Source of the DNA: Acidimicrobiia bacterium
GTDB lineage: Bacteria > Actinomycetota > Acidimicrobiia > Spongiisociales > UBA5794
NCBI GenBank assembly: GCA_024762335.1
Contig: JANTHO010000016.1
Coordinates: 1-46,599, forward strand
Reading direction: 5' to 3'
DNA length: 46,599 nucleotides
Shown here: piece by piece, positions 1 to 46,599 of the stretch
Position numbering within the stretch: the first letter of the stretch is position 1
How the letters are laid out: each line of letters starts with the position of its first letter
Position numbers and translations under genes: made by a program
The notes under the pieces: generated by a model
What the model saw: only the letters and a program-made list of their open reading frames with translations
Told to the model about the DNA's origin: nothing
Database searches by the model: none

Positions 1-53
1 GAAAGGTGAGGGGGTGGACGGTTCTTCGTCTCCACCACGCCAGTGGGGGAGAC

Positions 54-77
54 GCGATCGAGCTGTTGCTCGATCGC
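54..77. repeat. Perfect inverted repeat (9-bp arms, 6-nt loop)
   Basis: Arms 54-62 and 69-77 are exact reverse complements around a 6-nt loop. It sits in the gene-free left edge (1-236), which also holds two copies of GTGGGGGAGA (43-52 and 181-190) and a partial inverted pair of G-rich and C-rich blocks near 77-90 and 140-152. I see no ORF with support here. The repeats may belong to a larger structure cut by the window edge. Confidence 0.5.
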
Positions 78-163
78 AGAGGGGGCATCCCGAGGACCCG
101 TAGGAGCATCCGGTCTCCGTAGGGCTTTGCTGCCTCCGAGCATCCCCCTCTGCCCTCCGGGCA

Positions 164-190
164 TCTCCCCCACCTCGGCGGTGGGGGAGA
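164..190 (-). terminator. Hairpin downstream of the cytochrome bc operon
   Basis: An 11-bp perfect GC-rich stem (164-174 with 180-190) closes a 5-nt loop, about 47 bases beyond the stop codon of the last gene of the minus-strand respiratory operon. No T-tract follows on the minus strand, so this is a stem-only terminator candidate, as is common in high-GC actinobacteria. It could equally be part of the repeat-rich block further left. Confidence 0.45.
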
Positions 191-236
191 ATGGGAGTCG
201 GTCCGGTGCCCCAGAGAAACCGGGGTCCGGGCGCCG

Positions 237-689
237 CTAGCCGCAGCAGGACCGCCAGTCGGGGTTGTCGGGGGCGTCCTCTTCCCAGAGCCGCAGATGC
301 GCCGTTATGGCACGGATCTGTTCCGACGTCAACGGGCCGCCGTAGTCGACCGAGTACGCAGCCATCAATGAGCCGGGGATGCCGACGGAGATCAGCGAGC
401 TGATCTGGGCGTCCTTCGTCGTTGCGAGGAACTGCTGGGAGTTCAAGGCAGGTCCGACCCCGCCCTCACCGTTGGGGCCGTGGCAGGACGTGCAGTTCTG
501 GGTGAAGAGGTCGCTGCCTTCCGCTGCGAGGTTCTCGTTCTGGGTTGCCAGAGCATCGGCCCTCGTCGTTGGCTCCAACCACAGGTAGAGCGGGAAGATC
601 AGGATCATGATCGCCATGAAGACGAGCCCCCAGATCATCCACTTGTTCGTCGACTCTTCGAGGTTCTCGTCGTACGAGTGGTATGACAT
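237..689 (-). CDS. Membrane-anchored monoheme cytochrome c of the bc complex
   Basis: 150 aa. An N-terminal anchor (about residues 17-38) is followed by a periplasm-side cytochrome c domain with one heme-binding CTSCH motif near residue 66. A later Met (GSLMAAYS) could be the distal heme ligand. It is the last gene of the operon. Its ATG overlaps the Rieske stop by one base (TGATG), so translation is probably coupled. It most likely accepts electrons from the Rieske protein and passes them to a terminal oxidase. The C-terminus ends in a Cys-Cys-Gly that is not part of a heme motif. Monoheme content differs from the diheme QcrC of classical actinobacteria. Confidence 0.85.
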   Translation of the reverse strand: MSYHSYDENLEESTNKWMIWGLVFMAIMILIFPLYLWLEPTTRADALATQNENLAAEGSDLFTQNCTSCHGPNGEGGVGPALNSQQFLATTKDAQISSLISVGIPGSLMAAYSVDYGGPLTSEQIRAITAHLRLWEEDAPDNPDWRSCCG

Positions 690-1150
690 CAGGTGCGCTC
701 CGTTCCGGGCGGCGGTCCGGGAGTGACTTCGGTTGTGTGGATCTCGATGACGCCGTCGACGATCTCAGTGGCATACGCGTCCATTCCGCGGGGTGCCGGA
801 CCTTCGACGTAGTCGCCTTCACGGGTGAACTTGGAACCATGGCAGGGACACTCGAAGCGGTTGTTCTCGTCGATGAACGGGACGCGGCATCCGAGGTGGG
901 GGCACGTTTCGGAGAGCGCGAGGACCTCTTCTCCGTCGACGTTGACGAGGTAGCCCCGTGCCTCGGGCACCTCGAGGACGCCGGCTTCCGGGACCTCGTT
1001 CGGTGCGATCGTGCGAACGATCGCCGCGAACCCCGCCGCGAGCTGGGGCTTGAGCAGTCCCAACGTCGTGACGGCTCCTGCGGCGGCCATGAGGCCGAAT
1101 CCGACCTTCCACGCCGCCGACAGGAACGAACGCCTGGATATCTCACTCAT
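689..1150 (-). CDS. petC: Rieske [2Fe-2S] protein of the cytochrome bc complex
   Basis: 153 aa. The N-terminus carries a twin-arginine type signal/anchor (SRRSFL followed by a hydrophobic segment to about residue 33). The C-terminal domain has both Rieske cluster motifs, CPHLGC and CPCHGS, which supply the Cys/His ligands and the conserved disulfide. It oxidises quinol together with the cytochrome b subunits. The start overlaps the upstream gene by ATGA. A short single-anchor Rieske is cyanobacterial/Firmicutes-like, unlike the long three-helix QcrA of mycobacteria and streptomycetes. The symbol is by analogy with b6f. Confidence 0.92.
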   Translation of the reverse strand: MSEISRRSFLSAAWKVGFGLMAAAGAVTTLGLLKPQLAAGFAAIVRTIAPNEVPEAGVLEVPEARGYLVNVDGEEVLALSETCPHLGCRVPFIDENNRFECPCHGSKFTREGDYVEGPAPRGMDAYATEIVDGVIEIHTTEVTPGPPPGTERT

Positions 1151-1668
1151 AGCTCACCATGCCATTCCTCCCAGGGCCACACCCACGACCAGTTCTCTCC
1201 TCTGAACATGAAGCCGATCAGGGTCAATGCGATCCACAGCACCATGAACACGGTGAATGCGGCTCGCGCGATCTGTCTCTTCCTGGGATCGAGAGAAGGA
1301 TTTCGATCGACGTAGGGAAGCGCCACGAGACCCATGATGATGGCCCCGGGGACGAGGACGCCGGCCACCAGCGGATGGAAGTGCGCCAAGAGTTCCTGGA
1401 GTGCGGCGAAGTACCAGGGGGCCTTCTCCGGGTTCGGAGTGACCATCGGGTTCGCGAGTTCACGCAGGGGAGCGTTGAAGAACAGTGCGATCAGCATCAC
1501 CACGAGGAGGACGAAGAGCACCGCGACCGCGTGACGGATCAGCAGGTGCGGGAACACCATGACCTTGTCTTCCGCCGCTGGTTCCTGTCTGTCTCCTACT
1601 CCCGGCTTGCCGGGAACGACTCCGAGGAGTCGCTGATCTCCGATGATCCTGGGGTTGTTGTCAAGCAT
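1147..1668 (-). CDS. petD: Cytochrome bc complex subunit IV (PetD-like, cytochrome b C-terminal part)
   Basis: 173 aa with three predicted membrane helices (about 35-55, 90-110, 130-150). The stretch PNPEKAPWYFAALQELL contains the conserved subunit IV quinol-site region (a PEW-like motif). I chose ATG 1668 because a GGGAGG box lies 5 bases upstream. An earlier in-frame ATG at 1689 has no such site. The gene overlaps the end of petB by 8 bases and the Rieske start by 4. With petB it makes the split cytochrome b typical of b6f and Bacillus-type complexes. Confidence 0.9.
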   Translation of the reverse strand: MLDNNPRIIGDQRLLGVVPGKPGVGDRQEPAAEDKVMVFPHLLIRHAVAVLFVLLVVMLIALFFNAPLRELANPMVTPNPEKAPWYFAALQELLAHFHPLVAGVLVPGAIIMGLVALPYVDRNPSLDPRKRQIARAAFTVFMVLWIALTLIGFMFRGENWSWVWPWEEWHGEL

Positions 1669-2398
1669 CAGCGCCTCCCGGATCGGCATCCATCGTCAGC
1701 ATCGAGTCCTTGCGCCAGCGCCAGATGTGGGCGGTCACCACGGCGATCAAGGCGACCGGAAGGACCGCCACGTGCAGCACGTAGAACCGCAGCAGGGTGG
1801 CCGAGCCCACCGTCGACCCGCCGAGGAGAAGCTGCTGGACCTGGTCACCGATGAGCGGGACGTAGGCCGCCATCGCAGTTCCGACGGTTACCGCCCAGTA
1901 GGCCAGCTGGTCCCACGGGAGCAGATAGCCGGTGAATGAGAGCAACAGGGTGAGGACCAGGAGCACGACTCCGATGACCCAGTTGACTTCCTTGGGCGGC
2001 TTGTATGCCCCCCGGTAGAAGACGCGGGCCATGTGGGCCGCGACCGCAAGGACCATCAGATGTGCAGACCAGCGGTGGACGTTGCGGAGGTACTGGCCGA
2101 AGATGACTTCCGTCTGTATCGCCTGAATGTCACCGTAGGCATTCGCCGGGGAGGGGACGTAGAAGAACATGAGGAAGATGCCGCTGACGAGAAGTGAGCC
2201 GAAGAGGGCGATCGACGCCACACCCAGAAAAGCCGTGTACTTGAACGTCAGCTCGATCTTGCGGACCTTCACCGGGTACAGGTGCAACAGGAAGTTGGAC
2301 CAGTGCCCGGCGGCGCGATCACGCTCCGTCACCCTGTTCGGGGTGCGGAAGAACGATCGCCCGATGGTCGAGTTCCTCACTCGTTCGATGGTTTTCAC
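1661..2398 (-). CDS. petB: Cytochrome b (PetB-like N-terminal part)
   Basis: 245 aa, four membrane helices. The heme-ligand histidines are visible as pairs in the second helix (HRWSAH...AAH) and the fourth (LHVAV...TAH), which bind the two b hemes. Start GTG 2398 has an AGGAG box 7 bases upstream and overlaps the stop of the upstream oxidoreductase gene by four bases (GTGA). An ATG 30 codons earlier lies inside that gene and is not favoured. This is the quinol-oxidising core of the complex. The tight overlap with an FAD/Fe-S oxidoreductase gene suggests stoichiometric co-expression. Confidence 0.92.
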   Translation of the reverse strand: MKTIERVRNSTIGRSFFRTPNRVTERDRAAGHWSNFLLHLYPVKVRKIELTFKYTAFLGVASIALFGSLLVSGIFLMFFYVPSPANAYGDIQAIQTEVIFGQYLRNVHRWSAHLMVLAVAAHMARVFYRGAYKPPKEVNWVIGVVLLVLTLLLSFTGYLLPWDQLAYWAVTVGTAMAAYVPLIGDQVQQLLLGGSTVGSATLLRFYVLHVAVLPVALIAVVTAHIWRWRKDSMLTMDADPGGADA

Positions 2399-4182
2399 AC
2401 GGGTACTCCTAGCTTGGGCACTCCAACCCCTTCCCACACTGCCATGGACAGCGCATTCGGGGGGCAACGTTCGATGCACAGGCCGCAACGGATGCAGGCC
2501 GACTCGTCGAGCAGCAACGCGGTGCCGCCTTCCGGGTCGTTGATCTCCTCAGACGGCACCAGTGAGATGAGATCGAGCGGACAGACGTCGGCGCAGAGGG
2601 CGCAAAGCACACAGGCGTCGACATCGAGTTCGATATTCGCGAAACAGCGCAGGCAGCGGGCTGCTTCGCAACGGGCTTGCTGCTCGGTGAAGCCGAGTTC
2701 GACTTCGGCGAGGCCCATCCGACGATCCGTCGCGAGGACCGGGACGGAGATCCGCTGCTCCCGATCGTACGGGTCCGTGAGTCGATGGAACTGGGCGAGT
2801 TCGACCAGTTGACCCTTGACCTCGGGCTCTTGCTCCCCAGTGAATGCCGTGTGGATGTCGGCGGCGACCTTCCGCCCGTCGGCGATCGCCTCGATGAGCG
2901 TACGCGGCCCTCGGGCGGCGTCCCCACCTGCCCAGACGTTGTCGATAGAGGTGCGCAGTGTCGTGTCGTCGATCTCGATCGTCCTTCGGGGTGAAATGGC
3001 CGGGCCCGACGGTCCGAGCGCATCGATGTCGATGGCCTGGCCGATGGCGAGGATGACGGTGTCGGCTTCGAAAGATTTGACATCGTCGGGGTCGAAGACG
3101 GGAGCGAAACGGCCCTCCTCATTGAAGACGGAGACGACGCCGATCGTCTCGAGGCCCGTCACTTTGCCGTCTTCCGTGAGGATCCGTGCGGGACCGCGCC
3201 GGTGGATGAAGGTGATGTCTTCTGCCGCCGCTTCCTCCAGTTCGAACGGAGATGCGGGCATCTCCTCTTCGGATTCGAGGGAGAACACGGTCACGCTCGT
3301 CGCGCCCTCCCGTGCGGCCGTTCGTGCGACGTCGAGCGCTTCGGTCATCATCTCCGGGTCCTCGTCTCCGGTCTCCGGCAAACGGGCTTCCGCGGCGTAG
3401 TCCTCGCGTCGAAGCGCGGAGCGGGCGGCGTCCATGGCGACGTCGCCGCCGCCGATGACGATCACCCGCTCGCCGACGTCCACGTGGTAGCCCTGATTGA
3501 CATTGATGAGGAACTCGATGGCCTTGAGCACGCCGTCGGCGTCGTGCCCTTCCATGTCGAGACCCCGCCCGAGGGATGCGCCGTAGGCGAGGAACAGGGC
3601 ATCGTGGCGTTCACGGAGTTGGTCGAATGTGACGTCTTCACCGAGTCGGGTATTGAGGTGCACGTCGACTCCGAGGCCGACGATCGCGTCGAGTTCAGAC
3701 TGAAGAAGCTCCCGATCCAGGCGGTATTCGGGGATGCCGAGCACCATCATTCCACCGAGTTGCGCCGTAGCCTCGTAGACCGTCACCCGATATCCGTGCC
3801 GGCGCAGGTCGTGGGCACACGACATGCCGGCGGGGCCGCCGCCGATGATGCCGACACTCTCGGTGCGGTCGGGGCCCTTGTGCGAAGCGACGGTCTTCCA
3901 GGTGTCGCTCCCCGCTTCGACACCATACTTCTCCGTGACGAAGCGTTTCAGGGCTCGGATGGCGATGGGTTGATCGATCTCTCCCCTCCGGCACGCGTCT
4001 TCACAGGGAGCGGCACACACGCGGCCACACACCGAGGCGAACGGGTTCGGGAGTCGTGCCGTCAGGTAGGCGAATTCGTCGTCGCCGTCGGCGATTGCTG
4101 CCACATACGCGCCGGCGTTCGTGTGGACGGGACAGGCTGCGAGACAGGGGATGTTCTCGTCGTAGAAGCTCAGCGGCTGCAT
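2395..4182 (-). CDS. GltD/NfnB-like FAD-NAD(P)H oxidoreductase with N- and C-terminal Fe-S domains
   Basis: 595 aa. The N-terminal domain has Cys at 13, 17, 52, 56, 60 and 64, as in the Fe-S domain of glutamate synthase small subunit and dihydropyrimidine dehydrogenase. The FAD site GIIGGGPAGM is near 111-120 and the pyridine-nucleotide site VIGGGDVAMDAA near 242-253. C-terminally, two ferredoxin-type CxxCxxCxxxC motifs lie at 524-534 and 563-573. No glutamate synthase large subunit is nearby. The gene lies inside the cytochrome bc operon, between a small membrane protein and petB, overlapping both. ATG 4182 is coupled to the upstream stop by a one-base overlap. I infer it moves electrons between NAD(P)H or ferredoxin and the quinone/bc system, but its partner is not visible from sequence. 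Confidence 0.8.
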   Translation of the reverse strand: MQPLSFYDENIPCLAACPVHTNAGAYVAAIADGDDEFAYLTARLPNPFASVCGRVCAAPCEDACRRGEIDQPIAIRALKRFVTEKYGVEAGSDTWKTVASHKGPDRTESVGIIGGGPAGMSCAHDLRRHGYRVTVYEATAQLGGMMVLGIPEYRLDRELLQSELDAIVGLGVDVHLNTRLGEDVTFDQLRERHDALFLAYGASLGRGLDMEGHDADGVLKAIEFLINVNQGYHVDVGERVIVIGGGDVAMDAARSALRREDYAAEARLPETGDEDPEMMTEALDVARTAAREGATSVTVFSLESEEEMPASPFELEEAAAEDITFIHRRGPARILTEDGKVTGLETIGVVSVFNEEGRFAPVFDPDDVKSFEADTVILAIGQAIDIDALGPSGPAISPRRTIEIDDTTLRTSIDNVWAGGDAARGPRTLIEAIADGRKVAADIHTAFTGEQEPEVKGQLVELAQFHRLTDPYDREQRISVPVLATDRRMGLAEVELGFTEQQARCEAARCLRCFANIELDVDACVLCALCADVCPLDLISLVPSEEINDPEGGTALLLDESACIRCGLCIERCPPNALSMAVWEGVGVPKLGVPV

Positions 4183-4538
4183 CAGATGAGGCGTTCCTTC
4201 TGCGCAAGGCGCATTCCGACGAAAGCCACTGCGAGAGCGACGAACCAGACCCCGGACGCAATGAGCCCGAGGATCGTGTCCCACGTGGAAGGCGACATCA
4301 GACCAGAGTAGAGGTCGCGGATCACGGCTAGGGAGTTCGGTTCCATGAGATACGACGGGAACCAGACCGTGGCGATCACGATGTAGAGGACGATGACCGC
4401 CACTTTCAGCCACACCTGGGGCCTGGTAAAGGTGCCGTCCTCACCGCGTTTGGCTCCGAGCGGTCCGAGCATGGCAACGAGCGAAGAGCCGTCGGTTTCC
4501 GAAGATGAGGATGTGGACGAAACGTTGTCTGTGGACAT
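4182..4538 (-). CDS. Small two-helix membrane protein, first gene of the bc operon
   Basis: 118 aa, family not recognised. A Ser/Thr-rich N-terminus is followed by a hydrophobic helix (about 45-62) and a second near 92-110, ending in a basic tail. It is the promoter-proximal gene and overlaps the Fe-S/FAD oxidoreductase by one base (TGATG). That fixed position suggests it anchors the otherwise soluble oxidoreductase at the membrane next to cytochrome b. This is inference from position only. Confidence 0.7.
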   Translation of the reverse strand: MSTDNVSSTSSSSETDGSSLVAMLGPLGAKRGEDGTFTRPQVWLKVAVIVLYIVIATVWFPSYLMEPNSLAVIRDLYSGLMSPSTWDTILGLIASGVWFVALAVAFVGMRLAQKERLI

Positions 4539-4577
4539 GACTAAACCCTAATTGCCGTGGTCGACGTTACCCAAATA

Positions 4578-4600
4578 GCAGGGTCGAAAGACTCTACCAG
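4578..4600 (-). promoter_or_regulatory. 23-bp motif shared with the upstream region of the cytochrome c lipoprotein gene
   Basis: This stretch matches 5174-5196 at 20 of 23 positions. On the minus strand both read CTG-R-TAGAGTCTT followed by a GACCCTGC end. It lies 40-62 bases before the first gene of the bc operon. The internal TAGAGT (4591-4596) could be a -10 box or the motif could be a regulator site common to the two cytochrome transcription units. No good -35 is visible for this copy. Confidence 0.4.
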
Positions 4601-4619
4601 ATGTTGACTCTCGCACATG

Positions 4620-4655
4620 TGAGAGGCGGCCGCTCGGGGGAGCAGCCGCCTCTCA
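4620..4655 (-). terminator. Hairpin terminator of the cytochrome c lipoprotein gene
   Basis: An 11-bp perfect stem (4620-4630 with 4645-4655) with a 14-nt loop begins 22 bases after the minus-strand stop at 4678. No T-run follows. It separates the cytochrome c gene from the bc operon promoter region. Confidence 0.65.
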
Positions 4656-4677
4656 TACCAACCGAATTCTGTTGTGC

Positions 4678-5076
4678 CTACTGGAGTGTCCTGAGATAGT
4701 CGACAACATCAGCGATCTCTTCGTTGGTCAAGGATGGGTTTCCGCCCTTCGCCGGCATGTCGACACCGGTCGTGTTGGCGGGGTCGGTCGTGGACCGTCC
4801 GGCGACGATGAACAATATGAGGTCCGCGTTCGATTGGGACTGGATGAATTCATTGTTGCGCATGTCGGGCCCGAGACCGTCGACGCCTTCGGCATTCTGC
4901 CCGTGGCAGGCGGAGCAGGTCGTCTTGAAGACTGCTTGCCCGTTGGCGGCACCACCGACATCGCCGCCGGTCGCGACCGTCGTCGTGGTCGTCGGGGTGC
5001 TCACATCCGAGTAGCCGCACGCAGCGGCCCCGAGGGCAAGTGCAGCCAGAAGCATCACCCATTTTCTGGTCTTCAT
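4678..5076 (-). CDS. Lipoprotein cytochrome c
   Basis: 132 aa. The signal peptide ends in a lipobox (LGAAAC), so the mature protein is lipid-anchored outside the membrane. A Thr-rich linker precedes a cytochrome c domain with heme motif CSACH and a likely Met ligand in GVDMPAKGG. Start ATG 5076 has AAAGGTG upstream. An in-frame ATG five codons earlier overlaps that site and is less likely. It sits between cimA and the bc operon and has its own terminator. A mobile electron carrier between the bc complex and an oxidase is plausible. Confidence 0.85.
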   Translation of the reverse strand: MKTRKWVMLLAALALGAAACGYSDVSTPTTTTTVATGGDVGGAANGQAVFKTTCSACHGQNAEGVDGLGPDMRNNEFIQSQSNADLILFIVAGRSTTDPANTTGVDMPAKGGNPSLTNEEIADVVDYLRTLQ

Positions 5077-5173
5077 CGTTTCACCTTTCATGGTTCTGTA
5101 TCGTCCCCCGCACGGGCGGCCCAGCCGATCTGCACCGTACCCGACATCGTCCCATCGCGTGCCGTATCGACGC

Positions 5174-5196
5174 GCAGGGTCCGAAGACTCTATCAG
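5174..5196 (-). promoter_or_regulatory. Second copy of the 23-bp cytochrome-gene upstream motif
   Basis: 20/23 identity to 4578-4600, located about 100 bases before the cytochrome c lipoprotein start. On the minus strand a possible TTGACG (overlapping the cimA stop) is followed 19 bases later by TACACT, just upstream of the motif, so the motif would fall around or downstream of the transcription start. Confidence 0.4.
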
Positions 5197-5221
5197 TGTA
5201 CCGAACGGGGGGTCGGTCGCG

Positions 5222-6817
5222 TCAAGCGATCGGGGCGCCGACGAGGGGTGCCGTTTGCTCCTGGTGACGCAGCAAACCGATAACCAGGCCTTCGCACACT
5301 GCCTGCCAGGATGCGTCGATGATGTTCTGATGCACGCCGATCGTCCCCCAGGACCCCTCGCCGTCGCTGTGCCGGCAGAGCACCCGCACACGGGCCGCCG
5401 ATCCGTCGGACGAATCGAGGTCGCGAACGCGATAGTCGGTGAGGCGAACCCCGGCCAGATGCGGGTAGGCGTCACAGAGTGCCGCACGCAACGCCCCGTC
5501 GATCGCCGCGACGGGACCATCGCCCTCCCTCGTCGTCACGATCCGCTCGCCGTTCACCGTGACCTTCACCGTTGCCTCGGCGGTCACTTCGCCGGACCGA
5601 TGCTCGACGAAGACCCGGTAGGACTCCAGATCGAAGAACGGCTGAATCCACCCCTGCACGTCGCGGACGAGAAGCTGGAACGAACCGTCTGCAGCCTCGA
5701 AGTGGTAGCCGTCGTGTTCGAGATCCTTGACCCGGTCCACGACGGTCTGCGCCTCCTCAGGAGACAGGTCGACACCGGTGTCGCGTGCTTTGGCGAGGAT
5801 CGTGGACCGCCCGGCGAGTTCGGACACGACCATACGCGTCGTGTTGCCGACCGCCGAGGGAGAGAGATGCTCGTAGGCATCGGGGCGTCGGGCAAGCGCC
5901 GATGTGTGCAGGCCGGCTTTGTGTGTGAATGCCGACGTGCCGACGAACGGCGTGTGGGCGTCGAGCGTCAGGTTGATGTACTCCGCGATGTGATGCGATG
6001 CGGTCGTTAGGTGAGGCAGTCGGTTGGTGGGGATCGACTCCAACCCCATTTTCAGCGACAGGTTCGGGATCACGGAGCAGAGGTCGGCATTCCCCGTGCG
6101 CTCGCCGTAGCCGTTCATGCATCCCTGCACCTGCACGACGCCGGCGCGGACGGCGGCAAGACTGTTCGCAACCGCTGTTCCCGAATCGTTGTGGAAATGA
6201 CATCCGAGCGCGGCTTCGGGAACGGCCGCACCGACCTCGCCGACGATGCGCCCGGCATCGAAGGGCAGCGTCCCTCCATTCGTGTCGCAGAGAACGACCC
6301 GCTCGGCACCCGCTTCATGTGCCGCCCGGACCGTGGCGAGAGCGAAGTCCGGATTCGACCGGTAACCATCGAAGAAGTGTTCCGCATCGAAGAACACCCG
6401 TTTCCCGACCGAGCGAAGATACCGGACCGAGTCGGCGATCATCTCGATCGCCTCGTCGAGCGTCGTGCGGAGCGCATGTTCGACGTGGTAATCCCAGGAC
6501 TTGCCGACCAGGCACACGACGTCCGTGTCGGCGGCGACCAGAGCCGCGAGTTGGGCATCATCGGCGGCATCGGCGCCGGCGTGCCTCGTCGAACCGAAAG
6601 CGACGAGCGTCGCCGTCTCGAGATCGAGTTCGGTCTTGGCCCGACGGAAGAACTCGTCGTCCTTCGGGTTCGCTCCCGGCCAACCACCCTCGATGTAGGC
6701 CACACCGAGGTCGTCGAGGAGCCGGCTGATGGCCAGTTTGTCGCCGGCGGTGAGTGAGATGCCCTCCTGCTGGGTTCCGTCTCTCAGGGTCGTGTCGTAG
6801 ATCTCGATCGTGGTCAT
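5222..6817 (-). CDS. cimA: (R)-citramalate synthase
   Basis: 531 aa, the usual length for CimA. The N-terminal HMGL-like TIM barrel begins with YDTTLRDGTQQEG and includes CHFHNDSGTAVAN (metal-binding His residues) and GYGERTGNA. The C-terminal part is a LeuA-type allosteric domain. The enzyme condenses pyruvate with acetyl-CoA to citramalate, the threonine-independent entry into isoleucine synthesis. Barrel motifs alone cannot fully exclude 2-isopropylmalate synthase, but the upstream leader peptide with three Ile codons supports citramalate synthase. Start ATG 6817 follows GGAG. An upstream in-frame ATG (6877) would fall in the attenuator. Confidence 0.9.
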   Translation of the reverse strand: MTTIEIYDTTLRDGTQQEGISLTAGDKLAISRLLDDLGVAYIEGGWPGANPKDDEFFRRAKTELDLETATLVAFGSTRHAGADAADDAQLAALVAADTDVVCLVGKSWDYHVEHALRTTLDEAIEMIADSVRYLRSVGKRVFFDAEHFFDGYRSNPDFALATVRAAHEAGAERVVLCDTNGGTLPFDAGRIVGEVGAAVPEAALGCHFHNDSGTAVANSLAAVRAGVVQVQGCMNGYGERTGNADLCSVIPNLSLKMGLESIPTNRLPHLTTASHHIAEYINLTLDAHTPFVGTSAFTHKAGLHTSALARRPDAYEHLSPSAVGNTTRMVVSELAGRSTILAKARDTGVDLSPEEAQTVVDRVKDLEHDGYHFEAADGSFQLLVRDVQGWIQPFFDLESYRVFVEHRSGEVTAEATVKVTVNGERIVTTREGDGPVAAIDGALRAALCDAYPHLAGVRLTDYRVRDLDSSDGSAARVRVLCRHSDGEGSWGTIGVHQNIIDASWQAVCEGLVIGLLRHQEQTAPLVGAPIA

Positions 6818-6840
6818 GGTGTGTTGTGCTCCGGATAGAG

Positions 6841-6865
6841 AAAACCCCCCGGCGAGCGGAGGGTT
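6841..6865 (-). terminator. Attenuator terminator in the cimA leader
   Basis: On the minus strand, AACCCTCC pairs with GGGGGGTT (8 bp, one G-T pair) around a 7-nt loop, followed by TTCTC. It lies between the leader-peptide stop and the cimA start, where it would abort transcription of cimA. The alternative antiterminator pairing is not obvious by eye. Confidence 0.7.
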
Positions 6866-6868
6866 GCG

Positions 6869-6892
6869 GGCGCACACGGGTTCGTGTGCGCC
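6869..6892 (-). promoter_or_regulatory. Upstream hairpin of the cimA attenuator
   Basis: A 10-bp perfect stem (6869-6878 with 6883-6892) with a 4-nt loop starts exactly at the last base of the leader-peptide stop codon. A ribosome stalled on the Ile codons would cover its 5' arm. It is the probable pause or switching hairpin between leader translation and the terminator at 6841-6865. Confidence 0.6.
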
Positions 6893-6930
6893 TAGGTGAT
6901 GATGATCGCGAAGTTGCGTGCGTCGGTCAT
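6892..6930 (-). CDS. cimA leader peptide with three consecutive Ile codons
   Basis: A 12-codon ORF, MTDARNFAIIIT then TAG. Three ATC (Ile) codons followed by ACC (Thr) lie immediately before the stop and the downstream hairpins. This is the layout of classical amino-acid attenuation: scarcity of charged Ile-tRNA stalls the ribosome and lets transcription continue into cimA. There is no Shine-Dalgarno site. The -10 box ends 9 bases before the ATG, so the mRNA is probably leaderless. Confidence 0.75.
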   Translation of the reverse strand: MTDARNFAIIIT

Positions 6931-6939
6931 GGGTCGGTG

Positions 6940-6968
6940 AGTATGGTCGATCGGGGTACGTACGTCAA
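6940..6968 (-). promoter_or_regulatory. cimA promoter
   Basis: On the minus strand TTGACG (6968-6963) and CATACT (6945-6940) are separated by exactly 17 bases. The -10 is 9 bases from the leader-peptide ATG, consistent with a leaderless transcript. The remaining stretch 6969-7026, toward divergent trpS, shows nothing else I can support. Confidence 0.65.
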
Positions 6969-7026
6969 CGGTCGTGTACACAGCTTCCGCGCGAACGATG
7001 ACGGCCTCGGGTTGCTGAGGCACCTG

Positions 7027-7055
7027 TTGCCCGGTCGGACTGGTACACCTATCCT
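7027..7055 (+). promoter_or_regulatory. trpS promoter candidate
   Basis: TTGCCC (7027-7032), a 17-base spacer and TATCCT (7050-7055), about 115 bases before the trpS start. The same -35 hexamer and spacing occur at the hupB promoter in this window. Confidence 0.45.
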
Positions 7056-7171
7056 GGCCGTCATGCAGAAACGGTGCGTCTGGCGGTTCGAGCGTACATA
7101 GGGTTCGAGCGTGCCAGGACGATTCCGACGCCGGAGCCCCGAGGCCCGGCGTTCTTTCATGAGGAGGAACG

Positions 7172-8173
7172 GTGACAGAGCAGAAGAAGACGGTGTTCTC
7201 CGGTGTCCAACCGACCGGTGCGATGCACTACGGGGGCTATCTGGGGGCGTTCCGAAACTGGGTTGCACTCCAGGAAGACGACGCGTACGACGTCATCTAC
7301 TGCATCGTCGATCTCCATGCGATGACGGTTCCATACGATCCCCACGAGTTCAGCCGCCGGCGACTCGAAACGGCGAAGATGGTTCTCGCTCTCGGCATCG
7401 ACGCGGACAAGTCGCTGTTGTACATGCAGAGCCAGGTCCCCCAACACGCTGAACTGGCGTGGATCCTCGGCACGCTCACACCGACCGGTGTTCTCAACCG
7501 GATGACGCAGTACAAAGACAAGGTCGAAAAGGGCATCCCCTCCAGCCTGGGCCTCTACTCATACCCGGTTCTGATGGCGGCCGACATCCTGCTGTTCCAT
7601 GCCGATCTCGTTCCGGTGGGTGACGATCAGAAGCAGCATCTCGAGATGTCGCGCGATCTCGCGGCCCGGTTCAACAACCGGTTCGCCGAAGTCTTCCCGA
7701 TCCCGGAGCCGTTGATTCCGGAGACGTCGGCTCGCGTGATGTCGCTTGCCGATCCGACTTCGAAGATGTCCAAGAGCGACCCCAACCCCAAGAACCGGAT
7801 CAATCTCGACGACACGCCGGATGTCATCCGCAAGAAGATCAAGTCGGCCGTGACCGACTCCGATCCGGTCGTTCGCTACGACATCGAGACGAAGCCCGGG
7901 ATCTCAAACCTGCTCGAGATCATGTCGGCGACGACCGGTCGTTCGATCGAGAGCCTCTCCGACGAGTTCGGAACGGGTGGGTACGGACGGTTCAAGGAAG
8001 CGGTGGCGGAAGCGATCGTCGCGGAGTTGGCGCCCGTCCGGATGAAGCTCGAGGATCTCGACGACGCTGAAGTCGCTCGCATTCTTCAGAAGGGCGCGCT
8101 GGATGCCAGGACCTCCGCCGAGCGGTTCCAGCAGCAGGTCCGGGACGCCGTCGGTCTCGGCAGGATCGAGTAG
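7172..8173 (+). CDS. trpS: Tryptophanyl-tRNA synthetase
   Basis: 333 aa, normal for bacterial TrpRS. Class I motifs: N-terminal SGVQPTGAMHYGGYLGA (HIGH-like) and SKMSKSDPN (KMSKS). It charges tRNA-Trp in the cytoplasm. Start GTG 7172 has GAGGAGG four bases upstream. The preceding ATG at 7159 is out of frame and overlaps that site. It is divergent from cimA and followed by guaB3-guaA in the same direction. Confidence 0.97.
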   Translation: MTEQKKTVFSGVQPTGAMHYGGYLGAFRNWVALQEDDAYDVIYCIVDLHAMTVPYDPHEFSRRRLETAKMVLALGIDADKSLLYMQSQVPQHAELAWILGTLTPTGVLNRMTQYKDKVEKGIPSSLGLYSYPVLMAADILLFHADLVPVGDDQKQHLEMSRDLAARFNNRFAEVFPIPEPLIPETSARVMSLADPTSKMSKSDPNPKNRINLDDTPDVIRKKIKSAVTDSDPVVRYDIETKPGISNLLEIMSATTGRSIESLSDEFGTGGYGRFKEAVAEAIVAELAPVRMKLEDLDDAEVARILQKGALDARTSAERFQQQVRDAVGLGRIE

Positions 8174-8260
8174 CGGCCTTCGCTCCGCCGAATCTGAGCG
8201 CCGTGCACTGAGTACCCTGCCGGGTAACGGCCCCAACATTCGAACGGAAGGCATGTCCCA

Positions 8261-9418
8261 ATGGAGATCGACATCGGCATCGCAAAGTCGGGTCGGCGGG
8301 CCTACGGGTTCGACGACATCGCCATCGTCCCCTCCAGGCGGACTCGGGACCCCGAGGACATCGATCTGACCTGGGAAGTGGACGCGTTCACCTTCGATCT
8401 CCCACTCCTGGCGGCGGCGATGGATTCGGCGGTCGGCCCGCAGACGGCGATCGAGATTGCCCGATTGGGCGGCCTGGCGGTGCTCAACCTCGAAGGACTA
8501 TGGACGAAATATGCCGATCCCGGGCCGGTGTACGAAGAGATCGCCTCGCTCCCGGACGATCGCGCCACGAGACGAATGCAGGAACTGTACGCCGCGCCCG
8601 TCGACCCGGATCTGATCACGCAGCGGGTCGCTGAGATGAAGAGCGCGGGGATCATCGCCGCAGCGAGCCTCACCCCGCAGAACGTCACACGTCACATCGA
8701 TGCGGCGAAAGCCGGGGGACTCGACGTGCTCGTCGTGCAGGGAACCGTCGTGTCCGCAGAGCACGTGTCGTCGACGACCGAGCCGCTCGACCTGTTCAAG
8801 TTCATTCGCGAGGTCGAGATGCCCGTCATCGTCGGCGGCGTCGCCTCCTACTCCGGCGCCCTCCACCTGATGCGAACCGGTGCCGTTGCGGTCCTCGTGG
8901 GTGTCGGGCCCGGCGCCGCATGCACGACGCGTGCGGTTCTCGGAATCGGTGTGCCCCAGGCGACCGCGATCGCTGATGCTGCGGGGGCGAGAACGCGATA
9001 TCTCGAGGAGACCGGTCGGTACGTTCACGTCATCGCCGACGGTGGCATGCGGACCGGTGGCGACATCGCCAAAGCCATCGCCATGGGGGCCGATGCCGTC
9101 ATGCTCGGTTCACCATTCGCTGCAACCACGGAGGCGCCGGGGAGAGGGATGCACTGGGGGATGGCGACGTTCCATCCGACGCTGCCTCGCGGCTCGCGGG
9201 TCCGCGCCGGGGAGATCGGGACGATCGAGGAGTTGCTCGTCGGTCCCGCACACGAGAACGACGGAAGAAGGAACCTCTTCGGTGCGCTGCGGACTTCGAT
9301 GGCGACCACCGGCTACGCCAACGTGAAAGAATTCCAGAAGGCTGAGGTAATGGTTGCGCCGGCGCTCCAGACGGAGGGGAAGCGGCTGCAGCGGTCACAA
9401 GGCGTGGGGATGGGCTGA
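8261..9418 (+). CDS. guaB3: GuaB3-family IMP dehydrogenase-like protein
   Basis: 385 aa. This is an IMPDH/GMP-reductase TIM barrel without the CBS regulatory pair of GuaB. Visible features are FDDIAIVPS near the N-terminus, the catalytic Cys loop [17 protein letters not shown], and phosphate/substrate loops [14 protein letters not shown] and [12 protein letters not shown]. The subfamily is found in actinobacteria and cyanobacteria. A cyanobacterial GuaB3 has been reported to act as an IMP dehydrogenase; I cannot judge activity here. It ends two bases before guaA, so the pair would supply XMP then GMP. Start ATG 8261 follows GGAAGG. Confidence 0.9.
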
Positions 9419-9420
9419 CG

Positions 9421-10986
9421 ATGGCGGCAACCGCCACCGGGCACGCTTCCGAAGGTGATTTCGACCGCGTGCTCGTCGTCGATTTCGGCGCCCAGTACGC
9501 CCAGCTGATCGCACGCCGTGTCCGGGAAGCCCATGTCTTTTCAGAGATCGTGCCGCGAGATATCTCCGCGGAGGCGGTCGCCGACAGATCACCGGTCGGG
9601 ATCATCCTGTCCGGCGGACCGGCATCGGTGCATGAGACCGGCGCCTACGGAATCGACGAAGCGATCTTCGATCTCGGAATCCCCGTCCTCGGCATCTGCT
9701 ACGGCCACCAGGTGATCGCAAGTGAACTCGGAGGGACGGTCGAGCGGAACGACATCGCGGAGTACGGACCGGCGGAACTGACCGTTGTGGGCGACTCGCT
9801 GATGTTCTCGGGATTGCCCGACGAGCAGCCCGTCTGGATGAGCCATCGCGACGCGGTCACCGAACCCCCAGCCGGTTTCACGGTGACCGCGTCGACAGCC
9901 GACTCTCCCGTCGCCGCGATGGAGGATGCGGCCAGGGGCCTCTTCGGTGTGCAGTTCCACCCCGAGGTGGTGCACACCCCGCGGGGCCAGGAGTTGCTCA
10001 AGCGATTCCTCTTCGATGCCTGCCGGGCACGACCGACGTGGACACACGCCGGGATTATCGAGCAGTCCGTCGCTGCCGTCCGCGAGGAGGTCGGCAGCGG
10101 CACCGTCATCTGCGGTCTTTCTGGAGGAGTCGATTCTTCGGTGGCCGCCGCTTTGGTGCACAAGGCGATCGGCGACCAGCTCGTCTGCGTGTTCGTCGAT
10201 CACGGTCTGCTCCGCAAAGGTGAAGCCGAACAGGTCGAGAAAACGTTCCGTCGCACGTTCGCGATGAACCTGATCCATGTCCAAGCGCAGGATCGGTTCC
10301 TGGAAGCGCTCGAGGGGGTCACCGATCCGGAGCGGAAGCGCAAGATCATCGGGGAGATGTTCATCCGGGTGTTCGAGGAGGTTGCTGCCGAGGTCTCCGA
10401 CGCGGCGTATCTGGTCCAGGGAACCCTGTATCCGGACGTGATCGAGTCCGGTACAAAGGACGCAGCGAAGATCAAGAGCCACCACAACGTGGGGGGTCTC
10501 CCGGAGGACATGACCCTGTCACTCATCGAGCCGTTGAGGGACCTGTTCAAGGACGAGGTCCGGGCCGTCGGAGAGGAGTTGGGTCTCCCCGAGGAGATCG
10601 TGTGGCGCCAACCGTTCCCCGGTCCCGGTCTCGCGGTGCGCATCATCGGCGACATCACCGAAGAGCGACTCGACATCCTTCGGGAAGCGGACGCGATCAT
10701 CCTCGACGAGGTTCACCGGGCCGGCCTGTACGGGGAGCTGTGGCAGACGTTCGGTGTACTGCCGGCGATCCGCACCGTCGGTGTCCAGGGCGACGGCCGG
10801 ACGTACGCCTATCCGCTGATCGTGCGTGCGGTGACGTCCGACGACGCCATGACCGCCGACTGGGCTCGGCTCCCCCACGACGTCCTCGCATCCATCTCGT
10901 CCCGTGTGATCAACGAGGTGCCCGGCATCAACCGGGTCGCGTACGACGTCTCGCCGAAACCCCCGGCCACCATCGAGTGGGAGTAA
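9421..10986 (+). CDS. guaA: GMP synthase (glutamine-hydrolysing)
   Basis: 521 aa, full length. An N-terminal class I glutamine amidotransferase domain has GICYGHQ (nucleophile Cys) and FHPEVVH (catalytic His/Glu). The ATP pyrophosphatase domain carries the P-loop GLSGGVDSS. The C-terminal dimerisation domain includes [13 protein letters not shown]. It converts XMP to GMP and is co-transcribed with guaB3. A 127-bp palindromic element begins at the last base of its stop codon. Confidence 0.98.
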
Positions 10987-11112
10987 CCCGACACGAACCC
11001 AGGGTTCTCTGCTTTGTATGTGACGTTGTGAGCCCGCGGTTCGCAGGGCCCTTCCATTCCGCGGGCCCGGGACGCCAAATAGGGCGCAGAGAACCCTGGG
11101 TTCGTGTCGGGT
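10986..11112. repeat. Palindromic intergenic element with 27-bp perfect terminal inverted repeats
   Basis: Arms 10986-11012 and 11086-11112 are exact reverse complements over 27 bp. Inside is a second inverted pair of 8 bp (11032-11039 with 11059-11066). Each long arm contains the palindrome GAACCC-W-GGGTTC. The block CGGTTCGCAGGG (11037-11048) recurs at 13848-13859 in a second, related element. It may act as guaA terminator and could be a small non-coding mobile element or REP-like repeat. Confidence 0.8.
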
Positions 11113-11182
11113 AGCGCTCAAGGAGGGGGAGGGGACGGTCGATATCTGCATCACGGTCTGATGTGGACTTCGAGGTACTTCC

Positions 11183-13720
11183 GTGAACTGGAACGATGAT
11201 CCAGAGCTGCAGAAAATGTTCGTCGACGAGGTGTCCGAGCGATCCGCGAGGCTCGTCGACGGCGGTCGTTCGCTCCGGGCCGGAACGCTGACATCGCAAG
11301 AAGCCGGTGATCTCATGCGCGAAGGTCACACCATCAAGGGAACGGGCCGGGTCATGGGATACGACGATGTCGCATCGGCGGGACTCATGCTCGAGATGCT
11401 CTGGCGATGGATCCAGCACGGAGACATCGAACCGGCTCCGCTCTTCGGCAGGCTGCTCGAGGGCCTCGGGGCGGCGATTCCCCGTGCCCTGGAGGACCCC
11501 GCGGAACTCATCGAAGCGATGTCGGCAGTCCACGAGTTCTTCGAAGATCAGTCCCTTCCCGAGGAGCTCCCGCCGCCTCCCGCGGCTCGGTCGGAACCCA
11601 TGCCCGCGGCATACGAGAATTCAGAGTCAGAAGCCGTCCAGCCCCGAGGGACGCCGATCGAGCCGACCACGGTCGACACTGCCGGTGTCGCCGCCGCGGC
11701 CGGGCCGGCGGACCAGACCGCCGTATCTTCCCAGGAAGCGTTCGCAGATCTTCGTCGATCGATGGCCGACGACTTGTCGATTCCGAAACCCGGCGTGCCG
11801 ACGCAACCCAACGTCATCGTGGATGATGTCGTCACGTTCGGGCGTCAGGCGCCCACGACCGAGCCGTCAGAGTCTCCGGTCTCGCCGCAGCAACCGGCGA
11901 TGCCTCCGCCGATCGTTGATGGAGGAGCCGGTTCCGTCATCGCGTTTCCCCACTCCGACGGAACCGTTGAAGCGGCTCCGTCACCGCAAAGCTCTGAGAG
12001 CGAAGGCCATACATCTGTCGATCGTGCCGATGTCGTGGTTCTGCCATCGAAGAAGAAGCGCCGGACCCCGTCCGAGTCTGAAGCGGGTGATCTCGGCGGG
12101 CTCATCGGTGCGGTCCAGTCGTGGGCCGCCGAGGAGGCAATCTCCGTCAACGCAGGGCGCCTCTACGGGCTGGTCGATCACATCGTGTCACTCCGGATGG
12201 ATGTCGACGCCGTTCGGGACCAACTCGTCGAACTCGCACAGGTGGCTGCAGCGGATCCGTTCTTCGCCGAGCGGATTGCGGCCATCGCCGATGGGATCGC
12301 TCCGATCCTCAAGGCTTCGGAAGAGATCGAAGCCCGGTCATTGGGGCTTGCCGCGGAGCCGCTCCGACGCGTCACGAATACGTTGCCGCAACTCGGCCGG
12401 TATCTGAGCCGAAAGACCGGAAAGGAACTTCGCGTCGAACTGGTCGGCGACGACGTTCTCGTCGACCGGAAGGTTCTCGAACTGCTCGGCGATGCGATCC
12501 GCCAGCTCGTCGTGAACGCCGCCGTGCACGGCATCGAGGACATGGACACGAGGCTGGGGGCCGGGAAGCCGGGGACTGGGACGATCCGCATCGAGGCGAA
12601 CCAAGCAGATGTGAATCTCGAAGTGACGGTCAGCGACGACGGTCGCGGGATCCACTGGCAGTCCGTGGCCGACAGGGGGTCGACGCTGGGTCTCCTCGAC
12701 GCCGATTCCGAACTCTCTCCTGAGGCCCTGCGGTCGCTCCTCTACCGTTCGGGGTTCTCGACTCGGGACAATGAAGACGAATTGGCCGGTGACGGCGAAG
12801 GGCTGGCGATCGTACGAGATGCGGTCGACGCGGTGAACGGGTCGATGACGCTGCAGAGCATTCCCGGGGAGAGGACGACAGTATCGCTGGTCGTGCCCAC
12901 ACACCAGGCGATGCAGAAGGCACTTCTCGTCGAAGAGGGAGGGATCGTCTGGGGGATCCCGGAGACGGCCGTATGCGACATCGTCGAGATGAGATCGGCT
13001 GTGATCGCCGTCACCGACAACGAAACGGTCCTCGAGCGGATCGAAGGCAACGTTGCGTTCGCCTCATTCGGGAGCTTGATGGGGCTGGCATCCGACGGCG
13101 TCCCGGCGTTCGTCGTCGTCGTTGAGAGCGCGGTCGGCCAGGTGGCGCTCGGTGTCGAGAACGTGGTGGGCACGCGTCGGGTTGCCCCAAAGGAGATCGG
13201 GCCGGTGCTTGCCGACGCCGATGCCATCACCGGTGCCGCGCTCCTCGGCGGAGAAGAGGTCGTGCTGCTCGTCGACACGACGGAACTCGCCGAGCGTCAA
13301 CGCGACGCCGCATCCGAAGGCCCCGTGTTCGCACCCGCAAAGGTTCTCATCGTTGACGACTCTCGCGGAGTTCAACAGGTCGTGTCCTCAGCGCTTGCGA
13401 CCAGCGGTTTCAACACTTCGGTCGCAGCCAGCGTCGCCGAGGCACTCGGCGCGCTCCACTCGGGATCGTTCGACGGACTCGTCGTCGACTTCTCGATGCC
13501 GCGCGCGGACGGCGTTGCCCTTGCCCACATGGTTCGTCAACGTCACGGAGATCTACCGATAGTGATGCTCTCCGGTGTCGCCGAGGGCGAGGACATCGAC
13601 CGGGCCCGAGAAGCCGGGGTCGACGCGTTCTTCGGCAAGGACGACTTCCGTGAGGGCGGTCTCGCCGAGAAACTCAGAGAGCTGATCAGTGCTCGACGCG
13701 CCCGAGAGCGCACGGCCTGA
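11183..13720 (+). CDS. CheA-like hybrid histidine kinase (HPt-HATPase-CheW-REC)
   Basis: 845 aa. An N-terminal HPt domain has phospho-accepting His49 in GHTIKGTG. A long Pro/Ser-rich linker (about 120-310) follows, then a dimerisation helix region and a CheA-type ATPase with N-box NAAVHGIED (about 445), DDGRGI and GEGLAIV. Next come a CheW-like domain and a C-terminal receiver domain with the acidic pair VDDS (about 720), acceptor Asp in VDFSMP (about 770) and Lys in FFGKDD. This is the FrzE/ChpA/PixL architecture. No receptor, CheR, CheB or separate CheW gene is in the window, so its input and output are unknown. Start GTG 11183 follows CGAGG. Confidence 0.9.
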   Translation: MNWNDDPELQKMFVDEVSERSARLVDGGRSLRAGTLTSQEAGDLMREGHTIKGTGRVMGYDDVASAGLMLEMLWRWIQHGDIEPAPLFGRLLEGLGAAIPRALEDPAELIEAMSAVHEFFEDQSLPEELPPPPAARSEPMPAAYENSESEAVQPRGTPIEPTTVDTAGVAAAAGPADQTAVSSQEAFADLRRSMADDLSIPKPGVPTQPNVIVDDVVTFGRQAPTTEPSESPVSPQQPAMPPPIVDGGAGSVIAFPHSDGTVEAAPSPQSSESEGHTSVDRADVVVLPSKKKRRTPSESEAGDLGGLIGAVQSWAAEEAISVNAGRLYGLVDHIVSLRMDVDAVRDQLVELAQVAAADPFFAERIAAIADGIAPILKASEEIEARSLGLAAEPLRRVTNTLPQLGRYLSRKTGKELRVELVGDDVLVDRKVLELLGDAIRQLVVNAAVHGIEDMDTRLGAGKPGTGTIRIEANQADVNLEVTVSDDGRGIHWQSVADRGSTLGLLDADSELSPEALRSLLYRSGFSTRDNEDELAGDGEGLAIVRDAVDAVNGSMTLQSIPGERTTVSLVVPTHQAMQKALLVEEGGIVWGIPETAVCDIVEMRSAVIAVTDNETVLERIEGNVAFASFGSLMGLASDGVPAFVVVVESAVGQVALGVENVVGTRRVAPKEIGPVLADADAITGAALLGGEEVVLLVDTTELAERQRDAASEGPVFAPAKVLIVDDSRGVQQVVSSALATSGFNTSVAASVAEALGALHSGSFDGLVVDFSMPRADGVALAHMVRQRHGDLPIVMLSGVAEGEDIDRAREAGVDAFFGKDDFREGGLAEKLRELISARRARERTA

Positions 13721-13748
13721 CCGAGCCGCCGAGACCCGGCTGCAAGTG

Positions 13749-13859
13749 CCCTGCGAACCCTGGGTTCGTACGCGCGCATAGGTGTCTCCACGGCCCACAG
13801 AAGGCTCGCCATCGCCCGGACGGGTGGCAATTGGTGCTGTTGTAGTTCGGTTCGCAGGG
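13749..13859. repeat. Second palindromic intergenic element, related to 10986-11112
   Basis: Terminal inverted repeats of 11 bp (13749-13759 with 13849-13859). It contains the palindrome GAACCC-T-GGGTTC (13755-13767) and the 12-mer CGGTTCGCAGGG (13848-13859), both also present in the element after guaA. The two copies lie on either side of the hybrid kinase gene. The right end abuts the pcrA promoter. Confidence 0.65.
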
Positions 13860-13864
13860 GTCCC

Positions 13865-13870
13865 TACACT
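13865..13870 (+). promoter_or_regulatory. -10 box of a probable leaderless pcrA promoter
   Basis: TACACT ends 8 bases before the pcrA ATG, leaving no room for a ribosome-binding site. A weak TTGTAG lies 19 bases upstream. Similar TANNNT boxes 6-9 bases before starts occur at several other genes in this window. Confidence 0.5.
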
Positions 13871-13878
13871 CGGCGTTC

Positions 13879-16059
13879 ATGCCCGACTCCCCCCTCTTCG
13901 AAGGTCTCAATCCGTCACAGCGTCACGCGGTCGCCGCAACCGAGGGGCCCGTGCTCGTCGTAGCCGGGGCCGGTTCGGGCAAGACACGGGTTCTCACACA
14001 CCGCATCGCACACCTCATTCGCGACCTGGGCGTCTCGCCCTACTCGATACTGGCGATCACGTTCACGAACAAGGCGGCATCCGAGATGCGTGAGCGCGTA
14101 GCGAACCTCGTCGGAGGCGTCACCGCCGGCATGTGGGTCTCGACGTTCCACAGCGCATGCGTACGGATCCTCCGTCGGGAGGCTCCGCGTCTTGGGTACC
14201 GGTCGTCGTTCTCGATCTACGACGATGCCGATTCGGTCCGTCTCGTCACCATGTGCGTCCGGGATCTCGATCTCGACCCGAAACAGTTCCCGCCGAAAGC
14301 CATTCGGGCTTCGATCTCCAACGCGAAGAACGAACTGATCGACTACGAGACGTATGCGCAGAATGGAGAGGGGTTCTATCACGAGAAGGTCTCGGACGTG
14401 TACCGCCTCTACCAGCAGCGTCTCGTCGAAGCGTCGGCCGTGGACTTCGACGACATCCTCAATCTGACGGTCGAGATCTTCCAGGCGTTCCCGGACGTGC
14501 TCATCCAGTACCAGCAGCAGTTCCAGTACGTGATGGTCGATGAATACCAGGACACGAACCACGCCCAGTACATGCTGGTGAAGATGCTCTCAGGCGCGCA
14601 CCGGAACGTGTTCGTCGTTGGTGACGCCGACCAATCGGTGTACGCCTTTCGGGGCGCCGACATGCGCAACATCCTGGATTTCGAGAAGGATTACGACGAT
14701 GCAACCGTGATCCTTCTCGAGCAGAACTACCGGTCGACTCAGAGCATCCTCGATGCGGCGAACGCGGTCATCTCGAACAACGAATCGCATCGGCCGAAAC
14801 GTCTCTGGACCGACGAGGGCCCCGGCACGGAGATCGTCACATTCGAGGCGAAGGACGAGCAGGACGAGGCCATGTTCATCGCCGACCGGATCCGGGACCT
14901 CGAACGGGACGGAACGGCGTTGTCGGACATCGCCGTGTTCTACCGCACGAACGCTCAGAGCCGCGTCGTCGAAGAAGTGTTCGTCCGGTACGGCATCCCG
15001 TATCAGGTCGTCGGCGGGTTGAAGTACTACGACCGCAAGGAGGTCAAGGACGCGCTCGCGTATCTGCGGGCCGTCGTCAACCCGGACGATCAGGTGGCGT
15101 TGAAGCGCATCATCAATGTGCCGAAGCGAGCAATCGGAAATACGAGCGTCGCCCACGTCGACCGGTTCGCCGAGTCGCAAGGGATCGGATTCATGGCTGC
15201 CCTGCGGCGGATCGATGAGAACTCGCGGCTGACGGCACGGGCCCAACGCTCGATCGCAGAGTTCGTCGAGTTGATGGATTTCTTGACCGAAAAGGCGGGG
15301 GAGGGCCCGGCGGCGGCGATCGATGCAGTACTCGACGCGACCGGATACCTCGACATGATCCGTTCCGACCGATCGATCGAGGCGATGGGGCGGGAGGAGA
15401 ACCTCAAGGAACTCGCCTCCGCCGTCGCAGAATTCGAGGAGCTCGGTCCCGAATCGATGGGACCGGACGAATGGGCGGAACTGGATGCCACGACGAAACT
15501 CGGTCTCTTCCTCGAGTCGATCAGCCTCGTCGCTGACATCGACGCCTATGAGGACCGGGACCAGGTGACGTTGATGACGCTCCACAACGCCAAAGGACTC
15601 GAGTTTCCGATCGTGTTCATCACCGGGATGGAGGAAGGGATTTTCCCCCACTTCCGGTCGCTGGGCAGCCCCAAGGAACTCGAGGAAGAGCGACGCCTTT
15701 GCTACGTGGGGATCACGAGAGCGGAGGAGCGACTCTTCCTCACCCGGGCGTGGAGCCGCAACCTGTGGGGTCAATCCCAGTACAACGGTCCGAGCCGGTT
15801 CCTCGGTGAGATCCCGGACCATCTGAAGGACGGCGTGAAGCGGAAGACCACTCCGACTCGGACCGCGGCCGGCCGGCCGGAGGCGACGGGGAGCGGTGTC
15901 GAGGTCGCTGCGGGCGACCGGGTTCGCCACAGCGCCTGGGGTGAGGGGACGGTCGTCCAGGTCGTCGGCAGCGGCGACGGGGCAGAGGCCGTGGTCGCGT
16001 TCGACGACAAGGGCGAGAAGCGGCTGCTGCTCGCCTGGGCCCCGCTCGAGCTCGCGTAG
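13879..16059 (+). CDS. pcrA: UvrD/PcrA-family superfamily 1 DNA helicase
   Basis: 726 aa. Motifs in order: LNPSQRHAV (Q motif), Walker A AGAGSGKTRVL, TFTNKAA (Ia), VDEYQDTN (II), GDADQSVYAFRGA (III), EQNYRST (IV), TLHNAKGLEFP (V) and YVGITRAEERL (VI). A C-terminal PcrA Tudor-like domain (DRVRHSAWGEGTV) binds RNA polymerase in known family members. It is a 3'-5' helicase of DNA repair and replication-transcription conflict resolution. ATG 13879 is apparently leaderless. Confidence 0.95.
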   Translation: MPDSPLFEGLNPSQRHAVAATEGPVLVVAGAGSGKTRVLTHRIAHLIRDLGVSPYSILAITFTNKAASEMRERVANLVGGVTAGMWVSTFHSACVRILRREAPRLGYRSSFSIYDDADSVRLVTMCVRDLDLDPKQFPPKAIRASISNAKNELIDYETYAQNGEGFYHEKVSDVYRLYQQRLVEASAVDFDDILNLTVEIFQAFPDVLIQYQQQFQYVMVDEYQDTNHAQYMLVKMLSGAHRNVFVVGDADQSVYAFRGADMRNILDFEKDYDDATVILLEQNYRSTQSILDAANAVISNNESHRPKRLWTDEGPGTEIVTFEAKDEQDEAMFIADRIRDLERDGTALSDIAVFYRTNAQSRVVEEVFVRYGIPYQVVGGLKYYDRKEVKDALAYLRAVVNPDDQVALKRIINVPKRAIGNTSVAHVDRFAESQGIGFMAALRRIDENSRLTARAQRSIAEFVELMDFLTEKAGEGPAAAIDAVLDATGYLDMIRSDRSIEAMGREENLKELASAVAEFEELGPESMGPDEWAELDATTKLGLFLESISLVADIDAYEDRDQVTLMTLHNAKGLEFPIVFITGMEEGIFPHFRSLGSPKELEEERRLCYVGITRAEERLFLTRAWSRNLWGQSQYNGPSRFLGEIPDHLKDGVKRKTTPTRTAAGRPEATGSGVEVAAGDRVRHSAWGEGTVVQVVGSGDGAEAVVAFDDKGEKRLLLAWAPLELA

Positions 16060-16136
16060 CCGACAACCTCGAATGGGCGATCGACCCTGGTCGGTCCCCG
16101 TCATATGCGCGACGCTATCCCCAACAGGAGGATGAT

Positions 16137-17450
16137 GTGCGACGCTTGATGGTGCTCTTTGTTCTCGGTGTGTTGCTGGTCGCTTGCAGCGGGTCTGCCG
16201 ATGAGCCGGCGACGTCGACCGATCCCGGTTCGACGCCGGCCTCGTCTTCATCGACGGCCACGTCGGTCGCTCCCGCGAGCACGACCACTGTGCCCACGAC
16301 GACGACCGCTGAGACCACGACCACGGGGGCGACGACGACGAGTGCGCCGACGACCACGACCACCACGGTTGCAGAGCGACCGGTGACTGAGCATCCGAAC
16401 CTCCCTTCCGCGCTCGGTGGGCACCTCGTCGATTGGGATGCCGTCGGCCCCGGATGGTTCCTCGTTCTCTACGACACGATGGACATGGTCGCGGCGACCC
16501 CCGGGCCGACCGTTCTCTACCTCGTCTCGCCTTCAGGAGACCGCTACGAGGTCGCTACCTGGGCCTCAGGTCCGTACGACATCCTCGACTGGGCAGGCAC
16601 CGGGGATGCCGCCATGGTGCTGCACAACGGAGGTGTGGCGGCCATCGTCGATCTCCGCACCGGGGTCGAGACGTCGACGATCGCGCTGCCGCCCGACTGG
16701 TATTCGGACCCGGCTTCCTTCACGTCGCCAACCGGAATGAACGTTGTCGTCCTCACCGATGACGGCACGACGCAACGCGTCGAACGACGCGACCGATCCG
16801 GTGCCGTGCTGGCAGTTCTCGGTGAGCAGGCGAGTCCCTCCGACGTGCGCGACAGTCTCGGCTGGCTCTACGGCTACGACGGGACGTTCGCGCTCATCCG
16901 GCACGCCGGTGGCATCGAGTACGTGGCCAACGACGGCACCTTCGTGCGCGATCTTTGGACCCCCATGGCACACCGCTGCTCACCGGTCCGGTGGTGGGAC
17001 GCCGACACGTTCGTCGCCGCCTGCATCGGAGAAGGTCCGGCTTTCCCCGACGACTATTCCCAGGTCTGGCTCCTGGAGACCGATGGGACCGCAGGCAGTC
17101 CCTTGACGACGATCCCTCCCGGGCCGATCGCCGTCGTCGACTTCGGACACTCGGATGCGTGGGAGGTACCCGGCCACACGATCGCCCAGTGGTGGGGGGA
17201 CTGTGGTTCGGCGGGTGTTCGCGAGGTTGCCGCCGATGGATCCGTCACGTCGCCCTTCCTCGCCAACGGGCGCTTCCTCGAGATCGACGGTTCCGAGATG
17301 GTGCTCCAGCAGTGGGCGGCGTGCGACATGTCGGAGGGTCTCGTCGTCCGGGTCGACTTCTCTGGAGCGGAGACGGCGGAGCTGGTCCCGCGCATCGGCG
17401 ACTCCTGGGGTGTGCGCGACGCCGAGAGCCTCGCCGCGATGTATCCGTAG
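16137..17450 (+). CDS. Hypothetical lipoprotein with Thr-rich linker
   Basis: 437 aa, family not recognised. The signal peptide has lipobox LLVAC, followed by about 55 residues of Ser/Thr/Ala-rich linker. The rest is a globular domain with recurring short beta-like segments (VLYLVSPSGD, MVLHNGGVAAIVD, VVVLTDDGTTQRVERRD) that could form a beta-propeller, and several Cys in the second half. It is exposed outside the membrane. Start GTG 16137 has AGGAGG five bases upstream. It stands alone between pcrA and the nitronate monooxygenase-like gene. Confidence 0.75.
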   Translation: MRRLMVLFVLGVLLVACSGSADEPATSTDPGSTPASSSSTATSVAPASTTTVPTTTTAETTTTGATTTSAPTTTTTTVAERPVTEHPNLPSALGGHLVDWDAVGPGWFLVLYDTMDMVAATPGPTVLYLVSPSGDRYEVATWASGPYDILDWAGTGDAAMVLHNGGVAAIVDLRTGVETSTIALPPDWYSDPASFTSPTGMNVVVLTDDGTTQRVERRDRSGAVLAVLGEQASPSDVRDSLGWLYGYDGTFALIRHAGGIEYVANDGTFVRDLWTPMAHRCSPVRWWDADTFVAACIGEGPAFPDDYSQVWLLETDGTAGSPLTTIPPGPIAVVDFGHSDAWEVPGHTIAQWWGDCGSAGVREVAADGSVTSPFLANGRFLEIDGSEMVLQQWAACDMSEGLVVRVDFSGAETAELVPRIGDSWGVRDAESLAAMYP

Positions 17451-17646
17451 GCGGAACCAGGACGGTGCCTGTCGGCGTGTGGGAATCGACATCGGTGCGG
17501 CGAACGGCGCAGCATCGCGGGAGATTCCGATTCCCGCCACCCATGTGATCGGTCGCGACGGTCGGAAGCGGACCGAACCGGCCGACATCGTGGCGGCTCC
17601 CGAAGCACTCCGACCGAAACGTCGTCCATCGTCGTACCATGCATGC

Positions 17647-19074
17647 GTGCTCAACGACCCACCCGTGCTCATTCAAGGCGGCATGGGCGCCGGCGTGTCC
17701 GACTGGCGACTCGCCCGGGCCGTCGCAGCAGCAGGACACCTCGGTGTCGTTTCCGGCACCGGCCTCGATGCGATCCTCGTCAGGCGTCTTCAGGATGGCG
17801 ACACCGGCGGGCATGTGCGCCGGGCGCTTGCGGCTTTCCCGATTCCGGGAGTTGCCCAACGGATACTCGCCGAGTATTTCATCGAGGGGGGAAAGGAGCC
17901 CGGCTCCCGATACCGATCGAAGCCGATGCCGAGGGTCGAACCCTCCAGGAAGTCGCTCGACCTGCTCGTCGCCGGGAACTTCGTCGAGGTGTACCTCGCG
18001 AAGGAGGGCCACGAGGGCATCGTCGGCATCAACTTCCTGGAGAAGATCCAGACTCCCCATCTTCCTTCGATCTACGGGTCGATGCTGGCGGGAGTCGATT
18101 ACGTCATCATGGGGGCGGGAATCCCCATGGCGATTCCCGGTGTGTTGGATCGACTGAGCGAAGGGCTACCCGTCGAATACCGGTTGGACGTCAAGGGGGC
18201 AGAGCGAGGAGAGACGTTCTCGATGACGTTCGATCCGGTTGCATTCGGTGATGGAGTGCTGCCCGATGCACCGAGATCCCAGTTCCTTGCGATCGTCTCG
18301 TCGCACGTCCTCGCCACCGCCCTGATTCGCAAGGCGAGCGGACGCGTCGATGGTTTCATCATCGAGTATCCGACGGCCGGTGGACACAACGCCCCACCGA
18401 GAGGCAAGCTGCAGCTGAACCAGGCCGGTGAACCGATCTATGGGGATCGAGACATCCCCGACCTCGAGGTGTTCCGGAAACTCGAACGTCCTTTCTGGCT
18501 CGCAGGAGGCTACGGGGAACCGGGGCAGGTCGCTCATGCGCTCGAGTTGGGGGCCGCCGGCGTGCAGGTCGGGACGGCATTCGCCTACTGCGAGGAATCC
18601 GGGTTCACCAAAGACACCAAACGAGAGGTCGTCGAGCTCAGCCGTGCCGGACACGCCAGGATCTTCACCGATCCCGTCGCGTCGCCGACCGGTTTCCCGT
18701 TCAAGGTCGTCGAACTCGACGACAGCCTCTCAGATGCGGCCGTGTACGAACAACGGCCTCGCATCTGCGACCTCGGGTACCTGCGGACGGCATATCGGCG
18801 CGACGACGCGACCGTCGGGTGGCGATGTCCGTCGGAGCCGGTTGACGACTACGTGCGCAAGGGCGGGGACGAAGCCGACACGGTGGGGCGCAAGTGTCTC
18901 TGCAACGCCCTCATTGCGAACATCGGCCTCCCACAGGTGCAACGAAACGGATACGTCGAGGGCACCCTCATCACGTCGGGTGACGACGTCGCCGACGTGG
19001 CCCGGTTCGTCCCCGAAGGACGAACGACATACCGGGCCCTCGACGTGATCAACTACCTCCTTCCAGCCCCCTGA
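17647..19074 (+). CDS. Nitronate monooxygenase / 2-nitropropane dioxygenase-like flavoprotein
   Basis: 475 aa. FMN-dependent TIM barrel typical of the family: N-terminal PPVLIQGGMGAGVSDWRLARAVAAAG, then VDGFIIEYPTAGGHNAPP and GAAGVQVGTAFAYCEESG (phosphate-binding end of the barrel). It is about 130 residues longer than common family members, with extra C-terminal sequence rich in Cys (RICDLGYL, RWRCPSEP-like, RKCLCNA). Substrate is unknown; the family ranges from nitronate oxidation to enoyl reduction. GTG 17647 is the only fitting start and has a TACCAT box 6 bases upstream. The long in-frame extension to 17155 overlaps the previous gene and is rejected. Confidence 0.8.
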   Translation: MLNDPPVLIQGGMGAGVSDWRLARAVAAAGHLGVVSGTGLDAILVRRLQDGDTGGHVRRALAAFPIPGVAQRILAEYFIEGGKEPGSRYRSKPMPRVEPSRKSLDLLVAGNFVEVYLAKEGHEGIVGINFLEKIQTPHLPSIYGSMLAGVDYVIMGAGIPMAIPGVLDRLSEGLPVEYRLDVKGAERGETFSMTFDPVAFGDGVLPDAPRSQFLAIVSSHVLATALIRKASGRVDGFIIEYPTAGGHNAPPRGKLQLNQAGEPIYGDRDIPDLEVFRKLERPFWLAGGYGEPGQVAHALELGAAGVQVGTAFAYCEESGFTKDTKREVVELSRAGHARIFTDPVASPTGFPFKVVELDDSLSDAAVYEQRPRICDLGYLRTAYRRDDATVGWRCPSEPVDDYVRKGGDEADTVGRKCLCNALIANIGLPQVQRNGYVEGTLITSGDDVADVARFVPEGRTTYRALDVINYLLPAP

Positions 19075-19147
19075 CCCGTGACCGCTCCTGCGTGAACAGT
19101 GGGGAGGGCGAATCGTGGGGGCGGGACGGGCACTAGCCTTGCAGGTC

Positions 19148-19540
19148 ATGCCGCCACGCATTCTGATCGCCAAACCGGGCCTCGACGGCCACGATCGCGG
19201 AGCGAAGGTCGTGGCCCGCGCATTGCGCGATGCCGGCTGTGAGGTCATCTACACGGGTCTCCATCAGACTCCCGACCAGATCGCACAGGCGGCCATCGAT
19301 GAGGATGTCGACGGCGTGGGCCTCTCCACGCTCTCCGGAGCCCACATGACCCTGTTCCCGCGCGTCGTTGAGGCGTTGCGCGAACGCGGAGCGGGAGACA
19401 TCGTCGTGTTCGGCGGCGGCATCATCCCGGACGAGGACATCCCCGCTCTCCACGAGGCCGGGATCAGCGCCGTGTTCACACCGGGCGCCCCGCTCGAAGA
19501 CATCGAGGCATGGGTCGAAGATCACCTGTCAGATCATTGA
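19148..19540 (+). CDS. Stand-alone cobalamin-binding subunit of methylmalonyl-CoA mutase type
   Basis: 130 aa, only the B12-binding Rossmann domain. [16 protein letters not shown] contains the DxHxxG motif whose His ligates cobalt, followed by [10 protein letters not shown] and VFGGGIIP, the other B12 loops. Stand-alone versions pair with a separate catalytic subunit, which is not in the window. Position directly before sucCD fits a methylmalonyl-CoA to succinyl-CoA route. ATG 19148 follows a TAGCCT box by 8 bases and lacks a ribosome-binding site. An upstream GTG (19115) would add 11 residues not typical of the family. Confidence 0.85.
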
Positions 19541-19570
19541 AACGAAACCGATGAACGGAGGAGGATCCTC

Positions 19571-20790
19571 TTGAAGATCCACGAGTACCAGGCGAAAGCC
19601 CTCATGGCCGACCGCGGCATTGCGGTCCCCAAGGGTCGCGTCGCCATGACGGTGGACGAGGCGGTCGCAGCCGTCCGCCCACTCATCGAGGACAGCGGCA
19701 ACCCCGTCGTCGTCGTCAAATCGCAGATTCACGCCGGCGGGCGCGGAAAGGGCCGCTTCAAGGAGCATCCAGACGTCGGAGGCGTCAACGTCGTAACGGA
19801 CGGGATCTCCGGCGGCATCGAGGCGGCGGAAGAACGCGTTCGCGAACTCGCCACGAAGATGCTCGGATCGACACTCGTCACGATTCAGACCGGCGAAGAG
19901 GGCAAGGAGGTCAACCGCCTCTACATCGAGCAGGGCATTGACATCGCCACCGAGCTGTACCTCTCCGTTCTCCTCGACCGCGCCACGTCGCGCAACATCG
20001 TGATGGCGTCGACCGAGGGCGGTACCGAGATCGAAGTCGTTGCCGCCGAAACTCCGGAGAAGATCCTGAAGGTCGAGATCGACCCCGCCTTCGGGCTTCT
20101 GCCATTCCAGGCGCGACGGATCGCCTACGACCTCGGGTTCGAGGGAGCGGCATTCAAGAACGGAGTCAAGTTCCTTGACGCGCTCACCAAAGCGGCCGTC
20201 GAACTCGACACCGATCTCGTTGAGATCAACCCGCTCGTCATCACGACCGACGGGGATGTGATGGCGCTCGACGGGAAGATGGCTTTCGATGCGAACGCCC
20301 TGTTCCGCCACCCCGATGTCGCCGCGCTGCGGGACGTCACCGAAGAGGACGCGGCGGAACTCGAGGCGAAGGAGTTCGATCTTTCGTTCATCAAGCTCGA
20401 CGGTGAGATCGGGTGCATGGTGAACGGCGCCGGTCTCGCCATGGCGACGATGGACATCATCAAGACCGTCGGCGGGGAACCCGCCAACTTCCTCGACGTC
20501 GGCGGGGGTGCCGAGAAGGAGCAGATCGCCGCAGCGTTCAAGATCATCACCAAGGACCCGAACGTCAAAGGGATCTTCGTGAACATCTTCGGCGGCATCA
20601 TGCGATGCGACATCATCGCGGAGGGCGTGATCGCAGCCGTCGAAGAAGTCGGCCTCTCGGTTCCGCTCGTCGTCCGACTCGAAGGGACGAATGTCGAGCT
20701 CGGCAAACAGCTACTCGACGAGTCGGGCCTCGACCTCGTCAGTGCCACCGACATGAAAGACGGCGCCCAGAAGATCTTGGAGTTGACGCG

Positions 20791-20794
<4 letters not shown>
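19571..20794 (+). CDS. sucC: Succinyl-CoA ligase (ADP-forming) beta subunit
   Basis: 407 aa, slightly longer than the E. coli protein. The N-terminal ATP-grasp begins [17 protein letters not shown] and includes [12 protein letters not shown]. The C-terminal CoA-ligase domain includes [15 protein letters not shown]. It makes succinate and ATP/GTP from succinyl-CoA in the citrate cycle. The start is TTG 19571, with a strong GGAGGAGG six bases upstream. It overlaps sucD by ATGA. Confidence 0.96.
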
Positions 20795-21716
<922 letters not shown>

Positions 21717-21717
<1 letters not shown>

Positions 21718-21779
21718 AGCCGAGAGCCAAGAACCGAGAGTCAAGAGCCGAGAGTCAAGAGCCGAGAGTCAAGAGTCAA
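21717..21779. repeat. Heptanucleotide array GAGYCRA, nine units (locus A, left side)
   Basis: Nine consecutive 7-bp units with no gap: GAGCCGA, GAGCCAA, GAACCGA, GAGTCAA, GAGCCGA, GAGTCAA, GAGCCGA, GAGTCAA, GAGTCAA. Variation is confined to three positions. The array starts at the sucD stop codon and runs into the hairpin at 21779-21807. The same heptamer family recurs at 34267-34300 (inverted), 36949-36983 and 38414-38427. Confidence 0.9.
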
Positions 21780-21807
21780 GAGACCCGGGCTTCGCGCCCG
21801 GGTCTCT
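21779..21807. terminator. Bidirectional terminator hairpin between sucD and the regulator gene
   Basis: A 12-bp perfect GC-rich stem (21779-21790 with 21796-21807) with a 5-nt loop, between convergent genes ending at 21717 and 21842. Downstream on the plus strand the sequence is pyrimidine-rich because of the TTTCTAC array. It is flanked on both sides by heptamer arrays. Confidence 0.8.
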
Positions 21808-21839
21808 CTACTTTCTACTTTCTACTTTCTACCGTCTAC
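21805..21839. repeat. Heptanucleotide array TTTCTAC, five units (locus A, right side)
   Basis: Units TCTCTAC, TTTCTAC, TTTCTAC, TTTCTAC, CGTCTAC: three exact copies with one degenerate copy at each end. It abuts the 3' end of the minus-strand regulator gene. The reverse complement GTAGAAA forms arrays at 34197-34231 and 38469-38489. Confidence 0.9.
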
Positions 21840-21841
21840 TC

Positions 21842-23275
21842 CTAGTGGAGCACCGGGAGGCCGGTGATCGCACCGATGATGTCGGCTGCTCGTTCCACCG
21901 CTGCAGCAGGTCGCAACGTGCCGGTGATGACCGCCTCCACCATCTGTTGGAGTTGGATCGAGATCAGTGGATATCCGACAATGTGTGGGCGGTTGACCGC
22001 CGTTGAGAAGAGCCGGGCCGTCTCGAGGACAAACGGCCGTGCCTGTTCGACTAGATCGAGGGAGGACCGTCGTGCCGGGATCATCGGCCGGCCCGCCGTG
22101 CGTGCTGCGAGTTGGGCCGGCGTGGTCAACTGTTCGAGTAGCGCCATGGCGGCAACGGGGTGGCGTGACTGACGGAGTATCACGTAGGCCATGGCACCCG
22201 CGGCCGTAGCAGGAGCACCGTGGGGTCCGCTTGGGAACGGAGCGAATACGAAGCGGTCCCACACAGTCTCGAGGGTGAGGTCCGCCGCATCCGCGATCAC
22301 CTCGGCCTCGTAGCTCCCTCCGATGCCGATGGCTGCCCTACCGGTTCCAAGGTGTCTCGGGGCCGTCAGCCAGCCGTGATTGACGACATCGCCGCTCATC
22401 GTGCCGTCTTCGATGAACTGACGGAGAAGGCGCAGGGTTTCGACGGTCTCTGCGTTGTCGATTCCGACGCCGTCGCCGATGATCCGGACACCGTTGGATC
22501 CGAGCAGGGCAGTGAGGCAGTACGTCGTCGTCTCGGCCGCAGCGAGTCCGCCCGGCATGACGATCGCATGGTTGCCGTTCGGCATCAGGGGTTGGATGGA
22601 TTGAGCGAGGGATCGGAGTTCGCCCCACGTCGAAGGAATGGTCGCACCAACACGATCGATCTGGGCACGGTCGTACCAGACACCGGCGACGTTGATCTCC
22701 TCCGGCACGGCATGCACGTGCCGATCGAAACGCATGCCGTCCACGAACGTTGGATCGAAGTCGGCGCGGTACTCGGATTCGATCCAACGGGGATCGAGAT
22801 CGTCGAGCGCATGAATGACGTGAGCATCGGCGAGCTCGGCAATCCACACCTCGTCGATGAGGGCGATGTCGGGTGCCGTGCCTTCTGCAACCGCCCGCAT
22901 CAAGCATTCAGGAAGTTCCGTGTAGTCGACCACCGTCACATCGGTGTGTGGCGGGGCGGCTCCGGAAATGCGCTCTGCCCGGATTGCGTCGGAGACGACG
23001 ATTCGAAGCGGCGGCCGGTTGCGATCGTCCGATCGCCACTCCGGGTTGACGAATGTGCCTCTCCGACGCATTCTCACGATCACCCCTTCCTCGGCAAGTT
23101 CCGAGAGAGCGCGGTGGACGGGGGTTCGGCTGATCGAGTAGAGGTCGCAGATTTCAGCCTCCGTCGGGAGGCGATCGCCGGGCGCGTACCGTCCCGCTTC
23201 GATTTCGGAGAGGAGCAGCAGTTTGAGCTGGTGATAGAGGGGGACTGCCGAGTCCGCGTCGAGGATGCCGGTCAT
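21842..23275 (-). CDS. GntR DNA-binding domain fused to a solute-binding-protein fold: sugar-responsive regulator
   Basis: 477 aa, no signal peptide. Residues about 10-80 form a GntR winged helix (LYHQLKLLLLSEIEAGRY, GDRLPTEAEICDLY, SRTPVHRALSELAEEGVI). The rest resembles ABC-transporter family 1 solute-binding proteins (APDIALIDEVWIAELAD, GVWYDRAQIDRVGATIPSTW, GRAAIGIGGSYEAE). Most GntR proteins instead carry FCD, UTRA or LacI-like sensors. It lies 25 bases after the phosphorylase gene and divergent from a sugar ABC operon, so it probably senses the same glucoside in the cytoplasm. ATG 23275 follows GGGGGAG. An earlier ATG (23416) is inside the upstream gene. Confidence 0.85.
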   Translation of the reverse strand: MTGILDADSAVPLYHQLKLLLLSEIEAGRYAPGDRLPTEAEICDLYSISRTPVHRALSELAEEGVIVRMRRRGTFVNPEWRSDDRNRPPLRIVVSDAIRAERISGAAPPHTDVTVVDYTELPECLMRAVAEGTAPDIALIDEVWIAELADAHVIHALDDLDPRWIESEYRADFDPTFVDGMRFDRHVHAVPEEINVAGVWYDRAQIDRVGATIPSTWGELRSLAQSIQPLMPNGNHAIVMPGGLAAAETTTYCLTALLGSNGVRIIGDGVGIDNAETVETLRLLRQFIEDGTMSGDVVNHGWLTAPRHLGTGRAAIGIGGSYEAEVIADAADLTLETVWDRFVFAPFPSGPHGAPATAAGAMAYVILRQSRHPVAAMALLEQLTTPAQLAARTAGRPMIPARRSSLDLVEQARPFVLETARLFSTAVNRPHIVGYPLISIQLQQMVEAVITGTLRPAAAVERAADIIGAITGLPVLH

Positions 23276-23300
23276 TCGGGGCTCCCCCGGTCGCTGCCGT

Positions 23301-24998
23301 CTATCGGCTTGAGTCGATGAGCCAAAGCATTCCCCATGGACCGAGAGCGTACCCGTCCCCCGCGGTGCGGAAGCGGTAACCGCGCGGGTTCTCCCCATCC
23401 CGGGCGTCGATCTCAACGGCAGAGTCGGAGACGTTCACAAAGACTCGGCCGCGTTCACCGCTCGGCGCCTGTCGCTCGATGCCGATGACACCGGAAGGCG
23501 TCGGGAGCACCCGCTGGTCGGCGTCGGGGTGAAACGCAGGAGTGGAACGGCGCCAGAGCAGCATCTCTTCGATAGCCCGGAGCGAACGAGATGCACGCGT
23601 GCTCGTGTCGGCCAGCGTGTGGCCCAGGCGATCCGCGCGGAAGCGACCCCGGTTGATCGATCGAGCGGAGCCGGTCTGCTCCATCAACTGGATATCGTTC
23701 GGACTCGCCAACAGCGAGTGGATGTAGACGGCCGGGATGCCGCTTGTGGCAAACATGATGGCGTGGGACGCAAGGTGTCGTGCCAACGCATCGTCTCCCA
23801 TGGTGGATCCGCGGATGAGGTCGTACCAGGTGGCGTTCAGCTCATACGGCGATGATGTTCCGTCGGGGTTGCGCCTGCGGTTCGCCCGGCCACCGTGTCG
23901 TTCTGCTTCGGCGACGAGACGCTCGACGTCGGTCGGGTCGACGAGACCTTCGAGCGGTCGGACACCGACACCGTCATGAGATGCAAGGAAGTTGAGATAG
24001 GTGGTCCCGGGTGGAATGCCGTTTGCCGATTCGAGCCACCGTTCCAGATCCTCTGTCTGGCCCGTGACGAAGGCATGGAGGGTGAGAGGAGGCAGCGTGA
24101 AGCGATAGACCATATCGGCTTCTGGCACGGATCCGTCCCCGAGGTAGCTGATGTTCTCATCGTGGGGGACGTTCGTCTCACTCACCAGAATGACATTCGG
24201 GTAGGTGTCGTCGAGACAGGACCGGAGGAACTGGATGATCGCATGGGTCTGCGGCATGTGGATGGACGGTGTCCCCTCTTCTTTCCACAAGAAGCACGCT
24301 GCGTCGAGGCGGATCGCTGCGGCACCGCGCCGGGCGTACGTAAGGAGGACCGAGAGAACGTACAGGAGGACCTCGGGATTCCGATAGTCCAGGTCGGCCT
24401 GATCGGCGGAGAACGTCGTCCAGACCCATTCATCGCCGCGTACCGTTGTAAACGGTGTGAGCAGCGGATGCTCTCTGGCGCGAACGGTCGCGGACAGGTC
24501 GGCGTCGGGGGATGCCGTGCGAAAGAAGTCGCGGAAGGCCGGGTCGCCGTCCCTCCAACGGGCGAAGCAGTCCGACTGAGCCGAGCAGTGGTTGATGACG
24601 GCGTCGACCATGAGTCGCGCATCACGGCCGATGGCCTCGATGTCCGACCAGCTACCGAACTCGTCGAACACGGCGGAGTAGTCCGTGATGCTGAATCCTT
24701 CGTCTGAACTCGACGGGAAGAACGGCAAGACGTGGATGCCGTTGAATGCGGGCGCTGCGTGCATGGAGAAGAAGTCGTGGAGGGAGGCAAGTGGCGGGCG
24801 ATTGTCGGAGCGGATCTGGTCGGGGTAGGAGATCACCCACGCGTCACGCTCATCCCACCGAGTTCCCCGCATACCCTGTTTTGGCTGGTGCTCGCTGAGA
24901 AGCGCATCGACCCGTGGCATGAGCGCGGCGGAGTGCTCTGCTCCGTAAATTTCGGTGAGGAGTGACGCCGACCGAAAACGCTCTCTTTTAGCACTCAT
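23301..24998 (-). CDS. GH13_18 glycoside phosphorylase (glucosylglycerate/sucrose phosphorylase-like)
   Basis: 565 aa. Alpha-amylase barrel with GIHVLPFFPSSSDEGFSI, then nucleophile Asp232 (IRLDAACFLWKEEGT), acid/base Glu274 (SETNVPHDENISY) and Asp342 (ASHDGVGVRPLEG). These stretches look closest to glucosylglycerate phosphorylase (YcjM of E. coli) and related sucrose phosphorylases, which split an alpha-glucoside with phosphate to give glucose-1-phosphate. E. coli ycjM likewise sits beside a solute-binding protein and two permease genes. The acceptor cannot be fixed by eye. ATG 24998 appears leaderless. Confidence 0.85.
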   Translation of the reverse strand: MSAKRERFRSASLLTEIYGAEHSAALMPRVDALLSEHQPKQGMRGTRWDERDAWVISYPDQIRSDNRPPLASLHDFFSMHAAPAFNGIHVLPFFPSSSDEGFSITDYSAVFDEFGSWSDIEAIGRDARLMVDAVINHCSAQSDCFARWRDGDPAFRDFFRTASPDADLSATVRAREHPLLTPFTTVRGDEWVWTTFSADQADLDYRNPEVLLYVLSVLLTYARRGAAAIRLDAACFLWKEEGTPSIHMPQTHAIIQFLRSCLDDTYPNVILVSETNVPHDENISYLGDGSVPEADMVYRFTLPPLTLHAFVTGQTEDLERWLESANGIPPGTTYLNFLASHDGVGVRPLEGLVDPTDVERLVAEAERHGGRANRRRNPDGTSSPYELNATWYDLIRGSTMGDDALARHLASHAIMFATSGIPAVYIHSLLASPNDIQLMEQTGSARSINRGRFRADRLGHTLADTSTRASRSLRAIEEMLLWRRSTPAFHPDADQRVLPTPSGVIGIERQAPSGERGRVFVNVSDSAVEIDARDGENPRGYRFRTAGDGYALGPWGMLWLIDSSR

Positions 24999-25005
24999 GT
25001 ATAAC

Positions 25006-25034
25006 AAAATAGCCGGAAAAGAAAGCGATGTCGA
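25006..25034 (-). promoter_or_regulatory. Promoter of the phosphorylase-regulator operon (leaderless)
   Basis: On the minus strand TCGACA (25034-25029), 17 bases, TATTTT (25011-25006), then 7 bases to the ATG. The surrounding 60 bases are unusually AT-rich for this genome. The spacing implies a leaderless mRNA. Confidence 0.6.
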
Positions 25035-25045
25035 CCAATTTTCGC

Positions 25046-25075
25046 TTGCACGCGCCGAAGTATTGTTGTTACAGT
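25046..25075 (+). promoter_or_regulatory. Promoter of the sugar ABC operon
   Basis: TTGCAC (25046-25051), an 18-base spacer, TACAGT (25070-25075). The -10 is embedded in the palindrome at 25067-25081, so a repressor bound there would block it. The remaining leader to 25178 contains a small GC hairpin (25139-25153) but no other gene. Confidence 0.55.
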
Positions 25076-25081
25076 GAAACA
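25067..25081. promoter_or_regulatory. Operator-like palindrome TGTTaCAgTGaAACA
   Basis: 15 bp with dyad symmetry (TGTT-CA-TG-AACA matching, centre and one pair mismatched). It overlaps the plus-strand -10 in the divergent promoter region. It is the best candidate site for the GntR/solute-binding fusion regulator encoded by the neighbouring operon. Confidence 0.5.
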
Positions 25082-25178
25082 AATGGGGTGAGGGTCGGTG
25101 TCCGTGCCGGCAGCGCCCCGGCTTGTTGGAAGTCAATTCCCCGCCCGGCGGGGACCGTCAGGACTAGGAGAGAGATCC

Positions 25179-26627
25179 ATGAAACGACTGCGTTTCATGT
25201 TGCTGATGCTGGTAGCCCTCGCGCTCGTCGCGGCGGCGTGCTCAAGCAGCAGCGACGATACAACCACCACAGCAGCCGGTGGTGAGACAACAACTACGGC
25301 CGCTCCCGATACCGGAGGCGGCGAGGCCGTCACGATCAAGTTCTGGAGCACAGAGACCCAACCGGCGCGTCTCCAGAAGACGCAGGCGATCATCGACGGG
25401 TTCACGGCGGCGACGGGCATCAATGTGCAGCTGACTGCCACCGACGAGGATGCTCTGCCACAGCTCATGCTCACGAACGCGGCGTCCGGGACATTGCCGG
25501 ATGTCGTCTTCCACCCGCTCGACTTCACTGTCGGATGGGCAAATGCCGGACTTCTCGACACTGCCGCAGCCGCGGAAGTCGTTGATGAACTCGGTGCAGA
25601 CACGTTCTCACAGGGAGCCCTCTCGATGGTTACCGTCGACGGGAACCCGGCAGCCGTTCCATCGGACGGGTGGGGCCAGTTGCTCATCTACCGGAAGGAC
25701 CTGTTCGACGCGGCCGGACTCGAGAAGCCGGACACGTTCGCGAAGATTCAGGCCGCCGCGGAAGCCCTGAACGATCCGGGCAACAACATGTACGGGATCA
25801 CCGCATCGAACGATCCGAGCGCCGTCTTCACACAGCAGACGTGGGAACACTTCGCTCTGGCCAACGGATGCCAACTGGTCGATGATTCCGGAACCGTCAC
25901 TCTGGATAGCCCCAACTGTGTTGAGGCGATCGACTTCTACACGAACCTGCTGAACAACTACAGTCCGGTGGGTCTCCAGGATGTCGTGTCGACTCGAGCA
26001 ACGTACTTCGCCGGACAGGCCGCGATGATCGTGTGGTCACCGTTCATCCTCGACGAGATGGCAGGTCTGCGTGACGCTGCGCTGCCGACCTGTGAGCAGT
26101 GTGCGTCGGATCCCGCGTACCTCGCGAAGAACAGCGACTTCGTTCCGTCGTTCGCCGGTCCGAGCGGTGCACCGGCCCAGTATGGACAGGTGTCCTACAT
26201 GGGCATCGGCAAGACCGACAAGACAGATGCCGCGAAGGAGTTCGTCAAGTACTGGCTCTCCGAGGGCTACGTCGACTGGCTTTCGGTTGCCCCCGAGGGC
26301 AAATTCCCGATGCGTCAGGGCACGGCGGACAACCCGACCGAGTACATCGATGGCTGGCGGACGCTCGAGACCGGCGTGGATCGCCGGGCACCGTTGAGCG
26401 ACTTCTACAGCGAAGAGGTCATCAACGATCTCATTACCGGATCGAACAACTTCGCCCGGTGGGGTTTCACCCAAGGACAGGGTGAACTCGTCGGGGCCGT
26501 GTACTCGACGTTGATCGTTCCACAGACGCTCGATGAGGTCTTCGCCGGCATGTCGGCGGAAGATGGTGCCGCGGAGATGCAGGCACGAGCCGAAGAAGAG
26601 CAGGCATTGATCGCAGACGAGGGGTAA
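25179..26627 (+). CDS. Sugar ABC transporter solute-binding lipoprotein
   Basis: 482 aa. The signal peptide has lipobox VAAAC, followed by a Ser/Thr-rich linker. The family 1 solute-binding fold starts at VTIKFWSTETQ and includes TLPDVVFHPLDF and GWGQLLIYRKDLFDAAGL. Cys pairs (NGCQ...SPNC; CEQC) may form disulfides. It delivers the sugar to the two downstream permeases. ATG 25179 has AGGAG eight bases upstream. The in-frame upstream GTG (25098) would mask the signal peptide. Confidence 0.93.
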   Translation: MKRLRFMLLMLVALALVAAACSSSSDDTTTTAAGGETTTTAAPDTGGGEAVTIKFWSTETQPARLQKTQAIIDGFTAATGINVQLTATDEDALPQLMLTNAASGTLPDVVFHPLDFTVGWANAGLLDTAAAAEVVDELGADTFSQGALSMVTVDGNPAAVPSDGWGQLLIYRKDLFDAAGLEKPDTFAKIQAAAEALNDPGNNMYGITASNDPSAVFTQQTWEHFALANGCQLVDDSGTVTLDSPNCVEAIDFYTNLLNNYSPVGLQDVVSTRATYFAGQAAMIVWSPFILDEMAGLRDAALPTCEQCASDPAYLAKNSDFVPSFAGPSGAPAQYGQVSYMGIGKTDKTDAAKEFVKYWLSEGYVDWLSVAPEGKFPMRQGTADNPTEYIDGWRTLETGVDRRAPLSDFYSEEVINDLITGSNNFARWGFTQGQGELVGAVYSTLIVPQTLDEVFAGMSAEDGAAEMQARAEEEQALIADEG

Positions 26628-26700
26628 CTGCCGAAGGCAGAGTGGGGCCGGCAACGCGCCGGCCCCACAGCCCACTTCGATCTCCAACCCGGAGGTTCAT

Positions 26701-27675
26701 GTGGCGGCCACGCAGACGCCAGACATGAAAGACAGGCGGCGGCGCAAGACGCCAATGGCGCGAAGAGAGTCGCGGTTCGGTGTCAACCTCATCCTCCCAG
26801 CCGTTCTCGTGGTCGCGCTGCTCGTCGTGTTCCCTCTGCTGTGGAACGTGGCGCTCAGTTTCCAGAAAGCGCGGCTGATCGACATCCAGGACGTGTCGAT
26901 CTGGGGCTTCACGCCGACGCTGAACAACTACAGGACGGTCGTCGGTGCTCATGACTTCTGGCCGGTGCTCAAGACGACGTTCATCTACACGATCGCCGGA
27001 TCGATCCTCTCCATCGGCCTCGGTCTCTGGGCAGCCCTCTCGCTCCAGAAGGCGTTCAAGGGGCGCGCCTTTGTACGAGGCCTCGTGCTCTTCCCGTACG
27101 TGGTCCCGGTGATTGCCGCCGCGTTCGTGTGGCAGGTCATGTTGAACCCCCAGTTCGGAATCGTGAACGAATGGCTCGGGCGTTTCGGGGTTCCCGCCAT
27201 CGACTTCCTGCGAACCCGATCGTATGATCTCAGCGTCTTCGGACTCTTCCATGTGTCGATCCCGCTGGCGTTGACCACCGTCATCGTGTTCGAGGGATGG
27301 CGCTACTTCCCGTTCGCGTTCTTGTTCATCCTCGCCGCCCTCCAGTCCATGCCGGAAGACGTCAACGAAGCGGCGCTCGTCGACGGTGCGACGCTGAGCC
27401 AGAAGTTCCGATACGTGACGCTGCCGGCGCTCGCTCCCGTTCTGTCGGTTCTCTTCCTGTTGCGATTCATCTGGACGTTCAACAAGTTCGATGATGTCTA
27501 TCTGCTGACCGGGGGAGGCTCCGGTACAGAGGTGATCACCGTCAAGATCGTCGACTGGATGCTGGGACGGGGCAACGTGGGAGCTGCGGCCGCCCTTGGG
27601 ATGATTCTTGCGGCAATCCTCCTGGTCGTCGTGGGCCTCTACTTCAAATTCTTCTACAAGGAGGAGACGGCGTGA
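26701..27675 (+). CDS. Sugar ABC transporter permease (MalF/UgpA type)
   Basis: 324 aa, six predicted helices after a basic cytoplasmic N-terminus (residues 1-30). The cytoplasmic EAA loop, EAALVDGATLSQKFRYVTLP, contacts the ATPase. GTG 26701 has GGAGG five bases upstream. It overlaps the second permease by 4 bases. No ATPase gene is present in the operon, so a shared MsmK-type ATPase elsewhere is likely. Confidence 0.94.
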   Translation: MAATQTPDMKDRRRRKTPMARRESRFGVNLILPAVLVVALLVVFPLLWNVALSFQKARLIDIQDVSIWGFTPTLNNYRTVVGAHDFWPVLKTTFIYTIAGSILSIGLGLWAALSLQKAFKGRAFVRGLVLFPYVVPVIAAAFVWQVMLNPQFGIVNEWLGRFGVPAIDFLRTRSYDLSVFGLFHVSIPLALTTVIVFEGWRYFPFAFLFILAALQSMPEDVNEAALVDGATLSQKFRYVTLPALAPVLSVLFLLRFIWTFNKFDDVYLLTGGGSGTEVITVKIVDWMLGRGNVGAAAALGMILAAILLVVVGLYFKFFYKEETA

Positions 27676-28538
27676 CCCGCGCAGAATTCGAGGAACGCTT
27701 CTTCGGGACGCTGAAGTGGATGAGCATCGTGTTCTTCGCCGTCATCGCCCTCTTCCCCCTCCTCTACATGCTGGCGCTCTCCTTCAAGCCGATCCAGGAT
27801 CTGTTGCTGGATCCCGGGAAATGGTGGCCCACGCTCGAACAGATCACGGGATTTGAGACGTACCGGGCCGTCCTCCGCCCCGTCGATCAGGGAGGATTCG
27901 GCTTCGTCACCTTCATCCGGAACAGTTCGATCGTCGCTGTGTCGACGGTGATCCTGACCCTCGCCGTCGGCATCCTGGCCGCCTATTCGGTGGCTCGTGT
28001 GAACTTCTTCGGTCGGCAGACGGTCAGCATCGGGATGATCCTCGTGTATCTGTTCCCCGTAGTGATCGTGGCCATCCCCCTGTTCGTCATGTTCTCTCGC
28101 ATGGGGATCCGCGACTCGCTCTATGGCCTCGTCATCGTCTACCTCGCCTCCACACTTCCGGTGACGATGTACATGCTGAGAGGCTACTTCCAGTCCATTC
28201 CCGTCTCGCTGGAAGAGGCTGCGATGGTGGACGGTCTCTCGCGTTTTGGCGTCATTCGGAAGATCACTTTCCCTCTGGCCGCGCCGGCGATCGCCGCGGT
28301 CGCCCTCTATGTCTTCATGATCGCCTGGAACGAATTCCTCTACGCACTGCTCTTCGTTCTGGAGAAGCGTGAGCTTTGGACCCTGTCTCTCGGCGTGAAC
28401 CAGCTCAACACGCAGGAAGTGCCCAAGACCATGCTGATGGCCGGGTCGGTGATCATCTCGCTGCCCATCATTGTGCTGTTCTTCGCTGCCGAGCGGTTCC
28501 TGACTGAGGGCCTCACCGCCGGCGGTGTCAAGGGGTAG
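27672..28538 (+). CDS. Sugar ABC transporter permease (MalG/UgpE type)
   Basis: 288 aa, six helices, EAA motif EEAAMVDGLSRFGVIRKITFP. The start GTG 27672 overlaps the previous stop (GTGA), indicating translational coupling. It pairs with the preceding permease to form the membrane channel for the phosphorylase substrate. Confidence 0.94.
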   Translation: MTRAEFEERFFGTLKWMSIVFFAVIALFPLLYMLALSFKPIQDLLLDPGKWWPTLEQITGFETYRAVLRPVDQGGFGFVTFIRNSSIVAVSTVILTLAVGILAAYSVARVNFFGRQTVSIGMILVYLFPVVIVAIPLFVMFSRMGIRDSLYGLVIVYLASTLPVTMYMLRGYFQSIPVSLEEAAMVDGLSRFGVIRKITFPLAAPAIAAVALYVFMIAWNEFLYALLFVLEKRELWTLSLGVNQLNTQEVPKTMLMAGSVIISLPIIVLFFAAERFLTEGLTAGGVKG

Positions 28539-28541
28539 TCG

Positions 28542-29753
28542 ATGAACATCGGCTTGGTTTCGACCCGGTTCGCCGGGCTCGATGGCGTCTCATTGGAGAC
28601 GGCGAAGGTTGCCGACGCGCTCGGCGACGCCGGTCATACCTTCGCGTGGTACGCCGGAGAGCTGTGGTCGGGCTTCGCTCCCGGCATGGTCGAGCCGGAG
28701 GCGCACTTCGCGACCGCAGAGAATGAGGCGATCCAGGCCGCGGCGTTCCACGGTGGCGACCCGGATACGACGCTCTTGGAGATCGATGCGACGGCTGCGC
28801 GACTGAGAGTCTCTCTCGACCGATTCGTCGAGTCGTACGCGGTCGAAGCCCTGCTCATCGAAAACGCTCTGGCGATTCCGATGCAGTTGCCGCTGGCTGT
28901 GGCATTGACCCGACTGCTCGCAGAGACCGGGATTCCCGCCGTTGCTCACCATCACGACTTCGCCTGGGAGCGGGCCCGATTCGACCACTGCACCGTTCCT
29001 CGGATCCTCCAGGAGTTCTTTCCCCCGAGCCTGGAGAACCTTTCCCACGTGGTGATCAACACCGATGCTCGTGACGATCTCTTCCGGCGGAGGGGAATCG
29101 AGTCCCTCGTCGTTCCGAACGTCATGGACTTCGAGCGAGGACCGGGGAACACGGGAGATGGAAGCAGATTCCGACATCGGGCCGGTCTCACCGACCGGGA
29201 CATCGTGTTGTTGCAGCCGACGCGGATCATCGAGCGGAAAGGCATCGAGTACACGATCGAGCTCGCCGCTCGCCTCAGCGATCCCACCGTGAGCGTTGTC
29301 ATTACCCACGGTGGCGACGTCGACATCACCTATTGGGAGGGACTGCAACGTCTTGCTGCGGATCTCGATGTGGATCTTCGCCTCGTCCCCGCCGGGTTGG
29401 AGCGCTCCGCTCTCGGAGATGCCTATGCAGGAGCGGATCTCGTGTGCTTCCCGAGCCTCTATGAGGGCTTCGGCAACGCGTTGCTCGAAGCGTTCTTCTA
29501 TCGGCGCCCGGTCTTTGTGAACCGGTACCCGGTCTACCGGCGGGACATCGCTCCGACCGGCGTTCGTTGCATCGAAATCGACGGTGAACTCACCGAAGGC
29601 GCCGTCGCGGCCGCTGCTCGGTGGCTCGCCGATCCGGCCGCGGCAGAGTCGGCGATCGAGACGAACTACCAGATCGGGGTGGAACACTTCTCCTACCGCG
29701 TGGCTCGCGACGTGTTCGGGGAGGCGTTTGGGAACGTGGTTTCGAGACGGTAG
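28542..29753 (+). CDS. GT4-family glycosyltransferase
   Basis: 403 aa, GT-B fold. The N-terminal acceptor domain begins MNIGLVSTRFAGLDGVSLET. The C-terminal nucleotide-sugar domain has LLQPTRIIERKGIEYTIELA and the retaining-GT motif PSLYEGFGNALLEAFFYRRP. It starts three bases after the permease stop, so it belongs to the uptake operon. Pairing a synthase with a phosphorylase and importer suggests turnover of one glucoside or an elongated version (for example mannosylglucosylglycerate). The substrate is unproven. Confidence 0.85.
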   Translation: MNIGLVSTRFAGLDGVSLETAKVADALGDAGHTFAWYAGELWSGFAPGMVEPEAHFATAENEAIQAAAFHGGDPDTTLLEIDATAARLRVSLDRFVESYAVEALLIENALAIPMQLPLAVALTRLLAETGIPAVAHHHDFAWERARFDHCTVPRILQEFFPPSLENLSHVVINTDARDDLFRRRGIESLVVPNVMDFERGPGNTGDGSRFRHRAGLTDRDIVLLQPTRIIERKGIEYTIELAARLSDPTVSVVITHGGDVDITYWEGLQRLAADLDVDLRLVPAGLERSALGDAYAGADLVCFPSLYEGFGNALLEAFFYRRPVFVNRYPVYRRDIAPTGVRCIEIDGELTEGAVAAAARWLADPAAAESAIETNYQIGVEHFSYRVARDVFGEAFGNVVSRR

Positions 29754-29792
29754 CCGGCTCGGGACGGTCAGCCTGCCGAGTCGGGCTACCGT
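29747..29792 (+). terminator. Imperfect hairpin at the end of the sugar operon
   Basis: Arms around 29747-29755 and 29784-29792 pair over 9 bp, with an imperfect extension inward. It overlaps the glycosyltransferase stop and the putative -10 (TACCGT, 29787-29792) of the next gene. It may combine termination with the racemase promoter. Confidence 0.4.
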
Positions 29793-29799
29793 CTGGACC

Positions 29800-30489
29800 A
29801 TGAGAACCATCGGAATCCTTGGCGGCATGTCGTGGGAGTCGTCGATCGAATACGAGCGGATCATCAACGAGGCCGTTCGCGAGAGACTCGGCGGTGTGCA
29901 CTCGGCCGACCTGCTGATCCGTTCCTACGACTTCGACCAGATCGAGACGTTGCAGGCGGCGGGGAACTGGGAGGCGGCCGGCCAGCTCCTTGCCGACGAC
30001 GCCGCCCGCCTCGAGGAGGCCGGGGCCGATGTGATCGTGCTCGCTACGAACACGATGCACAAGGTCGCCCGACAGATCGAGGACGTCACGAGGATCCCGT
30101 TCATCCACATCGCAGACGCCACGGCGGATGCTGTGAAAGCGGAAGGCATCCAGGCGGTCGCCCTCCTCGGAACCCGATACACGATGGAGCAGGATTTCTA
30201 CCGGGGACGGCTGACCGCCCACGGTCTCGAAGTCCTGGTACCCGGAGCGGGGGACCGCACGTTCGTCCACGATGTGATCTTCAACGAGCTCGTCCAGGGA
30301 CGGATCGTGGAGGAGTCCAAACAGCGGTATCTGGAGATCATCGCCCGTCTTCAGGAGCGAGGCGCCGAAGGGGTGATCGCCGGCTGCACCGAGATCGAAC
30401 TCCTCGTGACACCGGACGACGTGGATCTTCCGTACTTCCCGACGGCCCGGATCCACGCGATGGCCGCCGTCGACTTCGCACTGCAGTAG
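29800..30489 (+). CDS. Aspartate/glutamate racemase family protein
   Basis: 229 aa. IGILGGMSWESSIEYERIINEAV at the N-terminus, first catalytic-site region LATNTMHKVA and second GCTEIELLV. Asp/Glu racemases use two Cys. Here the first is replaced by Thr (ATNTMH) while the second Cys is kept, as in the YgeA-type broad-spectrum branch and some inactive or epimerase relatives. ATG 29800 follows TACCGT by 7 bases and is probably leaderless. It is adjacent to purH but separated by about 85 bases. Confidence 0.85.
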   Translation: MRTIGILGGMSWESSIEYERIINEAVRERLGGVHSADLLIRSYDFDQIETLQAAGNWEAAGQLLADDAARLEEAGADVIVLATNTMHKVARQIEDVTRIPFIHIADATADAVKAEGIQAVALLGTRYTMEQDFYRGRLTAHGLEVLVPGAGDRTFVHDVIFNELVQGRIVEESKQRYLEIIARLQERGAEGVIAGCTEIELLVTPDDVDLPYFPTARIHAMAAVDFALQ

Positions 30490-30574
30490 GAAGCGCCGGG
30501 GCCCTGTGAGCCTATCGATCGTGGACGGTCGCTCGGGTTCTGCGACCCGGCGTCGCCTCTACCATGCCGGAGCG

Positions 30575-32092
30575 ATGGACCGTATCCCCGTTCAGCGCGC
30601 CTTGATCTCCGTCTCCGACAGGACGGGCCTTGCCGAGTTCGGGCACCGTCTCCACGCCGCCGGCGTGGAGATCGTGTCGTCCGGTGGGACTGCGAGCGCC
30701 CTCCGGGAAGCAGGCGTTCCCGTGACGCCCATCGCCGACATCACCGGATCGCCGGAGATGCTCGGCGGTCGCGTCAAGACCCTGCACCCGGCCGTTCACG
30801 GTGGCATCCTGGCCGATCTCGGCGACGCCTCCCATGTTGCCGATCTCGAAACGCACCGGATCGACCCGTTCGAACTGGTGGTCGTGAACCTGTATCCGTT
30901 CGAAGCGACCGTGGCCGGCGACGCTTCCCCCGCCGAAGCGATAGAGCAGATCGACATCGGCGGCCCGGCGATGATCCGCGCTGCAGCGAAGAACCATGCA
31001 TGGGTCGCGATCGTCGTTTCACCCGGCCGGTACGACGAAATCGCAGCCGCAGTTGAGTCGGGCGGGACGACACAGGCGCTGCGGGAGGATCTCGCCGGTG
31101 AGGCGTTCTTCCGCACCGTCGCCTACGACGCGGCGATCGTCAACTGGTTCGAGCGCAATGGTGCCGATCGTCTCGTGCTTCCCATGGAGAAGGTATCCGA
31201 TCTGCGGTACGGCGAGAACCCCCATCAGCTCGCGGCGGTGTACACGAGGATCGGAGAAGAGGGCTGGTGGCTGCGGGCCGAACAGGTGCAGGGCAAGCCG
31301 ATGTCGTTCAACAACTACGCCGATGCCGAGGCTGCCTGGAGGCTCGTGAGTGATCTTCCCGAGGGGTCGGCCGTCATCCTCAAGCACATGAATGCGTGCG
31401 GAGCAGCGACCGGTTCCACCGCGGCCGAGGCTTTCGACAGGGCCTGGGAGGGTGACCCGCTCGCGGCGTTCGGGGGCGTCGTCGGGCTCAATCGACCACT
31501 CGACGGCGACACAGCCGCGGCGATTGCCTCACGGTTCGTCGAGGTGATCGTCGCCCCGGCGATCACCGACGAGGCGAGGGAGCAGCTGGACGGGAAGAAG
31601 AACCTTCGGATCCTGATCGCGCCCCCACCGTCAGACGACGACCTCGACGTGCGGAGCATCGATGCAGGTCTGCTCATTCAGAAACACGATGCTGTCACTG
31701 CCGCAACCGATGAGTGGGAGAGCAGAGGGCGTGCGCCGACACTGCAGGAGATCGATGACCTCTCATTCGCCTGGGTCGTCGCCGCTCACGCGAAGTCCAA
31801 CGCCATCGTCCTGGTCCGCGACGGTGCGGCGATCGGAATCGGAGCGGGTGACCAATCCCGCGTGGGTGCTGCCGAACGGGCACTCGCGAAAGCAGGGGAT
31901 CGGGCTGCGGGTAGCGTGTGCGCATCGGACGGGTTCTTCCCGTTCCGCGACGGCATCGACGTGCTGGCGGCGGCCGGCGTCACGGCGGTCGTGGAACCGG
32001 GAGGATCGGTGCGAGACGCCGAGGTGATCGAAGCTGCGAACGAGGCCGAGATGGCGATCATGTTCACTCACAGGAGGCATTTCAAACATTGA
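30575..32092 (+). CDS. purH: Bifunctional AICAR formyltransferase / IMP cyclohydrolase
   Basis: 505 aa. The N-terminal MGS-like cyclohydrolase domain (RALISVSDRTGLAEFG, SSGGTASALREAGV, GGRVKTLHPAVHGGIL) is followed by the transformylase domain (DLRYGENPHQ, SDGFFPFRDGIDV, PGGSVRDAEVI). It carries out the last two steps to IMP, using 10-formyl-tetrahydrofolate supplied via FolD, whose gene overlaps it. ATG 30575 follows TACCAT by 9 bases. CGGAG is too close to the ATG to act as ribosome-binding site. Confidence 0.97.
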   Translation: MDRIPVQRALISVSDRTGLAEFGHRLHAAGVEIVSSGGTASALREAGVPVTPIADITGSPEMLGGRVKTLHPAVHGGILADLGDASHVADLETHRIDPFELVVVNLYPFEATVAGDASPAEAIEQIDIGGPAMIRAAAKNHAWVAIVVSPGRYDEIAAAVESGGTTQALREDLAGEAFFRTVAYDAAIVNWFERNGADRLVLPMEKVSDLRYGENPHQLAAVYTRIGEEGWWLRAEQVQGKPMSFNNYADAEAAWRLVSDLPEGSAVILKHMNACGAATGSTAAEAFDRAWEGDPLAAFGGVVGLNRPLDGDTAAAIASRFVEVIVAPAITDEAREQLDGKKNLRILIAPPPSDDDLDVRSIDAGLLIQKHDAVTAATDEWESRGRAPTLQEIDDLSFAWVVAAHAKSNAIVLVRDGAAIGIGAGDQSRVGAAERALAKAGDRAAGSVCASDGFFPFRDGIDVLAAAGVTAVVEPGGSVRDAEVIEAANEAEMAIMFTHRRHFKH

Positions 32093-32943
32093 GCGCACTC
32101 ATCCTCTCCGGTAAGGAGGTCGCAGCGGTCGTTCGCTCCGAGGTCGCCGAACGGGTCGCCGCACTTGGCGAACGGGGGCAAACGGTCGGTCTTGCCACCG
32201 TGCTGGTCGGCGACGATCCCGCGTCGAAGATCTACGTCGCAAGCAAGCACCGGGCGGCCGTAGCGGCCGGAATGCAGTCCTACGATCATCACCTCCCGGA
32301 GAACGCTTCCCAGGACGAGGTGGAGGCGCTCGTGTCCGAACTCAACGCGGATGAGCGTGTGGACGGCATGATCGTCCAACTCCCTTTGCCGGAAGACCTC
32401 GACGGGGAACGGGCGGTTGAACTGGTCGATCCGCACAAGGATGCCGATGGGCTCCATCCGTTCAATCTGGGGCGGCTTCTCCTCTCCCGTCCCGGGCCGT
32501 TACCCGCAACGCCGGCCGGGATCATGAGGATCCTCGAGTACTACGGGATCGAGACGGCGGGGAAGCGAGCGGTGATCGCCGGCAGGTCGTTCCTGGTCGG
32601 TCGGCCCATGTCGATCATGCTCGGGGCGAAGGGTGTCGACGCAACCGTCACCCAGGCGCACTCCCGCACACCTGACCTGGCCGGGGTGTGTCGCGAAGCC
32701 GATATCCTGGTGACCGCCGTCGGTCGACCGAGAATGTTCGACGAACGTTTCGTGAAGCCGGGAGCGACCGTCGTCGACGTCGGAATCAGCCGGACGGACG
32801 ATGGTCTCGTGGGCGATGTCGATTTCGAAGCGGTCGTCGACATCGCCGGGGCGATTACGCCGGTGCCCGGCGGGGTCGGGCCGATGACCATCGCCACGCT
32901 GCTGTCGAACACGGTCGCGTTGGCGGAGGCAAAGAACAACTGA
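32089..32943 (+). CDS. folD: Methylenetetrahydrofolate dehydrogenase / cyclohydrolase
   Basis: 284 aa. [18 protein letters not shown] (catalytic Lys region), [21 protein letters not shown] and nucleotide-binding [14 protein letters not shown] and [13 protein letters not shown]. It produces 10-formyl-THF for PurH. The start is TTG 32089 overlapping the purH stop (TTGA), with AGGAGG 11 bases upstream. There is no in-frame ATG near the N-terminus. Confidence 0.95.
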
Positions 32944-32983
32944 AACGAGGCGGATGTACCGCCGACGGAAAGGTGCAACACAC

Positions 32984-34186
32984 ATGGGTTCAACGATCAC
33001 GATGACCGAGAGCGGTCTCAACGTCCCGAACGACCCGATCATCCCGTTCATCGAGGGTGATGGGATCGGGCCGGACATCTGGGCGGCCGCGGTTCGCGTC
33101 TTCGACGCGGCAGTGGAAAAGGCGTACGGCGGTGAACGCAAGATCCAGTGGGAAGAAGTGCTCGCCGGACAGAAAGCGTTCGACGCGACGGGCGAGTGGT
33201 TGCCCGAGGCGACCATCGAAGGGTTCCGGAAGTACCTCGTCGGGATCAAGGGTCCGCTCACCACGCCCGTCGGCGGCGGTATCCGCAGCCTCAACGTCGC
33301 CCTCCGTCAGATCCTCGACCTGTATGTCTGTCTGCGGCCGGTCCGCTGGTATGCGGGCGTGCCGTCTCCCGTGAAGCACCCGGAACTGATCGATATGGTC
33401 ATCTTCCGCGAGAACACCGAAGACGTGTACGCGGGCAAGGAGCTCGAAGCGGGCACTGAGGACGTCGCGAAGCTGATCGCCTTCCTCAAGGAGCAGTACG
33501 GCTGGGATATCCGGTCCGACAGCGGCATCGGCATCAAGCCGATCTCGGAGACCGGGACGAAGCGCCTCGTCCGTGCCGCCGTCGAGTACGCCGTTGCCAA
33601 CAACCGGAAATCGGTCACGCTCGTTCACAAGGGCAACATCATGAAGTTCACCGAGGGTGCGTTCCGTACCTGGGGCTACGAGGTCGTTCGCGACGAATTC
33701 CCCGACGTTGCCGTCGGCTGGGATGACTGTGGCGGCGACCCCGGCGACAAGATCCTGGTGAAGGATGTCATCGCCGACGCGTTCCTCCAGCAGATCCTCA
33801 CGCGGCCTGCCGAGTACGACGTGATCGCCACGATGAACCTCAACGGCGACTTCATCTCCGATGCGCTCGCTGCTCAGGTTGGCGGGATCGGAATCGCCCC
33901 CGGCGGGAATGTGAACTACGAGAACGGCTACGCCGTGTTCGAAGCCACACACGGAACGGCGCCGAAGTACACGGGCATGGACAAAGTGAATCCCGGTTCG
34001 GAGATCCTTTCGGGGGAGCTGATGTTCCGCTACATGGGTTGGGACGAGGCAGCCGACCTCATCGTCAAGGGTATGGAGGCGGCGATCGCCGACAAGATCG
34101 TCACCTACGACTTCGCCAGACTCATGGAGGGCGCGACCGAGGTCAAGACGAGCGAGTTCGCCACCGCCATGATCGAACGGATGTGA
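32984..34186 (+). CDS. icd: NADP-dependent isocitrate dehydrogenase (dimeric, E. coli type)
   Basis: 400 aa. N-terminal [16 protein letters not shown], phosphorylation-loop-like [28 protein letters not shown], and [16 protein letters not shown] with the Lys-Tyr pair that marks NADP specificity in E. coli Icd. Many actinobacteria use the unrelated monomeric enzyme instead. ATG 32984 has GAAAGGTG upstream. An ATG ten codons earlier is possible but without a good site. Confidence 0.95.
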
Positions 34187-34196
34187 ACGTCTTTCG

Positions 34197-34231
34197 GTAA
34201 GAAGTAGAAGGTAGAAAGTAGCAAGTAGAAA
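34197..34231. repeat. Heptanucleotide array GTAGAAA, five units (locus B, left side)
   Basis: GTAAGAA, GTAGAAG, GTAGAAA, GTAGCAA, GTAGAAA, beginning 11 bases after the icd stop. GTAGAAA is the reverse complement of TTTCTAC, so this is the locus A right-hand array in inverted orientation. Confidence 0.88.
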
Positions 34232-34266
34232 GAGGGCGGTCCCGGCGATGCCGGGGCCGCCCTCTT
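34230..34266 (+). terminator. icd terminator hairpin flanked by heptamer arrays
   Basis: A 17-bp stem (34230-34246 with 34250-34266, one G-T pair) and a 3-nt loop, among the strongest hairpins in the window. It lies exactly between the GTAGAAA array and the GGTTCTT array. Confidence 0.85.
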
Positions 34267-34300
34267 GGTTCTTGGTTCTTGGTTCTTGGTTCTTGGTTCT
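34267..34300. repeat. Heptanucleotide array GGTTCTT, 4.9 units (locus B, right side)
   Basis: Four exact GGTTCTT units plus GGTTCT. Its reverse complement read in phase is GAACCAA, a member of the GARYCRA family of locus A. The whole locus B is therefore locus A turned around. Confidence 0.88.
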
Positions 34301-34363
34301 ATCTCCGTGCGACGGCAGGCTTGAGTCTCTAGGATCGGACCCGGTACGCCACGGGAGGACAGC

Positions 34364-35797
34364 ATGGCGAAGGTTGTGGTGATCGGGTCCGGTTTCGCAG
34401 GACATACCGCTGCGTTGTATCTGGGAGACGCGATCGGCAAGGCACATGAGGTCACGGTCATCAACAAGTATGACTACTTCGGATACGTTCCCGCTTGGGT
34501 CTGGGTCGGAGTCGGCTCGATGGCACCGGAGAAGACCATCTTCGATCTCGAACCGGTCTATGACAAGATGCACGTCGGGTTCGTGCACGGCGCAGCGACC
34601 GAGGTTCACCCCGACGACAATTTCGTGATGGTGGATCCGGCGGGAGGTGGGGAGCCGATTCGCGTCGACTACGACTTCCTCGTCGTCGCCACGGGCCCTC
34701 GCCTCGACTTCGAGTCGACCCCCGGTCTGGGGCCGCACGGCGGTCACACCTATTCCATCTGCACGCTCGACCACGCGGTGCAGGCCCGCGATGCGTACCA
34801 CGAGGCGATCGGACGCATGGAAGCGGGTGAGCATCAGCGCCTCGTGATCGGTACTGGTCATCCGATGGCGACGTGCCAGGGTGCCGCGTTCGAGTACATC
34901 ACGAACATCCACAAGGACCTGGTGCGCCGGGGGGTCCGCGACAAGGCGGATCTCCTGTGGCTATCGAACGAACCTGCCGTCGGCGACTTCGGCGTGCGCG
35001 GTGTTCACGTGAAGCAGGGCGACCGGATCATGGGCAGCGACGAGTTCCTCCTCGCCCTCTTCGACGATTACGGCATCGATTCGGCTGTGCAGCGGGGTGT
35101 CCAGAGTATTGACGAGAGTGTCATTCACTGGGAGAACTACGAAGGGGAGTACGGGGAGACACCATATGACTTCGCGATGCTCGTGCCCCGTTTTCTCGGC
35201 GTCCAGATGAAGTTCATCGGGGAAGACGGTACGGATATCTCGGAGAAGGTCACGAACCCCGGCGGACTCATCCTCGTCGATGCGCAGTATGGGCTGCCGT
35301 ACGAGAAGCTGAAGGACAATCCGGACGCATGGCCCGGCCGCTACCAGAATCCGACGTATCGGAACCTCTTCGCCGCCGGGATAGCGTTCGCACCACCCGG
35401 CCCGATCTCGGTGCCGCACACGACACCGAACGGTACGAGCATCACAGCGGTTGCGCCGCGCACCGGGATGATCTCCGGCATCATCGGGCGCATCGTCGCG
35501 AAGAACCTGATCGACATGGTTGAGCACGGGCGGATGCCACACGAGGAGCGAATGTCGCACATGGCTGCAGCGTGTATCGCTTCGATGGGAGACTCGCTGT
35601 GGGATGGCTCCGCGGCAACGATCATCATGTACCCGGTCGTCCCGGATCCGAACCGGTATCCGAACGAGTTCGGGCGGGACCTGTTCGTCTCCGAGATGGA
35701 GATGGGTCTCGCTGGGGCGTGGATGAAGCGCATGATTCAGACGACGTTCATGTACAAGCTGAAGGGGAAGCCAGGATGGAAGATCATTCCGGAGTGA
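34364..35797 (+). CDS. Sulfide:quinone oxidoreductase-like flavoprotein
   Basis: 477 aa. FAD site [18 protein letters not shown] at the N-terminus. Three Cys sit where sulfide:quinone oxidoreductases carry their catalytic set: Cys133 (SICTLDHA), Cys171 ([11 protein letters not shown]) and Cys404 (AACIASMG). The C-terminal third has amphipathic helices suitable for monotopic membrane binding. It would oxidise sulfide and feed electrons to quinone, upstream of the bc complex. Other two-dinucleotide-binding-domain flavoproteins (NDH-2) lack the Cys set. ATG 34364 has GGGAGG upstream. Confidence 0.75.
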
Positions 35798-35919
35798 CGG
35801 CAGCGCAGTTCACCGAGCGTGACAAGAAACGCATGGCGAGCAAGCCGCGCCAACTCGTGCGGTTCGTCGCACTCAACTTGAAGATCCTCAAGGCCGTCGA
35901 CCGCTCCAAGCGCTCATAG
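35776..35919 (+). CDS. Small basic protein overlapping the end of the SQR-like gene
   Basis: 47 aa from ATG 35776 (AAGGGG nine bases upstream) or 41 aa from GTG 35794, which overlaps the preceding stop as GTGA. Family not recognised. Residues: a charged first half ([14 protein letters not shown]), then a short amphipathic/hydrophobic helix ([15 protein letters not shown]) and a basic end. Third codon positions are almost all G or C, matching real genes here. Translational coupling suggests a partner or membrane-docking peptide for the flavoprotein. Confidence 0.55.
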
Positions 35920-36010
35920 AGTCCGACGGCCCGGGCGTCGGCGCGCTCAGGATTCGGGGTGCGCCGGGGCAACTACGATTGGGGTGTTCCGCCGACAAGA
36001 AGGAGTCGCG

Positions 36011-36946
36011 ATGAGCAAGGTCACCGTTGTAGGAGCCGGGAAGTACGGCTCGACGACCGTCCAGCGTCTCGCTGAGGCCGACATGGTCGATGAAGTCGTC
36101 ATGGTCGACATCGTCGAAGGTCTGCCGCAGGGTCTCGCCCTCGACATGAACGAGTCCCGTCCCGTCCTCGGGTATCGCACCCTCGTCACGGGCACGAACG
36201 ACTATGCAGACACGGCGGACAGCGATGTTGTCGTCATCACCGCCGGCCTTCCCCGCAAGCCCGGCATGAGCCGCATGGATCTCCTCGAGGTCAACGCGAA
36301 GATCGTCAAGGGCGTGGCTCAAGAGATCGCTAAGTATTCGCCGGATTGCGTGATCATCGTCGTCACGAACCCCCTGGATCAGATGACGACCCTCGTCGCG
36401 GAGGTCACGGGCTTCCCGAAGGAGCGGGTGATGGGCCAGGCCGGGATGCTCGACTCGGCCCGCCTCACGCACTTCATCTCGGAGAAATCCGGTGTCGACG
36501 TGCTGAAGATCAAGGCCGTCACGCTCGGCAGCCACGGGCCAACGATGGTGCCGGTTCCGTCACTGTGTGACGTGGACGGCAAGTCGCTCGACGAGGTGTT
36601 CGATGCCGAGACGATCGAGGAGCTTCTCGACCGGACGCGGGGTGGCGGTGCCGAGATCGTGGCGCTGTTGAAGACCGGATCGGCCTACTACGCGCCGTCC
36701 GCAGCCGCCGCAGCGATGGTCGAGGCGGTTATCAAGGACACGGGTGCGGAGATGCCGGTGTGTGCTTGGATGACCGGCCAGTACGGCATCGACGATGTGT
36801 ACCTGGGTGTTCTCGCCAAGCTGGGTGCCGGCGGCGTGCAGGAAGTCCACGAGGTAGCGCTCACGGACACCGAGGTCGCCGGTCTGCGCGAAGCCGCTGT
36901 GGCCGTCAAAGCCAAGGTCGCCGATCTCGCGGAGATCGACTACTAG
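36011..36946 (+). CDS. mdh: Malate dehydrogenase (LDH-like family)
   Basis: 311 aa. NAD site VTVVGAGKYGSTTVQRLAE. Substrate loop AGLPRKPGMSRMDLL, with Arg residues that select a dicarboxylic acid and mark malate rather than lactate dehydrogenase. Catalytic His is in GSHGPTMVP. It completes the citrate-cycle set in this window. ATG 36011 has AAGGAG, and a TACGAT -10 candidate lies about 45 bases upstream. The upstream in-frame GTG adds nine residues before the Rossmann strand and is rejected. Confidence 0.95.
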   Translation: MSKVTVVGAGKYGSTTVQRLAEADMVDEVVMVDIVEGLPQGLALDMNESRPVLGYRTLVTGTNDYADTADSDVVVITAGLPRKPGMSRMDLLEVNAKIVKGVAQEIAKYSPDCVIIVVTNPLDQMTTLVAEVTGFPKERVMGQAGMLDSARLTHFISEKSGVDVLKIKAVTLGSHGPTMVPVPSLCDVDGKSLDEVFDAETIEELLDRTRGGGAEIVALLKTGSAYYAPSAAAAAMVEAVIKDTGAEMPVCAWMTGQYGIDDVYLGVLAKLGAGGVQEVHEVALTDTEVAGLREAAVAVKAKVADLAEIDY

Positions 36947-36948
36947 AA

Positions 36949-36983
36949 GAGCCAAGAGGCAAGAAGCAAGAGCCAAGAGCCAA
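36949..36983. repeat. Heptanucleotide array GAGCCAA, five units (locus C)
   Basis: GAGCCAA, GAGGCAA, GAAGCAA, GAGCCAA, GAGCCAA, starting two bases after the mdh stop, then a degenerate unit leading into the hairpin at 36992-37020. On the far side of the hairpin two GTTCTGG units (37025-37038) look like a degenerate inverted version of the same family. No TTTCTAC array is present here. Confidence 0.85.
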
Positions 36984-36991
36984 GACAAGAT

Positions 36992-37020
36992 GTGGGGCCC
37001 GGACTTCGTCCGGGCCCCAC
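36992..37020. terminator. Bidirectional terminator between mdh and the convergent membrane-protein gene
   Basis: A 13-bp perfect stem (36992-37004 with 37008-37020) with a TTC loop, located between two convergent genes ending at 36946 and 37046. Confidence 0.85.
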
Positions 37021-37045
37021 GCTCGTTCTGGGTTCTGGGGACGGG

Positions 37046-37981
37046 TCAGTCGTTTGAGGCCGAGTATGCGGCTTCCGCTGCGGCACGTTCGCGTTCGTAC
37101 TGTTCGTAGGCTTCGCGAATCTCCTGAGCGCTCTTCTCTGCAGCCGCTCGCTGTTCCCGCGCCCGGTTCCGGGCGATGATCACGTCGCGGCGGGTCGCCC
37201 AGAGAGCTACCGCCCCGACAAACAGGATCAGGATGCCGGTCAGGGCAAGGAACCACCCGTATCCGACCTGGACGTCCTTGTACTGGGCTGCGACGCCGAT
37301 CGCCTCGATCTGGGCCTCTTGCAGGGAAGTCCTGAGAGACGCACCGGAGAGGGAGATGACCGCTCCACCGCCCACGGAGAGGTAGATGAGGAGGCGGTTC
37401 GCTGCCAGACCGTGCGGTGCGGTCGCAACCGCAAACAACCCGAGAAGGCCGACGCCGATGAACGCTGCCACCCCGGGGTTGAGGTTCACCGTCCGGTCGC
37501 CGAGTGTCACGAGCACGACCGCGAATACGAGGATGAGGACACCGAGGTTGATCAACATGCGAATGGCGAACCGATCCAGGGACGGCACGCGGGGGAGTAC
37601 GACGCTCTTGAACGTGCGGTAGATCATCATCCACAGGGCCAGGCTCAAGACTGCGGAGACAACGAAGCTGAATGTGACCGAGACGGTGTCCGGTCCGAAG
37701 ACAAATCCGAGGACGGTGGCCACGACGGTCGTCACTCCGACGACGGTCGCCGAATAGGAAAGTTCCACGGCGCGCTTGGGGACGACTGCCAGGGCGAGGA
37801 TGAGGAGTGCTGCGCCGACGGCGAAGTAGGTCCACCCTTGATCCATCTCGTAGCCACGCAGGGACCAGGGCTCGACGAGGAACCCGTAGGCGGGGTTCGT
37901 TCTCGCATACTCCCAGACGAGCGATGCCATCACGATCACCGGCCCGAGCGTGACCGCGATCTTGCTCCAGTTGTGTTTCAC
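37046..37981 (-). CDS. Polytopic membrane protein with C-terminal coiled coil
   Basis: 311 aa, family not recognised. About eight hydrophobic helices span residues 8-260. The C-terminal 45 residues are charged and Ala/Glu/Arg-rich (REQRAAAEKSAQEIREAYEQY), predicting a cytoplasmic coiled coil. The soluble loop near 215-235 contains SLRTSLQEAQIEAIG. Start GTG 37981 has AAGGAGAG six bases upstream. It is divergent from hupB and convergent with mdh. Confidence 0.8.
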   Translation of the reverse strand: MKHNWSKIAVTLGPVIVMASLVWEYARTNPAYGFLVEPWSLRGYEMDQGWTYFAVGAALLILALAVVPKRAVELSYSATVVGVTTVVATVLGFVFGPDTVSVTFSFVVSAVLSLALWMMIYRTFKSVVLPRVPSLDRFAIRMLINLGVLILVFAVVLVTLGDRTVNLNPGVAAFIGVGLLGLFAVATAPHGLAANRLLIYLSVGGGAVISLSGASLRTSLQEAQIEAIGVAAQYKDVQVGYGWFLALTGILILFVGAVALWATRRDVIIARNRAREQRAAAEKSAQEIREAYEQYERERAAAEAAYSASND

Positions 37982-38051
37982 GATGCTCTCCTTGTCGCCG
38001 ACACTCTACCCTGCATCGCGTTCCCTCGGAGTCCTTGCCCTGTAAGAGTTC

Positions 38052-38080
38052 TTGCCCACGCACGGGGGCACCGTTAGGGT
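38052..38080 (+). promoter_or_regulatory. hupB promoter
   Basis: TTGCCC (38052-38057), a 17-base spacer, TAGGGT (38075-38080), about 50 bases before the start. The -35 hexamer equals that proposed for trpS. Confidence 0.6.
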
Positions 38081-38129
38081 TACACCGCTGTGATTTACGT
38101 CAGCACCAACGACCACCAAGGAGGTCTCT

Positions 38130-38408
38130 GTGAACAAGGGTGAGCTCATCGAAGCTGTTGCTCGCAATACCGGCGAGTCGAAGGCGACCGCCGCCAAGGT
38201 CATCGACGAAACGCTCGACGTCATCGTGTCCGGCGTCGTGACCCAGGGCAAGGTACAGATCACCGGATTTGGGACGTTCGAAGCGCGCGACCGCAAGGCC
38301 CGCACCGCCCGCAACCCCCAGACCGGCGAAGAAGTCAAGGTCGCGGCGACCCGCGTCCCGGCATTCAAGGCGGGCAAGGCGTTCAAGGATCAGGTCAAGC
38401 CCGGCTGA
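38130..38408 (+). CDS. hupB: HU-family DNA-binding protein
   Basis: 92 aa, standard short HU without the Lys-rich tail of mycobacterial HupB. MNKGELIEAVARNTGESKATA, GFGTFEARDRKARTARNP (arm that inserts in the minor groove) and VPAFKAGKAFKD are all present. It is an abundant nucleoid architectural protein. GTG 38130 has AAGGAGG seven bases upstream. Confidence 0.97.
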   Translation: MNKGELIEAVARNTGESKATAAKVIDETLDVIVSGVVTQGKVQITGFGTFEARDRKARTARNPQTGEEVKVAATRVPAFKAGKAFKDQVKPG

Positions 38409-38413
38409 TCCAA

Positions 38414-38427
38414 GAACCAAAGCCAAT
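38414..38427. repeat. Degenerate GAACCAA heptamers (locus D, left side)
   Basis: One exact GAACCAA and one diverged unit (AGCCAAT), five bases after the hupB stop and before the hairpin at 38430-38465. It is the shortest array of this family and is recognised mainly by its position. Confidence 0.55.
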
Positions 38428-38429
38428 CA

Positions 38430-38465
38430 ATGAGCGAGGGGCCCCGGATGGGGCCCCTCTCTCAT
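38430..38465. terminator. hupB terminator hairpin
   Basis: A 10-bp perfect inner stem (38436-38445 with 38450-38459, 4-nt loop), extended by 5 bp (38430-38434 with 38461-38465) after a one-base mismatch. Convergent genes end at 38408 and 38548. Confidence 0.8.
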
Positions 38466-38468
38466 TGT

Positions 38469-38544
38469 GTAGAAAGTAGAAAGTAGAAAGTCCGAGACGA
38501 ACGGTCTGTCGGTGTCTTTCTACTCTCTTCTTTCTACTTTCTAC
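38469..38544. repeat. Inverted heptamer arrays (GTAGAAA)3 and (TTTCTAC)4 (locus D, right side)
   Basis: Three exact GTAGAAA units (38469-38489), 27 intervening bases with a weak AGAC/GTCT hairpin, then TTTCTAC, TCTCTTC, TTTCTAC, TTTCTAC (38517-38544). The two arrays are reverse complements and can pair into a long stem. The last unit ends three bases before the stop of the minus-strand SCP2 gene. Confidence 0.88.
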
Positions 38545-38547
38545 TGT

Positions 38548-38931
38548 TCAGAACTCGAGGTCGAGTGTGCTCGACACACGGGCGAACTCGTTGATGAGTC
38601 CCTGGTACATCATGACCTTCGCCATGTTGCCGCCCACTTTGATCTTTCCCGTCATGAACGCCATCTGGACGTTGAGTTCGCCCTTCGCAATTGCAGCGGC
38701 GGTCTCATAGTCGCTGCCGACCGTTGCATCGGCATCGTCCAGCGTTCCGAGGGCCATGGTGGCGACACCATCTCCGACCGACAGGTAGTAGTCGACGGGC
38801 CCGGCGGGTCCGTCCGAGACGTTGAACTGGAGGCCCAGGTCGACATTCGCCATGGCGTCCTTGAAGCCCGCATCGGCATTCAGGGCTTCCGTGCCTTTCG
38901 CCATGTGATCTTCGCTGAGAAATGTGGCCAC
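38548..38931 (-). CDS. SCP2 sterol-carrier domain protein
   Basis: 127 aa, a single SCP2-like lipid-binding domain. DYYLSVGDGVATMALG and the characteristic AAIAKGELNVQMAFMTGKIKVGGNMAKVM are visible. Actinobacterial members are assumed to bind acyl-CoA or other lipids; the ligand is unknown. The start is GTG 38931 with AAAGGA upstream. Its single-gene unit lies between hupB and the sdh operon terminator. Confidence 0.85.
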   Translation of the reverse strand: MATFLSEDHMAKGTEALNADAGFKDAMANVDLGLQFNVSDGPAGPVDYYLSVGDGVATMALGTLDDADATVGSDYETAAAIAKGELNVQMAFMTGKIKVGGNMAKVMMYQGLINEFARVSSTLDLEF

Positions 38932-39000
38932 GGTGTGGTCCTTTCGTGAGAGAGCACTGCCATGATAGCGGGAGATTTTGAGCGAACGTTCAAGATCGCT

Positions 39001-39029
39001 GCTGCGCGGGCATCACCTGCCCGCGCAGC
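39001..39029 (-). terminator. sdhCAB operon terminator
   Basis: A 12-bp perfect stem (39001-39012 with 39018-39029), 5-nt loop, 21 bases beyond the sdhB stop. No T-run follows. The SCP2 start lies about 70 bases further on. Confidence 0.75.
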
Positions 39030-39049
39030 CATCCCACTCCGGCGGACTG

Positions 39050-39814
39050 CTAGACCTGCTGACCCTGCTTGCGGAAGTTCTTCCACTGCGCTGCGACGTA
39101 GTCCCGGTTCATCCATGCGATGACATCAATCGAGATGCTCTTCGGACAGGCCGTTTCGCACTCGCCGTAGTTGCGGCATGAGCCGAAGTAGTCCTCCATC
39201 GTCTCGACCATCGCCACGGTGCGCAGATACCGCTCGGGCTGGCCCTGGGGCAACAGACCGAGGTGGGCGATCTTCGCAGCCGTGAACAGGTTCGCTGCGC
39301 CGTTGGGACAGGCAGCGACACACGCCGCGCATCCGATGCACGCTGCGGCGTCCATCGAAGCCTCGGCAGCCGGTCTCGGTATGAGCGTCTCGTTCGCGTC
39401 CTGAGCTGCGCCGACGTTCACGGAGATGTAGCCACCCGCCTGGATGATCTTGTCGAACGGGCTTCGATCAACGACGAGGTCGCGCACGACCCTGAACGCT
39501 TCGGCCCGCCAGGGTTCGATGACGATCGTGTCACCGTCCTTGAACTTCCGCATGTGGAGTTGGCACGTGGCGGTCCCCCTCTGCGGTCCATGTGGATGGC
39601 CGTCGATCATGACGCCGCAGGTTCCGCAGATACCCTCCCGGCAGTCGCTGTCGAAAGCGATCGGCTCCTCGCCGCTGTCGTTGAGTCGCTCGTTGACCAT
39701 GTCGAGCATCTCGAAGAACGAGGCGTCCTCGCTCACTCCCTTGGCTTCGTACGTCGCGAATCCGCCCTCGGATGCCGAGTCGGGTTGTCTCCAGACGCGC
39801 AGGGTGACATCCAT
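39050..39814 (-). CDS. sdhB: Succinate dehydrogenase iron-sulfur subunit
   Basis: 254 aa. [2Fe-2S] ligands in CREGICGTCG plus a downstream Cys, [4Fe-4S] in CIGCAACVAACP, [3Fe-4S] in CRNYGECETACP. It relays electrons from SdhA flavin to SdhC hemes and quinone. ATG 39814 overlaps the sdhA stop by one base (TAATG), with GAGGAG nine bases upstream. Confidence 0.95.
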   Translation of the reverse strand: MDVTLRVWRQPDSASEGGFATYEAKGVSEDASFFEMLDMVNERLNDSGEEPIAFDSDCREGICGTCGVMIDGHPHGPQRGTATCQLHMRKFKDGDTIVIEPWRAEAFRVVRDLVVDRSPFDKIIQAGGYISVNVGAAQDANETLIPRPAAEASMDAAACIGCAACVAACPNGAANLFTAAKIAHLGLLPQGQPERYLRTVAMVETMEDYFGSCRNYGECETACPKSISIDVIAWMNRDYVAAQWKNFRKQGQQV

Positions 39815-41751
39815 TATTTGTAGCTCCTCTGTGAAAGGGGCACGTACTCGAACTCGAGCGGTTCCTTGTGACGGATCGGTGGCGAGTCCTCGCCCGTCCA
39901 CTCCCACGCCGAGACGAATGCGAAGTTCTCGTCGTCGCGTTTCGCCTCGCCTTCATCGGTGACGTGCTCAACTCGGAAGTGGCCGCCGCATGACTCTTCC
40001 CGGTCGAGGGCGTCACGGACCATGAGTTCGCCGAGCTCGAGGAAGTCGGCGACACGTCCGGCTCGTTCGAGCGACTGGTTCAGAGACTCGGCGGTCCCGA
40101 GGACGCGCAGATCGCTCCAGAAGTCGCGCTTGATTTCGGCGATCTGCTCGAGCGCCTTCTCCAGACCCTCACGACTCCGCGACATTCCGCACTCGTCGAT
40201 CATGACTTTGCCGAGCTTCCTGTGGAAGTAATCGACGGTGTGTGTCCCGTTGATGGACAGGAACTTGTCGATCCGGTCCTTCAATTCCTGCTCCGCTTCC
40301 ACGAACTCCGGGTCATCGGTCGGGACCGGCGGAACGTTCAGCCAGTTCGCCAGATAGCTCGAGATCGTCGCCGGCAGGACGAAGTATCCGTCGGCCAGTC
40401 CCTGCATGAGTGCAGAGGCGCCGAGTCGGTTCGCTCCGTGATCCGAGAAGTTCGCCTCGCCGGCTGCGAAGAGTCCGGGAATCGTCGTTTCGAGGTTGTA
40501 GTCGACCCACAGGCCGCCCATCGTGTAGTGGGGGGCCGGGTAGATTCGCATTGGAACCTCGTACGGGTTCTCGTCGGTGATCCGCTCGTACATCTCGAAC
40601 AGGTTGCCGTACCGGTCCTCGATCGTCTTGCGTCCCAGCCGGCCGATCGCATCTGCGAAGTCGAGATAGACCCCGTTCTTGAGCGGGCCGACACCGTGGC
40701 CACTCTGGACCATGCGCATCGCCGCCCGTGAAGCGACGTCGCGCGGCACGAGGTTCCCGAACGCCGGGTACATCCTCTCCAAGTAGTAGTCCCGTCCTTC
40801 CTCCGGAATGTCATTCGGTGGCCGATCGTCTCCGGCCTCCTTCGGAACCCAGATGCGGCCGTCGTTGCGCAACGACTCCGACATGAGAACGAGCTTCGAC
40901 TGGAATTCATCACCCACCGGGATACAGGTCGGGTGGATCTGTGTGAACGACGGACTGGCGAAGAGGGCGCCCTTCCTGTAGGCCCTCCAGATCGCCGTGC
41001 CGTTGCAGTTCATGGCGTTCGTCGACAGGAAGTAGACATTCGAGTAGCCGCCGGTTGCAAGAACGACGGCGTGGGCCGAGTGGCTCCCGATCTCGCCCGT
41101 TATGAGATCGCGGGTCACGATCCCGACGGCCCGTCCGTCTTTGACGACGACGTCGAGCATTTCTGTGCGGGTGAAGAGCTCGACAGTTCCCGCGGCTACT
41201 TGGCGGGCGAGCGCCTGATAGGCGGTCAACAGCAACTGCTGGCCGGTCTGACCTCTTGCGTAGAACGTTCTCGACACCTGTGCCCCGCCGAACGATCGGT
41301 TGTCGAGCAGACCGCCGTACTCGCGGGCGTACGGCGCACCCTGTGCGACCGTCTGATCGATGATCTCGTTCGAGACCTGCGCCAGGCGGTAGACGTTCGC
41401 CTCGCGTGACCGATAATCGCCACCCTTCACCGTGTCGTAGAACAGGCGGAAGATGCTGTCGTTGTCGTTCGGGTAGTTCTTCGCAGCGTTGATGCCGCCC
41501 TGGGCACCGATCGAGTGCGCTCGTCGCGACGAGTCGTTGTATGTGAAGGCCTTGACGTTGTACCCCTGCTCACCGAGGGTCGCAGCTGCGCCCGCACCGG
41601 CCAGACCGGTGCCGACGACGATGATGTCGTACTTGCGGCGGTTGGACGGGTTGACGAGCTTCGTGTCGAAGCGGTACTTGTCCCACTTCTCCTGGATCGG
41701 GCCGTCCGGGATCTTGGCGTCGAGAACCCTGGCGTTGTGTTCTGTAGTCAC
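39814..41751 (-). CDS. sdhA: Succinate dehydrogenase flavoprotein subunit
   Basis: 645 aa. FAD site [39 protein letters not shown] holds the flavin-linking His region. Substrate residues lie in [10 protein letters not shown] and in [15 protein letters not shown]. The capping domain and C-terminus are of normal length for the B-type (menaquinone-linked) enzymes. The start is GTG 41751 with AAAGG eight bases upstream. Operon order is sdhC-sdhA-sdhB. Confidence 0.96.
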
Positions 41752-41764
41752 GTTCGTGCCTTTC

Positions 41765-42505
41765 TCAGCCGGAGACCTGGAGGAGACCGAATTGCACCGC
41801 GATCGGAATCGACGAGTTGCCTATCAGGAGCGCGAGTGCAAAGACGACGGCCATCCACCGCCGCCACTCGTCGTAGCGGGGGTTGGACATCCCGAGACTC
41901 TGGAAGACGCTCCACGCCCCGTGGTAGACATGAAACGCCAGGGCGATCTGTGCGACCACGTAGATGAGAGCGACCCACCAGACCTGGAAGCTCGTGATGA
42001 CGTTGTGGTAGACCGCGCCCTCGACGAAATCGGGGTTGGTCATCCCGAGTGTGAGGTCGGCGATGTGGTACACGAGGAACAGGAAGATGATGACCCCGCC
42101 CCACAGCATCGTGCGGTTCGCATAGTTGGCGGCGAGGTACTGGCGCTTGGCTGTGTAGCGGATGGTCCCGCGAGCCCTCCGGTTCCGCAGTGCCAGGACG
42201 ATCGCCGACCACATGTGGATGATGAACATCGCCAACAGTCCGAACCGGAACATCCAGAGGACGCCCGTCTCCGGGACGATTGGATAGAGCAGAGTTCGGA
42301 GAGCCTCCGCGTAGTGGTCGAGGTCTTCGGCCCCGAGGTAGATCTTGAGATTCCCGATCATGTGGACCAGGACGTAGGCCAAGAGGCCGATCCCTGTGAG
42401 TGCCATCATCCACTTCATTCCGATGTCGGATGTGAAGAATGACCCAAGCCACGATCTCCACCCGGATCGCCGGTTGACGTCGAGGCGGCGTGTTGTTGTC
42501 GTCAC
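41765..42505 (-). CDS. sdhC: Succinate dehydrogenase cytochrome b subunit (single-subunit anchor)
   Basis: 246 aa with five predicted helices. His residues positioned as heme ligands appear in several helices ([31 protein letters not shown]), as in diheme B-type anchors of Bacillus and Wolinella. This subunit exchanges electrons with (mena)quinone. The start is GTG 42505 with GGAGG eight bases upstream. A longer ATG start (42589) would lie in the promoter. Confidence 0.92.
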
Positions 42506-42535
42506 GGTATGTTCCTCCGATAGTTCGACGGAGCC

Positions 42536-42564
42536 ATTATCGCGGGGTTGACGGGGGATGTCGA
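42536..42564 (-). promoter_or_regulatory. sdhCAB promoter
   Basis: Minus strand: TCGACA (42564-42559), a 17-base spacer, GATAAT (42541-42536), about 30 bases before the sdhC start. The same -35 hexamer occurs at the phosphorylase promoter. Confidence 0.6.
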
Positions 42565-42610
42565 AACGGCCGCGATCTTTGTGTCGCAAGGCGCGCGTCG
42601 AGACTCGAGG

Positions 42611-42639
42611 TTGACAAGCGCGCGCGGGGTTGGGAGAAT
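42611..42639 (+). promoter_or_regulatory. whiB promoter
   Basis: A perfect TTGACA (42611-42616) followed after 17 bases by GAGAAT (42634-42639), 34 bases before the whiB start, divergent from the sdhC promoter. Confidence 0.5.
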
Positions 42640-42673
42640 CCCACTGTTGTAATTACACGCGACGGGAGTCCCC

Positions 42674-42979
42674 ATGTTCGGCGAGTTCATCGAAGCCCTG
42701 AAAGCCACCGGCTTCGACATGTCGTGGCAGGACTTCGCGAACTGTCGCGGAGCCGACCCGGACCTCTTCTTCCCGGAACGGGGAGCGTCGACCCGCACGG
42801 CGAAAGGCATCTGCCGTGAGTGCACCGTGCGCGATGAGTGTCTCGAATTCGCGATCGTCTCGAGCGAGAAGTTCGGAATCTGGGGCGCCATGTCGGAACG
42901 CGAACGACGGAAGATCCGCAAGGAACGCAAAGCGCAGGAGGAGCGCCGGATCGCCGTCGCACGCCGCAAGGCGGTATGA
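42674..42979 (+). CDS. WhiB-family iron-sulfur transcription factor
   Basis: 101 aa. The four cluster Cys are in NCRG and CRECTVRDEC. They are followed by GIWGAMSERERR, a variant of the G-[IV]-W-G-G turn, and a Lys/Arg-rich C-terminus for DNA binding. Members bind [4Fe-4S] and act with the primary sigma factor. The family is essentially confined to actinobacteria, which anchors the taxonomy. Its divergent position to sdhCAB might indicate redox control of that operon (inference). GGGAG precedes ATG 42674. Confidence 0.95.
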   Translation: MFGEFIEALKATGFDMSWQDFANCRGADPDLFFPERGASTRTAKGICRECTVRDECLEFAIVSSEKFGIWGAMSERERRKIRKERKAQEERRIAVARRKAV

Positions 42980-43120
42980 CCATGTCCGGGTGCCGGCACC
43001 TCTCTACGCGGGCGGCCTGATCAGGGATCTGCACCCCGCTCCCAAACCGATACTTCTTCGAGGTCTCCGACGGCGTAGAATCGGTGTGAGACAGACGATC
43101 GAGCGACGGAGGGAGCCGGA

Positions 43121-44098
43121 TTGAGTATCGGTACAGGCGGCATCGTGGTGGCGGTGGTACTCGTGGTCGTGATCCTGGCTCTCATATGGGCGCTGGCTTC
43201 CGCGATGAGGAGCACCCCGAAAGACGTGTCCCGGAGCGTCGGCGCTGTCGTGCCCGCCGCGCCTGCCCCCGACCAGCTCCGGCCGGTGCTCGTCGACTTC
43301 CACGTTCACGGAGACACTGCGGAGGTCTACTACGGCGTGCCACTCCCGGCCGGCGAGATCGACGAACACCTCCGGGATGTTCTCCTCCACGACGCGTCGA
43401 TCGTCCTCCACGAGAAGCGATCGCACGGACTTCCGATCGCCCAGGTCGTCCGGGCGGTCGTGTTCGGGCGTCGTGGCGAAGATCCCGTCGAGGTCGGTGT
43501 CATCGATCTCGAAGAACCCGGTGTGATTCCCGAGATTGCCGCACCCGATCTCGTTCCGCACGCATTCGCCGCAGGTTTCGATCCGCTCTCTCATGTGGGC
43601 GAGCAGGATCTGGAATCCGTTCCGAGTCTCGCGAGTCGCACCCCGGACGCGGGTCTACCTCCGTTCTTTGAAGATCTCGTTCTCGCCCGCTCCGTGGAAT
43701 CCAAGTTGCGCGCTGCCGGCGTCGACCCGGAGCACATGTCCCTGTCGGACTTCGCTCTCACGCTCCTGGCGGCCGGCGGGTATCAACTCGTGCTCGAGCG
43801 GGTCGGAAGCTCGATGCCCGACGGATCGTCGGCGGCGATGTACCGGGCCCATGGAGGAGCGACGGACGCGCTCGTCGTGATCGTTCCCCAGACGCCGGGA
43901 GAGCATCCCGAACTGTCGGAGCGGGTCATCAACGCGTTCGTCGTCGAAGTCGCGCAACGCAGTCCGCAACGGGCGCTGCTCATCACCGACAAGACCGGCC
44001 CGTACATCATCTATGAGAAGGAGAAAGCGGATCCCCGCTGCCGCTTCATCACTCGCGAACGCCTCCAGGCGTTTGCGGATAGCTTCGCTCTGCGGTGA
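43121..44098 (+). CDS. Membrane-anchored protein of unknown function
   Basis: 325 aa, family not recognised. One N-terminal helix (residues 7-29) is followed by a soluble region with alternating hydrophobic strands. The C-terminal part contains DALVVIVPQTPGEHPELSERVINAF and ALLITDKTGPYIIYEKEKADPRCRFITRERLQ, which reads like an alpha/beta domain. TTG 43121 has GGAGGGAG upstream, and a TAGAAT -10 candidate lies at 43077-43082. It precedes tatA in the same direction. Confidence 0.75.
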   Translation: MSIGTGGIVVAVVLVVVILALIWALASAMRSTPKDVSRSVGAVVPAAPAPDQLRPVLVDFHVHGDTAEVYYGVPLPAGEIDEHLRDVLLHDASIVLHEKRSHGLPIAQVVRAVVFGRRGEDPVEVGVIDLEEPGVIPEIAAPDLVPHAFAAGFDPLSHVGEQDLESVPSLASRTPDAGLPPFFEDLVLARSVESKLRAAGVDPEHMSLSDFALTLLAAGGYQLVLERVGSSMPDGSSAAMYRAHGGATDALVVIVPQTPGEHPELSERVINAFVVEVAQRSPQRALLITDKTGPYIIYEKEKADPRCRFITRERLQAFADSFALR

Positions 44099-44197
44099 TC
44101 GGCGACGCGGGCTGCCGGTCGCATTGTGTCGTGCCGGGGTCGGGAACGTCACCCGGCGACCCAAACGTCTCTAGACTTGCTCGTGGAAGGGAAACGC

Positions 44198-44377
44198 GTG
44201 ATCAAGAACATCGGTGGTCCTGAACTGTTGATCATCCTCGTCGTCGTACTCCTGCTGTTTGGTGCGTCGAAACTCCCCGGCCTCGCCCGGTCGCTCGGAG
44301 CATCGGCGAAGGAGTTCAAGAAGGGCGTCGAGGAGGGTGCCGGCGACGAAGCCGACTCCGACGTCGACAAGACCTAA
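44198..44377 (+). CDS. tatA: Twin-arginine translocase subunit TatA
   Basis: 59 aa. An N-terminal helix (IGGPELLIILVVVLLLF) is followed by the family hinge FGASKLPGLARSLGASAKEF and an acidic tail. It forms the pore for folded Tat substrates, for which the Rieske protein of this window is a candidate. It could be called TatB, but the short length favours TatA. GTG 44198 has GGAAGG seven bases upstream. It lies just before an ECF sigma gene; mycobacterial sigE is likewise near a tat gene. Confidence 0.88.
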   Translation: MIKNIGGPELLIILVVVLLLFGASKLPGLARSLGASAKEFKKGVEEGAGDEADSDVDKT

Positions 44378-44443
44378 CGCCGCGAAGAGATACCGGGAAC
44401 CGGATCGGACGCCCCGTCGTTGTTCTCCCAGTTGTGGGGAAGC

Positions 44444-44953
44444 ATGACTGAAGAGTTCAAACCGACCTGGGAAGACGTTGCGCAACGCTATGGGCGCAAG
44501 ATCTACAACTTCGCCTATCGCCTCACCGGCAATCCCGACGATGCAGCGGATCTCGTTCAGGAGGTGCTGCTCCGTGTGCGTAGGGGACTGTCGTCCTATG
44601 AACCGGGGTCTTTCGATGGGTGGCTCTGGAGAATCACGAGGAACGCGTTCCTCGACGGTGTGCGGAAGAAGCAACGCCGTCCGGAGTCGGCGCTTCCCGA
44701 GGGAGATCACATCATGCTCGGCGCAAGCCCGTCGCCGGATGAAGTCCTCGCCTCCGTCCGTCTCTCCGATGACGTTCAGAGTGCGTTGCTCAAACTCCCA
44801 TACGAGTTCCGGGAAGCCGTTGTGCTGTGCGACGTTGTCGGTCTCACCTACGACGAGATCGCTCAGGCGGCCGATGTGCCGGTTGGAACGGTCAGGAGCA
44901 GAATCCACCGTGGCCGCAAGATGCTCCGGGAGATGCTGACATGGCCCGTATGA
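44444..44953 (+). CDS. ECF-subfamily RNA polymerase sigma factor (SigE/RpoE-like)
   Basis: 169 aa. Region 2 (RKIYNFAYRLTGNPDDAADLVQE, FDGWLWRITRNAF) and region 4 (LPYEFREAVVLCDVVGLTYDEIA, PVGTVRSRIHRGRKMLRE) are both complete, with no C-terminal extension. It directs transcription of an envelope-stress-type regulon when released by the anti-sigma factor. ATG 44444 has GGGG upstream. An in-frame TTG eight codons earlier is possible. It overlaps the anti-sigma gene. Confidence 0.93.
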   Translation: MTEEFKPTWEDVAQRYGRKIYNFAYRLTGNPDDAADLVQEVLLRVRRGLSSYEPGSFDGWLWRITRNAFLDGVRKKQRRPESALPEGDHIMLGASPSPDEVLASVRLSDDVQSALLKLPYEFREAVVLCDVVGLTYDEIAQAADVPVGTVRSRIHRGRKMLREMLTWPV

Positions 44954-45549
44954 CTCCCGGTCACAACGAACGTGGAGAACTGTTCTCCGCGTATCTCGAC
45001 GGCGAACTGACGCGGGACGAGGTGGCGCTGGTCGGGGACATGCTCGACGGAGACGAGGATGCGATCGCCGAGTTCCACGCGATCCGCGAAGTTCGGGCGA
45101 CGCTTCGCTTGCTTCCGGAGTTCGAGGTGCCCGCTGCCCTCCTACCCGACGGGCATCTGGGCGACAGGCTCTCCGCGTACCTCGACGGGGAGCTCGTATC
45201 GCTCGAGTACCGGCGGGTCAGCCGCCACCTCGTCGACTGTCCAGAATGCCGGGCCGAACTCGCCGAACTCGACCGTGCCAGGATCGCCGTCCGATCCCTT
45301 CCCGGGGTCGACACAGGGATGACCGGGGAGATTCCCGTTCTGCCGGCACGGAAGCGTCGGAGAGGATTGATCGCCGGGGGGATCGCGGCCACCGCCGCCG
45401 CAGCGGTCCTGGTTCTCGGGCTCGGGATCGGCGGCGCAGATGCACCGGTCTACTCGCTCGATGACCTCGCGGCTCGCCATGTTGCCAGAGCCTCGGCGGA
45501 GCCGGCGTCCGCGGTGCTGCCGGCGATGATCGAGGTGTCGGCACCATGA
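44941..45549 (+). CDS. Anti-sigma factor with duplicated N-terminal domain
   Basis: 202 aa. Two copies of a SAYLDGEL-type helical module: the first (about 15-50) lacks Cys, the second (about 75-110) has a zinc-type HLVDCPEC motif. A membrane helix follows (about 142-163) with a short extracytoplasmic tail. It would bind the sigma factor in the cytoplasm and be cut or displaced on stress. ATG 44941 has GGGAG eight bases upstream. ATG 44950 (ATGA overlap) is the alternative start. Confidence 0.85.
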   Translation: MARMTPGHNERGELFSAYLDGELTRDEVALVGDMLDGDEDAIAEFHAIREVRATLRLLPEFEVPAALLPDGHLGDRLSAYLDGELVSLEYRRVSRHLVDCPECRAELAELDRARIAVRSLPGVDTGMTGEIPVLPARKRRRGLIAGGIAATAAAAVLVLGLGIGGADAPVYSLDDLAARHVARASAEPASAVLPAMIEVSAP

Positions 45550-46481
45550 TGATGCGCCGCGTGCTCGTGATCGGCGGCCTCGTGACGGTTCTGGCCGTGG
45601 CAACGATCGCTCCTGCATTGGCCGATGATCTCTCCGACTATCTCGTCGAGGCGGACGGTGCGATCTACAGCGGCCGGCGCGTCATGGGGACCGTATGGGA
45701 TGGCGTCGAGAGCATCGGAATGGTCCACGTCCAGCACCACGCCGGCATGACGCTCGTCGGAACCGACCCCGACTACGCCGTGATCGGCGGCGGGCGGATG
45801 TATTCCGGCGGGGCTGACGAGGCGGCCGTTTCGTTCGTGCGCAACGCTCACATCGATCCGGGCGACCGGTACACCGTCGTACCGGGCGATGCAACGGACT
45901 ACATGGGTCGAAGTGCCCGGATCATCAACGTGATGGAGGGTTCGCGGATCAGAGTTCGGCTGATCGTCGACGACTCGACGGCCGCACCCGTCGCCACCGA
46001 GGTCTACGGAGAGGACGGCAACGTCTTCCGCTATACGTCCATGGTCGATTTTTCCGTGTCTGCCGACCCGGCGACGCACGCGGTCGAGGGCAAAGACTTC
46101 GAGACGATGCTCCCGATCGAGAGCGGCGATCTGTCGGACGCGGTCGCCGGCTACCAACTCGTCGACATGTACGACGCACCCAACGGCTCGAGTCAATCCT
46201 TCTTCTCCGACGGTCTCTTCTCGTTCTCGCTCTTCACGACGAGCGGATGGACGGACTGGTCGGCGTTGAGCAAGAATGAAATCCCGTACGAGGTGGATGG
46301 CGCGTCGTACGTGCGGATCATCCAGCCGGCAAGCGTGTGGGTGATGTGGAACAGTCCGGGGGCATCGATGGCGCTCGTCGGCGACCTGCCGCCGGACCAT
46401 ATCGAGCAGGTGCTCGCGGAACTCCCGAAACCATCCACCCGTGCGTGGTTCAAGCGGATCTGGTTCCGCCTGTTCGGATAA
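45546..46481 (+). CDS. RseB/MucB-like sigma-factor regulatory protein
   Basis: 311 aa. An N-terminal signal peptide ends near ALADD. A LolA/RseB-like beta domain follows, with GRSARIINVMEGSRIRVRLIVDD and a PVATEVYGEDGNVFRYT segment that matches the RseB pattern. A smaller C-terminal domain starts near 200. In E. coli RseB shields the anti-sigma factor from proteolysis and senses lipoprotein or LPS stress. Here the ATGA overlap with the anti-sigma gene supports the same role. It ends with a basic amphipathic tail. Confidence 0.7.
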   Translation: MMMRRVLVIGGLVTVLAVATIAPALADDLSDYLVEADGAIYSGRRVMGTVWDGVESIGMVHVQHHAGMTLVGTDPDYAVIGGGRMYSGGADEAAVSFVRNAHIDPGDRYTVVPGDATDYMGRSARIINVMEGSRIRVRLIVDDSTAAPVATEVYGEDGNVFRYTSMVDFSVSADPATHAVEGKDFETMLPIESGDLSDAVAGYQLVDMYDAPNGSSQSFFSDGLFSFSLFTTSGWTDWSALSKNEIPYEVDGASYVRIIQPASVWVMWNSPGASMALVGDLPPDHIEQVLAELPKPSTRAWFKRIWFRLFG

Positions 46482-46485
46482 CCCC

Positions 46486-46599
46486 ACAGCCGCATTCCCC
46501 GAACGCCGCTACAAGGTCGGCAAAGCGTTCAAAGGACGCTACGTCGGGGTGATCCCCACCATCGACGACGGTGTCTTCACCGTCGTCTACCGCCACCAA
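46486..46599 (+). mobile_element. Possible C-terminal fragment of an IS481-like transposase (window edge)
   Basis: One frame is open from here to the edge and reads FPERRYKVGKAFKGRY then VGVIPTIDDGVFTVVYRH. I associate this pattern (basic Tyr-x-Val-GKAF, then Pro-Thr-x-x-DGV-x-x-V) with the C-terminus of IS481-type integrase/transposases. The catalytic DDE part cannot fit because rseB ends 5 bases upstream, so this would be a truncated remnant. Recognition is from memory of the family only. Confidence 0.35.

What the first reader, a model, noticed from the sequence alone, without database searches (positions are those of the whole stretch)
21717..38544. Modular heptamer-hairpin-heptamer elements after four housekeeping genes
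Four intergenic regions (after sucD 21717-21839, icd 34197-34300, mdh 36949-37038, hupB 38414-38544) share one plan. Each is a strong GC hairpin flanked by tandem 7-bp arrays drawn from two families, GARYCRA and TTTCTAC. Arrays stay in perfect 7-base phase with up to nine units, begin within 0-11 bases of stop codons and directly abut the hairpins. Three of four lie between convergent genes. Cyanobacterial STRR heptamers are a known analogue, but coupling of two heptamer families to terminator hairpins is something I do not recognise. It may be a propagating repeat system or a transcription-end architecture of this lineage.
Basis: seen in the sequence. Interest (0 to 1): 0.8.

Follow-up and report, generated by a model that had tools for sequence, protein, structure and literature searches.

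The report
Palindromic seven-base repeats at gene ends
Short seven-letter DNA repeats collect just after genes in this bacterium and its relatives, often as mirror-image pairs and sometimes supplying the gene's stop signal; the repeated word changes between species while the neighbouring terminator hairpin mostly stays, so they look like fast-evolving passengers of a known but unexplained repeat class.

Summary
The arrays are real: period 7 is the only repeat period that stands out in the window and in most relatives sampled. Three loci are largely as described; at hupB the supposed GARYCRA array is a conserved non-repetitive leader. The two-family, hairpin-coupled plan is not a fixed system. 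Same-word arrays close together on opposite strands are purine form first, pyrimidine form second in 21 of 21 printed pairs, so many elements are heptamer palindromes. At the window's four gene ends in congeners, the GC hairpin is kept in 9 of 10 cases seen, while the words differ or are absent. Stop-bearing words (GTAGAAA) overrun gene ends and supply the TAG stop: 38 of 50 array-adjacent ends use TAG, against 226 of 873 others. Polarity and stop coupling recur for TTTCTAC arrays in other phyla. Array-rich genomes searched show no reverse transcriptase or Y1 transposase. Best reading: heptanucleotide microsatellites grown and inverted by DNA slippage and template switching, tolerated between stop and terminator. 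Closest precedent: inverted GGGAATC heptamers of Xanthomonas (PMC4692102). New variant of a known kind.

The parts
21716..21782 (+). GARYCRA-type heptamer array (about nine units) starting inside the TAG stop of sucD
   Evidence: stop codon TAG at 21715-21717
21780..21806 (+). GC terminator hairpin of sucD
   Evidence: -24.0 kcal/mol, z -6.8; related CCCGGGC stem at the G001 orthologue
21804..21839 (-). TTTCTAC array (GTAGAAA in the sense of the convergent gene ending at 21842)
34204..34232 (+). GTAGAAA array 17 nt after the icd stop
   Evidence: (looser threshold)
34230..34266 (+). GC hairpin after icd; GGGCGG..CCGCCC stem kept in G001, G002 and G006 and as a variant in G004
   Evidence: -37.3 kcal/mol
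34263..34300 (+). TTGGTTC array, five units, abutting the icd hairpin; not complementary to the left array
36947..36985 (+). GAGCCAA-type array directly after the mdh stop
36991..37021 (+). GC hairpin after mdh, related stem in G001 and G006
38409..38427 (+). conserved single-copy hupB leader (CCAAGAACC..GCCAA), not a heptamer array
   Evidence: present in G001 and G006 with the same non-periodic spacing
38428..38467 (+). GC hairpin after hupB, related hairpin in G001 and G006
38469..38491 (+). GTAGAAA array, left arm of a second, heptamer-built palindrome
38516..38544 (-). TTTCTAC units, right arm, ending a few bases from the stop of the convergent SCP2-domain gene (38548)

Best explanation
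These are heptanucleotide microsatellites that settle between stop codons and terminators. Their order comes from DNA replication and recombination, not from a dedicated transcription-end device. Proposed steps: (1) short words expand by 7-nt slippage (inferred; the 7-nt preference is observed); (2) an array on one side of a hairpin is copied inverted onto the other side by template switching, giving purine-arm, loop, pyrimidine-arm palindromes (inferred; the polarity is shown broadly, exact mirroring of a rare variant at one locus); (3) words and some spacers spread between loci by recombination, so words are shared within a genome and swapped at orthologous sites (the result is shown, the route inferred); (4) selection filters position: arrays survive where no coding is lost, and words carrying a stop codon can overrun a gene end because a 7-nt period puts a stop in all three frames within three units (supported by the TAG bias and in-phase stops). 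The GC hairpin is the older terminator; the arrays are passengers that at most add a multi-frame stop and a pyrimidine-rich tail.
For: Period 7: 26 arrays against at most 3 of any other period 4-13 in 538 kb of own sequence, partly chosen by matches; in samples chosen without reference to arrays, G004 21 against 1, G006 4 against 1, G013 7 against 1, other order members 15 against 5; another family, mostly chosen loci, 60 against 2; around loci of other phyla with the selected array masked, 33 against 25 for all other periods together. Polarity: 21 of 21 printed opposite-strand pairs within 150 bp are R then Y (counted; listings of G004, G043 and G384 are truncated). In tandem gaps proximal arrays are 9 R, 0 Y and distal 9 Y, 2 R. 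Inverted self-match of 14 or more in 31 of 112 clusters against 5 for a reversed-only control; by my reading 24 of the 31 have heptamer arms, 7 are GC hairpins. The 15-mer around the variant unit GTATCAA occurs exactly twice in the draft genome, mirrored at C31. Words replaced while hairpins are kept. Stop filter: TAG 38 of 50 against 226 of 873 (p 1e-12), in-phase stop in 20 of 50, overlap at most 20 nt, every overrunning word stop-bearing; with the stop-less GARYCAA word in family f8 there is no TAG bias, 5 of 23 against 23 of 113. RNA pairing not maintained: G.U 10 against A.C 12 in 12 tandem palindromes. Y1 transposase in 0 of 17 genomes; RT in 1 of 17, G038, not one of the array-rich ones.
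Against: Arm copying is not general: GTAGAAA arms match within a locus no better than between loci (0.760 against 0.734, sd 0.019; 464 of 5000 permutations reach it), so inverted copying rests on polarity plus one clear locus. In 260 kb of own sequence outside the window period 7 is no commoner than 6 or 9 (2 each). Polarity has exceptions: near stops GTAGAAA is 28 sense, 2 antisense, and GARYCAA in f8 10 sense, 2 antisense. The latter word has no stop, so the stop filter does not explain its bias. Slippage alone does not explain why the same words recur in unrelated families and phyla. Arrays recur at the same orthologous ends with different words, which could also mean a function. Some sites keep their word (L038:3160 in three species). 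No strain-level data were available.
Confidence: 0.6

Rival explanations
1. A functional transcription-end architecture: the purine array, hairpin and pyrimidine array together act as a bidirectional terminator or 3'-end stabiliser, the pyrimidine tail standing in for a U-tract or a Rho loading site.
For: Arrays sit at gene ends and often abut terminators (19 of the 28 arrays that share a gap with a strong hairpin are within 10 nt of it); the same orthologous ends recur; the four window hairpins are not followed by a run of four or more T (sequence shows). In Xanthomonas, transcripts start or stop more often in G4-forming heptamer repeats than in control repeats (PMC4692102).
Against: Hairpins persist without arrays (icd in G001 and G004, mdh in G001). 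In sucD and icd the two arms are different words and cannot pair. Transition mismatches do not favour G.U over A.C (10 against 12). In 260 kb of own sequence outside the window 1 of 140 gaps of 25 bp or more carries an array, a further one lying at a contig end.
Confidence: 0.2
2. A mobile or templated repeat system: an enzyme such as a REP-associated Y1 transposase or a reverse transcriptase writes or moves the arrays.
For: Same words at many loci and in distant taxa; shared spacer AGAAAGACACAATC at three G004 loci; GTAG, present in one word family, is the foot sequence of REP elements (recalled, not tested).
Against: PF01797 in 0 of 17 genomes and PF00078 in 1 of 17, with positive controls ringing; hairpins differ between loci and are mostly kept in place between orthologues; several words lack GTAG. 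Drafts are incomplete, but G043 is 98% complete.
Confidence: 0.1
3. Binding arrays for a sequence-specific RNA- or DNA-binding protein at gene ends.
For: Strongly biased orientation relative to stops; degenerate but constrained words (TTGRYTC with all four variants of the same two positions in two families).
Against: Words are replaced wholesale between congeners at the same site, which a recognised site would not tolerate unless the protein co-changed.
Confidence: 0.07

Closest known systems
GGGAATC / GGGGA(C/T)T heptameric repeats of Xanthomonas and Nostoc (PMC4692102; three sections and passages read)
   Same: Heptamers, intergenic, close to or overlapping stop codons in sense orientation, rare inside genes and between divergent genes; 70 and 75 convergently oriented (inverted) pairs in two Xanthomonas genomes; mostly between the same genes in two species, with length and sequence variation; generally not found with mobile elements.
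   Different: One G-rich word type able to form G-quadruplexes. Here the words have no G-tract, several words coexist, whole words are swapped at orthologous sites, and GTAG words supply the stop codon.
TAACTGA direct repeats of Beggiatoaceae (PMC4679880; abstract, two sections and passages read)
   Same: Dispersed heptamer arrays, patchy across phyla; that paper already notes that a stop-bearing word closes all frames and can overlap an ORF end by at most 18 nt.
   Different: Mostly just upstream of start codons, direct not inverted (one inverted case); one word studied.
Cyanobacterial STRR heptamers
   Same: Tandem heptamers dispersed between genes.
   Different: Known to me by recall and by mention in papers listed or read here only; I know of no terminator or palindrome link.
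Heptanucleotide long simple sequence repeats (Mrazek 2007, seen only as cited in PMC4679880 and PMC4692102)
   Same: Heptanucleotides reported as the commonest long unit in most genomes; slippage with a 7-nt polymerase contact proposed.
   Different: A survey class; the passages I saw do not mention palindromes, stop-codon takeover or orthologue turnover.
REP/BIME palindromes with RAYT transposases
   Same: Dispersed intergenic palindromes; GTAG foot (recalled).
   Different: No Y1 transposase in the 17 genomes searched; hairpin sequence not shared between the four window loci.

Membership tests
Heptanucleotide long simple sequence repeats / STRR | head-to-tail 7-nt units beyond chance | tested here: met
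Heptanucleotide long simple sequence repeats / STRR | dispersed at many intergenic loci | tested here: met
   about 24 loci; 3 of 53 arrays inside genes in sequence sampled without reference to arrays
Heptanucleotide long simple sequence repeats / STRR | unit number varies between strains | tested here: inconclusive
   only species-level genomes: number and word differ; no strains held
Xanthomonas-type inverted heptamers (PMC4692102) | convergently oriented pairs | tested here: met
   21 of 21 printed opposite-strand pairs within 150 bp
Xanthomonas-type inverted heptamers (PMC4692102) | G-rich word with G-tracts able to form quadruplexes | tested here: not met
   words GTAGAAA and GARYCAA have no G-tract (sequence)
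Intrinsic terminator | stable GC hairpin just after the gene | tested here: met
Intrinsic terminator | U-tract directly after the stem | tested here: not met
   no run of four T within 10 nt after the four stems (sequence)
REP/BIME with RAYT | Y1 (REP-associated) transposase in the genome | tested here: not met
   PF01797: 0 of 17 genomes; control rings in 5 of 14 known genomes
REP/BIME with RAYT | same palindrome core at many loci | tested here: not met
   the four window hairpins differ from one another but are mostly kept between orthologues
Known structured RNA family | match to an Rfam model | tested here: not met
   0 matches over the window at gathering scores

The most novel reading that the evidence does not exclude
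Bacteria of many phyla share a 7-nt-quantised DNA process, independent of transposases and reverse transcriptases, that writes mirror-image heptamer arrays at transcript ends. It spreads a small vocabulary of words within a genome, rewrites them between species at conserved hot spots, and lets stop-bearing words take over as the genes' own stop codons.
Probability: 0.3. Interest if true: 0.8.

Novelty: new variant of a known kind. Interest (0 to 1): 0.5.

Why it matters
Why seven bases is the favoured long repeat unit in bacteria has stayed open since a 2007 survey (as cited in the two papers read). Congeneric genomes in which orthologous terminators keep their hairpin but carry different heptamer words give a natural experiment to separate slippage, inverted copying and word transfer. 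The stop-codon takeover shows a simple rule, a period of 1 mod 3 plus one stop per unit, by which a repeat can invade gene ends safely.

Tried and rejected
RAYT/REP mobilisation (GTAG foot, recalled): no Y1 transposase. Reverse-transcriptase templating: RT only in G038. Lack of mismatch repair as the special cause: MutS_V gives partial hits over the cut-off in G000 and G001 and none in the 12 other order members searched, but the two Gemmatimonadota genomes with TTTCTAC loci have full hits, so it does not separate. RNA-stem selection: G.U against A.C 10 to 12 in tandem loci. General mirrored copying of arms: not significant, 464 of 5000. Convergent gaps: 3.57 against 0.79 (tandem) and 0.32 (divergent) arrays per kb in the genus sample was inflated by choosing contigs with TTTCTAC. 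My first 'unselected' counts were themselves flawed: they left out L041 and two G004 contigs with hits and included three own stretches picked after the hits were known. Recounted without the window and with those mended: 8 of 62 convergent, 16 of 283 tandem, 6 of 107 divergent gaps (the pooled line printed wrongly dropped G004), convergent against the rest p 0.049; in own sequence outside the window 0 of 21 convergent gaps. So the convergent preference is weak. TTTCTAC x3 as a phylum-wide signal: 1 of 296 genomes, the window's own; that draw held no other member of the genus. The backwards control is uninformative, since it matches the same arrays in another register; that has hits in 7 of 138 genomes, the most (10) in G027. 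Viral vehicle: 9 stretches of viral contigs carry TTTCTAC x3; 120 or more carry TTGRYTC x3; not read further. Rfam: nothing. Word clustering for G004 chained into one large cluster and says little; G000 word counts there come mostly from loci chosen by those words.
Full report
WHAT IS THERE. In the window, tandem 7-bp arrays occur at 21716-21782, 21804-21839, 34263-34300, 36947-36985 and 38469-38491, and at a looser threshold at 34204-34232. At the stricter threshold no other period between 4 and 15 gives an array except 14; at the looser one there is also one of period 15. Each of the four places has a strong GC hairpin. The genes are succinyl-CoA ligase alpha, NADP isocitrate dehydrogenase, malate dehydrogenase and an HU-family protein. 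The hupB 'GARYCRA' part is not an array: the same non-periodic leader stands in G001 and G006.

GENOME-WIDE. The window is C16 of a 2.42 Mb draft. Two strict patterns give about 24 places by my grouping: 9 with TTTCTAC x2 and 16 of the TTGRYTC type x2, one place shared. The genus includes G004, whose coordinates match a record titled Acidimicrobiia bacterium CSMAG_619. In 538 kb of own sequence, partly chosen for matches, period 7 gives 26 arrays and every other period 4-13 at most 3. The window is the dense spot: 6 arrays in 46.6 kb. In 260 kb of own sequence, taken before the TTGRYTC-type hits were seen and from contigs without TTTCTAC hits, there are 3 at the looser threshold, one weak and inside a gene; there period 7 is no commoner than 6 or 9 (2 each at the stricter threshold).

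RELATIVES AND WORDS. Congeners and other family members carry further heptamers: GGTAGTC, GGTATCC, CAGCGGA, CTGCAAG, AGGTGAC, AGCTACC, CCGATGA. In samples taken without reference to arrays, period 7 leads: G004 21 against at most 1, G006 4 against 1, G013 7 against 1, other order members 15 against 5. TTTCTAC x2 is in 5 of the 7 genus genomes searched (own included) and in one other genome, G030, of 60 searched in all. TTTCTAC x3 is in 1 of 296 phylum genomes, the window's own; that draw held no other member of the genus. TTGRYTC x3 is in 9 of 138 order genomes, abundant in G000 (32) and in both genomes of a genus in another family, G043 (112) and G384 (75); the backwards control hits 7 genomes. 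That family repeats the picture in 148 kb mostly around chosen loci: 60 period-7 arrays against at most 2 of another period, and arrays in 13 of 17 convergent, 19 of 57 tandem and 3 of 17 divergent gaps.

ORTHOLOGUE TURNOVER. For the window's four gene ends I saw 10 orthologous ends in congeners (G003 icd is cut by its contig end and left out). By eye the GC hairpin is kept in 9, the exception being sucD of G003, where an 8-bp TAGAGCAG palindrome stands instead; 3 of 10 have no array. sucD: GAGCCRA left in G000, GTAGAAA in G001, whose right arm keeps the TTTCTAC type. icd: GTAGAAA and TTGGTTC in G000, TCCGTAC and TTGTCTG in G002, GGTAGTC in G006, none in G001 or G004. mdh: GAGCCAA in G000, AGCTACC in G006, none in G001. 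After hupB: GTAGAAA, GAGCTGC and CCTGTCA in G000, G001 and G006. Other sites keep the word: L038:3160 is GTAGAAA in G000, G001 and G004.

PALINDROME RULE. Where arrays of one word lie within 150 bp on opposite strands, the purine form is 5' and the pyrimidine form 3' in 21 of 21 printed pairs (counted; listings of G004, G043 and G384 are truncated). In tandem gene pairs, where no convergent gene could explain it, arrays near the stop are 9 purine, 0 pyrimidine, and farther ones 9 pyrimidine, 2 purine. Within 40 bp of a stop the exact GTAGAAA word is sense in 28 and antisense in 2. Of 112 array clusters, 31 have an inverted self-match of 14 or more against 5 for a reversed-only control; by my reading 24 of these have heptamer arms. 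The best mirrored case is C31:10679-10773: the 15-mer around its odd unit GTATCAA occurs exactly twice in the draft genome, at matching places in the two arms. In general the arms of a locus are not more alike than arms of different loci, and sucD and icd of the window have unrelated words on the two sides.

STOP CODONS. Of 50 gene ends in the genus sample with an array starting at or near the stop, 38 use TAG, against 226 of 873 other ends (Fisher p 1e-12). In 20 of 50 the TAG is itself a unit of the array, and arrays begin up to 20 nt inside the reading frame. All arrays that overrun the stop in that list have stop-bearing words; words without a stop start after it. G001 sucD has four more residues than G000, three of them wholly array-coded. 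In family f8, where the dominant word has no stop, TAG is not enriched: 5 of 23 against 23 of 113. The genus sample was partly chosen by the GTAGAAA word, which feeds this bias.

OTHER PHYLA. Of 67 with enough flank (13 dropped), a GTAGAAA-like 11-mer with up to two mismatches lies within 150 bp on the 5' side in 16 and on the 3' side in 1 (shuffled means 4.4 and 0.55). Of 57 (23 dropped), a stop of an open frame of 100 codons or more lies inside or within 40 nt before the GTAGAAA-sense array in 27, against 5 on the other side; 14 of the 27 are inside the array, which the other strand cannot offer because it has no stops. One locus in each test, L092, is from the window's genus; without it the counts are 15 to 1 and 26 to 5. 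Several loci share a genome, so they are not all independent. Outside the selected array these loci show 33 period-7 arrays against 25 of all other periods 4-13.

MECHANISM. Shown: period 7, position, polarity with few exceptions, hairpin mostly kept while words change, stop takeover. Inferred: slippage, template switching, transfer between loci. RNA-level selection on the stems is not supported (G.U 10, A.C 12). Transposase and RT routes are not supported. A spacer shared by three loci in G004 suggests recombination as the route by which words spread. The convergent preference, strong in the chosen samples, is weak in the others: 8 of 62 convergent against 22 of 390 other gaps, p 0.049.

PRIOR WORK. 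PMC4692102 (three sections and passages read) describes in Xanthomonas heptamers near or over stop codons in sense orientation and 70 and 75 convergent inverted pairs. PMC4679880 (abstract, two sections and passages) notes that stop-bearing heptamers close all frames. So the kind is known. In eight searches of the held library the listings showed no paper on heptamer-word replacement at orthologous gene ends or on such arrays in Acidimicrobiia; most subscription journals are not held.

Noticed in passing
window 21842-23275 (-): The convergent neighbour of sucD joins a GntR DNA-binding domain to an extracellular solute-binding domain in one 477-aa frame.
   Followed up: no
L210 (G004 C13) around 209-293: A 137-bp imperfect inverted repeat joins two convergent gene ends and their CAGCGGA arrays; paralogous genes or a contig-end artefact.
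   Followed up: no
contig ends, e.g. G000 C8, C10, C15; G001 C18, C94: Several arrays lie at contig ends, so draft assemblies probably break there and undercount them.
   Followed up: no
L066-L145, bases just before the TTTCTAC array: GTC precedes the array in 9 of 73 distant loci (four same-genus loci and contig-edge cases dropped); the same GAAAGAC junction recurs at six G004 loci.
   Followed up: partly
G003 sucD end (L185 about 2585): An 8-bp rather than 7-bp palindrome of TAGAGCAG units at a site that carries heptamers in sister species.
   Followed up: no
   Followed up: no

Follow-up and report, generated by a model that had tools for sequence, protein, structure and literature searches.

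Transcriptional regulators whose sensor domains carry Pfam solute-binding signatures are known (PMC9602780). The closest precedent for the protein described here is the SgrR family (E. coli SgrR and V. cholerae DsvR), whose members are likewise cytoplasmic one-component regulators in which a helix-turn-helix at the N-terminus precedes an ABC solute-binding domain at the C-terminus; DsvR, an SgrR homolog, joins a helix-turn-helix to SBP_bac_5 (PMC13060122), and a small molecule is believed to act as the switch of SgrR (PMC7786190). Both carry SBP_bac_5 and another type of helix-turn-helix, and SgrR activates a small RNA, whereas the present regulator (hereafter GntR-SBP) has a GntR head, a domain of the SBP_bac_1/8 type, an operator-like repeat of its own and glycerate-glycoside genes around it. 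Its head is closest to HutC-type members of the GntR superfamily (HutC, YvoA), but members of the HutC subfamily (HutC, YvoA, DasR) carry a UTRA domain that is absent here, and their operators are short and of the GT-TA-AC type, in contrast to the 22-bp repeat reported below. AraR couples a GntR head to a LacI/GalR-type, periplasmic-binding-like sensor that reads a sugar; the sensor of GntR-SBP is of the SBP_bac_1/8 type instead and gives no Peripla_BP match. Proteins of the SBP_bac_1/8 families normally work outside the cytoplasm. While regulators built from a helix-turn-helix and SBP_bac_5 are known, the variant with GntR and SBP_bac_1/8 appears to be new: no description of it was found in the open-licence literature.

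A related arrangement of pathway genes is the E. coli ycjM-ycjNOP locus where, as in the locus studied here, a glucosylglycerate phosphorylase gene stands beside genes for a related binding protein and two permeases. The repressor of the E. coli locus is YcjW, of the LacI family, in whose place our locus has the GntR-SBP fusion; a LacI-type regulator is found in one relative (L103). Our locus lies in a 46,599-nucleotide stretch of DNA from an Acidimicrobiia bacterium, the whole of which is called the window in the following.

A GntR head joined to a whole solute-binding domain

The regulator gene (window 21842–23275, minus strand) encodes 477 residues, which were characterised by Pfam searches, a whole-genome match and profile comparison with solved structures. 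Residues 13–76 (about window 23048–23239) match the GntR winged helix (PF00392, 67.4 bits against a cut-off of 27), which places the protein in the GntR superfamily. The remainder matches SBP_bac_8 at residues 113–407 (PF13416, 70 bits, cut-off 27) as well as SBP_bac_1 (PF01547, 62 bits, cut-off 26), the two models spanning residues ~110–407. Since a profile of 19 regulator proteins covers complete solved sugar-binding proteins, the solute-binding domain can be regarded as whole (residues ~92–471): profile positions 92–471 align with the transport binding protein 5ci5 (E = 3e-38), followed by MalE3 (2e-32), SmoF (7e-31) and then GacH and LpqY. The domain thus belongs in full to the SBP_bac_1/8 families, except that a GntR head takes the place of the exported or lipid-anchored form that delivers to permeases. 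With both domains above their Pfam cut-offs, the initial annotation of this protein as a GntR winged helix fused to a family-1-type ABC solute-binding domain is borne out. A domain search of the C-terminal part, named beforehand as the point at which this assignment might fail, left it standing, as no UTRA, FCD, aminotransferase or LacI-type (Peripla_BP) domain was found in the regulator by Pfam even at E ≤ 1; nor did the SgrR-type N-terminal domain or SBP_bac_5 match at that threshold. The protein consequently has neither the C-terminal UTRA domain of the HutC subfamily nor the C-terminal LacI-type domain of AraR-type regulators. By hydropathy, no signal peptide or membrane stretch was seen in the regulator or its relatives, in agreement with the cytoplasmic location claimed for it; within the first 60 residues, the maximum 19-residue hydropathy was 0.93, as opposed to 2.32 for the lipoprotein P0002 of the same locus.

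Such a domain need not bind a small ligand. It might serve as a dimerisation scaffold or read the transporter by protein contact, and cytoplasmic sensors of transporter state do exist, for example MalT with MalK. An AlphaFold2 model of the regulator, built from six sequences only, was of low confidence (pTM 0.30, mean pLDDT 48) and gave no view of the cleft, which is compatible with this explanation. We nevertheless consider it highly improbable: conservation extends over the whole domain in 18 relatives, the most distant at 35% identity, with invariant residues in both lobes, and a fixed protein contact sits poorly with partner transporters of different families.

The open reading frame is complete, and it is free of stop codons in the 18 full-length relatives (35–73% identity) that make up the alignment, all of them from Actinomycetota and three from other families outside the order (42–47% identity). 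Among the 138 genomes of the order, 17 had a relative (the window genome being counted, and the match in G492 being partial); a sample of 396 genomes across the phylum Actinomycetota gave 5. The matching named records were MAGs of Acidimicrobiia or other Actinomycetota, and the plasmid and phage collections that we searched held no full-length fusion. Long open frames in G011 and G028, considered as GH13-GntR-SBP triple fusions, were rejected as such because they overlap the divergent lipoprotein gene in antisense orientation.

In a tree of 48 binding domains, the 19 regulator domains formed a single clade (98/94), and P0002 and its kin grouped with E. coli YcjN (100/96). The proposal that the sensor had been recruited from the neighbouring lipoprotein, which was to be judged by the phylogeny of the regulator domain and this 482-residue protein, is contradicted by these results: the two did not group, and a tree joining the type-I regulator domains with their own lipoproteins was rejected (p-AU 8e-5). 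The separate clade and the rejected grouping indicate that the fusion is old and was not made from the binder of its own locus. That the regulator clade as a whole and the YcjN type are deep sisters was not rejected (p-AU 0.18), so that an ancient origin of the regulator domain from some transporter binder stays likely. A third type of binder, described below under setting III, came out as sister to the regulators (97/95), a join that is uncertain because of its long branch. What can be retained of the earlier proposal is that one fold serves for capture outside (P0002) and, fused to a DNA-binding head, also inside the cell; in a profile comparison, the regulator and the lipoprotein-type binder shared a fold at 20% identity (E = 3e-15).

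Gene context and likely ligand

In the window, a GH13-gntR operon on the minus strand is divergent from a lipoprotein-permease-permease-GT4 operon on the plus strand. The GH13_18 enzyme gene comes first in its operon (23301–24998, minus strand; TIGR03852, 180 bits, under the cut-off of 334), and the regulator gene is second, 25 bp away. The opposite operon encodes the lipoprotein solute-binding protein P0002, of the YcjN type (25179–26627, plus strand; SBP_bac_1, 85 bits; best solved relative E. coli YcjN, 8vqk), ABC permease A (26755–27675, plus strand; PF00528 and gene call), ABC permease B (27672–28538, plus strand; PF00528) and a GT4 glycosyltransferase (28542–29753, plus strand). The latter is a distant relative of mannosylglucosylglycerate synthase, its 212 bits against NF041101 not reaching the cut-off of 640. 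The regulator had initially been described as divergent from an operon starting with a periplasmic-type binder; this is correct for the two operons, but the regulator gene does not itself adjoin the lipoprotein gene. An Asp/Glu racemase-family gene (29800–30486, plus strand) follows immediately after GT4. This order is limited to the window and its closest relative (L101, 83% identity), the other loci lacking it, and the racemase-family gene may therefore be a genus-level addition.

A (T/S)ETN motif and a glutamate in loop A separate glucosylglycerate phosphorylase from sucrose phosphorylase (PMC7178133). The GH13 enzyme of the window has SETN and YELN, hence both glucosylglycerate phosphorylase signatures, and is by signature a predicted 2-O-glucosylglycerate phosphorylase; in the five loci that were checked, (S/T)ETN was present in all and YELN in three. 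E. coli ycjN, whose product is the best solved relative of P0002, follows ycjM, the glucosylglycerate phosphorylase gene of that organism. Judged by these signatures and neighbours, the locus reads as one for glucosylglycerate uptake and breakdown. Both glucosylglycerate and sucrose had been put forward as ligands. The glucosylglycerate type agrees with the conserved context and the shared operator-like repeat, whereas sucrose was rejected as the likely substrate and is disfavoured as the ligand because the GH13 enzyme has the signatures of glucosylglycerate phosphorylase and not those of sucrose phosphorylase.

Three settings were distinguished around the regulators, with genes called by a simple codon-usage caller, so that start codons in the relatives are approximate. 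Setting I (window, L022–L026, L062 and L065–L067) comprises, in varying order, the GH13 phosphorylase, a YcjN-type binder, two permeases and GT4. Setting II (L029–L031) comprises an MGH1-type hydrolase, another binder, permeases and an ATPase; in L030 and L031, the regulator also has a glycerate kinase gene (PF02595) close by. The best solved relatives of the MGH1-type hydrolase are TTHA0978 and the M. hassiacum hydrolase, which are known mannosylglycerate and glucosylglycerate hydrolases; against the NCBIfam glucosylglycerate hydrolase model it scored 395 bits, under the cut-off of 550. Setting III (L063, L064 and L068) has a third binder with permeases, and L063 also carries a phosphorylase of 41% identity. 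Relatives that lack the regulator have, next to the phosphorylase, a DUF4147-MOFRL protein, which is of the glycerate 2-kinase type. A glycerate glycoside is suggested as the common denominator by the occurrence of unrelated enzymes for one kind of compound and of kinases for the product. Regulator and phosphorylase, present in 17 and 19 of the 138 genomes, were found together in 13, compared with about 2.3 expected (P = 9e-11, relatedness ignored).

Several neighbours of the relatives deserve mention. Directly downstream of the regulator in L068 lies a gene for a GH125-like alpha-mannosidase (4844–6745, minus strand), hinting at mannosylated glycerate glycosides among the substrates. In one genus, a protein of ~612 residues is conserved beside the GntR-SBP/GT4 pair and adjoins GT4 (L065, 5921–7756, minus strand; also L027, L066 and L067); it had no match in Pfam, NCBIfam or solved structures. 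The most divergent GntR-SBP copy (L028, 10177–11571, plus strand; 35–36% identity) has no sugar genes in its surroundings and may have another ligand.

Operator-like repeats and a model of repression

A palindromic motif search of 15 regions in front of partner genes, with one site per region and near-copies left out, yielded the 22-bp inverted repeat TTTGTcaT-N6-AtgACAAA (TTTGTcaTaacgttAtgACAAA). It scored 313.6 bits, as compared to a mean of 157.7 and a maximum of 174.2 bits for 20 dinucleotide-preserving shuffles searched with equal effort. The best PWM match of the window is ATTGTTGTTACAGTGAAACAAA (25062–25083, 21.9 bits) and the second-best TTTAGCACTCATGTATAACAAA (24987–25008, 13.2 bits), neither with an assigned strand, and the third-best place in the 46.6 kb reaches only 4.8 bits. 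The genome (2.42 Mb) contains a single copy of the strict core WTTGT-N12-ACAAW and none of its reversed control. By eye, the main repeat covers the -10-like TACAGT of a promoter-like TTGCAC-18-TACAGT of the lipoprotein operon (25046–25075, plus strand), which the consensus scan missed. The second repeat overlaps two features: the start codon of the GH13 gene and the -10-like hexamer, TATTTT, in a promoter-like TCGACA-17-TATTTT of the GH13-gntR operon (25006–25034, minus strand), identified by consensus scan only. The spacing of the two repeats is 75 bp, or some seven helical turns; L022, L023, L026 and L062, which likewise have a pair across the intergenic gap, show 64–74 bp. DNA looping between the repeats is conceivable.

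The repeat is associated with the regulator. In one genus, the promoter of the phosphorylase and binder genes lies ~4 kb from the regulator, and the repeat is still there (L066, 22.7 bits). It is also present in stretches matching L066 (L099, 22.0 bits; L100, 23.3 bits) and in L101, from the genus of the window (20.5 bits). These three are on contigs other than that of the regulator and were not counted as distant targets, since contig ends and the gene order of L066 suggest a single locus split by the assembly. Five similar loci from genomes lacking the regulator (L106–L109 and L095) had no site of at least 9 bits; they are arranged otherwise, their phosphorylase and binder genes being read in one direction. 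L105, from a genome in which no regulator was detected, has the repeat at 21.4 bits, and its contig breaks off inside the permease gene, immediately ahead of the position that the regulator occupies in its sister L066.

The repeat could also belong to another regulator, for instance a Crp-like protein. Crp sites are 22 bp long with a 6-bp centre, and the length and spacing of the repeat are nearer to this type than to the short sites of GntR proteins, whose half-sites are usually closer, a point that counts against assigning it to GntR-SBP. However, a strict repeat that is unique in the genome is unlike the site of a global regulator, and the five similar loci in genomes without GntR-SBP lack it, which makes us regard the Crp-like candidate as quite unlikely.

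We consider it likely that the regulator is a cytoplasmic repressor acting on two 22-bp operators from which it is released by a glycerate glycoside. According to this model, the one-component transcription factor would dimerise and use its GntR winged helices to bind the two inverted repeats between the divergent operons. The first of them would sit on the promoter driving lipoprotein-permease-GT4, the second on both promoter and start of GH13-gntR; as the latter is its own operon, the regulator would be autoregulated. The C-terminal solute-binding domain would sense a cytoplasmic glycerate glycoside, such as glucosylglycerate, mannosylglucosylglycerate or a close product, and closure of the domain on this ligand would shift the DNA-binding heads and free the operators, inducing import as well as phosphorolytic cleavage that yields glucose 1-phosphate and glycerate. 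In favour of the model, the partner genes vary while the chemistry stays constant (phosphorylase, MGH1-like hydrolase, glycerate kinase, GH125). Against it stand the repeat of L105, the surroundings of L028, L102 and L104, two phosphorylase loci of regulator-bearing genomes in which no site was found, and L103, where none lies between genes.

The same protein and target genes could instead mean a ligand-dependent activator, or control of the synthesis and accumulation of a compatible solute via GT4 rather than of its catabolism. SgrR is an activator, GT4 is part of the operon, and in L027 and L065–L067 the GT4 gene is divergent from the regulator. Moreover, the position of the repeat is not fixed, because in L029–L031 it lies downstream of or at the -10-like hexamer (by eye), unlike in the window. 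The repeats of the window, on the other hand, cover -10-like hexamers and the GH13 start region, a typical repressor position, and with hydrolases, phosphorylase, glycerate kinase and importers the gene content speaks for uptake and breakdown, so that we hold activation or control of synthesis to be unlikely. Under the repressor model, the GT4 gene could still bring synthesis as well as breakdown under control.

More broadly, the relatives might constitute an undescribed GntR subfamily, born once by an intracellular joining of GntR and SBP, which kept its ligand class and 22-bp operator while transporter and enzyme were swapped for unrelated ones (GH13_18 phosphorylase, MGH1-type hydrolase, other binders), the regulator being the stable core of glycerate-glycoside use in these bacteria; we hold this view to be as probable as not. 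If true, the sensor would stay constant while enzyme and transporter change, and the sensor rather than the enzyme would mark the pathway. The protein would represent a flytrap switch of modular build, acting in the cytoplasm on a defined operator and useful as a biosensor part. The in-vivo turnover of glucosylglycerate-type compounds is unclear (PMC7178133), and the model would provide a regulator for them and a route to the inducer.

Some phosphorylase loci deviate from the common pattern. The phosphorylase gene of one subgroup stands behind a GH1 glycosidase gene and is convergent to the regulator (L023, 984–4018, plus strand). As the region preceding the corresponding GH1 gene of L102 showed no repeat, the phosphorylase of that subgroup may be controlled otherwise. 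In L103, which lacks an intergenic site, the phosphorylase/YcjN-type locus carries the LacI-family regulator mentioned above (3802–4839, plus strand); the same genome also has a GntR-SBP locus, and hence two types of regulator for what is seemingly one pathway.
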